DNA from: Nereocystis luetkeana
Lineage: Eukaryota > Sar > Phaeophyceae > Laminariales > Laminariaceae
DNA: 64,000 nucleotides
Reading direction: 5' to 3'
NCBI GenBank assembly: GCA_031213475.1
Contig: JARUPZ010000030.1
Span: 6,565,661-6,629,660, forward strand
Made by a program: the position numbers and the translations under genes. Below, piece by piece: positions 1 to 64,000 of this stretch (positions are counted from its first letter, which is position 1; every line of letters starts with the position of its first letter). The notes below the pieces were generated by a model. The model ran no database searches. It had not been told where the DNA came from and was given only the letters and a program-made list of their open reading frames with translations.

Positions 1-1014
1 GCATCGCAGCAACCGAATGACGAATGATTGGGCTAGAAGTACAGCAAGCAGTACTTCTCTAAGGCTCGAAGTACAGCACGCAGTACTTCCCTAACAGTTC
101 GTAGCGCAGTGCAGGGGAGAGGTGTGGGTGGAGCCCTCAAAGGTCAACAATTTCCTTACATCCCCAGAGGCTTCTATTTATAGACCTATTATTAATAATA
201 GACGTAGGGGTCTAGGGGAAGAAAGTGGATACCGCGCATATTGAAGTTCAGCAGCAGTAAAATACGAGCTCAAGCTGCTGGCATGCTGACTCTACTTCTA
301 CCCAATGACGCGGACAAGGGCTTCGGTACCGATCGCCCTCTCTGCTGTGCAGCAGTACGGGGGCAGTATGCAATACCGGTGTATGACATGCCAGATAGTG
401 CATCATGCACCAGTACAGGTATGACATGATGTCTCGCACGTCGCACAGGCGTGAAGTCTACATTTGTTTTGAAATCAACATGGTACGTACCATCGTTTCT
501 TTACGCGTCGTGCGTCGAAACATGGAAACATCGATACCCTGCCTGACCGAAATAGCAACTATGCCAACAAGAAACTTCAAAAAATAACTTTGATAAATAG
601 GTTCCTATACGAAAAAATGAATAACTGGTGTGCAAACATCACTGAACATTATAAATAGTTGTCAACTGCTGTCGGCAAATGGTTGAAGAACTTGAATATT
701 TTCATTTTTTTTGACGTTCGAAGTCCATGATTCCAGCAGCAGTAGACGGCAGTCTGGGTAGCAAGGTACCAGGCGGATTGGCAGGGAGAACCTGGCTATA
801 CTACTCGTACCACAAGCTGCTGCCGCCACCTAGAAGGTGCTTTGGGCTTTGGTCTGCCTGTTATTTCCCCTTTGTTATTTTTCCTTGTTACTTTCTCCTT
901 GGGTCTTTGTCTTACTCTGTTCACAAGCAGTGGTGTTTTTTGTTATTTCTTCTTTTTTCCAGCTCGTTCTTTTTCAAGTGTAGGTCACCTCGCCTGCGGG
1001 GGGGGGGGCACGAC

Positions 1015-1332
1015 AGATTGTTTCTCTTAGATTTTGCTTTCATTTTTCTTCTTCTTTTTCGACTTGTCTACCTTGTTTTTGTTTTCTCTTTGATTGTTTC
1101 TTTTCGTTTCACTATTTCATAGATTGCGTATGTCGTGCCTGTCGTATCTAGTATGATGACATGGCTTTGCATTGCCCACTGCAGTTCACACTGCACACGT
1201 GGCAACGTAGTATCTCTGTGGCGTAGCTTTGTGACCACAGAACTTGTATCTCTTCTAGGATGGAAGAATCGGCACGGACACTGGTTGTGCTGGATGTCGA
1301 CGGGTAGAAAGAACGGTTTAATGTGAAGAACA
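1015..1332 (-). repeat. Dispersed repeat R, copy 2
   Basis: Reverse complement of 60398-60770, including the T-rich (A-rich in sense) tail and the G-run. Followed by a CA repeat at 1330-1354. Confidence 0.78.
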
Positions 1333-1400
1333 CACACACACACACACACACACAGCAGGATGTAAATAGATACTGGTACCAGGTAAATAGCAACAGGCTA

Positions 1401-1493
1401 TTAACCCTTTTAGAACCGCAGTCCCGTTCTGGGGACAATCCAGTCAAATTTCAAGTAATTTTGTCCCCAAACGGGACTGCGGTTCTAAAGGTG
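1401..1493 (+). mobile_element. TTAA-flanked MITE (family B, piggyBac-like)
   Basis: TTAACCCTTTTAGAACCGCA opens an almost perfect inverted repeat (the AGTCCCGTT.TGGGGACAA arm against TTGTCCCCAAACGGGACT). The right TTAA is lost in this copy. Confidence 0.8.
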
Positions 1494-1833
1494 GGAGTGG
1501 GGGTGGTGGGGTCCCACTTAGCTACCCAACCCTAACCAACCGCCGATACCCGCACCCGCATCCGCCACGTACAGCAAGTATTTATTTATTTTTCATCACT
1601 TTTACTTTCCGGCCTACTGGTACCTCGTACCTGGTATTAATAGGAGGTTCTACGAGTAGGTTTAGAAGTCTGGGAGAAGGGATCTTTAGGGATGTTTTTT
1701 ACTTGAAAAATGTGTAGCGTGGTCTGCACTTCGGAATCGTCGTACGCATCTGAGAATTTTCCTGGTTCGATGCAAACTCGGCGTAGCCTCGTTTATGGCG
1801 ACTTTTGGCCCGTTCCGGCTGCGGTTTGGGGTC

Positions 1834-1858
1834 AGGGTTAGGGTTAGGGTTAGGGTTA
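1834..1858 (+). repeat. Interstitial telomere-type repeat
   Basis: Four consecutive GGGTTA units. TTAGGG is the commonest eukaryotic telomere repeat, also used in brown algae. Confidence 0.85.
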
Positions 1859-1974
1859 AATAGAGTCAAGGGTTGGGTTGGGTCTTCGCCCGTGCCTTGA
1901 TCCCAACAGGAACCAAAACATCCGAACAGCCCACCAACCTAAAGATCCCTTCTCCAAGATTGTTAAAGGTCCTC

Positions 1975-2265
1975 GGTTTTACCCTCGACGACCTTCTGGA
2001 CAAGCCGTGATCACAGGTGTCGTCCCTTCTCCCCCCCGGTACGTGCCTTTATTTTTTTGTCGCGCGTAGGGTTCAGCATTCCCACTGCTCGTCGATGTTC
2101 ATCGAATGTAGCTAACTCACGCTCTCGCGCTTTTCCGCTAATCAATTTCTTCATGCAAGAAAAAGTCCCTGCGAGCATGTGCACTCGGTGAGACTTGAAC
2201 CCACGAAATTGATCTTGATAGGCACGCGGACCACCTACCAAGCCACCGGGGACGCCGGTATGTAG
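1975..2265 (-). mobile_element. SINE with a different tRNA-like head, minus strand
   Basis: On the minus strand the head has an A-box-like TGGCTTGGTAGG and a B-box-like GGTTCAAGTCTC, with a T-arm GTGGG/CTCAC. The body keeps ACATCGACGAGC, AAAGGCACGTACCG and GGGGGAGAAGG of the main family, so the same body appears to be joined to another tRNA head. Confidence 0.6.
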
Positions 2266-3044
2266 GGTTGTGACTTATTATTAGCAGGATCTCACGACTG
2301 GCTATTAATCGCTAGGCGGCAAAGCCGACTGGCCGGCTTGTGACTAAAGTCAGGTGAGCGAAGCGAGCAGCATCAGCCCCCCCCCCCGGCCTGGCCCGCC
2401 GGAAGCGCCCCCGGAGGGCCCGCTGGAGGCGCCTGCCTCTGGAGGACCCTGCCCTGCTGGAGGCGAACTCGTCTACGTACACGATTTTTGCCTTCATTTT
2501 ACCCAGCAGGCCTACTCGTACGAATAAGTTGTATTATAGTTGTATTCGTATTTACAGTTTAATGAAAAACTAAAAATGCACGTCAGCTGTGAGTTCAACC
2601 GATCGGTCGATACTCAACTTTGCAATCTACGTTTGATTTTTTTTTGTAGTTTCACAAGTAGATACATACCAGGTCTATATTAGACAAAATACGCCGGCTC
2701 TACCTGGCACCTGGTACAGCACGAAGAACTGGTTGGACCCGTCATGGTAGTGAAGCCCTTTTTTTTTGGCGCTCCTACAGTTTCGTGAAACGCGTGCATC
2801 CACAACAACAGCAAGTTAAGCCACCCAATTGAAAGACACCAATTTGGCGTCGAGGCGCAATGCTGGATTTTGTGAGCACAAACCTGCCGTATATTGTTAT
2901 AGAGCAGGTTCTTATTTATCTGGGCCTGCTTCAAGAGGTGGCTGCGTTTCCTAAAAGTCACTCAAGTTACTACTCGTATCTCTATTGATAGGAATACCAC
3001 ACCCCCCGGACGAATTCCAGACCCGGGATCCTCGAAAACATGCC

Positions 3045-3141
3045 TTAACCCTTTTAGAACTGCAGTCTCATTTTGGGGACAATCCAGTCAAATTTGAAGT
3101 AGTGTGTCCCCAAATCGGGACTGCGGTACTAAAAGGGTTAA
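3045..3141 (+). mobile_element. TTAA-flanked MITE (family B)
   Basis: Both flanks are intact: TTAACCCTTTTAGAAC on the left and TACTAAAAGGGTTAA on the right, 97 bp in all. Confidence 0.88.
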
Positions 3142-6100
3142 GGGGTACACGCAACGAAAATGGTGGCTTTGGAAATATCTCGTCGAGAAGGTTGCATATC
3201 ATAGACGCATCGGTTGTCGTATTCAGTACGCCCTCACCGTCGTCGAGAAACCCAGTTTTTTTTTTTAAATTACCGTAGGGGGTGTGCTATCTTACAGTAA
3301 GTGTTCCACGGTATATACTCGTATCTCTACAGCAGTAGTAGCAGCAACCCACGCCCCAACGGCGGCGTACGTTACGTTCCCTACGTAAGTATCTATTATT
3401 AATAGTAGTGTGCACGCTGTTCGCTTCTTTTTCGTATCTTGGCATTCCCGATCTTATTGCCCAAATCTTATTGGCCAATGTGAGCTGTGTTTATTACACC
3501 GAATTTCTTACTTTCGACGAGAACCGAGGCTCAATTTCTTCAACAGCGGCGTGACCTTTCTTACGTACGGGTCTTGCACTACAGCAGTCTGTATGCCATC
3601 CCGTTGGAGAACAAAAGGCCTACCTGGTAGACCTTTTGGGAGCTACATGTCACTATTAATCGTAGTCACTACCAGGTACACGATATCACTGCCCGCAGTG
3701 ATTCGCGGAGGAAAGCTGTACCCCGCAGGCAACAAGCCTTCCTACTTACAAGTAGCGAAACCCAATTACTGCAGGTCGGATAGTCGGCACCTTCGGAAAA
3801 TGACTGACTTGAGGCTGCGGTGGAACTTGTCCACCCCCATCTCCGGGTGTCCGGGTGACTCTAATGTCTCGTTATTTTTTCGGCACAGTTATTAGTAGTT
3901 AACGCCGCAATGCTGGCAAGCTTCCTTTGGACCTTTGGTTGATTCGCGCCCTAGCAGAGAGCGGGTGTGGAAGCTTGGTGTCGCATCTACTCTGTGACAG
4001 GCTTGTGCATGGTCCGGTCAACCGTCGTAATACTACATGTGCAGCAGCTTGTGATTCTCTCGAGATTGACAGCCCGCAGGTTCTCCACGGAGGTCTACAC
4101 CTAGATTTTGGGGTGCTGCAGTGGTCGAAATTGGTCGAAATTCGGAAGCCACAAAATGATGAAAGAAAAAACTAGCCCTAATAAGTGAAGGTTCAAATTT
4201 GCACTCCACCTGCAAACTGCTAGAGCTCTCCGCAAGCAACCACAGCTCACGAAAATGAATTGAGGCACGCTCTTTGTGGGGTGTGTGAGGGCGTCAGGTG
4301 CACCAGGAAGCAGTCGTAAACAACCAGAAACGACTCGCGAGGTGTCTCCGTGACCTCGAAATTGCGAGCCAGCATCACAAAAATGTCCCGAAATCGCTAA
4401 ATATTTCGTTCCACGCGCTGGCAGTTGGTACCGCCGTAGCTATAGATGTTAACTCTTCTCCATAGGATAAACGGATGCCACCAAAAGTTTGCTGGCTTCC
4501 TCGCGGATGGGTTGAACTTGTAATGTGCTATTGTGGTGGTAAAGCAGTAGGGCTGCTGCTGCGCGCTCACACCAAACTCGTCAGTGTTTTGGCCCCTTCG
4601 CTTTTACTGTGCCCCAAAACGGTCTAAACTACTACTATATAGAGCAGTATTGCCTTACTGCTGTATCACCTGGTAGCAGTAATATCGTGATGTACTACAT
4701 GCTGGTACCAGTCAACACTCTGACCGAGATTATAAGGATCGTTTTGTACCAGTTTTAGAATACGAACGTAGATTATATTCCCGTCGAAAGGGGTACCTGG
4801 TATGATCTTTCGTACGACACAAACCGGAGGCCGCGTTGGGTCGAAATCGAATTATTAAGGCTGCTGTGTTGTTTTACGTTATGTGTTTATACAGCAGTAC
4901 AGCAGCAAAACACCCATGTATATACCTTCGAGTCAGCGGCGTAGTTTTTGGCTACCAGCAGGCCACAGGGTAAAGAGCCTAGGTGGCAAGTACTATTAAT
5001 ATTACTAGTAATAGGTACAGTACCGGTAGATACGATAGATAGGTCAACATGCTTTCAGAGCCCAGAGGTCGCCAATCAGCAGCATCATGACGGCCTCCTA
5101 GAATTACCAGTATGGTTTTTACATGTCATTCGTAGCACCTATAAATAGGCCCTACGACCCCCATGGTAGCTGATACTAATAATAATTTCGTGCACGGCAA
5201 CACGCCAACTACCCGTACATCGTATAGCAGCAGCACATGCTCGTATGACATACTGGTAGTACTTCTCCCCCAATGCCTTGAGTTCCTTACTACAGTTCCT
5301 GAAGCCAGGCGCGTTCCTCGTGATCTCTTCGGAACAAGCACCAGGTACGGGGTACGTACTGCTGTGCTGGGTGCTGGCACGTACGAATGCATGTCTCGTC
5401 GAAGTTGGTCGCAGTGTTAAAGGCGAGATTCGCGCCAATTGTGCCAACACAAGTTCACGTTAAATGTCGCAACTTGAAAACACAACCAGGTTCGTGTAAT
5501 CATACATAGAAGTATATACCAAGTACCTGGTATGCATATATGACACCAGGCACCTGGTAGCAAGTATTATATGTTACCGGTACATGACGTTAAAATGTGT
5601 GCCGCAACGGCTGGTGTATGTATGTATATATGAATACATGGTGGATTGGTCTGAACACGCACTGCAGACGGCAGCAGTGGCGGCAGCTCCTCCTGTACAT
5701 GACTTACGTAAAATTATCTGCAGCATATTGATATTTTATACCAGGTACAGTACAATATAAATATTATAACAGTATTGGTATGTACAGCAGTACCAGGTAT
5801 GAAATGTGTTAATGGTATGAATAATTGGAACGATTAATGTTGATGTACGATGTAACAGACTATTGGTGCTGTTACAAGTAAATCTATAGCACCGCTTCTG
5901 ACTAGTGTAGTGTCAACAGACGCCCGAAATGAAAACTGAGGCCAGCACGGCTAAACTACTCCCGTTGCCACAGACAGGGACGGCCCTATGCATGTAGATA
6001 ATATGTATAGATGCCTTCGGAAGTTTCACTTGTCCGTTGTCGGGAAACCCAGCAATACACGAAGGCTTCAAGAATCAAACAGCCCCCTTTACTTTTCGCT

Positions 6101-6510
6101 CGCTTAAATTCCATGGATTTTGGCTAGGAACACAAAGACAGCACCGGCACGAGTACTCGCATACTAGAGATGAAGGTTTTTCAAGTTTGCTTCCGTTTTC
6201 GTGTGTGTGCAGCAGTGCCTCGCGGATTCAGCTGCCCGGTAGTGTGACCACACAACTCTCATTAGTAGAGCGGTCCAGGCCAAGCAGGGCATCAGTTCCC
6301 CCCTTGGACTCGAGCGAACTTGATAATATTAATAGGACGCTGTTGCATTTTTTTGCAGACAATTTGCAACTCTTATTTAAAAACCAGGTCATAACCATCG
6401 CCTGTTTTTGCGCGACCTCCTTTTGTACCGCTGCTCGCGACCTTCTGCTCCGGCTCCCTGGCATCCACCACCTCGCGGCGTCCCGTTGGACGGCGCAAGG
6501 CCCCCCAAAC

Positions 6511-7230
6511 ATGTCGGACACCAGCGGCTGCGAATCAGGAGGACTGCCGAAGAAGAAGAGTTTCTCCTCGCGAATCACCAAGAAGCTGCATAACCCTTTC
6601 AAGCGGAGCAACTCAAGCTCCAGCAGCGATGACGACGAGAGCACCAAGTCGCCTGGGTCTGTGAAGTCTCGCAAGTCGAAGCCCAGCTTCATGCCCTCCA
6701 TGCCCATCAAGTTCTCCTCTTCTTCCCCCAGCAGTCCCGACAGCTCTGGCCCGGCCAACAGAGGGGTAACCCGGGGGGAGGCTGAACATGCCGTGGGGCC
6801 GCCCCCCCCCATCCCTCCGCGTCGGTCTGCAGCGGTGGCGTCCCCTGTGGCTGCTGGTGCTTCTGCGTCGGGAGCACCAGCCGCACCGGCAGTATCGCCG
6901 GCACGAGCAACCAGGGCCCCTGCAGGCACCACGGATACCCTCCCGTCCCAATCAGCGATGAAGCCCGCCGCCAACGCTACTGCCGCCGCTGCTGCTTCTG
7001 CTGCTACTTCTGCTGCTACTGCTGCTGCTGCTACTGCTGCTGGGGGCCAAGGATCGGGTAATGTCCCCGCGGGAGGGGCCGCTGCTGCCGCCGCCCCTAT
7101 GCCTCCGCCTCCGAGGACGGTGGCTGGCGGGCCTGTCTATGGGGCTCCATCGATCGTCATGATGGGGGTCAAGGGTGACTCGGACGCGGCCATGCTCAAC
7201 CTCAGAACGAGAGGCTTCGTTGTGCACTTG
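6511..7230 (+). CDS. Fusion gene exon 1: disordered N-terminus
   Basis: This exon encodes residues 1-240, ends in phase 0 and has donor GTGAGG at 7231. It carries a basic patch (KKKSFSSRITKK...), long Ser/Asp runs, a proline-rich PPPPIPPRR stretch that could bind SH3-type domains, and alanine runs encoded by GCT/GCC repeats. No folded domain is recognised. The opposite strand is also open for 248 codons here, which is a composition artefact. The true 5' end of the transcript is not visible. Confidence 0.75.
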
Positions 7231-10200
7231 GTGAGGAAGTTTGTTGTGTTGTGCTTGGGGGTGTGGTCGTGTGTGTGTGTGTGTTTTTATTTTTGCATGG
7301 TTTCGTGTGACATGACGGTATCGTGCTTGGTGGGCTCGTTTGGAGCGCGTTGGTGAGTGGGTTGGTGGGGTAGGTTTGGTTTATCATGAGTTGATGCTTG
7401 CTTGAGCTCTCGCAGGTTTTGGCTTTGCGCGTATGAGGTTGCTTACGGCAGGGCCTTTTTTTTTTCGTTCCTCCGTTTTTTTCGTATGTATATATTCGTT
7501 CGTTTCTTTACCCTTTTAGAACTGCAGTCCCGTTTTGGGGACAAAGCAGTCGAAAAAGGGTTGTGAAGACTGTGATTGGATGATACCGCTTTTGTTAAGC
7601 GTCTTTTGCACGACCAACGAGAAACAGTAGTACGTATACTTACAAAACGCCCTTGTCTGCTGTACAGCTACTGGAATATAGAGAGCGAGTTGGAATTATT
7701 TATAGTCCTGATAGATCTTAATAAATGAGCATTGATTTTTTATGCCAAGGCGTCATTCGAATGAAGCCGGAACATGAACCAAAAACGTATAGACATGTCT
7801 GCGGTTCCTCTTTGTTCTTGACTCATAGTGTAGTAGTGTAGTACAGGGTGAGTTTTCAATAAACTCCAGCCGTGGCATAGGGATCAATCATGTTTCCAAA
7901 TTGCGTCACGGCGATATTTCAATGAAACCTTCACATTGCAGTAGGGGCTACCCCGACGTAAGGGAGGAGGTGTGGTACAGACCGAAAACACCTCTCTTTA
8001 CTAGCCTTCTCTCTGATGCACAGTGGAAATGTACAGCTTTTCGAGTGTGGGCGGGTTCAGCCGATTTGCCCTGTCTTTGTTAGCTGTACTACTCTCTTGG
8101 CGTGTCCTCTCGTAGGTCGGGGTACCATACCACTGCTGTATCCAGAAACGTGCATACCCGCCTGCAACTCATCTTTCTCGTCTCACAATCCGCCCTCCAC
8201 CGGCGCTTGTCAGGCCATGCTCCACGAGGATGTGGTGCCTCCGACGATGACGATGGTGCTGGGCCTGGGGCCTAAGCTCATGGTCAAATCTGCCGTGGAA
8301 CAGAACCTGCCGACCAGGGCTAGGGGGGATTACACGTCGGGCGAGGTGTCGCAGCTTTGCGCCGACGCGGTCCATGTCATTATGCGCTCCGGCGTCTTGT
8401 ATGCTGAGGTGATAACCGCTCATAGCCGCTGGTAGGGTGACGTGGGGGCGTGTGATGGGATCATGTATCATTGTGGTTGGTTGTCGCCTCGTTGTGATTG
8501 GTTCGTGCCTCGTTGTGATTGGTTCGTGCCTCGTTGTGATTGGTTCGTGCCTTTTTGTGAATGATGCACGGCTCGTCGAGATTGGTCCGTGTTTTTTTCT
8601 GGCTGCTGTTTTGCCCTGGTGTGATTGGTACGATATGTCTTGCTGTTTCTGGGTATTGCGATGTTGTGATGGATAAATGCGTTTCTGTGAAGGAGTGATG
8701 TCTTCATGCGTGTTGCTGAGTGGTGTATGCCTGGTTGTTATTGATCCACGCCCCGTTGCAGTTGGTCCGCACGAATACGGCGGAGCGTTGCCGGCATCTC
8801 CAACATTATGTCCTCCCACCCAGTAGTAGAACACTGGAGGCGTTACTGTCAGGGTGTCAAATGTGTTCTTGTAGAGAAGTTTTTGATGTGTGCCAAGAAG
8901 TTGTTTTTTTATCGCGCTGGCTGGGTCGCCGATATTGCTTTCTCAACTGCTGTATACCTGTTGCAGATTGGACGTGGAAGCGTTTGTACGTGTCTTTCTC
9001 ACGTCAACTCGTCGCTATACCGTAATCTGCGGTCACGACACAGACATGCTCCAAACATCCTGATACGGAGTGGAGGGAAAGAAAACACAATCCAAATAAT
9101 GTTGCCGATGAAGCATTGACCCGTTCTGGCCTCAAGGACTGCACTCCCATCGTGGAGACAACACACGTGGAATTAGAGCCGGATTTACAGGAAGGCACAT
9201 GTACCGTGCAGTACTAAAATACTGGATGCTCGTTTAACTCTCAGAGCCTGTCATGATGTGCGTGCTTGGTATGCTTTATTTGATTTGGGCGTGTACAGAT
9301 GACCCTTCTGCACGACAAGGCGGCGCTGGAAGGGGTGGCGAATGCGGGCTACAAGGAGGCCCCGGCCGCGGTCAACTCGTACTTCGGACCCTACGTTGGG
9401 ATGTACTTCGAGTGGTTGGGGTTCTACACCAAGTGAGAGAGAGAAGTTATTTTATGCAACGGAATAGGCGACGGAAGGAATGGATATAACGAATAAGAGC
9501 AGCGTGTAGACGTGTCCCTCCTTGCTTCTTGTTTCATTTTTCGCCGGGGGTGAAGGTGATGTGACGCAGTCCGTGTGTTGGGCTTTGCTTCTGGCTTCGT
9601 GTGTCCTTCCGCCGACGGACCAAGCTTCGGAATGGATGGATTGCAGGAGAGCACCGTCTAGGCGTGTCCTTTGTTGCGTGTTGTTTGCGTCTGCCCGTGG
9701 GGAGGGAGGCGACGCAGTCAGCTTGTTAGGCTGTGTGTTCTGCCTTGGAGTGGAGGCTGTAGCAGTCAACGTCTTAGGCTGTGCTTCTGCCTCGAAGTGG
9801 AGACTGTAGCAGTCAGTGCTGGTTTTGCTCCTGCCATGGGGGGGAAGCCGACGCAGTCAGTGTTGCTTTAGGCCGCGAGAGTCGTGGGCGACTCGACTTA
9901 CTGACGCCTGTGGATGGTGTTTGCTGTCAACGTTGTCTCCGTTTTGTTGGTGAACGAAGCAGCCTCTATATGGCGCACGCATTGTACGATTTTGTTGCGA
10001 GCGAACGCGACTATCCAATTTACCCGCAGCCTAAAAAATGTAGGGTGCTCTTCTTAAATTGCAGTAGCATACCAAGCACGTGGGCACGTGTGTACATACT
10101 ACTGTAGATTCCGTCCGTCCTCCGACCGCCATGTCTAGTTTCGAATACTTACACTGTGGTTGAAAAAAACTTCCGGGTTTTCAAGCAGGCAGCAAAACAG

Positions 10201-13200
10201 CTGAATAGCAGTAGAAGTCACCCAAGCAAACGGCAGAGCAGCAGAACAGTAATCGCCCACCCAAACGCATGCTAGAATGTGTATGTCGTGCCTGTCGTAT
10301 CCAGTACGATGACATGGCCTTGCATTGTCTACTCTCCTTACTGCATTGCAGTGTGCTGCAGTAGAGTACGAGTATATGTGTCGTGATTTTTACCACAGAG
10401 CTTGCACCTCTCAAGGATGAAGAAGCGGCACGGGTGCTGGGTGTGCTGGATGCCTACGGGTAGAAAGGACGGTTTCATGTAGAGAACGCACACCAGTACG
10501 TCTGTATGTATGCGTGATACTTTTTTTGGAGCCCGACTTGCACCTCTGTCAACCATTGCAGCAACACACGCAAGTTGACGACAGTCCCAAAATATCCTGC
10601 TGCGCGAGTAGCTAGGGACAGCTATATTGCTGTATACCTTTTTTGTAGACAGTAGGTATTATAGGTAATGTTTTCAGAGGGGTACAGCAGGGCAAAAATG
10701 GCCGAACATTAATGATAAGAGTCACCCAACGCCCATTCCCCAACCACCCACCACACACACACACCAACCGCTACGTTCACCGTAACCGCGATGGTGACCA
10801 ATCAGAGCCCTTGTGGTCCCCACGATCGGAGGGCTGTTCCTGTTCTTGGACCAGTGGAGGGCTGGCTCGCCGGATAGCCTGCTGCTGCCCATATATTGCG
10901 TTCTGATCATGGTGTGGACGGCGTTATTCCTGGACCTGTGGCGGCGGCGCAACAGCTCCATCGCATTCCGGTGGGGCGTGGATGGGGTGGAGGACAGGGA
11001 GCTGATGCGGATTGCGGCACTGAAGGTGCGCTGGATAGTTTTATTGTTGGGCAGTAGAGCTCGTATCTGGTACAGTCAATACCACGCGTTCGAGGAAATG
11101 GTGGGCGCGCATGCTGCCGTGTACGAGACCCCGAGAACTCCTGACTGTAGCCATGTTTTGGTTGGGGTACCAGAGCTCAGTAACAGGTAGAGTTAACCAA
11201 TGATTCGACACGTGGTTGGCGGACACTGCTGTGTACGAGGCAAATGGCCTATTTTAACGCTTCAACAACGGGTGAGTGGGTCTGATTGGCTCAGCCTTAG
11301 CCTTAGCCTTAGGGTTAGCCACGTTCGTATCGTACACCGTATACAGTCACCCTCAACCCTAGATAAGTGCCGAGAATACTCGTAGAGTACCCTCGTACGT
11401 AGACCTTACGGCTTATGTTGTCACTACGAACATTAGTTGACGCAATCTGTGCAAGAGACGAAGGCGAGTGTAGCCCTGAATAGTGAATGAATACGGCCTC
11501 ATTGGGTTGAGGATATAGGGTAAGGTTCAGGGTCAGTCGTGTTCGTAACGTCGACAGTAGCCCACAGCAGTGAGTGTCTGTCAACTATTAGTAGTTTCCG
11601 GAAAAGGTGGTGAACTAAACATTGGTTGATTGTGTGGGGGGAGGGGATAGGGATAGTGCCAACCCCTTCAGAACCGGACTCCAGTTTTAGGGACAACTTG
11701 CTTCAATGTTGACGTCGAGTATGTCGAGTATTTGACATTCGACGGTTCTAAACGGGTTGATGTTATTATTACTCTTACGGGAGACCATAATTAATAGGAC
11801 CTACCTTACACACAAAAAAAACTACCAGGTATATATTTACCTATTTTTACTATTACGGGGGACCATAGTTAATAGGACCCATGGTATACATAAAAACCTA
11901 TATATTTAATCTTTTTTGCTAACAATATTTGGTCCTATTTACTATGGTCCCCCGTAATAGTACTATTAATATTAATATATATATTTCCCTATTTTTACTA
12001 ACAATATTTGGTCCTATTCACTATGATCGCCCGTAATAGTACTATTATTAATAGTAGTTCTATTCGTATCGTCCACAGAGGTCTCCCAACCATTTTGTCG
12101 AAGAGTTGGGGATCACACTGCCCGAAGCGCAAGGAACGTTTAATATTGATACCAGGTCATTTACTACAGCTAGTTATGTTGATATTTCTCTATTGGTATT
12201 ACTATATTGATATTACTCTGTTGATATTACCACCAGGGTACATGAATTTTACTATGCGGATGGTCCTTACACGTTGGGATGGAGGGGTAAGCTCAAGCTA
12301 CCCTCGCGTCGGGTTCGGCTTTGAGCGAAGAGCCTATTACAGCTGTAGTCGGTGATCGGTGATGCAGGGGCGGGGATGAAACCGTTTTTATGTGTGTCGT
12401 CGTGTTGCAGGAGGGAGTGAAACCGTCTTCAGCTTGTTGCGGCGTTGCAGAGGTGAAACCGTTTGCTTATTATAGAGAGCCGTGAGGCTGATGCACTGCT
12501 GCAATTTTGTTCCCTGTTGGATGGGATGATGGCTGCTGTTTGTCTAAGGAGTCCCATACCGCGAGAAGCTAAAAGGACGGATGCTGAACCCTTGAGTGTT
12601 GGTTTCTGGTTGGCGATTTGATGCTTGATTGATGACGGATGCTTGATGGATATCGGTGTTTGTAGGTTGGCGCGGCAGGGGTTTCCGTTCTTCGATTTTG
12701 GCTGGCCGTATTTCTACATCTTCCACGCCTCAGGCAGATCATCTACAGATCATACAGATGATACATACCATGCCCATGTAATGATCTAGATCCTCCAAAG
12801 CAGGTTCATTCCCGATATTGTGTTGTCTACCTGATAGCTCATATTGCCGGGCTGGACCCGTATAATTACACGACCCTATGAATAGCACGTTCTTCATGTG
12901 TTGGATCTGTATTGTTTAGTATGCAGATCCTGCACCACCCCTCACAGTGGCAGTTGAGGAACTAGATGTACAGTAGATAGATCATGAGCTGTCCGACGTG
13001 TTGAGTGTTCATGAATCGTTAAGATTAAGTCACAACGTGTGGACCATATGGGCATATGCCACCTTTTCCCGCCGTACACATGCATGCCCCCGTGACTGAC
13101 TTGGTTCGGCTTGGCTTGCTTGTGCTGGTGTGTTTTCTCGGCACGTCGTCTGCCCCTACCTTGTATTCCTACCGCCCGGACCTGCTGGCCACGCTGCTCG

Positions 13201-16200
13201 CGGTTGGTGGTATTCGGGGAAGAAGGAGGGGGAGTTCGCACCCAGCCCGGCAGGAAAGCTGTGCATGACCGTGCCCATAATCCTGGCTGCCATCTACGTC
13301 GTGATCCGTGTGATGCTCTACTGCATATGGCTTAGCGACCACGCCGCCGAGGTAAGAAAGTCCGACCCACACCTTTTTGCAGTTTTTTTTTTCCGATCGC
13401 GTTCTCTCCCTCTGGTTGGGTTTGGAGCTTTGTGGTGCCGGGATGTGAACGGTGCTTTTCGTTCGGTGTCTCGTTGTGGTATCGAGCAAGCAGGAACGGT
13501 TAGCTGGCCATGCCGAAGTTTCCCAGCTAGGAAAGACCACCCGTTCTGCTACCGCCGTACGCGTACTTTTGTTTGCGTGTCTTTACCGGACATGTTTCAG
13601 CACATGTTTCCTACATGTATGATACCAGGTATGAGTTATAGGTATACCTCGTAGATACCTTTTTTGTCACTTTACCGTCCCTTGAGGAAATGGAAGAATC
13701 ATCAAGTAGCCAATCGCCGGTATTTTCGTAATTCGTTCATTTTCACTCACCAATCAGCCAATGAGCCAATCAGCGTGTTTTTGTCACGGGTTCTCTGTCA
13801 CGGAGTAGACCAATCAGCGAGGCGAACCGAACGGGGGGTCGCGTGCGGTGCTCATAGCACACGACTGCTGTAGATGTTGTGGAAGATGTTTACGTATGCC
13901 GAGTGGAGCGTCGTAGAGCACAGGGGCGCAGTGCATGGCGACGCAGGGTGTCGGAGTGTTTGTACGATTCGACTCTCTACTACTGTACGTACTACTACGA
14001 CTGTCTGAATATATTCGTGGAATCCTGTACGTATTATAAGCAGTTTAATGGTATGGCAGTGGTACGATTCGATGCCCCACCACTGCTACGACTGTCGGTA
14101 TGCTTATTCGTGAAACCCTGTGCGTATTTTCAGTAGTCTACCGATAATGGCAGTAGGCTTGCCTCGAATCCCTCTCCTGGTTGTGTAACGTTTGGGCTTC
14201 TCTAACGGTGTGCACCATCTCATCCTGTTTCAGCCTGATGCTGAAGGGTACAATCTTTTCGTGATGTTGTTTGTCCTACTCGGACACCCTGCAGTATACG
14301 ATATACCTTCCGTGCCATCAGGTACTTTTTACTTGTATGACTGCACTAGTCTTTCATGATCGGACATCCTGCCCTGGCGCAAAGTCTTGCACCGCTCAAC
14401 TTAAAGCATGCTGGTTTGCCGAGCCATATTGGCTTATGCTATAGCTTCGACAAAATTGATTGCTTTTTTCTGCTCGACTCCTAAACGCTACCCCCAACCC
14501 TACCCCCGACCGCCTAGGAAATTTCTAGGAAAGTTCTCTGAAACATGTCGGGGGGAAGCTGCTATTTATAAGTTTATTTGCACTATCGAACCATTTCGTC
14601 GAAGCTATTAATTGCTATTGATAGTATTAAGTATTAATAGTAACAGTCATATTATTAATTGTGGTATGAAAAGGCCAAAAGACCTACTATGGCAGGGGTT
14701 TGCACTACAGTAGCCCCCCCCCCCTACCATGAGGCGGTCTGAGGAAGGCGGCATCGCCATATAAGGCAGTCAAAATCGCCTGGCGCGACTGGGGAATTGC
14801 ACTCATGACTTGGAATGAATAAGGAAGCTTCCCCCAATCAAGCGGCAATATTGCTCTGGCACACCACCCACCGCCTTACCGGGGGCCCCTAGTATTAATA
14901 CCGTATTGAGCCTATTGAGCTTAGTGAGCCTATTTCACCCATTCAGCCTATTCATTAACGTGTGTCACTTACGGAGCACATTAGTCATTGCAACTAAGGC
15001 GTCTACCCGATACCTTTCGGAGCCGATGTGCTTTCTCCGTATGTTCCACACCTGCGACAGATGATGATCTATCTATCTGATCTATGTGATCCATCTGCGG
15101 TGGATTTTCTAGTTCCTCACCTGCCGCCGTGAGACGGTTGCGCAGGACCTGCGTATTAGCACCGGTCCCACCGCTGAAACATGCGTTAGATCATGCAGAT
15201 TCTACGACTCCCACCCGGCAACATGAGCTAGATCATACAGATCAGGAATACATCTATCTATCTGCGCTGACAGATCTAGATCATAAAGCAGAAACGATCC
15301 GTAGATGACCTGTCCGAGGTTAGATAATTTTCGTTGTCATTATAGAAACTTGCATGGGGTTTTGCGTATCGGACTTACAAAAGTTTTTACTGTATTTGTT
15401 GTTTTGTGAGGCATAGAGCTCCTATACTATTACGGGGGGCCATAATAAATAGGATCAAATATTGCTGGTAAAAATAACGAAATATATAGGTTTTTGTGTG
15501 TACCGTAGGTCCTACCAGGTATTTAATATGGTCCCCCGTAATATTACTATACTCAGGCGAGGAGCCTCAGGAAAATGCAGACGACAGCCCTACCTTACCA
15601 CGCCTCCCTATATAATAGTACAATAGTGCCTTACACGCCTCCTCATACTTACAGTACTACAGTATTGCCGGTCCCTCTGTTTTGCCGGTATTAACTACCA
15701 TCTGCTTCTGTTGTACTGGGTCTGCCTGCCGTCGCGACCCCTGCGTGTGTCGAACGTTTCGTGGTGGCTGACTATTCGTCTAAGTGCCCGCTTCGTGTCC
15801 TGATGTTTTCTCGTCGTGCCGTCTCACACGCAGGTGTACGGGGCGGAGTCGTACATGCAGTACTACCCTTTGCTTCTTTACAGCGGGGTGCCGATCGTGG
15901 CGTCTTTCGCCTACGACTTCCTGGCGAGGGCCCTGAACGAGTTCGAGGACCACCCTACGGCCGTCAGAAAGAAGAACGCCCTCATCATCAAGGTGAATGA
16001 AGAATACGCCTCATGCTATTACATTGCCCCTCTTGGTGCTATTACTATCAGACTTGAGAGACTTGATAGGGGAGGGAAGCTTGACCATAAAAAGTGGCGG
16101 CTCGTACAGCGCCGGCCACCACTGCGTGATGGTACTGTAGGATAATAAACACTGCTGCACGAGTTTGGATGGTTTCGGTCCAACAACTCGTAGGACGCCG

Positions 16201-19200
16201 GTGCGACACGTACGTACTATTCGGCGCTCAGGCTGCTTGAGGTACTCGTGTAATAGACGGGCGATAAGACCGAAGTTACCAACCATTGTTCTTGGTCGCT
16301 ATCCTTTATTATTTCCCTTGAAACAAAAGCCCAGAAGGGGTTCAGGTGGATGTATGTGGAAGGAAAACAAACTAGAATTTTAAGATGTGTCGTATATACC
16401 TGCTACGGATTGTTGAGCATTTCTATTATTACGGGGGACCATAATTTATAGGACCTTTGATATACATAAAAACCTGCATGTTTAACCAATTTTACTAACA
16501 ATATTTGGTCCTATTAACTATGGTCCCCCGTAATAATAGTACCTACAGTAGTATGCTGCTCTATTTATAGACGTTAGACGGAAAGGTGAGGACCTTTCGG
16601 TCTTTCGCGGTCCTTATGTTACCGTCCAGGTATACCTGGTAATAATGTAGTACCTGTCCAGGTGAATTAAATGCACACTCATTATCAAGGCGAAATAAAA
16701 ACGCCTTCCTATCGTGATGAAAACCAAACACCCTCATCAACCATGGTTTAGGAAAACACGCATCGTATTTCGTACTATTAATAAATATACCAGGCAACAG
16801 GTCACCTGGTACGTAATACGCAGCGGTTCCCCCAAAACCTAGAAGATGAGAGCGGTTGCATTTCACCTTTACAGGAAGGCGTTTTTTCTTTTCTTTCGCC
16901 TTGATATTGAGTGCGTATTTATTTCACGTGGATAATTGTTTCCAGCGGGCACACACCACTTTGGACGCTATCCTTTACGGCCATTGGGACCATTGGGACA
17001 TCTGGGATAAGAGATTGACGCCCATATGAAAACTTTTTTTTTTTTCGTCAAGGTAAAAATTATCTGTAGCCTTTTTGTTACAACATACTTGCATTTTTCA
17101 TGAAACTTACAGGCCCGAGTGTTCATTTGTTGGCAAGGGGCGAGTTAAGATCGCCTTCATTCTGGAGGCGAAACAATACAAAGATGGAGGCGAAAAACGC
17201 CGCTTTATCCACATTATCGACCAGGCCATGCCTCCGTCACCCATCCCTCTCATCACCTACCTGGTGCCAGGTATACCGCTCAGCACTCAGCACCCGTATC
17301 CCCGCCGACCGTACCTCATACCTCCGTCACCCTTATCTCCATTGCCTGTACCTCCGTCCGTCCCCGTTCCTCCATCGAATAGCCTCTATCCTCTGTTTTG
17401 TACTCTCGCTCCTTCGGTGCACCAAGGTATACATACATACGGTGGTCATCCTGCACAAACACGGCATGGCGTGCCCCTTGCCTCTCTCGTCTCACTTGGC
17501 ATGGATATTTTTTTTGCCGTGGTGCTTGGTCGGCTCGGCTTGACTCGGCTCGCTGTTGTCGTTCTCTCTCGCTCTCTCTCTCTCGCTCTCTTTCTCTCAC
17601 ACACACACAGATGTTCGCCTTCCAGTTCGTGAACTCCTATTGCGCTCTGCTGTACGTGGGTTTCTGGCTGAGGGACATCAACCGCCTGCGCCAGCTGGTG
17701 ATGATGATGATGATGGTGAAGCAGTTCGTCGCGCAGATTGTGGAGATGTACCAGCCGGTTCTTATGCGCTGGCTCAAGGACCGCAAGGAGAAAAAAAACG
17801 TGAGATACTATTAATAAAAAGAAAACAAACAAAAATGTAACTGTGGGCCGTTCATTTCGCATTGAGCCGCTACAAGTTTCGTCTCACCCGAAACAAAAAA
17901 ACATGAGTTATGACGGGGGACCATAGTTAATATGACCTATGGTGTACATAAAAACCTATATATTTAACCATTTTTACTAACAATATTTGGTCCTATTAAC
18001 TATGGTCCCGTAATAGTCAGTTTTCATTGTTGCCTCTTTTAGGGTTGTTAGAAGTGTCGTTTGTCGTTTCCTCGCAAATAATAATGTATTTATTTTTTTA
18101 CTTCGCGACCTTATTCCCTTTTTTGTTTTGCTTTTTGCACGTTATTGCGCCTCCCCGAAACATGTGATATGTTCATCATACCTTTATAGATTCGGTTGAT
18201 TAGATTCAGGCCTGTCCTTGTGAAACATGACGCGTGGTACCGTGAGTGGAGTGCTGTGGGTTTCTGTTACTAGTGGGTTTGCTTGTGGTTGGTGGCGTCC
18301 ACGAACACACACATACACGTAAGGTGAGCGTTGTTATGGACAGACAGGGTAGTTTATCAAGGTTGGTACATCTACCCTCTAGATAGATAGGTTGTTGTTC
18401 TCACATTAACTCACAATACAATGCAGTCCGTGGTCGCAGGACAGGCTCCAATAACTCTGGAGTGGAAGAAATACCTCAAGTAAAAACAGAGGCAAAAACA
18501 AAAAACAAGCATACGCACTCCACCACTGCGGACACCAGGGAAGCAAAAAGGAGACTATTAATAGCAGACAAAAACCTACCAGGTAAAAAAGAAGGTTGTG
18601 TCACAACTCGGTTAACCTACCCGGTTGATAGAGCGACGTTCTCATCGTTTCAAGAGCTATCCTACTCTACCTCCAAGGTCATGTTTGTTTCCCCCTCGTG
18701 TGCTCTCGATGGCGTTACCCCCCTCCCCCCCCTGTCCCGTTTCTTTCCCTTCAGCCTCCCAAAGATCCCACCTTCCTGGTGAAGCACACGGGCACGATCG
18801 GAGCCGAGGAGTTGCTAGAGGAGATGAAGGCTGACCCGGCAGATGTCGAGAGCGAGTACCTCGAGATGGCAAGTTAGACGACTGTGTACAGCAGCTGCGC
18901 CTGTCAGGAAGTACTGGCTTTCGTACACGTATGGTTTGTGTACACGTTTAACGTAAAAAAGAGCACCTGTCTCAGCTACGAGTTGAAAATTTTGTTTGTT
19001 TTTTGCAAGCTGTATGTGGCGTTTCGATGGCTTGGTCTACGTACCGTATGGCTTGTGTGGTCATTGTGGTGGTTTACATAATTCGACAGTTTTTGTACTG
19101 AACGAACTCGCGACCTACGAACACCTGATATTAACAATGGCTTCAGCTGTAGTATGTGCTCAGCAACCTCTGGTGTGTTTCTGTTTTCGTGCGGCAGGGT

Positions 19201-22200
19201 TCATCCCCTTGTCGCTGCAAAAATTATCCCGCCCTCGTAGCTCGAAGTATGTTATGGCTTTTTATCACTCCGTTCCGTGGGGCGACCGTAATTCTTTACG
19301 GTGCCGCTCTTATGAACCGTCTGATGTTAGCACCAAGACCGTGCAGCATGACAAGTATATAGCGCCGTGCCGCACGCTTGGCGTACACCTCCGTACGTTA
19401 CAACTCGGGCACATACATGCCTCGCCGACAGGGGCTTCTTGGTATTGCCCTGGTAGCCGATGCTCTCTGGACAGGGTACAAGTGCCCGTAATTTGCTTTC
19501 CCGCTTTTACCCGCTCAATTAGTCCCGACACATGCCGATTTGTCCCCAAATATAACCACATGTTGTATGTTAAATCTGTATTCCAAACGATCCTTACTTT
19601 TTTAGTGGTACATAGGTGGGGGTGAATGCGCACTTTCTCCTGTCCATGGCGTCTCCTCGACTTGCCAAGCAGGTGCTGCAGTTCGGGTACATCTCCATGT
19701 TCTTCGTCGTTTTCCCGCTGGCTCCTTTTTTCGCGATCCTGAACAACGTCTGGGAGTTCAAGCTTGACCTGAGCAAGCTCGTCAAGACCCGCCGACCCCA
19801 GGTGAGCCATTAAGCATTCACCATTGCCCGTCCCTCATGCACCCAAGTGTCGAATGCTGAATGTGAAACCGTCGAATGCTGAATGTGAAACCGCCAAATG
19901 CTGAATGTGAAACCGTCGAATGCTGAATGTGAAACCGTCGAATGCTGAATATGAAACCGTCGAATGCTGAATGTGAAACCGTCGAATGCTGAATGTGAAA
20001 CCGTCGAATGCCGAATGCGGACCGTCGAATACCTAATGGGAAGCTGCCGAATGCTGACTGCGAAACCGTCGAAACGTCGGATGCCAAAATTGCGAAACCG
20101 TGAAATGCCCAACGCGAAACCGTCGATTTGCCGAATGCAGACGCACGAAGAGGCCTCGATCGGGGCCTGGCAGCTGTGCCTGGAGATGATTGGAGTGGTT
20201 GCGTGCCTGAGTAACCTCCTCCTGGCGGTGATGGTGTCCCAGAACGTTTCCTCCTACGTCCCCGCGAGCATGACAGAGCGGCTGGGCAGCATTGAGGGAA
20301 AGGTGAGGAGGGCGGGCAAGGTATTATATTATATGATGTGATGGATAATACACACGTGGTACCTGGTATGAATACCTGGTAGGTAGGTTGCGAGGTCGTG
20401 GCTTTCGAACCTGTACTACAGTATTTAGTAGACAACTCTGAAAACCTACACACCGCGCAGTAGGAGGCGCGATCGAGTTATCACGCCAAGCTTGCTAAGA
20501 AGGTGAGTTTTTTTTTAGTAAGTTTAAATTTCGATCTCACAGCTTCGTTTTTTTTCTCCCCCCCTTCATAATACTGTGGTAGATGATGGCGAAAGGGATT
20601 GTGACACTGCTGTAGATGATAGATGACAGCTGGTGGCGTGTACCGCAGGAAATATCGCTACATCCCCACACCTTGGTATACAGTGTTTCGTATGATTTCT
20701 TGATCGAAATGTCTAAGTAACATGGGTGTGTTTGCTGGGGTATACACTCTGGATGTACCGCGTATCTACTCGAGTATGACAACCACATTACCAGGAAAGG
20801 TACCCTGGTACGCCAGAGTATATACTGAGTATAGATAGAACTACTTACAGATGTATCACTGTCTGAGCGTGCTCGGTTGGTGCATCCCTGGCTTCTCAGA
20901 GCTCCCACTCGGAAATAGCCTCCCTTTATTATTTGCCGGGCCTTTCCGGTGGTTCTTTGTTTTCTCCATTATTTCTTTCGGCACGTTCTTTTTTCTTCCT
21001 TTTTTTTCTTCTTTCGTTTCGTGTGCGTGCGTGTACTCCGAGCACGGCACCGCGGGCGAGCCCGGCGCCGTCGCGGGTGTCAGCGGGTGCTGGCGGGTAG
21101 AGGGGGGGGTTGCAAGGAGCGCGGTCGCCGTTTTGGTGGCTAGGCGTCGCGTGTCGATCGAGACACGAGGGATGCATGAATGGGCTCTCTCTGGCCTACC
21201 TTTGTGATTTTGGATAAAGTGTGTATGAGCCTACAAGGCTCGTTCGGGATGGCAAGATAAGATTCAAGCGGGGCTTATTTTTGCGACCAAGCTGAAGCTC
21301 AAAGAGAAAGCTACGCAGTCTGAGCAGCAACATTGTCGAGCTTGAAAACGACGGCCGCGGTGAGCACCGGGCTTCGCGCGAGGCGGGCGACGGGGCGCAC
21401 TGTGGCAGAGAGTGATTAAAGCTTTACCCGGACCGAATCGGTGGCGAGGTGGTCGCGAGAGGGGCGGGCGGCGTATGAGGCTGAGAAAGAATACGTACGT
21501 ACGGCATGTCAGCGAGCGTAGCGGGCGGAACCGCCCGCGACGCGAAGCGTATGTGGCGTGCATTATCAAGTCGCCAGTTTGCAACGACAACCATATAAAA
21601 ACTATATTCAATCATGGACCTCTGTCCGCTTCGCATAATTTGATGTACTTTTGCTTCCTGAGCGAGCGTAGCGGGCGGCGTAGGCCGCCCGCGGAGCGAA
21701 GCGCCTTGTATACCCTACTATCGATACACCCACCCTTGAAATTGTTTTGCTCGGATGTGTTTGCGCCAGCATATATGTGAAGCTATAAATATGACCGATG
21801 ATTGTTTTTTCTTTTCAAGATGTGCTGAAACGACTTGTCCTATATAGGTCTCTGCTCAGCCCATGCTGGTGGCCTCGTTTCGTAACGCCTCACGCAAGCA
21901 AATACCACCGTAAGCGCGCGAGCAGTGTTTCGCAACGCATTTTGCGTAACGCCTCGCGCAAGCGAAACCCACCCGCCTTGGGTGCATTTTGTTGCAAAAA
22001 CACGTGCGCTTGAATGTCCGTCTTGATGGTATTTACTGCGATGTACGTTCGCTTGAATGCCCACCGAGACGATGGTGATACAAAAGTGCGATCAATGTTT
22101 TTGCTAGGATGTACATCTTGATAGCGGGTTTTTGTGATATTCGTAGCTGTTCTAGCTTGAATGCCCCCTATTGGTTCATGATGGCGATGGCGTTGGTCAT

Positions 22201-25200
22201 GTCGATGGCAATATTCCCGTACCAACCCCCTCCTTCATGCTATATGGATAGCTGATTCGTATATACTGGTTCTCTTGGCGACTGTCAGGTAGTCGTGGTG
22301 GTGGTTGCAGAGCACGTGCTTTTTCTTCTCAGAGCCATCTTCTCTGGACTGGTGGATAAGGTGCCCCGGGCGGTGCGCGAGGCTCAGGCCATCATCGCGG
22401 TCCAGCAGAAACAAGAACGCAGGGAGTTCCGCAGGCTCGCCAGCGGCCTCCCGGTGAGTTTCTCATTCTGTTGTAACGTCCTCAGGTGTGGTTTCACACA
22501 CGCGTACTGTTTGTTTTGTTTTGTTTTGTTTTTTTACTCCCTGTAACCGCTGTTGTTGCCGTCTGTTTATCGCTGTTGCTGCCGTGCTTGTACCGCCGGT
22601 TTTACTGCTGTTTTTTTTTGCCGCTGCCACTCTATTTTTAGCCGCTATTACCGCTGCTACTACCGCCGTTGACGCTGTACGGTCTTTTTACCGATATTTC
22701 CGTTGTGACCGCCTTCCGCTGCTGCCGTTTCTTCGCCGTTACCGATGCTGCCTTAGTTATCGCTGTTTCCGCTGTTGCCACTGTACCGTGTTTTCACCGC
22801 AGTTGCCGTCGTTATCGTGCTCCCGCTGCCTCCGGGCTTTTACCGAAATACCCGCATTTTTTGCCGCTGTTGACGCTGTTACCAGCTCTGTCCCCGCTTT
22901 ACCGCGTTCTCAGTGTTCCCGCTGCTGCCACTACTTTATATTAATATTACCGCTGTTACCGTATTGCCGCGGTTGCCCGTCTCTTTACCGATGTGTCGTT
23001 ACTTTTACCGCTGTTGCTTCTGTTACCGCGATTACCGCTGTACCTATCAATAGCGTTACCGTTGTTACCATCCTACCGGTGTAACCGCATTGTTACCGTG
23101 TTGTTACCTTTGGTTCCGAATTTATTTTTCCGGTATAGTACAGCTTGTTTTTTCCGATGTCAAGTCTTTTAGGGTCAGGGCTGCCGCTGTCTGTTGCCGT
23201 TTTCTGTTTTGCCACCCAGGCATCGGAAAAATCTGCCAAGAGCTTCGGATCGTTGTTGGCAGGAGCAACCCCTAGAGGCAGGCTGCAGCAGCTGGCCAAG
23301 ACGCACGACGTCTGGAACTTCGGTCCGATGTGGCACCTGCCTCTAGCCGTCATCCCGTTTCTGGTGGCATGGTCAGTCAGTCACCCACTCTTTTTCTTCT
23401 GTTGTAGTCTGTCCTCGTCTAGTATTGTATTACCGTACTAGTAATAGTAGCGTGTTCGCCCCTTGTGTTCTCTCTAACCCTCCCAGATTAAATGTCGTAC
23501 TGTAACTCAGATCCCGAGGTCACGTAGTATGATAGGCTCTCCTCCCCCACTACGGTCAGTCACAGTTTTACCGCTATTAACCATTTTAGAACCGCAGTCC
23601 CGGTTTTGGGGACAAACCAGTCAAATTCCAAGTAGTTTGTCCCCAAAACGGGACTGCGGTCCTAAAAGGGTAAATATAATAGTTGAGCACAGCCCTTCCT
23701 TCCCTCGTCGACGGGCGTGTAATTGTCGAAGTGCGCCTACCCACGCTACTCGGCGCTCTCAGCAGTTGACCCCGGTCCAAACCCCTGCTGCTGTACAAAC
23801 TCCCCATCGCTTGGTCAGCCAGCCCGGCCCCAGCCCTTGCTGCAGAAGCTGTGTGTGTGTTTTTGCGCTTCATGTGTTATGGTTTGAAACCATGTGGTTG
23901 TGCGAGCTTGTCCGGCGTGGAGGATACTCCTGGTGGATTGGTGGAACTTTGGTGTGGAGCGAGATTGAACAGAATTGCGAGCGAAGCGATTTTTTTTTGT
24001 TTTTTTGTTGAGGATACCGCGTACTGCACACGCTGCTTGTAAGCCGCCTGCCTATACACCACGCGCAGCTTGCGAAGATGAAGTGTCGACGAAGTCCTAG
24101 TCGTCGATGTCCACAGCGGTATGCTTTTTTTTCCCCCTAAATGTTCTAGTGAAGCAGACGGAGTTGATTGATTGACTCGGCCCTCTGTTGCTCGCTGTTG
24201 GCCTTCCCCTCCAGGCTCGAGCTGAGCGCTCTGTGGGTGCTGCCGACGGCCTTCGTGTTTGTGAGCTACCTGCAGCACAGGAAGGACTCGTCCGACAAAG
24301 CTTTGGCCCTCGGCATCGTGAAGGACCCTCAGGTCTCACAAAGCCTTCCTCTAGTGCTGGGCTAGGATGGGGTGGGGTGTTCTGTGGTTTGGTGTATTGG
24401 GGTGGGGTGTATCGTGGTGTTGTATGGTGTGGTGGCGGCGGAGGGGAGGGGTCTCATGTCACGCATGGCCGTAGTCGTACGACCATAGACCCTCGCGTCC
24501 CTACTATGCCGGGAAGGAGCACGTCAGGTTTTCACCGATCAGGCAGGCATTGCGTGCGAGGGGGGGGGGGGGGGGGGAAGGGGTAGCATGGTATGTGGTA
24601 GTGTTTCTGGTACGATTGCTTTTCTTTTAGTCGCCGACGCGTTGATGCAGCAAGGGTTTGCCCGCGGGTCTTTTGAGTGCAGTCTGTTTCGGTAGAGGCG
24701 GGGCTTGAGTATTGGTGGCGTAGTTCCTGCAGGGTCCTCTGTTTTCGAGGCGACCAAAGGCCCATGAACAGATATCAGCCACACTACCGCGATATTCAAC
24801 CTTGCGGCAACTTTGACCATGGCTCTATAGCGCTATTATGTATTGCCAGGTAAGTACCAGCGTCAAGGTCGTACCATCGCCTTTATGTCAGCATAATAGA
24901 CCGTCCCACGTGGAAGTACTGAGCTTTGCACCCGATAAACCCCTGTGCTGTACTCGTGGGAGCTGCATGTTTTATTGATAATCTGTTTCGGATCAGTCGG
25001 CGGGTGTGGCTGATTACTCCACTTCTTTCCCGAACGTTTGTTTGTGTTGCAATGTTTTGCGGGGCAGGTGCTTCAACTCGTGACGAAGTTCCTTCCCCCG
25101 TGGTACACGGACTCGGAAGTAGAGCGCGTGGACTGGATGAACAAGACTCTTGAGAAGGTACGAGTATTTTTGTCTTGTTTATCGTTCTTTTTTTGTGTTA

Positions 25201-28200
25201 TCCTTTTTTTTTTTTTTTTTTTTTTCGTTTTCAAGGACGCTCGAGCCTGTCTTGCGGTCACTGATTCCTATTCCTATTAATAGTAGCTTCTGGCGTTGGG
25301 TTAATTTAGAAACAAGAAACCGCAGCGACTAAAAAAAGCCATCAACACCAACGACAACAACAGCACGCATCAACATCTCACAACTGCTGTCTATACCAAA
25401 CAAAAACGGTTGCAGCACCGACCAATCATTTCACCCTAAAAAACTTCAAGCCCGCAACCGTGCCCTGACTGACGTAAACACGCGCCACAATCTGTACAAA
25501 TGCGCATAGCACGCTGTACAATTACACTTTTGTTGCTGTTTCTGTGTCTCTCTCTCTGTCATACAGATGTGGGTGTCAGCGTCGAGCGCCACGGAAGACT
25601 TGTTCGACACCACCATCCAGCCGATCCTCGACAGCTACCGCCCCCCGGGGATTAGCGCTCTCGGTTTCCGCAAGGTCTCGCTCGGCACCATCCCACCCAA
25701 GGTGCGCTCGGTCTCGAAGTATGGTATTAACCCTTTTAGAACCGCAGTCCCGTTTTGGGGTCAAACTTCTTGAAATTTCAGTGAATTGTCCCCCAAAAGG
25801 GGACTCCAGTCCTAAAAGGGTTAACACTTGATACGTATATATCCGCTGCATGGGCTGTATGCTCTGCATGCGCTGTCTGCGCTGTACTTGCGGTTTTTGT
25901 TTGCTGGATGTGTTGTTTTTGCGGCGTTTCCTGCATGTGGTGCGTGTGCTGCATATAGTGCGTATGCTGCATGTGGTGCGTGTGTTGTGTTCGCCTCAAG
26001 TGTTGTATGTGCTGTATGTACTGTATGTGTGGTCTACGTTCTGCGTTCAGTATATTATATGTGCAGTGTCCGGGGTATGTGCCGTATTTACTGCTGTACA
26101 TTTACGTGTGCTGTATGCGCGGTCTGCATGTGCTGCTTTCCGGGCTTGAACGGGTTCGCAGAAAGGGGCTTGTTGATAAATTATTCTACAACGTCTAAAC
26201 GTCTGGCATGGCGGAGGCATAGTCGCATATTCGTACATGGCGTTCTTCAGCCGCCGGCACGAGTAAGGACACTAGTAGTAGCATGACCACAGCAGAAGGC
26301 TACTGTCACTGCTCGTTATTCCTGACCCCGGTCGTGGGCTGTCTGCATTACACCTACGTGTAGTGATTGTTGCGTTGATCGTGTGAAAAAATGAGGGTAT
26401 TGAAGGAGAGTTGATTGAGACCGATGCGAAATGAGAAATAAAGTCGATACAATTTCCATAGTCGTCCCGCCGAAAAAAATCGTTCAGTATGATATTTTTA
26501 CCAGGTGTAATATAAAACATGAACCAGCATAAAAAGTACCAGGTACCAGATATGGAGATATGGAGAGGCCCAGGGGTATTCGAAAATTGAGCCAAACGAA
26601 ACACCACTTTATTTTTAGTTCCATGGGGGGCGGGGAGGTATACTGAAACCACGTAAACATAATTATAAAAAGAAACGTCATTTTTTTTTTTCAGTTCGTC
26701 CAGGATTGTCACCATTCTGGCTGTTTTTGTCTCATTCTGATCTAGCGAAGTAGTCTGTGTTTGCTCTTTTTTTCGTCAACTCTCGGAATGCCAGGGAATG
26801 GAAAGGACGAAACGCGTTCGACATACTCGTATGCATTCCTGGTACCTGGTATATATTTCATATGTTTGTTTTTAAAGTTGCCTGCCATATTTTTTCCCAT
26901 CCCATGTACGCATTGTCTTCGGCCTTGTTTCTCCACCCTCCCACTAATAGTTTCAAATGGGATCTATTAGGGTCACATAGCCCCCTGCCCCCCTACGGTA
27001 CATGCCTCCGTTGCTTTTTCTTCGCGAGAAGAGTTCAGCCCTTTCTTCCCCCGTCGACTCGCGCCGAAAGGAAATTGCGCCTACTAATGTTATTAACATA
27101 ACCCCGCTATGATACGTATGCGTTGTCGGTAGTTGGTTCATATTTTTTTGATGTGAAATTAAAAAAATTGTATTACAATATACCAGGTACCTGGTATATA
27201 TTGCGTACGATGTGATAGATGGAAACTTTCGATACGATATCCACATATCCACCGCTAATCACACCGCTTACTTCCTTCCTACCTCTGTCCTGTTAATAGT
27301 GTGAAGTCCTCCTTAATACAGTCTGCACAGAGTCCCGGGTGACCAGAGTAACCGCCATGCTCATGGGTGACCGATATACCAGTACGATATATATCCATCA
27401 TGCTCATGGGTGACCGATGTACCAGTACGATATATCCACCATGATGCTCATTGCTGACGAATGTAAGCACCGTTCGTTATCTTCATGCGCTTATTCTGCG
27501 CAGATTGTGGGTGTTCGCGCTTTGGAGACCAAGGACGACACCGTGGTGCTCGACATCGACATACGCTGGGCCGGCAACGCCGAGTTTGTCGTGGAGGCGG
27601 GGGTTAAGCCCGTACCCCTGCTGATCACGCTCAACAAAATCTGCTTCTCGGGGAGGATGAGGGTCGAGCTGACGCCGCTCGTGCCAGTGGTGAGGGTTTG
27701 ACGCCTTGACTGACCGCCCCGTCCATGTCAACTAGGGGACCGCGGGTTTGTCCTTGCCCCTTGACTGATTTTTCTGTATATTTAAAAATAGTATGTGTGC
27801 TTGGAGACCGCGGTTTGATGTCTTGACTGACCGACATATACTATTCATAGTATACTATATGCGAGGAGACCGCCGTTTGACCTCTTGATTGACCAGCCCC
27901 ATACCCTAAAAGTGTTGTATTGCATGCTAGAAGACCGCTGGTTTGACCTCTTGACCGACCGCCCCCATACGCTTTATGTAATGTATTACATGCTAGCATT
28001 CCGCTGGTTTGACGGCTTGACTGACCGCTGCCTACATTTGACCATTTACGGGGGAACGTACATAGTAATCAGGATCAGCTATGGTGTGTAAACATACTGT
28101 GGGGGATACCTGATTCTTGGGCCCATCGTGGGTTCTGATTATTCCATATGCCCACCCCGAAGGATTAGTATTAATAGTACTGGTATCATGTCATGCTGGG

Positions 28201-31200
28201 TTATTACGGTAGGAGACCGCGGTTTGACCTCTTGATTGACCGCCTTCTATATTAACACTAGTATATAGTATGCTAAGGAGACTTCGATTTGGCCCCTTGA
28301 CTGACCGCCCCATGAAATAAAAATGGCAGATTCGGGCAAAAATTAAACCTTGACGCGCCCCTAGTCTTCTATTAATACTGCATATCTGATGCCTGGTATT
28401 TTGCTGTAGTAACAGCGGCACCGTTCCTGGTCAGTAGCCGTGCTGGTTATCTAGACCAATCGACATCGGTCGTCGCTCTGATTGCAGCAGAGCATGCATG
28501 CCTGTCATACGCACACCAAACTTTTTCAGAACGAGCTCCCCGTCATGGGGGGCATGTCAGAGGGAGGCACTTAACTTGCTCATAGTATGGCACGAGTACT
28601 GGCTTCAAAAAGGGCGCAGTTTAACTTTTTTTGTAATAACGTTCCTACTGAAGATAAATGACATTACATACCTCGAAGTATAGTTACGAGTTGCACCCAC
28701 CGCATGTGCATCATCAAGCGAGCCGCACGAACCCGAGCATCAGGCCTGTAATAGATCTCTGCTGACCTGCTGCAGCATATTCATAGAGTATAATACCGTT
28801 TACATGTAGCCTCCCCTGAGTCCCACGGCTGTCAGATTTCGTTTCCTTTTAATACCCCACTAATGCGACGTGTCCCCCCCCCCCCCCCCCCCTTTTTCTT
28901 CAGGTATATATTTAACCATTTTTACTAATAATATTTGGTCCTATTAACTATAGGTCCCCCGTAATACGCGCGATCGAAGTATCAACTATTCTTAATAGTA
29001 TTAATAGTATGTATATATCCCACGGAGCTTGCGATTCCGAAATTCGACAACATCCTCTATTTCACTGCTGTCGTTAATTTTCTTTGTATGCCAGGTACCT
29101 GTACTTCAAACTGATTCGTACACCTAATGTAGTGCGAGATTCCACCGCAATTGACACAGCCCCGAAAATAGGATACCTGGTAGCAATTAATATGTTCCCC
29201 GTTCGAGCTGGCCGACGCCGGATTTTACTTGATTTCAAAGTGATGTTGCGCCCGCCGAACTTGACGATCGAATTGTGATTTCAATAATCTTGGAATTTTC
29301 GGAGCAACGCACACACGTTGGCGAGAGTTCCAACTGTCCTGCTGCGCGAGCTCTTAGCGGCAGTCATGCCATGTTGAGGTATTTTGCTATTGATAGTTTT
29401 TTTTTCAATATTTGTACTATTATTAATAAACAGAGTTGACCATGTATTTTTGTTAAATCCTGCTCTTGTTTTGTGATCTCACGACGGCGGTGCTCCCTCT
29501 GCTTCTTCTTCTGATGGCTCCTTTTGACGGCACTGCGGTTGATCTTGCCACAGTTCCCTTGCTTCGGGGCTGTAGTGCTGACCTTCATGGAGAAGCCCTT
29601 CATCAACTTCCAGTTCTCTCTGGGCAAGCTGGAAGTGATGAGCATCGGGCCCGGTGACATGAACGTGGGAAACGTCGTCAGCGACCTGATCAAGAACATC
29701 ATCACGGACCTCATGGTGTTCCCTGCCAAGCTCCCCGTGCCCATCCTCGACGGCCAAGACCTCATCGTGAGTTGTTTATGGTCTCCCTCTTCGACAGCTA
29801 CGGATAGATCATCCACAGATGGATCATTTAGATCATCTAGGCCATCTAGATTACGCACAGATATATAATCTGGATCGTCTATTACGGGAGACCATAGTTA
29901 ATAGGACCTATGGTATACATAAAAACCTATATATTTAACCCTTTTTAGTAACAATATTTGGTCTTATTAACTATGCTCCCCCGTAATAGATAATCTACTG
30001 TTAGATCCTACCCTGCCGCTATGATATATTATGCCGCCCATTCTTGACGGCCAGGACCTCATCGTAAGTTGTTTATGCTGTCGCCCCGGCGGTGCCCTTT
30101 CCAGCAAAGACAGAGACGGCTCCACCGGACAAATCAGATAGATAGATCATCGATAAATAGATCATCTAGATCCCAACGTGTCGTTATGAGTTATTTGTAT
30201 TGGCTTTGGCCTCTTTATTACGTTGTGTTACTCGTACATTGGTCTTTATTACGTTGCGGCAAAACCTTCCGCCGCAAGCCGGGGTCTGGCCGATTCTCAA
30301 TAACCCATCGCGTTCTTGCTCGCCCTATCAACAAACGCATCCGGGACCTGGCAAACCGAATGCTGGGTGCTGGGTAATAAACACCATTCTGTCACCTTTT
30401 TCTTCTTATCCCTTGACCCGGGCCACTGTTGTCTACTTTCTACGCCATGCCCAATAACCTCTGGAGGCCTGCACCTTCAGTGTATGAGCAGGAAAGACCT
30501 TCCTGACAGCGGAGGTATCTCCAATCTCAAAACAGTCAGTCTTATGGTTGTTCTGGTGGAACCGGGTTTTTAAGGCTCAACACCGCACAGGCGTTTCCAA
30601 CTTTAGTCTGCGTTCCCCAAGCAGTTGTGTTTTGGTGGAGAGCTCTTGATATCGCGGCAAACCTTCCACCACATAACGGCTGTGGTAGATTCTGTCTGAC
30701 TCGTCGCGTTCCTGCCCCGACCTCTTTTACCGACAAACGCACCCAGACCCTGGGAAACCCTGATGCTGTTTGTATTGCTACAGTAGCATTCTTCTTTATG
30801 ATGCGGCGGGCAGCCCTTCACCCCATGCCGGCTCTGGCCGTTTTCTATCTGACCCGTTTTTCTTACCCGCGCTACCGACAAACGCCACCAGGCCTTACAA
30901 AACCCGGTCCCAACCGGGGTGCTGCAGCTGACGTTGGTGGGCTGCGACAACTTGCGCGCTGCTGACATCGGCGGTGGGTTTTTCGAGTTTTTTTCATCTG
31001 TGAATTGGCTGACTAGAAGTCGCCGACTATTTTTTTTTTAATCGTGGATATTATTTCATCTGCCATCTGATACTGCTGTGTTTAACGTGAGCGTCAATAT
31101 CGAAAAACTTGATGAAATATCAGAAAATACAGACCACGAAAAGCAAAGGCGTGAAACGATGTTGCCAACAACCGCAAACTACAGCAGTAGACGTGCAGTG

Positions 31201-34200
31201 GCGATGAGCTTACAGTGGTATTTGTTTATTTCGTTTTGTCGGCTGTGAGTTGGCTGACATGTGTTTACACTTAACTGTTATTCCTATTAAAACCTGTCGA
31301 CAACCAGCACAACCAGTGCCCGTGCCTATTGTTCCATCCTACAGAAGTAGAGAGACACAAGTTATGTGGTCACAAAACTACGCCACAGAGATACTACGTT
31401 CTTGTTCAGTAAGCAGAGTAAACAATGCAAACAATGCCATGCCATCGTATTGGATACGATAGGAACTACATGCATGGATACCTAGGGCTGACATGGATAC
31501 CTAGGTCTGTGAGTTTTAGTTGGCTGACGATTAGCTTGCCGACTATTATATAGTTAGCTGACTAGAAGTCACCGACTATTATATATTTGGCTGACTATAA
31601 GGCACCGGTTATATCATAGTTGGCTGGTTATAAGCGGCCGACTATTGTATATTTTTCTGACTGTAAGTCGCCGACTAGTTGCTACGGTAGTTGGTTATGT
31701 CTTCTTCGTCCGTTGCGTGTGGAACTTATCGGATTTCTGTGTGTTGTATCTTTTTCACGCGTTTGTTTGATAAAGATGAAAAAGTCCAGGGGCAAGTAGT
31801 TGGTTCACATCGCCAGCCAACTAGTAAGTGGTATTTTCGATCAAATCCAATCAAGGCACGTCGTAACCCAGGTTATCGTATGTGAAGTGAGTGCAGCGAG
31901 CCGACTTATTGCCCTGTTATTAGAAATGGAAGGTGCGTACCTGGTATTTTGTCGTTGATTGTTTGCTCGTCTGTGAGCGGAGTTCCCGGCCATCGGTGGA
32001 GAAGCATTTTTGACTGACGTATGCCGTATGGCAGAGACGTACTATTAGGGTCACATTCTTGTCGGAGTTTTTTTTTCCCCATTTTTTTTACATTTTTTTC
32101 GCGCACTTTTTCAATCTTCCATATTTTCCTGATTTTTTTTCCCAAGTGTGTAAAATTTAACGAACTTGATTTTTTTGCTTCTGGATAATTTCACGAATAT
32201 TGACAGAACGCCTCCGTATATTGTATATCTCCAATTATTTTCAAACTTTGGAAATTATGGAAAAAACGCCCTTGGATAAGAATGAGCGTTAACAACGCAA
32301 GGTTTTGGTGGTAGATTATTCATGCTAGGTTGATTATTTGGCTTCTGTGGCGTTCAGTATGGCGTACTATTAATAAAACCCACCCTCACATGTTTTAAGG
32401 TCATTTACAGTAGTACGGTGACACTCAAACCCATGCGCTTTCTTTGCACGGCGTTTAGTACATCATACTTTAACCTTTAACCCCATGCAGCTAAAATAGT
32501 CATAAAAGGCCCTGTCGATGTGATTAGAAGGGATTACGTTGAAATACTCATGAACGACTGCTGTGATTTCAACATCATGATTGTTATTTTATTTTATTTT
32601 CATTCACGACAATTTGCAGGCAAGTCAGACCCCTACGTCAAGATGAAGCTCGGTAGGGAACAAGTGATGAAGACCGACACCAAGAAACGGACTCTGAAGC
32701 CCAGATACGACGAGACCTTCGACCTTCTCGTCTATGAGCGCTCCGTGGAGGTAATGGTTCTATTATTAAGTTAATAGTTGATCGTGCAAGCCACTGCTGT
32801 TTTTCTGTTTATTGTGCAGTTTTTTTCGCCAAGCATCCAATTCTCTTTTGTGGCACGTAGACCTATGACAATGGAACGTGAAGTCAAAAGGTTTTCTTTC
32901 AACAACATTGCTTGCAAAGAAAAGCCGAAGATATCCTCGTACCGCCGCTGCTGTGGGGGAAAAGGGGAAACATGTTTGATTTTCTCTGTTTTTTTTTATA
33001 GCGGCTGCAGGCGGCGCAATTTGTTTTTTCTCGTTGCAAATTGGCAACACGCTGATAAAAATCAGCTCGTGCGACGATGGACGCTCGATCTCAACATAGA
33101 CTCAGCCACACGGCTAACCCGCTTGGTGTCGGGCGAGGCCAACGAGTATAGATGACGGCATCGAAGATATCAGGGGGATCCATGGTCTACAACAGTAGAG
33201 GGCGAGAGCTTGCCGGCGGAATCCTACGGTCTTCTCCCAAACCTGAAAAAAAAAATGTTTTTTGCCATTAGAGACGGATCGAGAAATGTTGTCATCTGTT
33301 TTGTGCACACCAGTGGCCAAGTGTTTCTTCCTCATACGCCTGGCCAACACGGTGACCCTAGGGCGGGTCGGAGCCCATAACAAACGCACTCACTTTAGAG
33401 TCCATGATGCAGTCGTTGGTTTTGTCAATCGATGTCTGTCGAGGACTCGGAATTTCGCCGCTTCGAACTGATCATCCGCCTGAGTATTTCTGAAGCCGAT
33501 CTTGGCCCAACATCTGCTCGAGAATTGTTTTTCTTCCGGGTTTTCCCTTAGTACCTGGTATGGAACTTCCGTTCTAAGAATCGTGCTCATAGCAAGCTGT
33601 ACCTGAAGAATTCTGGCGGGTATCTTTGGAATTCAACTTTTTGGAAACTTCGCGTTTCCATTGGCATAGGTCGTACCAGGTAGGTTTTTCGCAGGCCAAC
33701 TGGTAGTCTCGCGAATTATCGTTTGTGGTATTCTAGGTTAGGAAGGCCAACTACTATAAACCCATGTTTCTTAGTACCGATGTTTTCGCCTATTGTGGTG
33801 TGCTATGTATCACACCTCTTCTCTTTTTTGTTGATACGTTTTTGGCAGGCCAACCGCTTCGTATAGATAGCCCCTGCTTTTTGTTTGTGTGTGATGTTTT
33901 TTTCGCCCATTCTGCGGCTTTAGTCTTGCTAGGTTTGCGGCAGACCATCAGCGTGCCCCTGTTTTTTTGTGGCGTTTTTTTTCGTTGTTTTGTGCTACCT
34001 CTTGTGTGCTACGAGCGTTTCGCGGTTTACCCTAGCTACAGCAAGGGTGAACTACAGTATTAGTAGTTATGCTGCAGCTGTCCTAACTGCGGAATTGTCC
34101 CGCGGCGTCTTTTGTGTCTTACGGGTGTCGACTGTGTCTTCAGGGTGATCGTATTTATTGTATTTATTGTAGTGTATTTATTGTATACTCGTAGCAAATT

Positions 34201-37200
34201 CAACGCGAATCGACGAGGGAAGGAAGGGCTGAAGTCTCATCGCGATGAAAAATGCAATGCGCGAACCGCACGAAGTGGGGCGGGAGGAGAAGAGCCTGCT
34301 ACTGCTACTGCTGCTGTACATCACCCCGGATCTGAGTTGCGCTTACGGTATGAATAGGAGGCAGAGGTAAAAGAAGGGCGAAAATAATGTAGGAGATAAA
34401 AAAATATGATCACAAAAAAATTACAACGATCGCGCTCTGTGCTGTGCACTTGTCCCTTCCGAGTACGCCAGGTGCTACTGCTGTCGGTGTACGACAGAGA
34501 CGCTGGGCCAGGAGATGACGATTTCCTCGGCGGTTGCGAGCTGCCCCTCAGTGTGCTGCAGGCGGACGTCGAGAGCTCGCACAACATCCCCCTCTCCAAA
34601 ACCACGAGCGGCAGCCTTCTGCTCAAGGCCACGTAAGCGGAGGCCTTCATTCCAACATCGGACGTATCAGATTTATCAGTAACACGATTCCCCCATTTCA
34701 TTATACGTATTTTTCGGGGAAGATATATAGATCTATTCTTGATCTGTATGATCTGTATGATCTAGCTCATGTTTCCGCCTGGGAGCCGTATAGTGTGCAT
34801 GATTCAGGACAGGTTTCCTGCGTTGGGTCTGTACTATGGAGGTCCTGCACAACATGTCGTACCGGCAGCTTACGATCTAGATGATATATCTGTAGGTTAT
34901 CTATCTGTAGATTATCCATCTGTAGGTGATCTATATATAGATGCACTGTCTGTAGATGATCTATCTGTAGATAATCCATCTGTAGGTGGTATATGTATAG
35001 ATGCTCTGTCTGTAGATGCTCTGTCTGTAGATGCTCTATCTGTAGATGATCTGTCTGTAGACGATCGATCTATATATGATATATCTTTAGATAATCTATT
35101 TGTAGATAATCTATCTGTAGATAATCTATCTGTAGATAATCTATCTGTAGATGGTATGTCCGACCTGTATGGAGGGCTTGCAGTGTTCGGGTTCCCTATG
35201 TACCATGTCCCTCGTTTTTGTTTTTTTTTAATTCCTGAGTTGGTCCGTTCTCCCACGTGGAGGTTTTGGTTTACTTGGCTTTGCTTTGCTGCGCTCGATG
35301 TGCGCCACGTTCTTTGTTTCTACCTGGGTTGCTGTATTCATCCAACGAGCCTGTCTTGTGACAGTCTTGTGACAGTCTTGTGACAGTCTTGTGACAGTCT
35401 TGTGACAGTCTTGTGACAGTCTTGTGACAGCGGACTAGTTTGTGGAGATTGACTTATGGTGACAGCATGAAGAACATTCGCGGCAGGAAGGCGATGTGCT
35501 GGACACGGACACGGTGCTTGACAAGCAGCTCTCCATTATTCGGAGAGTTACCGCGGCCGTTACAGAAGTGGCTTTACTATGCCCAGTACCAGTAGCTGCT
35601 GCTGTCGCCACTACAGCAATAGCCCTTTCAGACAGTAGCTCTACTAAACTAGCTCCTCCAATCACCATTCCCTGCGTACAGTAGCTCCTCCAATCGCCAC
35701 TTCTTGCTTACAGCAGTAGCTCCTCCAACCACTATTTCTTCCTCCAAGCACAATTTCCTGCTTTCAATACCTCGCCCCAACCACGATTCCCTGCTCACAA
35801 CATAATCTCTTCCTCTACCACTACTTTTTTTTGTATGTGTCAGGTTTGTACCCCTCGCCAGCGGGGCCAAGCGCATGGAGCAGCCCGACGAAGACGTTAT
35901 CGTCGACGCGGGCGGTGACGAAGTGACGGACGACACAGTGGCCGGAGATGTATACCAGAACCTGTCGGCGGACGGGCAGCCGATTAAGCCCCCCAAGGCG
36001 GCGAGGGCTGCGAGGGGCCCCTCCGTTGATCCCAGTACCCTGAAGCCGGCGACTGTGCTTAACCTTTCGGACACCAGCATGGGTGTGGTCAGCGTCATGG
36101 GCATCGAGTGCAAGTGGGTCCACCTGTCCACCTGCGGAGTGCGGTGCTGCCTGCGCGTGTGCCCAGTACGGCACTGACCCAGCAGTAGTGTCTTGTCACT
36201 ACCGTACAGTAGTGTCTTCTGACTACTGTATTACGGGGGACATATATTCAATCGAATCCACGGTACACACAAAAACGTGTACGTTTCGCTATTTTTACTA
36301 GCAGTAGTTGGTCCTACTTACTCTGGTCCCCCGTAGTAGTATCTTGTGACACTGCACGTCGTGTGTTTTGTCTCCGATGATACATTCTAACTGTGAAGAG
36401 AGTAGGGCCTTGTCACTATTCATACCCTGGTCCAAGTGAACGGCCCTTGCGGGGAACACCAGGCCCTCCGTCTTCCGCATGAAACACGCGTAGGAAACGT
36501 GGAACATATTCGATGCTGTCTGACGTCTGGTCTTTTTTTTTTTATGGTATTTGTTTTTTCCTCTTCAATCTCTTCAATCTGTACCTGGCATCCGTTGTAC
36601 GAATGGATTAAAGCGGGTCCAAACTATCTTGAGCGCAGGCGGAGCCCATCGCGGTACCGTATCTCGGTGTCAGCGCCCTAGGATGCCATCGTGTTACCTG
36701 AGCTCCATGCCACATTTTTCTCACCCCCCGCACCCCTCCCGCCACCCGCCCCGCCTGCTGCGGTATGCTCTTTGCTCCTACCGTGGCGGATTTGTGGACT
36801 GGACTTCGTCTGCTGCTGTATCACGTCTATGCCGTGCTTGCTTTATAGGGGGGTCAAGCCGGGAGACCGGTACGTATCGGTGATCTGTGGCAACACCAAG
36901 CGCAAGACGGCGGTGACAGAGAACATGGCTAATTTCGCCTGTCCTGAGGTGTTCCACTTCCTTGTCAAGGGAGCCAAATCGGCCGTGGTCGAGATCCTGC
37001 TGAAGGAGAAGGAGAGCATCGGCAACGACAAGTGCTTGGGATCGTTCAAGGTATGGCAACGGGCGTGGGAACGGTTCTTGGAACGATATACACACGTTCT
37101 GCTGTCTCGTTCTACACCACCTAAAAATGAAAAAAATGGCAGGTTGCGTTAAGTTAGTTACTGCTGTATTCCAGCCAAGTCATGCATGGTTGGGAGGCCA

Positions 37201-39982
37201 CGCCGATGCGATGTATCGGGTGCGGGATGGTGTCTGGCACGGTGATCGCACACTAATGTTCATGCAATAGTGGCCTGTTGCACATGCACTACTCTAAGGA
37301 GGGCTGTATGGACGTTGCCCCGGCTTGGACTTACCTTGACCCTACGGTGATCGCACACTAATGTTCATGCAATAGTGGCCTGTTGCACATGCACTACTCT
37401 AAGGAGGGCTGTATGGACGTTGCCCCGGCTTGGACATACCTTGACCCTTTTACAGTATTAGTAGTACTGCAGTCCCGTTTTGGGAACAAATTTCTTATTT
37501 TTTCACTGGTTTGTCCCCTTAACGGGACTGCCGTACTAAAAGGGTGGGTGCGATCGTTTTTCAGCGCTCGGTTTTTCCAGAACGGGAAAAAGTTGCCACC
37601 CGGCCGCCTGGGATTGTTCTCGGATTTTTCTGAGATTTTTCTGAGATTTTTCTCGGAATGAAGCTGTCATGAGGATTTAGTGTGGACTATCAATCAACGA
37701 AATACAAATTACACCACTTTAGAGAGCACCCTTGGTACCGTTGGCGACAAAACGAGCGCTAAGAAACAATCGCACCTCTGTGCGAATTCAACGCTGCTCT
37801 TCACGGGTTTTCACTGTAAGAGGCTTTAATAGGGTATCAGCCATACCAGGTAGATATCACTTTTTGGCCAAAACATTTATGACTATTGATAACGGGGCTT
37901 TTCAACTGCGAAAAATTACCCAATGCCACTGGGAATTACCCAATGTATCTGGGAGTTGCCCAATAAGGTAGCGGCATGCCTAAATCGCCCAAACGCCGAC
38001 AATATGTGTGTTATGATACTCATTATTGGAGGCTATGGGATTGATCTGACTCTCCTACGGGTTTTGCACTTTCATCAGTTTGTCTTCAGCGTGATTTTTT
38101 TGTTGACTTGATAACGGTATATAGAGCTTAAGCAGGAGAGAGAAAATACTCGCAAATATTAGGTGCTACTATCACATTTAACCCTTATTACGGGGGGGCA
38201 TATTAATAGTAAATAGGACCAAAAAATGTCATTAACAATAGTCAAGTATGTAGGTTTTTGTGTGTACCGTAGGTCCTATTTACTATGGCCCCCCGTAATA
38301 ATAGGACTACAGTCCTGTTTTGGGGACACACTACTTGGAATTAGAGTAGTCTGTCCCCAAAACGGGACTGCAGTCCTAATGGGGTTAAACCCTTGAAAAC
38401 CCTAGGCCCGACCGTCTGGGATTGTTCTCGGATTTTTCCGAGATTTTTCTTGGAATGAAGCTGTTATGAGGATTTAGTGTGGGCTATCAATCGAGGCTGA
38501 GGTCAGCTCGTAAACAACGTCCTTCGATCGGTGTCTGGCAATGGTGAACGTGCAGTTTTGTTGATACAGCCGTTGCCTGTTGCGCCTTTCTATGGCACAC
38601 GCGATGCTGTGCTGTGCTGTGCTGTGCTGTGCTGTGCTGTGCTGTGCTGTGCAGGTGAACGTGGCCGAAGTGATGGCGAACTTTGACCAGCTTGATGGCG
38701 AGTGGGACCTTACGGGAGAGAAGGCGAAGGGAGCCATCAAGATGCGCCTCCAGTGAGATAACAATACATCAGTGTTCGTAGGTTATCATGTCTGATTGAG
38801 CTTTGCCGACGGCATGCAATATATTTATATACCCGTTTGTCCAACGCCAATTGAGATAAATGCTGTCTGATAGATACGTGGATGGATATTACTCATGTGT
38901 CAAATAGGGTATTGCTGTTGTGTGTAGTAGGATAATGCTGTCGTCTGATTGGTCGATCGAAACTACCCATCTGTCCATCCTCGCGTAAAATGTGACAATA
39001 GGATGTTTGCGATACCCCAATTTGATCGGGTTACAAAAACATTTCGAAACGGACAAAACATGATGAGCTGATTGGTTAGTGGATGTGAAGTTGCTCCGTT
39101 TGCTTACCAACCCACAGAGTTACCCAACTCAAGAAAACTTTCTGGAGGCTAAAAACGTCATTTTGGTAGCTTTTTCCCGCAGCAATGATGGCTTGGTGGC
39201 TTGGGATCGCTCTTATATTCCGGTCGGAAACAGTCTACGAGAAACCGAACCCAACCAATTATTTACAAACACCCGATGTTGTGGTCTGATTGGTAGATGC
39301 GTGTCACCAATTTTCCCAACCTGAAGCGGGACATGAGATATGATGGTGATGTTGCCTGATTGGTGGATGCTGGATTGATATTTTACCCATTTGTCCAACG
39401 GCCTGGACGGTGCAGTCTGGTGCAATATCCAAGTTGGCCGACGAAATCGTTTTTACTTTCGTTTTATGTATCCTTTCGCTGCTGTAGAATGTGCCGTGTG
39501 TGGCGCCTGTTTGCGCGCTGTTGACCTGTTGCTTTGTCCAATCTATTGTTTACAATATATAGAGCTACGTACCCATACAAGAGAGGTGCTTAGCTTGCTC
39601 GTCGCTTCGCTGTACAGAGTGGCTTCATCTTGCTTGTTGCTTATCGGTGCGATACCTAACCCTAACCCTGTCGTCTGACATCGTCTACTCTAGTATAGTC
39701 TAGTATAGTCTAGTCTAGTCTAGTCTAGCAGCGCGATCTCTCTAATCTTCGTTCAACCGTTTTCGCTGTATGCATGAACAACCAGCTGCAGCTGTAAATA
39801 GTCTACCGGTAGCTGGTGACGGGGCCCTCATGTTTTTCGCGTGCCATTGGTTATTATTAGCAATATGATGTCAACAGTTACTGTCACAGCAAGCCTTGTT
39901 GGACACGGCGATGATCGAAGGCGTTTTTTCTTTTTCGTGATGCAGATGGTCGGGGAGGGCGGGCGACGACGGCACCAGCTGA
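6511..39982 (+). CDS. TMEM16 (anoctamin) - extended-synaptotagmin fusion protein, 25 exons, ~1396 aa
   Basis: Joining exons at GT(GC)-AG sites gives one open frame. Residues 1-240 are a low-complexity Ser/Pro/Ala-rich cytosolic N-terminus; 241-349 form the anoctamin N-terminal region ending in the hallmark YFGPYVGMYFEWLGFYTK; 350-757 hold ten predicted membrane helices; 757-815 are a charged linker; about 816-860 are a two-pass hydrophobic hairpin like the ER anchor of E-Syts; about 885-1075 are an SMP lipid-transfer domain; 1083-1195 are C2A and about 1262-1396 are C2B. TMEM16 proteins are Ca2+-gated scramblases or channels. SMP-C2 proteins (E-Syt, tricalbin) shuttle glycerolipids at ER contact sites. 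A Ca2+-controlled scramblase and transfer machine in one chain is my inference. The Ca2+ ligand pairs E615/E618 (TM7) and E647/D651 (TM8) match TMEM16A E702/E705 and E734/D738 in spacing. The start at 6511 is chosen because it has an A at -3 and opens the basic, Ser-rich exon; an in-frame ATG at 6037 is less likely. A chance alignment of two separate genes is unlikely because phases match at every junction, but no transcript has been seen. Confidence 0.85.
7508..7563 (+). mobile_element. Family B MITE, partly deleted
   Basis: The left arm CCCTTTTAGAACTGCAGTCC and GTTTTGGGGACAAA are intact, but the right arm is reduced to AAAAAGGGTTG. Intron 1. Confidence 0.7.
8214..8408 (+). CDS. Fusion gene exon 2: anoctamin N-terminal cytosolic region
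   Basis: Acceptor TTGTCAG precedes the exon, which is phase 0 at both ends with donor GTGATA. It encodes 65 residues (241-305) from AMLHEDVVPP to MRSGVLYAE. The sequence is not diagnostic alone, but it splices in frame into exon 3, which is clearly anoctamin. The weak donor makes the 3' boundary a little uncertain. Confidence 0.6.
8471..8560 (+). repeat. 21-bp tandem repeat, intron 2
   Basis: About four units of TTGTGATTGGTTCGTGCCTCG, starting about 60 bp after the exon 2 donor. Confidence 0.85.
9299..9432 (+). CDS. Fusion gene exon 3: anoctamin YFGxxxxxYFxWLGFYT motif
   Basis: Acceptor TGTACAG is followed by MTLLHDKAALEG. The exon carries SYFGPYVGMYFEWLGFYT, the signature just before TM1 in TMEM16 proteins. 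It ends in phase 2 at donor GTGAGA (AA plus A from exon 4 makes Lys). Confidence 0.85.
9690..9865 (+). repeat. ~50-bp imperfect tandem repeat, intron 3
   Basis: Units contain CAGTCAxxxTxxTTAGGCTGTG...TGCCTxGxAGTGGAGxCTGTAG, three to four diverged copies. Confidence 0.6.
10268..10492 (-). repeat. Dispersed repeat R, copy 3
   Basis: GTATGTCGTGCCTGTCGTAT to GGGTAGAAAGGACGGTTTCA, more diverged and with an inserted block around 10340. Intron 3. Confidence 0.7.
10806..11025 (+). CDS. Fusion gene exon 4: TM1 and TM2
   Basis: The exon starts with the single base that completes the split Lys codon, then ALVVPTIGGLFLFLDQW (TM1) and LLLPIYCVLIMVWTALFLDLW (TM2). It continues with RRRNSSIAFRWGV, matching the WxRxxxxxAxxWG region after TM2 in anoctamins. 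Donor AAG/GTGCGC, phase 0. Confidence 0.85.
11658..11760 (+). mobile_element. Diverged family B-like MITE
   Basis: CCAACCCCTTCAGAACCGGA and GACGGTTCTAAACGGGTTGA keep the family B termini with many changes and a different centre. Intron 4. Confidence 0.55.
11773..12038 (+). mobile_element. TA-flanked MITE, interrupted by a second copy
   Basis: Outer copy: a TTACGGGAGACCATAATTAA-like left end and GGTCCTATTCACTATGATCGC-like right end, split by an inner copy at 11851-11959. Family A has inverted ends of about 27 bp and a TA target duplication, as in Tc1/mariner-derived MITEs. Lies in intron 4. Confidence 0.8.
11851..11959 (+). mobile_element. TA-flanked MITE (family A), inner nested copy
   Basis: A complete 109-bp copy, TATTACGGGGGACC to GGTCCCCCGTAATA, sitting inside an older family member. 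The centre carries TACATAAAAACCTATATATT, shared by most copies. Confidence 0.85.
13226..13351 (+). CDS. Fusion gene exon 5: TM3
   Basis: Encodes EGEFAPSPAGKLCM, equivalent to the RPEFxGxxxxSPVTG loop of anoctamins, then a membrane helix (TVPIILAAIYVVIRVMLY). Donor GAG/GTAAGA is near consensus. The acceptor could be the AG at 13221 or at 13224, which adds or removes one Lys; both keep phase 0. Confidence 0.75.
15428..15543 (-). mobile_element. TA-flanked MITE (family A)
   Basis: Intron 5 copy in reverse orientation: the central AAAACC...TATAT block reads as its complement. Ends are TTACGGGGGGCCATAA and GGTCCCCCGTAA between TA dinucleotides. Confidence 0.82.
15834..15992 (+). CDS. Fusion gene exon 6: TM4
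   Basis: Acceptor CACGCAG, phase 0 at both ends, donor AAG/GTGAAT. Encodes YYPLLLYSGVPIVASFAYDF (TM4) and LNEFEDHPTAVRKKNALIIK. The NEFEDHPT segment matches the conserved TEFEDSLT loop before TM5 of TMEM16 proteins. Confidence 0.88.
16427..16535 (+). mobile_element. TA-flanked MITE (family A)
   Basis: Intron 6 copy with near-perfect ends (TTACGGGGGACCATAATTTA and TAACTATGGTCCCCCGTAA) between TA dinucleotides. Confidence 0.88.
17611..17799 (+). CDS. Fusion gene exon 7: TM5 and TM6
   Basis: The acceptor follows a CT/CA-rich tract. Encodes MFAFQFVNSYCALLYVGFW (the conserved FxFQFVNxYxSLFYIAF helix), then a five-Met run from an ATG repeat and TM6 (VKQFVAQIVEMY). E563 aligns with the TM6 calcium ligand E654 of TMEM16A. 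The partner Asn (N650) appears to be Ala559 or Gln560. Donor AAC/GTGAGA. Confidence 0.9.
17909..18015 (+). mobile_element. TA-flanked MITE (family A)
   Basis: Intron 7 copy, about 100 bp after exon 7. The left end is mutated (TGACGGGGGACC) and the right end has lost two C residues. Confidence 0.85.
18755..18868 (+). CDS. Fusion gene exon 8: TM6-TM7 loop, ends at a GC donor
   Basis: Acceptor CTTCAG. Encodes an acidic loop and ESEYLEM, which opens TM7 and contributes E615 and E618, the spacing of TMEM16A E702/E705. No GT is available where homology demands the boundary. The exon ends at GATG/GCAAGT, a good GC-AG donor, in phase 0. Confidence 0.85.
19673..19801 (+). CDS. Fusion gene exon 9: TM7-TM8 with calcium-site residues
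   Basis: Acceptor CAAGCAG. Encodes VLQFGYISMFFVVFPLAPFF then AILNNVWEFKLD, the most conserved anoctamin block. E647 and D651 sit 29 and 33 residues after E618, exactly as E734/D738 follow E705 in TMEM16A. Ends KTRRPQ at donor CAG/GTGAGC, phase 0. Confidence 0.92.
19846..20135 (+). repeat. 22-bp minisatellite, intron 9
   Basis: Units of CGTCGAATGCTGAATGTGAAAC, about seven near-identical copies, then degenerate ones running right up to the exon 10 acceptor. All three frames on the opposite strand are open in the repeat, giving false long ORFs. Confidence 0.9.
20141..20302 (+). CDS. Fusion gene exon 10: TM9
   Basis: Acceptor AATGCAG lies just after a 22-bp minisatellite. Encodes SIGAWQLCLEMIGVVACLSN, matching the xDIGxWxxxLxxI region and TM9, then a short luminal segment. 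Donor AAG/GTGAGG; a second in-frame donor 18 bp on (AAG/GTATTA) could add six residues. Confidence 0.85.
20464..20502 (+). CDS. Fusion gene exon 11: 39-nt micro-exon
   Basis: Bounded by acceptor CAGTAG and donor AAG/GTGAGT. Encodes EARSSYHAKLAKK in phase 0. Joined to exon 12 this gives YHAKLAKKVVVVVVAEHV, which parallels the conserved WHVLAARLAFVIVFEHV entry into TM10. Without it that segment is missing. The upstream CAG three bases earlier would bring an in-frame TAG, so the TAG acceptor is required. Confidence 0.75.
22289..22453 (+). CDS. Fusion gene exon 12: TM10 and start of linker
   Basis: Acceptor CTGTCAG, donor CCG/GTGAGT, phase 0. Encodes VVVVVVAEHVLFLLRAIFSG (TM10) and LVDKVPRAVREAQ, equivalent to the PDVPxxV motif that closes the anoctamin domain, followed by a charged helix (VQQKQERREFRRL). 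Confidence 0.9.
22550..23105 (+). repeat. Degenerate (TTACCGCTG)n-type repeat, intron 12
   Basis: A stretch of about 550 bp built from CCGCTGTTG/TTACCGCTG variants. It fills most of the intron and gives an artefactual 198-codon ORF. Confidence 0.75.
23220..23371 (+). CDS. Fusion gene exon 13: linker and first half of E-Syt-like hairpin
   Basis: Acceptor CACCCAG. Encodes a Ser/Ala/Lys linker, then WHLPLAVIPFLVAW, the first arm of a hydrophobic hairpin. Ends in phase 2 at donor GTCAGT (TG plus G gives Trp). This exon bridges the two ancestral modules. Confidence 0.8.
23485..23790 (-). mobile_element. SINE (minus) split by a family B MITE
   Basis: AACTCAGATCCCGAGGTCAC and GGCTCTCCTCCCCCACTACG on one side of the MITE, CCCTCGTCGACGG and TACCCACGCTACTCGGCGCT on the other, all complement of the SINE body. 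Intron 13. Confidence 0.7.
23577..23673 (+). mobile_element. TTAA-flanked MITE (family B) inside a SINE
   Basis: TTAACCATTTTAGAACCGCA to CGGTCCTAAAAGGGTAAA, with long matching arms. It splits a minus-strand SINE (about 23485-23790), so it is younger than that SINE. Intron 13. Confidence 0.85.
24215..24332 (+). CDS. Fusion gene exon 14: second half of membrane hairpin
   Basis: Acceptor CCTCCAG. Encodes LELSALWVLPTAFVFVSYL then QHRKDSSDKALALGIVKDPQ. With exon 13 this makes a two-pass hairpin directly before the SMP domain, as in extended synaptotagmins. The donor CAG/GTCTCA is weak, but the frame and homology support it. Confidence 0.75.
25068..25157 (+). CDS. Fusion gene exon 15: SMP domain start
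   Basis: Acceptor GGGGCAG, donor AAG/GTACGA, phase 0. Encodes FLPPWYTDSEVERVDWMNKT, matching the xxExVEWLNxxL opening of SMP domains. Confidence 0.88.
25567..25701 (+). CDS. Fusion gene exon 16: SMP domain
   Basis: Acceptor ATACAG, donor AAG/GTGCGC, phase 0. Encodes the amphipathic segment TEDLFDTTIQPILDSYRPPG and LGFRKVSLGTIPPK, the conserved FxLGxxPP strand of SMP domains. Confidence 0.88.
25727..25824 (+). mobile_element. TTAA-flanked MITE (family B)
   Basis: Complete copy with TTAA on both sides, inserted only 25 bp after the exon 16 donor in intron 16. Confidence 0.88.
25850..26140 (+). repeat. Degenerate TGCTGCATGTGGTGCGTG-type repeat, intron 16
   Basis: A low-complexity TG/GC-rich array following the family B MITE; produces a false 152-codon ORF. 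Confidence 0.65.
26950..27100 (-). mobile_element. SINE fragment, minus strand
   Basis: GGGTCACATAGCCCCC, CTTCGCGAGAAGAGTTCAGC and CCCCGTCGACTCGCG match the SINE body in reverse. No head. Intron 16. Confidence 0.65.
27300..27445 (+). repeat. ~56-bp tandem duplication, intron 16
   Basis: CATGCTCATGGGTGACCGAT and ACCAGTACGATATAT recur two to three times, ending about 60 bp before the exon 17 acceptor. Confidence 0.75.
27504..27689 (+). CDS. Fusion gene exon 17: SMP domain
   Basis: Acceptor TGCGCAG, donor GTG/GTGAGG, phase 0. Encodes IVGVRALETKDDTVVLDIDI, RWAGNAEFVVEAG and RMRVELTPLVPV, matching the IxGV, WxGNxxI and GxxRVxLxPL strands of SMP domains. Confidence 0.92.
27690..28330 (+). repeat. 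~75-bp satellite-like array starting at the exon 17 donor
   Basis: Units share GACCGCxGTTTGACCTCTTG and ACTGACCGCCCCATA. The first unit includes the exon 17 donor itself. Six or more diverged units; intron 17. Confidence 0.75.
28903..28966 (+). mobile_element. Truncated family A MITE (right half)
   Basis: Only the right half is present, from GGTATATATTTAACCATTTT to GGTCCCCCGTAATA. It abuts a C20-type homopolymer and TTTTTCTTCA that replaced the left half. Intron 17. Confidence 0.75.
29554..29766 (+). CDS. Fusion gene exon 18: SMP domain end
   Basis: Acceptor GCCACAG, donor ATC/GTGAGT, phase 0. Encodes FPCFGAVVLTFMEKPFINF, then NVVSDLIKNIITDLMVFPAK, the closing strands and helix of an SMP domain, ending DGQDLI. 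The last about 30 bases plus donor are duplicated at 30037. Confidence 0.9.
29880..29988 (+). mobile_element. TA-flanked MITE (family A)
   Basis: Full-length copy in intron 18. It separates exon 18 from the partial duplicate of that exon's end at 30037. Confidence 0.87.
30035..30170 (+). repeat. Partial duplication of exon 18 end and donor
   Basis: CCCATTCTTGACGGCCAGGA, CCTCATCGTAAGTTGTTTAT repeats the end of exon 18 and its donor at 29740-29778, followed by the same GATAGATCATC...GATCATCTAGA tract. A family A MITE lies between the copies. Confidence 0.85.
30928..30973 (+). CDS. Fusion gene exon 19: C2A first strand and calcium loop 1
   Basis: A 46-nt exon behind GCTGCAG. Encodes LTLVGCDNLRAADIG plus one base of a split Gly codon. 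D1095 is the first Asp of Ca2+ loop 1. Donor GTGGGT, phase 1. Joining exon 20 restores the D-x-x-GKSDPYV signature. Confidence 0.82.
31005..31690 (+). repeat. Interspersed GTTGGCTGACTAGAAGTCGC-type repeat, intron 19
   Basis: About six units of the form GTTGGCTGACTAxAAGTCGCCGACTATTATAT, mostly at 31495-31690 with an isolated unit near 31010; repeat R lies between them. Confidence 0.65.
31278..31463 (+). repeat. Dispersed repeat R, copy 4
   Basis: Contains CTGTCGACAACCAGCACAAC, GTGGTCACAAAACTACGCCA and CATCGTATTGGATACGATAG. Same orientation as the 60-kb copy. Intron 19. Confidence 0.68.
32620..32750 (+). CDS. Fusion gene exon 20: C2A core
   Basis: Acceptor TTTGCAG, donor GAG/GTAATG. Encodes KSDPYVKMKLGREQ, a Lys-rich strand that may bind anionic lipid (DTKKRTLKP), and YDETFDLLV. 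D1101 is the second Asp of loop 1. Confidence 0.92.
34175..34400 (+). mobile_element. Diverged SINE body in intron 20
   Basis: Shares AATCGACGAGGGA, GGCTGAAGTCTCATCGCGAT and CCCCGGATCTGAGTTGCG with the SINE family. A CTGCTACTG repeat has expanded inside it, and the tRNA head is not recognisable. It lies shortly before exon 21. Confidence 0.65.
34472..34632 (+). CDS. Fusion gene exon 21: C2A calcium loop 3
   Basis: Acceptor ACGCCAG, donor GTAAGC, phase 2. Encodes VLLLSVYDRDAGPGDDDFLG. D1149, D1151 and D1157 fill the loop-3 ligand positions (0, +2, +8), so C2A keeps all five acidic ligands. Encoded on to SGSLLLKAT, the last strands. Confidence 0.9.
34875..35155 (+). repeat. 15-bp minisatellite, intron 21
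   Basis: About 18 units of CTGTAGATGATCTAT and variants. Both strands stay open through it. Confidence 0.88.
35353..35430 (+). repeat. 11-bp perfect tandem repeat, intron 21
   Basis: Seven identical units of GTCTTGTGACA. The lack of divergence suggests recent expansion. Confidence 0.92.
35844..36113 (+). CDS. Fusion gene exon 22: C2A-C2B linker and C2B first strand
   Basis: Acceptor GTGTCAG; the first base completes the Thr codon split from exon 21. Encodes FVPLASGAKRMEQPDED, a long acidic then basic linker (PPKAARAARG), and MGVVSVMGIEC, the first C2B strand. Donor GTGGGT, phase 2. Confidence 0.85.
36229..36338 (+). mobile_element. Diverged TA-flanked MITE (family A)
   Basis: Intron 22 copy with more substitutions than the others (for example ATTCAATCGAATCCACGG in the left arm), so probably an older insertion. 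Confidence 0.75.
36849..37050 (+). CDS. Fusion gene exon 23: C2B core
   Basis: Acceptor TTATAG. Encodes GVKPGDRYVSVICGNTKRKT and the strands through KCLGSFK, a clear C2 fold. Loop 1 keeps only one Asp (GDRYV). Loop 3 reads KEKESIGNDK, so Ca2+ binding is probably lost. Donor AAG/GTATGG, phase 0. Confidence 0.88.
37239..37448 (+). repeat. 105-bp tandem duplication, intron 23
   Basis: Two units starting ACGGTGATCGCACACTAATG, near-identical across their length. The second unit runs into the family B MITE at 37443. Confidence 0.9.
37443..37546 (+). mobile_element. Family B MITE, diverged flanks
   Basis: CCCTTTTACAG...ACTGCAGTCCCGTTTTGGGA on the left and GGTTTGTCCCCTTAACGGGA...CTAAAAGGG on the right. 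It abuts a 105-bp tandem duplication. Intron 23. Confidence 0.75.
38178..38388. mobile_element. TTAA-flanked MITE (family B) carrying a family A insertion
   Basis: The outer element starts TTAACCC and ends ACTGCAGTCCTAATGGGGTTAA. Its left arm is split by a family A copy at 38186-38300 flanked by TA. Located in intron 23. Confidence 0.78.
38186..38300 (-). mobile_element. Family A MITE nested in family B
   Basis: Reverse-orientation copy with TTACGGGGGGGCATA and ATGGCCCCCCGTAA ends, inserted at a TA within the CCCTTTTAGGAC arm of the host element. Confidence 0.8.
38606..38650 (+). repeat. (GCTGT)9 repeat abutting the exon 24 acceptor
   Basis: Nine perfect pentamers, then GCAG and exon 24. 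The repeat takes the place of the pyrimidine tract. Confidence 0.92.
38655..38752 (+). CDS. Fusion gene exon 24: C2B end
   Basis: The acceptor GTGCAG directly follows a nine-unit GCTGT repeat. Encodes GEWDLTGEKAKGAIKMRL plus CA. Unspliced, the frame reads Gln then TGA at 38754-38756. The CA/GTGAGA junction is a good donor that overlaps this stop, and splicing to 39946 restores the Trp expected at the end of a C2 domain. Confidence 0.8.
39946..39982 (+). CDS. Fusion gene exon 25 (probable terminal exon)
   Basis: Preceded by TTTTTTCTTTTTCGTGATGCAG-type pyrimidine tract and acceptor. It completes Gln and adds WSGRAGDDGTS before TGA at 39980. KMRLQW fits the usual final C2 strand (LxLxW). The exon is short and rests on splice signals and this one Trp, so the alternative end at 38756 remains possible. 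Confidence 0.55.
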
Positions 39983-42419
39983 TCGCCGAGGACAGCCTGG
40001 AAAATATCACCTGCTACTCACTGCCTCCTACACTAACAGCACGTCTACTAATAGGCAGTGACCGTGACACCCGCGCCCTCATATTCGGTCCAAGATTCGA
40101 CATCTATTTGTTTGATTTGGCGTTAGCCATGACGGCGGCATTTAGCGTACGCGCCGCGTCCAATCCGATAAAATGAAAGTAAAAAAGCTGGCCGAGAGAC
40201 GGCGAAGGTCTGTTGTCAGTCGCGGTGTCGCTGGTGCATTGAGCGCCCCTTCGGCTGGGCGCGGACATACAGCAGTGTACGGAGAAGAAGGACGCCCGTT
40301 TTCGGAATAAGGCGGAAGTCTTGGGCGTTGGGGCGTTTGTGCCTGCTTGCGTGGTGCTTGCTGCGGTCGGTGGTACCTGAGTTTTTGTTTTCAAGAGTTT
40401 TGCGTGTATGATATTTCCTCCCGCGGAAAATGTTGACTTCTCCAAAAAAAAACAAAATAGAAGAAATGTTTCCCCCCCCCAGAAAATTGTGCTGTTTTGA
40501 CAAGATAAAAAAAAACATGGAAGAAAATGCTGTCGTTTTGTTCGGTTAAGGGCTGTCTGTGCCGTGACGCGGCCGCAGTCACTGCCAAAGGTAGGTGCTG
40601 CTGTTGCTGTTTCTGGATCATCCACGAAGCAGTGAGGTGGTGCCGCTTTCGTGTTCTGTGTAGTCTGGAGAGGTTCTCGTACAGTACGTGTGTTGTACCT
40701 CGTATGACAATGTAGGAGGTCATCGTACAGCACGTTGCTCGACAAAAGAAGGTACCAGGTAAAAGGTATGTTTTTTTAATAAAATGATGGATTGATGGAT
40801 TGATGGATTGAGTACAAAGCGGTTGAGGTGAGTGAGATTTTAGCGGGTGCCTTTCGCACCTGCTTCACGGGTACTACTCATAGTAAGTAGTACCAGCCAA
40901 TGCGGGTTTCTGCAAGCCAAGCCAAGCTCAAGTATTTAGCACCCATGCGCTTTTATTTCTATGAAGCAACGGTAGCAGGTTTTAAAATGTTGCCGTATTG
41001 TTAGTCTATGAATAGTTGGCTATGGCGCAGCCCTTGGATTGGTCAAAGCATGGGCAGTCCTCTTGCGGCGAAGGTTGTTGGTTGTTTGTGCGTGCGCGTA
41101 TCTTTCTGCTCTCTCTCTCTGCTACCGATCGTTGAGGCAGGTAGGTGCTTCCAGCTGCTTGTCCCCCCCTCCCTCGGAAGCTTGTAGAGGTGGTATTTCG
41201 TAGAGTTGCAGTTCTTCCTCGCATCGAATGCATAAAAAACGTTCCTAGGTGTGGGGCTTATGGTGTGTGCGCTACCTTGAACACTTGTTTTTGTTTTTCC
41301 ATACCGTACCGAACCAGCCGATAAAATGGAATGCCTTCCATGCGCCCCGCGACCGGCGTAACATGGGCTTGATCGATTAATAGGCTTGGCCTAGGGATAT
41401 AGATTCGATTCTTGGGGAGAAGTTACTTGATTTTGTATACGCCGCTTGTCTGTTTGAGGCTGCGACTAAGGCCAATGTAGATGTCGATAAAATGACTTCT
41501 GACTCGCGGTCGACAGCGGTAGCGGTAAACAGCCAGCGCGAGTTGTGATCAATTGGACTCAGTGTGACTCGATTGCAAGCAAGCGAGCCGGCGCGTGTCG
41601 GGAGTCCTATAGACCCTTTGCGCGACAAGACTACGGGTAAGAATATTCGTTAACCCTGCCGGGACTTGATTGGGTAGAAATAATGGACGATACAAAATGA
41701 CGATTTCGGCAACGTCACCTTCGTTTTTGGCGGATGGTACAAAATGGTGTCCTACATGGTATTTATAGTTGCAATGCAATGAAGGAGTTGTAGTTACGGG
41801 CGCAACTTTATCCTGTGGATACTATATTAATGCCAGTAGATTATACCCGCAATGCTGGACAAAGTGACCCACCATTGGTTCGGTCGCTATCTCTAGGTGC
41901 CAAACGGGTTGAGGTGGGAACCGGGGCAGCTCAGGGGGAAAGAGCGCTGCCAGTATCGTTCGTAGGCCTACCTTGTGACCCCGGGTCAGGGTATGGCCAG
42001 TTGTGCTTTGACGGGTTGGACTGCGTGCGTACGTAGAGAGGCGGTTTCACTGCGGTAATACAAACTTCTGAACAACGTATCCCATTTTTTTCGTCCACCG
42101 CCTGTGTATCGGCAAGTATGCATACTATTTATATGAATATGATACCGCTACGCTCTGCGCTCGTGGCGGCTGTACGTAGAGTAACTAGTGCCTGCAACCA
42201 GTTATCTCCGTGTGTTATGATGTGGCGAACATATCGATATTCTAAAAGGAGATGCACGATTTATGAGAACATTGCGTTTACCCCCATAGGTATTCGTGTT
42301 GATATGTACTTGTGCAATGGGTATCTCGAGGCTTTCCTGAATTGGAGGAGCAATCACGGTAACGCGGTAACACAGTAGTGTTAACTTGTAACTGGAAACG
42401 CACGAACTGAACGTGCATA
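39983..42419. other. Gene-poor stretch downstream of the fusion gene
   Basis: Short ORFs here have no recognisable domain and overlap on both strands. Expected to contain the 3' UTR of the fusion gene; AATAAA occurs at about 40778, but its use is unknown. Confidence 0.5.
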
Positions 42420-44230
42420 CGCCTTAACGTCATGTTTCTGCTCGATCCCGTCCAGCTCTGGTACAGTGACATTATGATACGTCGTGACCCGTGCTTGTAC
42501 TCGAAATGAAAATGTAACACAATGTTAGGATTTGACCATACACGCACGTTATTGTGCCTAACATGCCCACAGATCGATATCCGCAGACATACCTGGTATA
42601 TATTAACATGATGACATGTTAATGCTACTGACTACGCAGCTTTAGACATAACACACTAACATAGTGTTGCCCGTAAGAGGAGTGCTAGACGTAACACCGT
42701 AACTAAACGTTACCATGTTGGCCAGCACTTCCAACACCTGACATTGAGTCACAAATAATCCAACATAACAGAACCTAGTGGCCAGCTCTACATACCACTA
42801 TTAATACCTTATTCGGACCCCTCGCCTGATTGCGTAAAGGTCGGATAACGTAATATTTAACTTACGCTAGCAACGTTACAGTCGTCTCAGCCGGCCGATA
42901 CGTAATGTTATGTCAGGATGTTAGCCTAAATGTTAACGGTGCTATTGTCCGTGAATACCAGCCTTTAACATTCCGTTACTACCTGGTACTGTGTTACAAT
43001 TACAATCAATCCGGGGCTAACATTATTATACTGAGTTGCCGTTGAGGCCGAAGTCGTTCCAACGTAATTTCGCGACGTTACCCGTGGAGTCTTGACGGGA
43101 GCTAACATGTGTTGCCTGTGTTAGTGGTATAGCGGCGTCGCGGACTAACACAACGTAGTTGTGTTGCCCAAAATCGCCGATATCCCAGTAGGGGACACCT
43201 ACCAAGATATCCCCAAGAGGGGAGGATAACATGGCATCCTCGATTAAAAAACACTTCTATGTATATTGTGAAGCCCAAAAACAGGAGATATTTAGGAGGG
43301 ATCCCGGCAAAAAAACGCCTCATTTTTCGGAAACCTCCTCACCCATCAATAACGTAATCCGTATACTGGCACGTGCGGCAGTAGCCTCCAGTTGATGTCC
43401 GATTGAGGATATGCGTTATCATGCTAACTTGTGTTATTTATACTATTAATACTATACTACCAGGTAGCTAACAGACTAACATTGTGTTATATACCTGGTA
43501 GTGTTTTATCGAACATTACGTTATCCGTTTAACGTATGTTATGCAGCTAGACTTCCGTCAACACCCAAACATAACGTTGCTCGATACGGGCTGCTGCTGC
43601 GGCTGATCGGTAGCATAATGTTAAACGTTCTATCGGCCACATACATTACCCCCTAACGTGTGTTACGATACCCACCAGGAATTCCACTAACACACTAACA
43701 TACAGCACTAGTGTTACGCAAGCGTTTAATTGGCCATGTACGTTAGCCATCGAAAGTGCCTTACGATACGTAGTAAGCAATAATTCCGCTGACACACTAA
43801 CACAACGTTACTCGCTACGGGCTGATGTCGCGATCACGGTAACGTAATGTTGACGTTTAATTGACCATGTACATCATCCCTTCAATGTGTGTTGCGATAG
43901 CCACTATTACGGGGGACCATAGTTAATAGGACCTATGATATACACAAAAAAACTATATATTTACCTATTTTTGCTGACAATATTCGGTCCTGTTTACTAT
44001 GGTCCCCCGTAATAGGAATTCCGCTAACACGCTTAAATATGCTACTCGCTGTGGAATGCCTACCCCAACACCGTGACACATAAATATATACCGCGGTCAA
44101 TACGGAATCAAGATAACACTCTAACATACTGTTACGCGATCGCCCGCCGATACCGTAACACACTGACACTATTTTATCACAAACTTCAGAAAGCAGTTAA
44201 CGCAGTGACGCAATGTTACGACTTTTTTTC
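42420..44230. repeat. Intergenic block dense in TAACGTTA-like motifs
   Basis: Words such as AACACACTAACA, GTAATGTTA, AACGTTAC and GTGTTACG recur every 20-60 bp over about 1.8 kb without a fixed period. No gene is seen. A family A MITE sits at 43905. Confidence 0.6.
43905..44014 (+). mobile_element. TA-flanked MITE (family A), intergenic
   Basis: Complete copy with intact ends, inserted in the TAACGTTA-rich intergenic block. Confidence 0.87.
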
Positions 44231-44878
44231 GCTGACGCCTAATACCAACACAAAGCGTCAAGTGCCACGTCATCCAAGGTGTGAACAGCTTGGTTTTCAA
44301 GAACGCGCCTTTTTGAGGTCGGTGCGGGCCTTGACGCTAGATAGTACTGATAGTTATTGGCAGTCACTATTTCATTATTAATAGTACCTACAATAACACT
44401 ATATTGTATACGCCGGTTGGGCGATGCACCCACATCCATCCCCCGGCGGCGGCATATACACGGAGGTAGCTGATGCAACGTGAGCGCCAATTTCCGGCCT
44501 TCCACGATGGAAACGGTCAGGGCGGCTTGCTCGTGAACAAAATCAGAAATGGATGCGTGTTACCGGTTCCGGTTCGCCGACGGTCGCAAATGGATAAGAG
44601 AGTCTAGGAAAGATTGCGGTTCTTGAAGGTTCGGTAACAGCCGCTGCATAGAAAGACCCCCAGAGATACGTTAGGAACCCCTCCTACAGTAGTAACGCTT
44701 CCCCACAAGGGGGTGGTAGCGATCCATCCCCTACCGCATACTTTGGCGATGATATGGCGGTTCTTGAGTGCGGTTATCACAATCGATCCTTTTGCGGTAT
44801 TGTTACGGGTAGGTTGCACTCCAATCTGCGTTAACACTCACCTGGTATCTCTGAACATAATAGTACCAACAAAGTAGC

Positions 44879-45232
44879 CGGTCGCCCCGGTGGTTCAAGT
44901 GGTTAACCTCGAATTCTACTTGTGTTTGAGTCCTGGGTTCGAGCCCCAGGTGGGTCGGACATTTGACTTTATTTGCAAAAATAAAAATAAAAAGGATTCA
45001 ATTGTTGAGAGCGCCTTGCAGCGTGGGTAGGCACAATTCGATGCGAGTCGACGAGGGAGGAAAAGGCTGAAATGTTCCCGCGATGAAAATGAAGGCACGT
45101 ACCGTAGCGGGAAGGGGGTAGAAGAACCTGATATGTGACCCCGGATCTGAGTTACGAGTTGGAAGGGGCGAGAGAAGAAGATGCGCCAAGATAATAAATG
45201 GGATGAGCAAAAAATAAATAAATTACAACAAC
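44879..45232 (+). mobile_element. tRNA-derived SINE
   Basis: The head has a pol III A-box (TGGTTCAAGTGG) and B-box (GGTTCGAGCCC). The T-arm CTGGG-TTCGAGC-CCCAG folds perfectly; the anticodon arm does not. The body runs through TTCGATGCGAGTCGACGAGG, GAAGGCACGTACCG and GACCCCGGATCTGAG to an A-rich tail. Other copies: 56249, 57825 (minus), 60211, and more diverged ones at 2262, 23790 and 27100 (minus) and 34190. Confidence 0.85.
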
Positions 45233-45240
45233 GCCGTTCA

Positions 45241-45325
45241 CTATCGTGTGAACATGTTGCCTACTGAGCTATAGTCGTAGTCGTAGGGGTAAGCTATCGA
45301 TCGAATACCCAGCCCAGGGAATTCC
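45241..45325 (-). repeat. Diverged tRNA-like repeat copy, minus strand
   Basis: The complement reads TGGGCTGGGTATTCGATCGA and TATAGCTCAGTAGGCAACAT, the same unit as 53023. Confidence 0.6.
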
Positions 45326-45329
45326 TTAT

Positions 45330-48180
45330 GACCCTCTCTTCCTCTCTGAACGGCGGGATCATCAGCCGACGCGTTCGCGCAACGCAACCCCCCGACATGA
45401 GCATCACTTCGCCACACCCTGCGTCGGCCACAAATAACTTTCACTATATACCACTGTACCGTACAACCACGAGCCCCTCGCACACCTCGGCGAAGTATAT
45501 ATATATACGGTATGGTGCCCGCCAAGTTCTCGGTCTTAGACCTCCCCCTCTCTCTGCTAACCCCTCCTCGCTATTTACGCGCGAGCGACCGCCCATCGCT
45601 CACACCGCAGACAATGCCTCTACTGCGGTGGACGGGATGCCACAACTTAAAAACGTGCCAGGACCCCAGTTTTCCACTCGATTAGTGTTCTCAACCCCGA
45701 TTTGGGTTAGGGTTAGGGTTAGGGTTATACGATTTCCAACAGCGGCAACACCGTAAGTGTGTAGTATGTATTCTTTAAATAGCATGCTCTCATACCGCCG
45801 GAGACAGTACGAGCACCCTGAATAGCGCAGTTCCAACAACCACTCTCCTGCTCGGCTCCTGAAGCAAAACCTTTGTACGAATAATACGTGATCGTCTATC
45901 TTAAGTACCGGGTCTGAGCTGGGGTCAAGCAGCAGAAAAACCTGCCCCTCGCCTGTGGATCGTTTTTGTGCCATTCTAACAACCAACTAATAGAAAAACT
46001 GTAGGTGCTCAATGCGATCCCCAAGATGACACATCTACCATCATACTAAGTGACACATCATAATATTTGTCATACGGAGGAGCACGCGACACGGAGGCGC
46101 ATAGATGTGTTGGCGTGACTTGCCGCTCTGCGCATAGGGGTTGCAAAAAATAAAACTTATAGGCGGTATACGTGTACTGTAAAGTAGTTTCAACGTCGAA
46201 AACGTACGTGCAGCGCAACCACCAACCAGGTCGACCGGGACAAGTCGTTCGGGTGCGTAGAAGTTAGCTGGCTGCAACCACCAAAAAACGGCATCGATCA
46301 GCGATGCCATGCTTGCTGGTGTACTTAGAGGCTCGAGACAACCCTTTGCCAGCCATGGTTTGTGACGGCGCCTAACAAAATGGATCGCGAAACGGATCAC
46401 GACGACGGAAACCGTTCGATGCGAAGATTGCGCTCACCTGGAAGTAGCTGGAAAGGCTGGCGCTGGTGGTGGACTACCGAGCTGGCTGCGAGTGGCCTGT
46501 GAGTCACGCAGCTGTGTGCCACGAATGTTGGTGTTGTCTACTGGTGGTACAGTAGTGTAGCTGTGCCACAGCGAGCTAACGCCACATCCTTCGCAGCTGC
46601 TGGTATATATACCTACGGGCGTCTTTTTTTGTGTCCTAAGCAGGTTCTGAGCCCCGTAAAATCGATGAAGACTCAACAGTACCACAGTAGTAGCTGTGTC
46701 GAATTTGCACGTGCGTTTTTCGAGTGAGTCTACTCGTGCATTCGTCGTATGTCATGCGCATGCTCTGTGTGTGTTTTCACGAAATAGCATGACAACATCT
46801 GGTTGCACTGATATTTAAGTGTAACTTGTGGTCGTCAGGGAACACCCGAGTTTGTCCCCGGGTCATCTCACCCAGGTACTTCAGATTTATCGGGACGGGT
46901 CGGGTGACCACGCTCAACCCAAGGCCAGCATCGCTGGAGCATACGAGTGAGATGGCCACCCAGCATTATCGAATATATAACTCCTAGCCCTACGATAGAT
47001 GCTGTAGACAGACTACGTCGAAGTGCCCGTCTGCAGTGCTTTCCAATTGCAGTGCCACCATGCATAGCATGCGACTGAGAACGTGAGTATTCGTACTGCA
47101 GGCTAGGTCAACTTTCGAAGGATACTTAGTCTATAATAGTGGGTTGGAGGAACCGTCTGACAGGCTACAACGGCATACTAGAGTCCGGTCCGGCGTGCTC
47201 TGGTTTCCCTGTTCCTGCTTTCTACATAGCATTATTATATAAAATCTTGGAGTTTGATGAGCTATGTTGTACCAGGACCGACCTCACCTTGGAGAATATT
47301 CACTCCTTTGACAAATCATGCTATTCATAGTGGAATGCCCTTGGAATCTTCTTGTATTCGCATCGGGTTCCATCTGTTCGATCTCAACGTCCCTGCCGCA
47401 GCACGAAAAAAGTCACGCTGTGTTTATGATAAGTTTGAAGTTCACACGAGGCCTCTTGCTGCGGAAAGCGGCCCCACTCACGCCTTCAAGGATTTGATGG
47501 CCTTGCCAGATCACCTATGACGTGGCTTGGCCTCCCTGGTCAGTCGGTTATCCAGGCATTCGGAGTAGGAATAGCGCTCGATCGATCAGGCCGTTGCCTT
47601 CGAGGAAGATCCAGTGCTGCCGCGTACATTCGTACTAACTGGTGCCGCCGCAGGTATAACGACAAGAGCTGCTATAACTGTCCGGTCGGTGACGCCATAA
47701 AAGCTCATAAGGCATAATAAGGAGCGCTGAGGGGCAGGGACGCTACAGTAGCACAGCGGTAACCCATGGCGGCGGTCCGTGGAACTCAATTATCATCGCT
47801 GGCGCTTGCGGCGGTTCGCGGTATGTCAGTAGGGTACGCCCGGCTCCCAACAAGCTCCGACAGACCGAGGGGAGGCATGGACGCAACTGAAACTTCGCCG
47901 GAGCTATTCTCGGCTGTACGAGATGTGCACGCGTGACTACCGGAGATGATACAGAGATCGCTCGGAAACCGGGGTTTGTTGTACGTCCAGCCTGCTTGAG
48001 TCTGATCTAGATGTAGGACAGGCGAACACACGCCAAACGAAGGACTGAACACACGCCAAACGAAGGACTGGCGCGACCTGGTGCATGCCCACTGGGGCGC
48101 TCCTAGCCGCAGGAGTTGCATGACTGTATCGCCTTAGTATATCGTGAAGTTAAAATAGCAGCATGGACCTTGGGACTCAC
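45330..48180. other. Intergenic, nothing recognised except a telomere-type tract
   Basis: ORFs of up to about 140 codons occur on both strands but without start context, splice pattern or domain. It may hold older transposon debris preceding the LTR element. Confidence 0.5.
45703..45727 (+). repeat. Interstitial telomere-type repeat
   Basis: Four GGGTTA units following TT. A shorter CCTAACCCTAACCC lies near 39655. Confidence 0.85.
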
Positions 48181-48425
48181 TACTGCTAGCAGGTGTGCCT
48201 CTGGCTCTGCTTTGGTCACTTACATAGGGTGCTTGATGGTTGCTTAAATATCATAGTTTCTTGTGTTACGTAGTTGTTTGCTTGCCTCTCGCCGCATGCC
48301 TTCGAGCCAAAGGGGCGATAAATTCATCTTCCAGGCAGGCGACAACGCCTGCCAGGTATTATGAGGGAAAACTTGCTACAAATCACAACACCGCAACAGG
48401 GAAGAGGGGATACAAAAGCAACATC
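48181..48425 (+). repeat. 5' LTR
   Basis: Starts TACTGCTAGCAGGTGTGCCT and matches 51936-52173 through the CGCAACAGGG(A/G)AGAGGGGATA block near its end. Exact termini are uncertain by a few bases. The copies differ by substitutions and small indels, so insertion is not recent. Confidence 0.75.
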
Positions 48426-50069
48426 CCACCCTAAAGGGCCGTATATGTAGGTTTATAAATAATCAGGCGGGACTAAGCCCATCTGGACACTTTGGAGAGA
48501 GAAACGAAGGTGCGGCACTTTACAGCCCACTCCTACACCTCTCCACTTGCGAGGCAGAAGCCGATTGAAGGTGTACACGGCGACCTATTACCACGGTGTG
48601 AGGGTCACCATGAGGTGCGGGTACGAGAGCACAGGACCATCGAAATCGCCACGGGTGCTCCGCTTGAGGTCCTCACGCAAGAACGGTTGGAATCTCCCGC
48701 TGCGCACTATCAAAGAAGACGGCCGGAGTGTTGCCATCTCCGATTTTCATCTTGACCTGAGCGAAGCGCGGGATTCTTCTTCGACCTCCCGCGCCTCGTC
48801 GGAGGACAATAAGCCGGTGGAGGACAACTGCTCCCCACATGACGACACGTGCCCCCCACAGGGTTCATCCCCAGCTACACCTTTGGCGTCAGAGGGCGCC
48901 CCTCTTTGCCTAGACGAGTCGCGACAAGGTGATCTGAGACAACAGACCCCGCGTGCCGCTCAGGCAGTGCTGGCAGCACCATGTGCCGTAGACCCGGTCA
49001 AGATAGACCGGTCGGGGCCCCCCTAACCTTCTCGAAATGTCTCGGGAACGGCAGACACGACCGGTCCAGGCGAATGCGCCTCCAGCCCGACTCCAATATG
49101 GAGGCCCCGGTGAGGCCAGAGGCGGCCTAGGACCAGTCTCCCAGAGAGAGGGAGACCTTCAACTGTTTTTCCGGGTGTGCACATGACATACCGCTCGGGT
49201 TTGCTACGCGACGATGGATACCGCTGCGTTCGATGCTACCCAAGAGCACGCACGACATCGTGTTCTTCAGGCAGCCCCCCTCTTGCTTTTCGCCATGGAC
49301 ACCTTCCCGTTATACGGTTCAAGGCACCTATTTTTCCTGCGGTGAACAGTTTTTCGCTGCGGAAACGAGCTGGCTCTTCAGGGACCACTAAACTCTATAA
49401 CACAGAATGCGCGTGTCATGCCCTCGCTTGGGCAAGTAACATGGACGAGAAATCCGTAACTTCGATATCACCGTGTGGGAACGTAAGCGAGAAAAAATGG
49501 TGCTTGTCGACTCTTACGCCAAGTTTGCTCAAACTCCAGCTATGCGAACTCATCTTTTGGACACGAACTCATCTTTTGGACACAGGCGACAGTCAGACTT
49601 CTCTGAGAAGCTAGCCCTTACGATCTCATATGGGGCATCGGATACAGAACCGACAATATTTCAGCATGCCAAGCGCCCCTGTGGCGTGCTTTAATTTCTG
49701 GGCGAGACACTGCAAACCGTGCGACGTTTCTTCCGCGATCGCGCGCCGCCACCAACGCGTCACCAACTATTGTCCCCTCAGGGCGCCTCGCCCTCAAATA
49801 GACACTACATCTTCGATATCGACCCTTCGACCCGGCATCGACTGTGTCCAAGTGACACCTCAGCTGCCGCCCTCTCCGTCTGGATGTCCCGACTCTCCAC
49901 CAAACGTGCCATCGGGCCACCGAGGCGATGTCCTCGCTAAAATGTCGCCCACTCCGGTGAGCACCCTCCCTTGCTCGTCCAGCAAGGGCCTTGTCTTGTT
50001 GCTGGTGTAGTAACGATGGACGACTCTTCCTTCAGCAAAATCAGGATTAACAGTGGCCCCGCCGCCGTG

Positions 50070-50595
50070 CAGCTCGGATGTGTCGCCCTCTTGGGTACGA
50101 GCTCGCCGCAGACCTTATCAACACCCACGCGTTAGAAAGCATGAAACGCGTGGATGCTGCCTTTGCCTTCTGTGAGCGTCACACCCCACGCCGGCCCAGG
50201 GTTCGGCAAGTCCCCGCCTCTCGAAACCTACGCTGCAGTTCACTTAAGAAAGAGCGCAGTTCTTCGACGACGACCAACCAACCGCATCACATGCCGTATG
50301 GGCATACGTCGTCCCACCCGCAGCTATGCAACACGACGTGCTACTCGGACGCGACATCTGGATGCGGTTCTATGACCGCTCCTACTGTAAGCTGGATCCC
50401 TGCCCGATAAACAATTCGATTTTCAGCGAGCTCACACCGTCTCTCCCAGGACTACATGTCGCGGCAGTGTTTATTCCCGGCTCTTCGGCCCACCCTAATG
50501 GCTTACACCTGCTCTATGCGGGCGACACCGGTATCACTTCGTCTCACGACCATCGACTGCTCGATGTCGATCTGGCTTGCATTCACGTGCCCTAG
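50070..50595 (+). pseudogene. Retropepsin-like protease remnant of the LTR element
   Basis: The frame starting near 50078 reads GCVALLGTSSPQTLINTHAL where an active retropepsin has (A/V)LLDTGSP, so the catalytic Asp is lost (GTSS for DTGS). After a frame change, 50326 onward reads MQHDVLLGRDIWMRFYDRSY, the conserved LLGRD motif at the protease C-terminus. Confidence 0.65.
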
Positions 50596-50623
50596 CCTAG
50601 CCGTTTGCTACCTCGTCAACATG

Positions 50624-51175
50624 CTGTACGCACCCGCTGATTTTTCTGCGGAAGAAAATATTGTGGAAAATGGCCGCCATCTCATCCCATTAATCGGCGT
50701 CGCGGATTTAGAACCAGGCGCTTTGCTCGGCACCTACTTTAGCCAGGTGCTACGAGTACCCCGGGAGGCTGTTCTGCCTGACACTCCAACTCCTTCTTTA
50801 CATGCTTACGACCCTAACGCATACCAGTTCCTTGTTCCAGACCCAGTCTTCGCTTCTTCGATTAACGCGGACCACATCCCCCCACCATGGTGCCTGGATT
50901 ATTTCGTCTACCATTTGCGCGACGAAACAGTTCCGATATGCGACGAGTCCGCGGCCGCTTTGACTCCGCCTGTCGACCGCTCTGCTTTTCCTGCCATGCT
51001 CGAACGATTGAGCGCCGACCAGCACACAAGCTTTCTACAAGTATGGAGCCCCTTGCCGTCGCACATGCGCGAAATCGCGCTTGGTTTGCATGGTCCTGGT
51101 TGGACGCCAACCGTCATCACCCAGTTGGGCAGTGTCTTAGCTGAGTTCTCCGACGTGTTCCGGGTCGACGCCTAG
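50624..51175 (+). pseudogene. Gag-pol linker remnant upstream of a missing reverse transcriptase
   Basis: This is an open stretch of about 180 codons within the LTR element, ending AEFSDVFRVDA then a stop. The terminal motif is typical of sequence just before Ty3/gypsy RT. No other domain is recognised, and the RT that should follow is absent. Confidence 0.5.
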
Positions 51176-51935
51176 TAAGCCACGACTGTGTTGCGCAAGG
51201 TCATGCCCAGCCCGGGACATTCTTCCGTTGACATGGACTCCCAGTAGATGAAGGGAATTTCTGGCAGATCGGAGTCGTCCCCCGCCGTTGCCCGAATAGA
51301 GTCGCCGCTCCCCGCCGTTGGCGGAGAAGAGTCGCCATTCCCCGTCGCTGCCAGAGAAGAGGCAGGGGGGTCGCCGCCGGCTGAGACTGTGCCCGAAGGG
51401 ATGTCCGTGTTGGCGGGGGGTAGCTTTAGCTCCTGGTCGGAAGAGTCGAAGTTTGGCTCCTGGCTTGGTTCCACGGCGGCATGGGGTGTCGCGCTAACGG
51501 CAGAAGAGGTGCCTGCGCGGAAAGCATAGAGGGTGGACGTCAAATGGGCAGCCAAAATTGAATGAGAAGGGGCGGGGTCGTCGTGAGTACGAGTGCGTTG
51601 TGCAAGCGCGTTTGTTGAGATATTATTCCGTTGGCCTACAGGCAAGAGGATACCCAGTTATTTACCTCAATCGAAGCCTCATATCCCTCTCCCCCTCTTC
51701 ATAACAGCGGGGCCCTTGGTCTTTGTTTGGGGTCGCACGTGCCAAGTTCTTAACAATCTCTGGGGACCCAGGAAAGTGTTTTGTCAGATTCTTGACACGA
51801 GGAAATTCGTTTTTTTTGTTTGAAGAGCGTATTCATAATAGTGGACGTGCGATTCGAACGCACGTCCACATCAACCCATGTCCTACCGTCGACGTCAGTG
51901 TCAAGTTTAAAGGACAGGAGGACCTAGGGGCCGAC

Positions 51936-52173
51936 TACTGCTAGCAAGTGTGCCTCTGGCTCTGCTCTGGTCACTCATACCAGGTACAAGATGCTTGACG
52001 ATGGCTTGAATATCATAGTTTCTTGTATTAGTTGCTTGCTTGCCTAGCCGGATGCCTTTTGAGCAGAAGGGACGAGCAGTTCATCTTCCAGGCATGCGAT
52101 AACGCCTACGGTGGGGACACTTACTACATATATCAAAACGCCGCAACAGGGGAGAGGGGATATTATAACAATA
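51936..52173 (+). repeat. 3' LTR
   Basis: Direct repeat of 48181-48425, following a purine-rich tract. It contains a short ACCAGGTAC block absent from the 5' copy, one of the dispersed short motifs seen all over this window. Confidence 0.75.
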
Positions 52174-53022
52174 CATCGCCATCTCCGTTTCGTCACGTCG
52201 TAACCGTGCTGCGGGTCCACCTACTGGTAGGAGGCTTCCAGGCCCCAATGTTCGCCGTGCGGGTACTGGTACTATCTGTACTACGGTGCTGTACTACTGT
52301 ACCAGTACGAAATTTGAGGAGGAATCATGAAAGTGCTTTACCATGGTATGCTGAATTCACCCTCACCGCACAATGTTGTATCCATAACATTTATGGGAGA
52401 TTACAAAATTGCCCCCACGTACAATTAGCTGTAAAGCATTGATGATGTGTGAGAGGAGTGTCTACGATAGTATACCAGGAGTGGAGGAGCACATATACAC
52501 TAACATCAGTGATGTGTGTGAGGTGCAAATAAATGTACCCCGCTTGAGACCCCCCCCCCCCCCACATGCTCCGTCTCGAAAGGGATGCGTGGTCAATGGC
52601 CAAATGACTAAGGCAAGCAACAAATGAGTACGCCCCCCCCCCCCCCCCCCACATGCATGCCCTTATTTATTCTCGACTCCCTCCACTATCTATATACGAC
52701 TGATCGTTGATCCATAATAATAGCAGCAGCAACACCAGCAGCTAAACAGTAGTAGCAGGAAGTTGATTCTACTCCAAATATGTGTACTGTATACAGGCAT
52801 ACAACTAGCTGTAAGTTGGGCCTACACGGAACGGGGTGAGGGACAACTGATGGCCCCTACAGTAGTAATAGTAATACCCTTCTCTCTACGCGCTGCTTGC
52901 TGTACCTACAACACATACTTGGCTTTCTTTGTACCAGCATTAATTAAAATAGGAATAATACTTGTATTGACGATGCGGGAGCAAACGACTACCTTTAGAA
53001 ATACGCCCACGTTTCACCAATG

Positions 53023-53140
53023 TTATAAGGATTGCCTTGGGCTGGGTAATCGATCGGTCGTTAACCCCTATAGCTCAGTAGGTAACACCTTCACATACAT
53101 TTGACGTCGTCCAGGTCACGGGTTCGAACCTCACTTCGAA
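53023..53140 (+). repeat. tRNA-like repeat with perfect A- and B-boxes
   Basis: TAGCTCAGTAGG and GGTTCGAACCT are canonical pol III promoter boxes, but the acceptor and T stems pair poorly, so it is not a functional tRNA. The first 76 bp recur at 53302-53381, and a diverged copy lies on the minus strand at 45241-45325. Confidence 0.65.
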
Positions 53141-53301
53141 CGTTTCTTTTACAGTTTACAGAAACGCTTGCGCGTGCACACCTAAAAAAACACATCTCCC
53201 TGGATCCCCAGGTAATGAAACGAAGCGGGTAGGTCAGCGTACGGACGTATGTATGTATACGGTTCAGACGCCCCAAAGACCCCGCCGTTCAGAGGAGGGG
53301 A

Positions 53302-53381
53302 GTGTTATAAGGATTACCTTGGGCTGGGTAATCGATCGGTCGTTTACCCCTATAGCTCAGTAGGTAACACCTTCACACTAA
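53302..53381 (+). repeat. Second copy of the tRNA-like repeat (5' part)
   Basis: GTTATAAGGATTACCTTGGG to AGGTAACACCTTCAC repeats 53023-53098 with only a few changes. The B-box half is missing. Confidence 0.7.
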
Positions 53382-54689
53382 CTGACTGCTGTATGTACCT
53401 ACCTATACAGCAAATGCCAGCATATACAATTGCACTTGGGATGGAGTAGTACTCGTCCTTGGGTACCAGGTGTTATATACGAACGAAAGTGCTTCCTTGC
53501 ATGGATATATGGATACAACTTTAGTACAAATATTGTTAATAGTACGATAGTACCTTCCGCATTAAGTACTCGTACTACAACAGAGTATTATACTCCTGTG
53601 CCTTTGGCAATAAATACTGAATATTGGTACCACTAATAGTTGAGTAGCGTCCACTTTTGATCTTTTGATTGTTACGTTCGTTTGTGTTCATAACTTTTTT
53701 TACTTGAAAAATACAGCAGTACTTTGTACCAACACGGCTGCTGCTCTGCATAACATTATTTACAAGGCTGTATGGTACCAGTAGTACCAGCGCGCGCTTG
53801 ACCGAACACAGCAGCAAGCAAGCAGCAGCAAGCAATTGCCACGTGCCAGAATAAAGCACATAGAGCAGTAGACACATCAGATCAGTGATCAGACAGACCG
53901 TTTACCTACGTACGAGATACCTCTCGTACCCAAATTTCAAACGATACCTGTATGTTTTACCCTGGCGTATACTCTAACTCATATGGTACCAGCACCCATA
54001 CCATATCATACACCTCATTGGCGATGTTGGTGGGGAAATACTCCTTGCCCACTCGCCGTTCACTCTCTGTTGCGCCCCGGCAGAGCAAAAAGAGCGGGAG
54101 GAGGAGGAGGAGGAGTGAGGAGTGGGAGGAAGGAGGAGCATTTCGATTTACGTGCATGGTGCCGGTTGACGAGGGAATCAGACCACCGGTGATCATACAG
54201 GATATTAATATCGTACCCATACCATGGATATGGTGTCCATTGTGTGCGTGGTACGAGATCTCGGAGAGCGTGGATCGGGATTGGAGATAGCACAAAAAAG
54301 GATCTTGAAGACATTCTAGAATGTTCTATTTGAGTCCCACAAGCCAGCAGTAGAACTCAAGGCTGTCCGGATCCGTCAGAGAGCAACTACGGAAAATATC
54401 GTAGAGGTCGCACAATACGGAGCTCGCCTGCATCGGAGACCGGCACAACCACATGCTCGCAACGCTGCTCGTGCTTTAGCCGCGTTTGAAGCCACCTAGG
54501 CCCGCGGTAACGGGACACACGTCAGCACGAGGCCCAACGCAATGCGAGCGCAGCCGCGCCGCCAGAAATTCGACGGAAACTCATAGGTAAACGCGGGAGA
54601 CCACAGCTTTTGTCAGCAAACGTGTATCTCGACTCGAGCCTAAAGCTAAGAGCGACGGGACCAAGGAGAGAGGGGGAGATACCAGGGGC

Positions 54690-55518
54690 ATGATGAACCA
54701 GGCGCGGAGCCCCACGCTACCTAGCTTCTCGGGGCTGAGCTCTGCTGTGAAGGAGGCACGCGAGTACGAAAACAGCCGGAAAACTCCGGGGAGAAACACT
54801 AGGACGGAGGTCCAAGATAACAGCAACAGCAGCAGCAACCTTCTAAGGCGCAGTCGGCCACCATCATCTGTGGTTCCATCGGCAGTATCGCCAGCTGCAG
54901 TATCAGTATCAGAGGCACCACCGGCGGATGGATTCGATCGCAGCGCACCCAAGGGTGCCCTCGGCAAGACGCCGTTCGCTCACGGGAATACCTCGGCACT
55001 GCTGCTGCAGGATACGCTGTCCCCTTTGCTGGAAGAGGTGGATGCGCTCTTCGAGAAAGGCCAGGAAATCGCGGCGAGCTTGAAGGCACAGGGCAACAGA
55101 ATGCAGGAGGATGATGTGAGTCGAGTGAAGGCAACCGCCCCTGCTTTGTGCTGTCTCATGCCTTCTGCCGCGAGACTCTTACGTACCGGCATCGTCTGCA
55201 AGGTCTTTCATGCTCATCATCGCGCATGGTTATGATCGTTGGTGATGTCTGGCCTGAGGCACTGCCTGTGTTCGGGGTGCGATTGTTTTTTTTCGTGATT
55301 CCGGGAGAACTCGGCCTACGTACAAGACCACCCGGAGAGTAAGTACAGCAGTCAGTAGAGTTGTGTTGTGTCTTCTCGTGGACGTGTCTCATGTATGTGA
55401 TCCCACTCCAAAAAATGCCCCATACCAGGTGTACAGCAAGCTTCTATTCCTGTGCTCTCTCATCGTTGTCCTCTGCTTCTCCATGTGTGCTGGCCTTCTT
55501 CACGTGTTTGTAAAATAA
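54690..55518 (+). CDS. Candidate two-exon gene for a tail-anchored membrane protein (~171 aa)
   Basis: Exon 1 (54690-55115) encodes 142 residues: a Ser/Pro/Asn-rich N-terminus, then an amphipathic segment TSALLLQDTLSPLLEEVDAL and a charged stretch ending NRMQEDD at donor GATGAT/GTGAGT. Exon 2 (55429-55518), behind acceptor ATACCAG, continues in phase 0 as VYSKLLFLCSLIVVLCFSMC and stops at TAA: a single C-terminal membrane helix with almost no tail. The layout (cytosolic part, then a terminal anchor) is that of tail-anchored proteins such as SNARE-like or organelle-surface factors. No family is recognised. AATAAA overlaps the stop codon. The start could be the Met one codon later, and a non-coding first exon may lie upstream. 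Confidence 0.5.
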
Positions 55519-56248
55519 AAAACATCAGCCAGCTAGTTGTGAGATCGAGGATTTGATCTAAACTCATCTTTGCAAGCTGTGTGTGATACTGACTTCGATC
55601 GCGCGCACTACTCGTTCGGGTTTTATATGGTCTCAATTGTGCGCGGACTCCTTCGTTTGAGATCACAACACAACATACCTACAATCATGTACCAGGTACC
55701 TGGCAATAAGTATGATACCTATAATACCAGGTACCAGGTACAAACCATCACCCGTATATGCTTGGGCGTATGCCACGTACCAGCTCCGTAGAGTTACGCA
55801 GATCATACTTATATTTTAGCTGGTGGAATGCGCACACACTGAATGTTCGAAGTACTGCGTCACTGGACGAGTCGCAGCAGCAGCAGCAGCAGTGTCGCTG
55901 CGCAGTAGTCTTGCGAACACCAACGGCGTTGGGCTGCTTTTGGGTTGATTTATTTTTTTCAAGTTTGAAGTTTACGGCGCTGTGCAAGCCGTTTCCCCTG
56001 CGCTACCTTGGCCTTCATATCAGGTTGTGTTCAACACCTACTCGTGGGTGCGAGGTACGAGTCTCCTTTTAACCAGTAACAACCAAACGATACCAGGTAC
56101 CTGGTATATTTTTTATACATGCATATTCATACGGTACTGAGTACTGAGTGTGCCGAACGTTGCAAAACCTGGCCGTGAATATTATTCCCCATTCGTACTC
56201 ATGTCACATCTGATCAGATCGTAAACGTTTCTTATTTCAGAGGCCATC

Positions 56249-56597
56249 GGTCGCCCCGGTGGTTCAAGTGGTTAACCTCGAATTCTACTTGTTTGAGTCC
56301 TGGGTTCGAGCCCTAGGAGGGTCGGACTTTGACTTTATTTGCAAAAATAAAAAAAGGGATTCAATTGTTGAGAGCGCCTTGCAGCGTGGGTAGGCACAAT
56401 TCGATGCGAGTCGACGAGGGAAGAAAAGGCTGAAATCTTCTCGCGATAAAAATGAAGGCACGTACCGTAGCGGGAAGGGGGGAGAAGAGCCTGCTATGTG
56501 ACCCCGGATCTGAGTTACGAGTTGGAAGGAGAGAGAGAAGAAGATGTGCGAAGATAATGAATGGGATGGAAAAAAAAAAAAAAAAAAAAAAAAAAAA
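56249..56597 (+). mobile_element. tRNA-derived SINE with poly(A) tail
   Basis: Near twin of 44879-45232, ending in about 30 A residues. The long pure A tail suggests it is one of the youngest copies here. Confidence 0.88.
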
Positions 56598-57519
56598 CAT
56601 AGCGATATGAATCAAAGTATCGAATCGTGTCTACCTGGTACCAGTAGGTTTTTATGTTTTTATCCAGCAGTGTGATGGTGAAAGCTCGAAGTACTGCTCT
56701 ACTGCTGCTGTCAGTAGGTACTCGTACACTCGGAATCTCCGAACTAAAACCCCGACTACCGACCAGGCGATCAGACTTGGAGATCAGACTGCAGGCGCGG
56801 AATCTGCAGATATACAGAGTTACCTGGTACCTGGTGATAATAAATTGAGCAACGAGAAAAGCAGGCTACCTTTAACATCTATTAATACTCGTACAGGAAA
56901 CTATGAATAGGAAATTCGGGATCAGTATTACTGAATTTCGTGTAGGACCCACCCGTTCTCAAAAAAGAGAAAATTTAGCCTGGATCAGCTTTCCTGTTTC
57001 TAGCTGGGTGTCCTGTACCACTGTGTCAATAGTAACGTATAACATGGGTGATAGCACACCCCCTTTAAAAAACACCCCCCCTACAAAAGCACACCCTGGG
57101 GTATATATATATTTATTGTTTTTTTACCGTCACTTTATCACCCGGGGGTACGTTGAATACCACACCCCCTTCGGATGTACGCCTAAAAACATACCAGGGT
57201 ATCAAACTCCAAAGTATACACCAGGGGACACCATCCACCCACAACACGCACGCAACGGTAGATGGATACGGGTATCAGCCTCAATCAAGAGTAATAAAAT
57301 TGTGTTTTCTTTTTTCGTTTGATGCCGTTAACCGCTACGGCTACGGTACGGTTATTGTGTGGCCAACCACGAATGTGATAGTGTTACAAAACAACGCGCA
57401 TGGTACTCGTACGGTACCAGTATTCGGTACAGGTGTTTTTATTGCTTGATGTTTTTGTTGTTGTTGTCTACCCTTGCCATTTTGTATGTTCGCCGTTACC
57501 CCTTTCTCTCCTTCCCATT

Positions 57520-57825
57520 AGTATTCGTAACTCAGATCCGGGGTCACATGGTATGATAGGCTCTCCTCCCCCCTGCCCACTACAGTTCGTGCCTTGGAAG
57601 GCATTTTTATCGCGAGAACACTTCAGCCCTTTCTTCCCTCGTCGACTCGTGTACAATACATTGATTGAGCTTACCCACGCTGCGCCCTCTCAGCAGCTGG
57701 TTTCTTCAATATTTTTGAAAGTAAAGAATCTACTGTCGCCACGGTGGGATTTAACTCACGGAATCAACTCTATTAATATCAGCATTCGAAGGTACCTCTG
57801 AAACACCGGGGCGACCGGCGTCAGG
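57520..57825 (-). mobile_element. tRNA-derived SINE, minus strand
   Basis: Reads CGGGGCGACC (head complement) at the right end and CAGATCCGGGGTCACAT / CTCGTCGACTCG in the body. The head is diverged. Confidence 0.78.
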
Positions 57826-57829
57826 GCCA

Positions 57830-60200
57830 GAAGGAAAGGATTCAGATCCATGTCAGGAGCCAGTTTTTCACTGGGACAAGGTCTCTCAGGTCTGAGGTGC
57901 AACCCTCAGGAGTTTTGTTTTTGAATATGATACCGGTACCGGTAACCTTTTTCCAACATCGCAGAAATACGGGGTTTCTTGCTGTCATCCCGGGGTTACC
58001 GGTACAAGCGTGGGCCTTACTATCACCTGTGTATACAGCGTGGGAATGAAGAATGAAAAAAACTGGTCTCACACCAAAAACCCTGATGCATTAGAACACC
58101 TCTTGTTAACACGCCCCCTTATTGGTATACCCGCTGCAACACCGTCCTTGTTATCGCAACCCCTGGAATCTGCCGGTGTCTGTTCACACGCCATGGCATT
58201 CAAAGATACCACCAGCACACCCCCTCGTTTTCACACACCCCTGTCGTCTGGCCGAGTCGGTTCGTGCTCGTCAGCAACCGACGTCCCATCATCACACTTC
58301 CTCGTTATCAAACCCCCTAGCGGCGGGGCTCCCGTGCATGGTGCTTATCACCGGGGGTACGCTAGATACCACACCCCACTACAAAACACCCCCGGTGATG
58401 ATATTTTCCATTTTCAAAGGCGAGAAAGTTATCACAGGGGTGTGCCTTCATCCATGGCACACTGATGTACGGCGGTATACCGGTACTGCTGTATGTGACG
58501 TGTCAAAATATGCTGGGTACGTACGTAGAAATTAAGGTAAAACGAAACGTGTTGTCCATTTGCCAAACCCTATTTGCTACTTGTAATTCATACCACCAGG
58601 TACATATTTGCTCGAACAGGGCCCGTCGCCTGTGGTACATCCCATACCGTATCATATTCATGTACGTATACGTATATATGTTGCACGTATTTCTAGACCT
58701 CAAATCCCTCCCCGTGCATCCTGCCAGCATCAATTCATGAAACCGAGGGGGGGGGGGGGGGGTCAATGAGGGAGGGAGGGTGGGTAGTGGGTACCTGGTA
58801 GGTATTAAAGAGGCAGCCCCGACGTGATGCACCAAAGACGTTATTTTTCTCGGGATGCCTTGATGCCTTCTTAGTTTGTTTTTACCGGCGTGAGTTTAGG
58901 CCACAAGAAATTATCACAAATTATTCTATTCGCCACTATTAATATTAATAATTGGCACAAATAGCACAATCCTCCAGTATGTATCCTGGAGGATGCTCGG
59001 GTTGCCGACCGAGCTCCAGGCCACAACGGAGGGGAATAAAGCTACCTGAACCACTGCCATGGCGAGTCAGTAACGGGTGGAGCGAAGAACCCAAGTTCCT
59101 TGAACATGAGTCAAAATCGCACCCAGAGTTAGGCCACCAGTCCTTAGGTCTGTTCGAGCCATTCCTTGCCTTTTTCTTAGCCGAGCTCTCGGACTCGGGC
59201 TGGTGTTGGTTATCCGGCGCCAATCGTCCTGGACCTATTAGTAGCTAGCCTTGTAAATCGCGCCTTTTTTATCGGGATTAATCGTCGATGAAAAATAATA
59301 CCAGTGGTACCAGGTACCTGGTATCGCTTATCGCGATGTCGCGACATTCGGGCACGAAACGTTGCATTTCAAGAGGAACCCATCTTCTATTTGTTTAGAA
59401 CAGTAGCCGGGGAAGTGCTCAGCACCAGGCGCAGCGGCGCAGTGCAAGTTTGAACCACCAACCCTTGCTTGCATCAAACGTGTGTGCTGAATACAGGTGC
59501 CCGCACAGGAATGCATTGCACGGTAGCAACGAAATCGATGATGATTTCGGTGTCTGAGATCCACGTCCAGCCACGATCCCACAACGAGACTCGTGTTGTA
59601 TCAAAACAATGGGCATCCATGAGTCCACGATCCATGAGCGATGTCGGCCTCTTGAGTTGGTTGCTGTATTCGCCACAGCTGTACTCCACAATATCCCACC
59701 ATCTTGGACCACGACGACTCTTTCGCTCATGACAACAAACGAACGAGCAGACACAATGTGCATGTGCGCACCAAGGCACGCAGACGGAAACACAAGCGAT
59801 GGCGTGGTGCATGGAGGAACTGAGACAGTTACCACCACTTTCCGACTTATAGGAACATGTTACGTCGTTTCATCGTTCCAGGAATCAGGCAGTATCATTT
59901 CCCTCTACTTGCCCAACTCCCACCGACGATGATGGTTGTAGACCGCGAAGCCTGGTGCAGACGGCGAATCGTGTATCGTGTGGGCTATTATTAACAGTAG
60001 CAGCTTGCAGCCAGCAGTCTTGCTCGATGCCTATTCTGTAGAGATGTATGTGAGGCTTTATCGAATAATCGCGATCGTAAATCGCGATTTATCCATAAAT
60101 CGTGATTCACGATCACGGATCAAATTTTGCGGATCACAATCACCAGAAATTGCGATTAAACAAAAAGCGATTTATAACACTGCTGCGTGGGCCCGTATCA
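57830..60200. other. Intergenic, no recognised gene
   Basis: ORFs on both strands around 58952-59248 and 59419-59932 lack known domains. A G17-type homopolymer sits at 58747. A TACCAGGTACCTGGTA palindrome is at 59308. Confidence 0.5.
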
Positions 60201-60210
60201 ATAGAGTGCA

Positions 60211-60332
60211 TAGCGGGAAGGGGGGAGAAGAGCCTGCTATGTGACCCCGGATCTGAGTTACGAGCTGGAAGGAGAGAGAGAAGAAGATGTGCGAAGATAA
60301 TGAATGGGATGGAAAAAAAAAAAAAAAAAAAA
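60211..60332 (+). mobile_element. 5'-truncated SINE with poly(A) tail
   Basis: Only the last 100 bp of the SINE body (AGCGGGAAGGGGGGAGAAGA onward) plus about 20 A residues. It is directly followed by the dispersed repeat at 60398. Confidence 0.82.
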
Positions 60333-60397
60333 TGCAGCATACAGCCTGAAGGAAACTGCGGAGTCTGTCGTGTGTGTCGAGTGTCGATATATCTGCC

Positions 60398-60770
60398 CCA
60401 TGGGTGTGTGTTCTTCACATTAAACCGTTCTTTCTACCCGTCGACATCCAGCACAACCAGTGTCCGTGCCGGTTCTTCAATCCCGAAAAAAAGATACAAG
60501 TTCTGTGGTCACAAAGCTACGCCACAGAGATACTACGTTGCCACGTATACAGTAAGCACAGCAGTGGGCAATGCAATGCCATGTCATCAAACTGGATACG
60601 ACAGGCACGACATACACATTCTATGAAATAGAGAAACGAAAGGAAACAATCAAGGAAAAAGCAAAAACAAAGAAGACAAATCGAAAGAAAAAAATGAAAG
60701 CAAAAACTAAAAGAAACAATCTGTCGTGCCCCCCCCCCGCAGGCGAGGTGACCAACAATTGAAACAGAAC
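60398..60770 (+). repeat. Dispersed repeat R, copy 1
   Basis: Runs from GTGTGTTCTTCACATTAAAC through ACCCGTCGACATCCAGCACA and GTGGTCACAAAGCTACGCCA to an A-rich, C-run-containing end. Also present, in reverse, at 1015-1332 and 10268-10492 and in part at 31278-31463. No ORF, inverted ends or pol III boxes recognised. Confidence 0.78.
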
Positions 60771-61213
60771 GAGCTGGAAAAAAAAGGAAAAAATAACAAA
60801 ATCACCACTGCTTGTCAGTACGGCTTATCAATCAGAAAAAGAAGAGAAATAAATAAAATGAAAAACACGGGGAATCAGCGTAAGAAAGAAAAAAAAACAA
60901 AACAAGAAGAGAAGACAAGGGAAGATCACGTTCGAACCAGCTGCACCAGTTGGTGGCACTATTAATAGTAGTATGGTCATGTTCTACTTCCTAGTCGGCC
61001 TGGTGCCTTGCTACCCTGTCTGCCATCTCCTTCCTACTTTCGTCTACCGCAGCTTCCCTTCTACTCCTCCTGTTCCCCCCCCTCTCCGCATTCACTTGGT
61101 CGGGTTTTCTGCCACTTCTCATGTTGCCCCCCCCCCCCCCCCATTCCCTTGGACACCATCAACGGCGGATGCGCGGCGTTACCTACTCATCTCAGCCTCA
61201 ACCTCGTGCCACC

Positions 61214-61918
61214 TCACCATGAACCGTTCGGCTGCTTCAAGGATCCCCGGTACCACTTCCCCGCCTTTTTGGCTGCAGTGGACCACAACGCGGTCTCAAC
61301 TCCAAACACCAAGGGGGCTACTTCCGTTGACCCTTCGGTGGCTCGGAACTCCCTAAGGTCTTCGACTATGCATCTATGCCAAATCTTACACTGTCCGCCT
61401 GGTCTCGGGTTCTCCCCACCAGCTATCGTCCCGAACATTACCCGACTGGGTAATCACTCCTTGCTTTGCCGTGCCACGCCCCCCGCAAAGAAGAGCCGCC
61501 GTTTACGAATGGTCGTTTCGATGCTCTCGCAACGTGTCATCTTGAGGGCCTTCGCGTAAGAGAGGGTGGCATGGTCAGTATGAAGTCGGCGCTGGAAGCC
61601 AATGACTCGCAACAGGACTTGGTGGTGAGCCGTTCGAAGCTTGGCAAAGTGTTCCGCTCTGAGGGTCCACGTCACACACCCGTACAGCAGGGTCTCAATC
61701 ACCTCGGCCTTCAGCATTCGGACTTTAAGGCTAAGGGGGGCGGTCGTCCTATCATACAACTCCGGGCCGAACCGTTTGAGGCATGCTCGCATGAGGCGGA
61801 TCCGTCGGTCGATTTCGAGCGAGAGGTCAGCGTTTTCGTGGATAACGCCGCCTAGGTATAAGAACTGGGTCGTCTGCTTATACCTCTGACCTGCCGCTTC
61901 GATGACGAGCGGTACGTT
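61214..61918 (-). pseudogene. Non-LTR retrotransposon (LINE) reverse transcriptase 3' fragment
   Basis: Minus-strand translation from about 61918 reads YKQTTQFLYLGGVIHENADL, then ETLLYGCVTWTLRAEHFAKL, then RKRRLFFAGGVAR. An in-frame TGA at 61454 interrupts it, after which LPSRVMFGTIAGGENPRPGG and KIWHRCIVEDL continue in the same frame. This order is the C-terminal part of endonuclease-type LINE polyproteins. The reading frame is lost above 61920, so the copy is 5' truncated and dead. Confidence 0.8.
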
Positions 61919-61919
61919 A

Positions 61920-64000
61920 TATTCATGTCATCAGTTGGAGGTAGTACGGGTAGTTAGTTTGCAGTCTCAATTTTGTTCTATCAAATACCTGGTACTCTGG
62001 TACGAGTACTCGTACCTGTATGAAATATCTTCCTTTTACTCCTACGAGTACTCGTTTTGTCTTGGACTGGTACATACAGCATTACTACGAGATGAACACC
62101 CGTGGTTCAAGATTAATGTGTATGGTACTCGTTCTCAAGCTCGCATAACAAGCAGTCTCATGTACCATGTATCATGTACCATGTACTACGGTACGGTAGT
62201 ACCAGGGGTGGTCACACATTGATAGTACCAGGTAAATCTTTACGAGCGTTTTGTGCGTGGCGCCTAAAGCCGACCCTACGACCTAACCCGAACCCTATGG
62301 CAGTGATGGTCAGTGCTTTGATCAGTGCCTGGATGCCGTGCTTGGTAAAACTCCAGGTTGACTCGGCCGGCTTGGATGCTGTGCTTGGAAATACTTTTAA
62401 AGGTTGATTCGACCGGCTCGGGATGCTGTGGCTGGGAAAGACTCTATGTTGATTGAGCCGCAGATAACACATATTACACCCTGACGTAGCCGATCAGAGT
62501 GCCTTAATAGCTACCTTAAGGCTGTTTCCTATGCGGTTCGATTTCGAGCTTCAGATTTTTGTTTTTCGATCTAAAAAACGAATGACTCTGCTTATGCAGT
62601 CCGAATATGCAGAATCCGACCGGATTTTTTCGATTTGAGAACCCGATGGCCCAAGTCGTCGGATCTAGGCTGGGTCATCAGATTTTCAAATCGAAAAATG
62701 GCATGCACTCTAAATTCCAGATATTATCCATGACAGCAAACAGCAGCAGCAGAACGATCGATGAGTTGGATGGTGACAGAGCGGTATAGCGACGTTGCTT
62801 CGCGCCCGACGCTCGGGCGGCGGGCGGCCCGTCCCTCCGTGGCCAGACTACAGTCGCCTGGCGCGGACTCGGGCCTAGAGACCAAGAGAAGCGCATTCGG
62901 CACGCACCTCTCCGTGGACACGTATAAGTACTCGGTAGACTGCACTGCTGTACAGCAGCAGTCAGTCACAAAATGGAACACAAAATACCAAGACAGGTTG
63001 GCTCTAGCGCCCTCGCCACGTCTCTTTGCCGCCAGACTAGAGGCAGTCAGCCTTGGCTCGCACGCTTGGGTCCTACGCGCAGGGCAGCGCACCCAGCGCG
63101 TCTCTTCGCAGCGCCAAACCACAAAAACAGCAGTTGGTCTCGGCGTTTGCTCGAATCTCTACACAATAAATCTGATTTTTCCGCATAGATAGGAAGATTG
63201 CTGTTATCATTTGCCAACTTCACATCTGAAAATGCGATCGGGTCAAAATCTTAAGCTCAAAAATCGAACCGCATAGGAAACGACCTAAGGAAGATTCACT
63301 GTCAATGCTTGACTACCGACCACTGTACTCGCTACAACTACTGACTTGTGTAGAAGGTACGAGAGCACGGTATCCCTCCCTATAGTCTCCCTACTCCCTA
63401 CCGTGGGTGGTATGGTTCTGAGGGTGTGGCGGTACTGGCATAGCTGCAGCTGCCTCGGTATAGCTACACACAGCAGCAGCGTATGTGCGTGCTTGCCACA
63501 TGCAACCTGGCGCCTGGCACCTGCTTCCTACCTGCCAATATTCAGGCTGTAGGGACCGATAGTTGCTTCCCTCGAGATATACCATACCAATCCGTTTAAC
63601 AAATCTCATGAGAGTTATCACGTGAATTTTACGAAGAGTAACCAAGAGAAATAGGAAGATATGTATGGACATACCTGGTATGAACATATGAACATACGTA
63701 TGTACGTATGATGTTGCCCATTTTTCACTCTTACCGGGATTGGTCCCTTTTAGAGCTGCAGTCCCATTTTGGGGACAAACCAGTCAAACTTCAAGTAGTT
63801 TGCACCCCGAATAAGACTGCGGTCCTAAAAGGGGGAAGGGGGCGGGAAGCATTCACCAGGCACACCCGTCTCTGTCTCTGTTTTCGTTATTAATAGTGGT
63901 ATCTGCACATTTTTTCGTTTTTTGTTTGTTTGTTGTCTGTTCTTTGTCAAGTGTTTACTTTTTTCTTTGGGCATCGCGTCCTCCAAGTATCGTGCCGGAA
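61920..64000. other. Intergenic to window end
   Basis: No gene recognised. About 62520-62710 and 63210-63280 share inverted words (CCTATGCGGTTCGATTT against AAATCGAACCGCATAGG), so they may be ends of one inverted-repeat element of about 750 bp. A family B MITE lies at 63743. Confidence 0.5.
63743..63835 (+). mobile_element. Family B MITE, flanks decayed
   Basis: TCCCTTTTAGAGCTGCAGTCC and GACTGCGGTCCTAAAAGGG arms around GGGGACAAACCAGTCAAACT; TTAA flanks no longer visible. Confidence 0.8.

Follow-up and report, generated by a model that had tools for sequence, protein, structure and literature searches.

We found a single gene in which a TMEM16 (anoctamin) domain is followed by the parts of an extended synaptotagmin (E-Syt). 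It lies on the + strand of the window, that is, the whole 64,000-base stretch of Nereocystis luetkeana DNA analysed here. Its 24 exons form one open frame of 1395 aa, with no internal stop, from an ATG at 6511 to a stop at 39982. Because the TMEM16 domain precedes the hairpin-like stretch in the same frame, the protein is a fusion and not a plain E-Syt. An earlier sequence-only reading had claimed such a one-gene fusion with the same start and stop; both ends match our model exactly, and the fusion itself is borne out by the single frame, by the Pfam domains and by the relatives that span the junction (3/3 fused). It is probable, in our judgement, that this gene encodes a single-chain lipid mover at a membrane contact site.

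Gene model and repeats

The 24 exons are separated by 23 introns; the sequence-only reading had counted 24 junctions, and its exon numbers were one too high. GT-AG borders are found in 22 introns, and the remaining one, which follows exon 8 (ending at 18868), is GC-AG. Their lengths range from 339 to 2482 bases (median 1193), and the intron at the anoctamin/hairpin domain junction has 766 bases. Splice sites were scored with a leave-one-out matrix built on the gene's own sites. Four scored below zero: three acceptors (exon 5, −4.3; exon 17, −1.0; exon 18, −0.1) and one donor (exon 13, −0.9). All four are backed by the protein alignment to P0001, a relative described below. Both sites of the exon 11/12 fusion junction score high (8.4 and 10.5). 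An extra small exon between exons 4 and 5, looked for with a splice-site scan because an early model was out of frame, was rejected since the relatives show an earlier start of exon 5.

The N-terminal region is encoded by exon 1 (6511..7230, aa 1-240), which opens with the ATG, and exon 2 (8214..8408, aa 241-305), which was aligned with P0001. The first 240 residues are low-complexity and rich in Ser, Pro and Ala, with basic patches; KKKSFSSR near the protein start is common to P0001 and another relative, P0043. The anoctamin domain begins in exon 3 (9299..9432, aa 306-349) and continues through exons 4 (10806..11025, aa 350-423), 5 (13226..13351, aa 424-465; weak acceptor, positioned from the P0001 alignment), 6 (15834..15992, aa 466-518), 7 (17611..17799, aa 519-581), 8 (18755..18868, aa 582-619), 9 (19673..19801, aa 620-662) and 10 (20141..20302, aa 663-716). 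It ends in exon 11 (22289..22453, aa 717-771), which closes the anoctamin half, and the fusion junction follows ...ASGLP.

The hairpin region opens with exon 12 (23220..23371, aa 772-821), which holds the linker (THDVW) and the first half of the hydrophobic hairpin-like stretch; the second half lies in exon 13 (24215..24332, aa 822-861), whose weak donor reads gtctca. The SMP domain begins in exon 14 (25068..25157, aa 862-891), continues in exons 15 (25567..25701, aa 892-936) and 16 (27504..27689, aa 937-998), and ends in exon 17 (29554..29766, aa 999-1069; weak acceptor). C2A begins in exon 18 (30892..30973, aa 1070-1096; weak acceptor), continues in exon 19 (32620..32750, aa 1097-1140) and ends in exon 20 (34472..34632, aa 1141-1193). 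An acidic linker and the start of C2B are found in exon 21 (35844..36113, aa 1194-1283). C2B continues in exon 22 (36849..37050, aa 1284-1351) and ends in exon 23 (38655..38752, aa 1352-1383). Exon 24 (39946..39982) encodes the C-terminal tail with WSGRAG, also present in P0001, and the stop.

Several repeats were observed in and around the gene. A perfect TGCTG tandem array (38605-38652) stops two bases before exon 23 and makes up its acceptor region, and a change in its length could affect the splicing of this exon. Two introns hold minisatellites, at 19849-20073 (22-base units, stopping 67 bases short of exon 10) and 34878-35153 (15-base units). A MITE-like family of about 100 bases with inverted ends (near CCCTTTTAGAACCGCAGTCCC ... 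GGGACTGCGGTCCTAAAAGGG) has seven copies, four of them in introns of this gene (1400-1501, 3044-3145, 23576-23678, 25726-25827, 37456-37552, 38296-38392 and 63740-63841). A second short interspersed family occurs on both strands, mostly within introns of the gene (11843-12057, 15426-15514, 16419-16554, 17901-18036, 29872-30007, 36222-36357, 38206-38303 and 43903-44015). The inverted repeat arms 936-1340 and 60401-60800 are 87-96% complementary and 59 kb apart; they may be two copies of a single mobile element. Ten long + strand open frames, a subset of the 82 listed in the window, gave no Pfam match at E 0.01 (nine to the right of the gene, 45268-61556, and one to the left, 3389-3892), and the window contained no tRNA or Rfam match.

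Domains and calcium-binding residues

The domain order is a low-complexity N-terminus, anoctamin/TMEM16, the hydrophobic hairpin-like stretch, SMP, C2A and a degenerate C2B. The main Pfam run was performed on an early model of 1086 aa with 21 X, which lacked the first two exons, exon 24 and some residues at the junctions. The sequence-only reading had proposed a profile search of the joined protein, and in this early model Anoctamin, SMP_LBD and C2 were all matched. Anoctamin (PF04547) gave 4.6e-88 and 296.5 bits (cut-off 28) over profile positions 1-456 of 460, SMP_LBD (PF17047) gave 2.4e-19 and 70 bits (cut-off 27) over positions 2-179 of 180, and C2 gave 1.5e-28, in two stretches at a loose cut-off. 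Taken alone, C2A scored 2.2e-23 (82.9 bits) and C2B 1.1e-05 (26.1 bits; Pfam cut-off 22). The N-terminal 331 aa had no match to any Pfam family. Mapped by hand onto the final protein, the domains occupy approximately aa 330-748 (anoctamin), 879-1062 (SMP), 1078-1178 (C2A) and 1276-1357 (C2B).

Between the anoctamin and SMP domains, a hydropathy peak at aa 805-841 occupies the position of the E-Syt hairpin. In the predicted model of the relative P0002, this hairpin-like stretch has pLDDT mostly below 50, and across model residues 340-520 (anoctamin end, linker and hairpin) most blocks lie at 34-53, with two near 67. The TMEM16 fold was found in the same model, which misses the start of the domain, and the VIA-align rows cover mainly its residues 1-378, not the SMP part. 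The ten helices claimed earlier would rest on the near-full Pfam profile together with this predicted fold.

We then considered the Ca2+ ligands. E563 (exon 7), E615 and E618 (exon 8), and E647 and D651 (exon 9) align with TMEM16A E654, E702, E705, E734 and D738 in helices 6, 7 and 8, which we take to be Ca2+ ligands. The position of E615 is Asp in P0001 and likewise in TMEM16K; where TMEM16K has its TM6 asparagine, our protein has alanine. C2A keeps five aspartates at synaptotagmin spacing, namely D1094 (exon 18), D1100 (exon 19), and D1148, D1150 and D1156 (exon 20), presumably the Ca2+ ligand positions of this domain. Because both the acidic TMEM16 ligands and these aspartates are kept, the two halves could plausibly both be under Ca2+ control. 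In C2B (exon 22) the C2A positions carry no Ca2+-type aspartates, and this domain would at most be a Ca2+-independent binder. The earlier description of a "whole E-Syt" therefore holds for the hairpin-SMP-C2-C2 order, but its second C2 domain is degenerate.

The fusion in relatives and at other anoctamin loci

We compared the junction among nine close relatives (at least 40% identity by the search tables). The three that span it (P0001, P0002 and P0043) are all fused at the same residue, and linker residues are conserved on both sides of the junction in all three. P0001 (EukProt, 1400 aa) aligns from end to end, with 978 of 1358 aligned residues identical (72%); the alignment shows gaps in the low-complexity N-terminus, in the linker (2 residues, 10 residues past the junction), in the linker between C2A and C2B, and at the last two residues. 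P0002 (Ectocarpus sp. 13, 665 aa, partial) extends from anoctamin profile position 41 into the SMP domain and is 76% identical. P0043 (Ectocarpus sp. 12, 818 aa, partial) covers the protein from its start, crosses the junction and stops at THDVWKF in the linker. With 98% identity in their overlap, P0002 and P0043 appear to be two views of nearly one gene. The fusion is thus found in Ectocarpus, in the species of P0001 and in this genome. Relatives that consistently encode the halves as two genes, named by the sequence-only reading as the case that would tell against it, were not seen among these sequences.

The other six of the nine relatives are one-sided (P0044, P0062, P0063, P0064, P0065 and P0066), and they neither prove nor refute the fusion. 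P0062, from Hapterophycus, is labelled partial, lies on a 4350-base contig and has as its first residue a Met in the linker. P0063 and P0064 begin inside exon 17. P0065 (Discosporangium) and P0066 (Phaeothamnion) begin at the ATG that opens exon 15, and match the SMP profile from positions 45 and 23 of 180. P0044 (Phaeothamnion), P0065 and P0066 carry no partial label and are on their face separate halves; we infer that they are cut short. Phaeothamnion is placed outside the brown algae, and its two halves, P0044 and P0066 (42.5 and 45.7% identity), are on two different short contigs, of 6996 and 7610 bases. P0044 runs on at the aligned junction with "VS", which is the reading of an unspliced GTGAGT or GTAAGT donor, and it may continue to a downstream exon. 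Relative to the window protein, P0044 also has an insertion of about 250 residues between anoctamin helices 6 and 7.

Ectocarpus and Hapterophycus, both brown algae, have the nearest named proteins. Among three match lists of 42, 20 and 29 entries, from searches that each scored about 8000 candidates sharing most words within a length window, P0001 and P0002 are the only entries labelled for both anoctamin and SMP; P0043 is labelled for anoctamin alone.

We also searched the genome (465 Mb, 1987 contigs) for other anoctamins. At least 34 matches fall, by our own grouping, into about nine loci on contigs C2, C4, C18, C30, C31 and C35. An SMP-C2A profile run over all frames in the 10-19 kb downstream of the other eight loci gave no match better than 2.3. 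As a control, the same profile found eight exon matches in the window (best 1.6e-22, weakest 0.0052). Because the eight other loci show no SMP-C2A match, the fusion looks peculiar to this paralogue within the 10-19 kb searched. PF17047 gave 0 matches genome-wide, but this profile was insensitive, since it detected neither the SMP exons of the window itself nor any of 14 controls.

Proposed function and comparison with known systems

Both termini of TMEM16 proteins and both ends of the hairpin are cytosolic, so that, on the cytosolic face of a single membrane, the chain can run from the last TMEM16 helix through the hairpin to the SMP and C2 domains. In the mechanism that we propose, a TMEM16 dimer would sit in the ER membrane beside the hairpin. 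A rise in Ca2+ would cause C2A to bind the plasma membrane (or another partner membrane), and the SMP tube would shuttle phospholipid between the cytosolic leaflets of the two membranes. The same rise would open the TMEM16 part, which would move lipid between the leaflets of the donor membrane, and by equalising them would ensure that transfer neither drains nor strains one leaflet. The fusion would hold both activities at 1:1 and in place. We give roughly even chances to a one-chain machine in which Ca2+ acts on both halves at once, opening the TMEM16 groove and recruiting C2A, so that lipid movement across the donor membrane and between membranes is covalently coupled. Of the earlier claim of a scramblase joined to a lipid-transfer module, the fusion is well supported (3/3 relatives); scrambling, transfer, ER-PM location and the coupling of the halves are inferred.

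TMEM16 proteins may be channels only, and sequence alone does not decide scrambling. The anoctamin half could accordingly be a Ca2+-activated ion channel, which the E-Syt half tethers at the contact site and tunes through local lipids. TMEM16A and TMEM16B are channels, and several of the named proteins that match this half are anoctamin-5 and -7. However, the closest solved relative is TMEM16K/ANO10, which scrambles lipid, and it stands well ahead of ANO1 (1.8e-44 against 1.7e-26); we regard the channel explanation as rather unlikely, even with the report that E-Syt1 and E-Syt2 take part in complexes with the ANO1 channel and regulate it at mammalian ER-PM junctions, mainly through junctional phosphoinositides and PS (accessible text of PMC11982563). 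It is quite unlikely, too, that the anoctamin half is mainly a large module that anchors the lipid-transfer arm in the ER and makes it dimeric, with scrambling incidental. Such a role would fit the statement, in the accessible part of a 2026 review, that Osh6/7 transfer in yeast barely changes when Ist2 is cut to its IDR and two helices (PMC13286939). However, conservation is similar in the anoctamin half (74-76% identity to P0001, P0002 and P0043) and in the SMP-C2A half (70-84% to P0001, P0002, P0062, P0063 and P0064), and the acidic Ca2+ ligands that the anoctamin half keeps are more than an anchor needs.

Two adjacent genes might also have been joined wrongly. The name of P0001 resembles a gene prediction, P0002 and P0043 bear a partial annotation, there is an in-frame ATG 21 codons upstream of exon 12, and six relatives are one-sided, of which P0062 begins at the linker Met and P0065 and P0066 at the first codon of exon 15. 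However, P0062 is a labelled partial on a short contig, and the SMP matches of P0065 and P0066 miss the beginning of the profile, so that both look cut short. The three spanning relatives share the junction residue and a linker conserved on both sides, and the junction splice sites are strong. We therefore rejected this explanation as very improbable.

The architecture is new within the literature covered, and both halves belong to known families. Among the matches listed, no title or abstract start names a TMEM16-SMP fusion, in a coverage that holds few subscription papers or preprints. The word SMP is absent from the accessible part of an anoctamin superfamily survey (PMC5868767), and the word "anoctamin" from that of a TULIP review (PMC5507252). 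The P0001 record already carries these Pfam domains, so that the architecture is visible in databases. Scramblase-type and lipid-transfer activities are usually studied in separate partner proteins; here they would lie in one chain. If the reading is true, the fixation and retention of such a fusion in brown algae would argue, on evolutionary grounds, that a scramblase and a transfer protein share one lipid stream. The fusion also offers a construct with a fixed 1:1 ratio, whose halves can be inactivated one at a time. It suggests that SMP proteins, besides ORPs and bridge-like proteins, can partner a TMEM16 protein.

To our knowledge, TMEM16K/anoctamin-10 has no SMP or C2 domain. The human protein (5oc9, a solved chain of 667 residues) is the best solved match of the first half, over aa 296-752. 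SMP-C2A of the second half matches E-Syt2 (4p42) with 1.4e-38, and the two have in common a hydrophobic stretch before the SMP domain; a relative's predicted SMP-C2A-C2B model matched 4p42 with 1.7e-31. Compared with E-Syt2, the hairpin-like stretch here is not N-terminal but preceded by about 800 residues that include the TMEM16 domain, and there are only two C2 domains. An E-Syt with two C2 domains is described for Trypanosoma brucei in the accessible text of PMC8093936, and a kelp transcript is named ANO7 in that of PMC6742357.

Yeast Ist2 with Osh6/Osh7 likewise pairs a TMEM16-like ER protein with a lipid-transfer protein at ER-PM contacts, as stated in the accessible parts of PMC12617493 and PMC13286939. 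Ist2, however, binds a separate ORP by a long disordered tail, whereas the window protein carries its SMP-C2 module within the chain. A long disordered Osh6/7-binding C-terminal tail of the Ist2 type is absent from the window protein, whose chain after the TMEM16 domain is hairpin-SMP-C2-C2. By the text available in PMC12617493, Ist2 scrambling can sustain Osh6 PS transfer in vitro, but first data do not suggest that it does so in yeast. The 2026 review, in its accessible part, calls scramblase/lipid-transfer coupling in cells unproven (PMC13286939). The same part of that review describes ATG2 with ATG9, TMEM41B and VMP1 as a lipid-transfer protein paired with scramblases; there the transfer protein is bridge-like, the scramblases are different and the chains are separate, whereas the window protein is one chain. 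Single chains are also described for a few protist and amoebal proteins that, according to the accessible portion of the TULIP review, join a CETP/BPI-type TULIP domain and a PqiA-type multi-span domain, a proposed lipid permease, in one chain (PMC5507252). They combine CETP/BPI with PqiA, and the window protein combines SMP with TMEM16.
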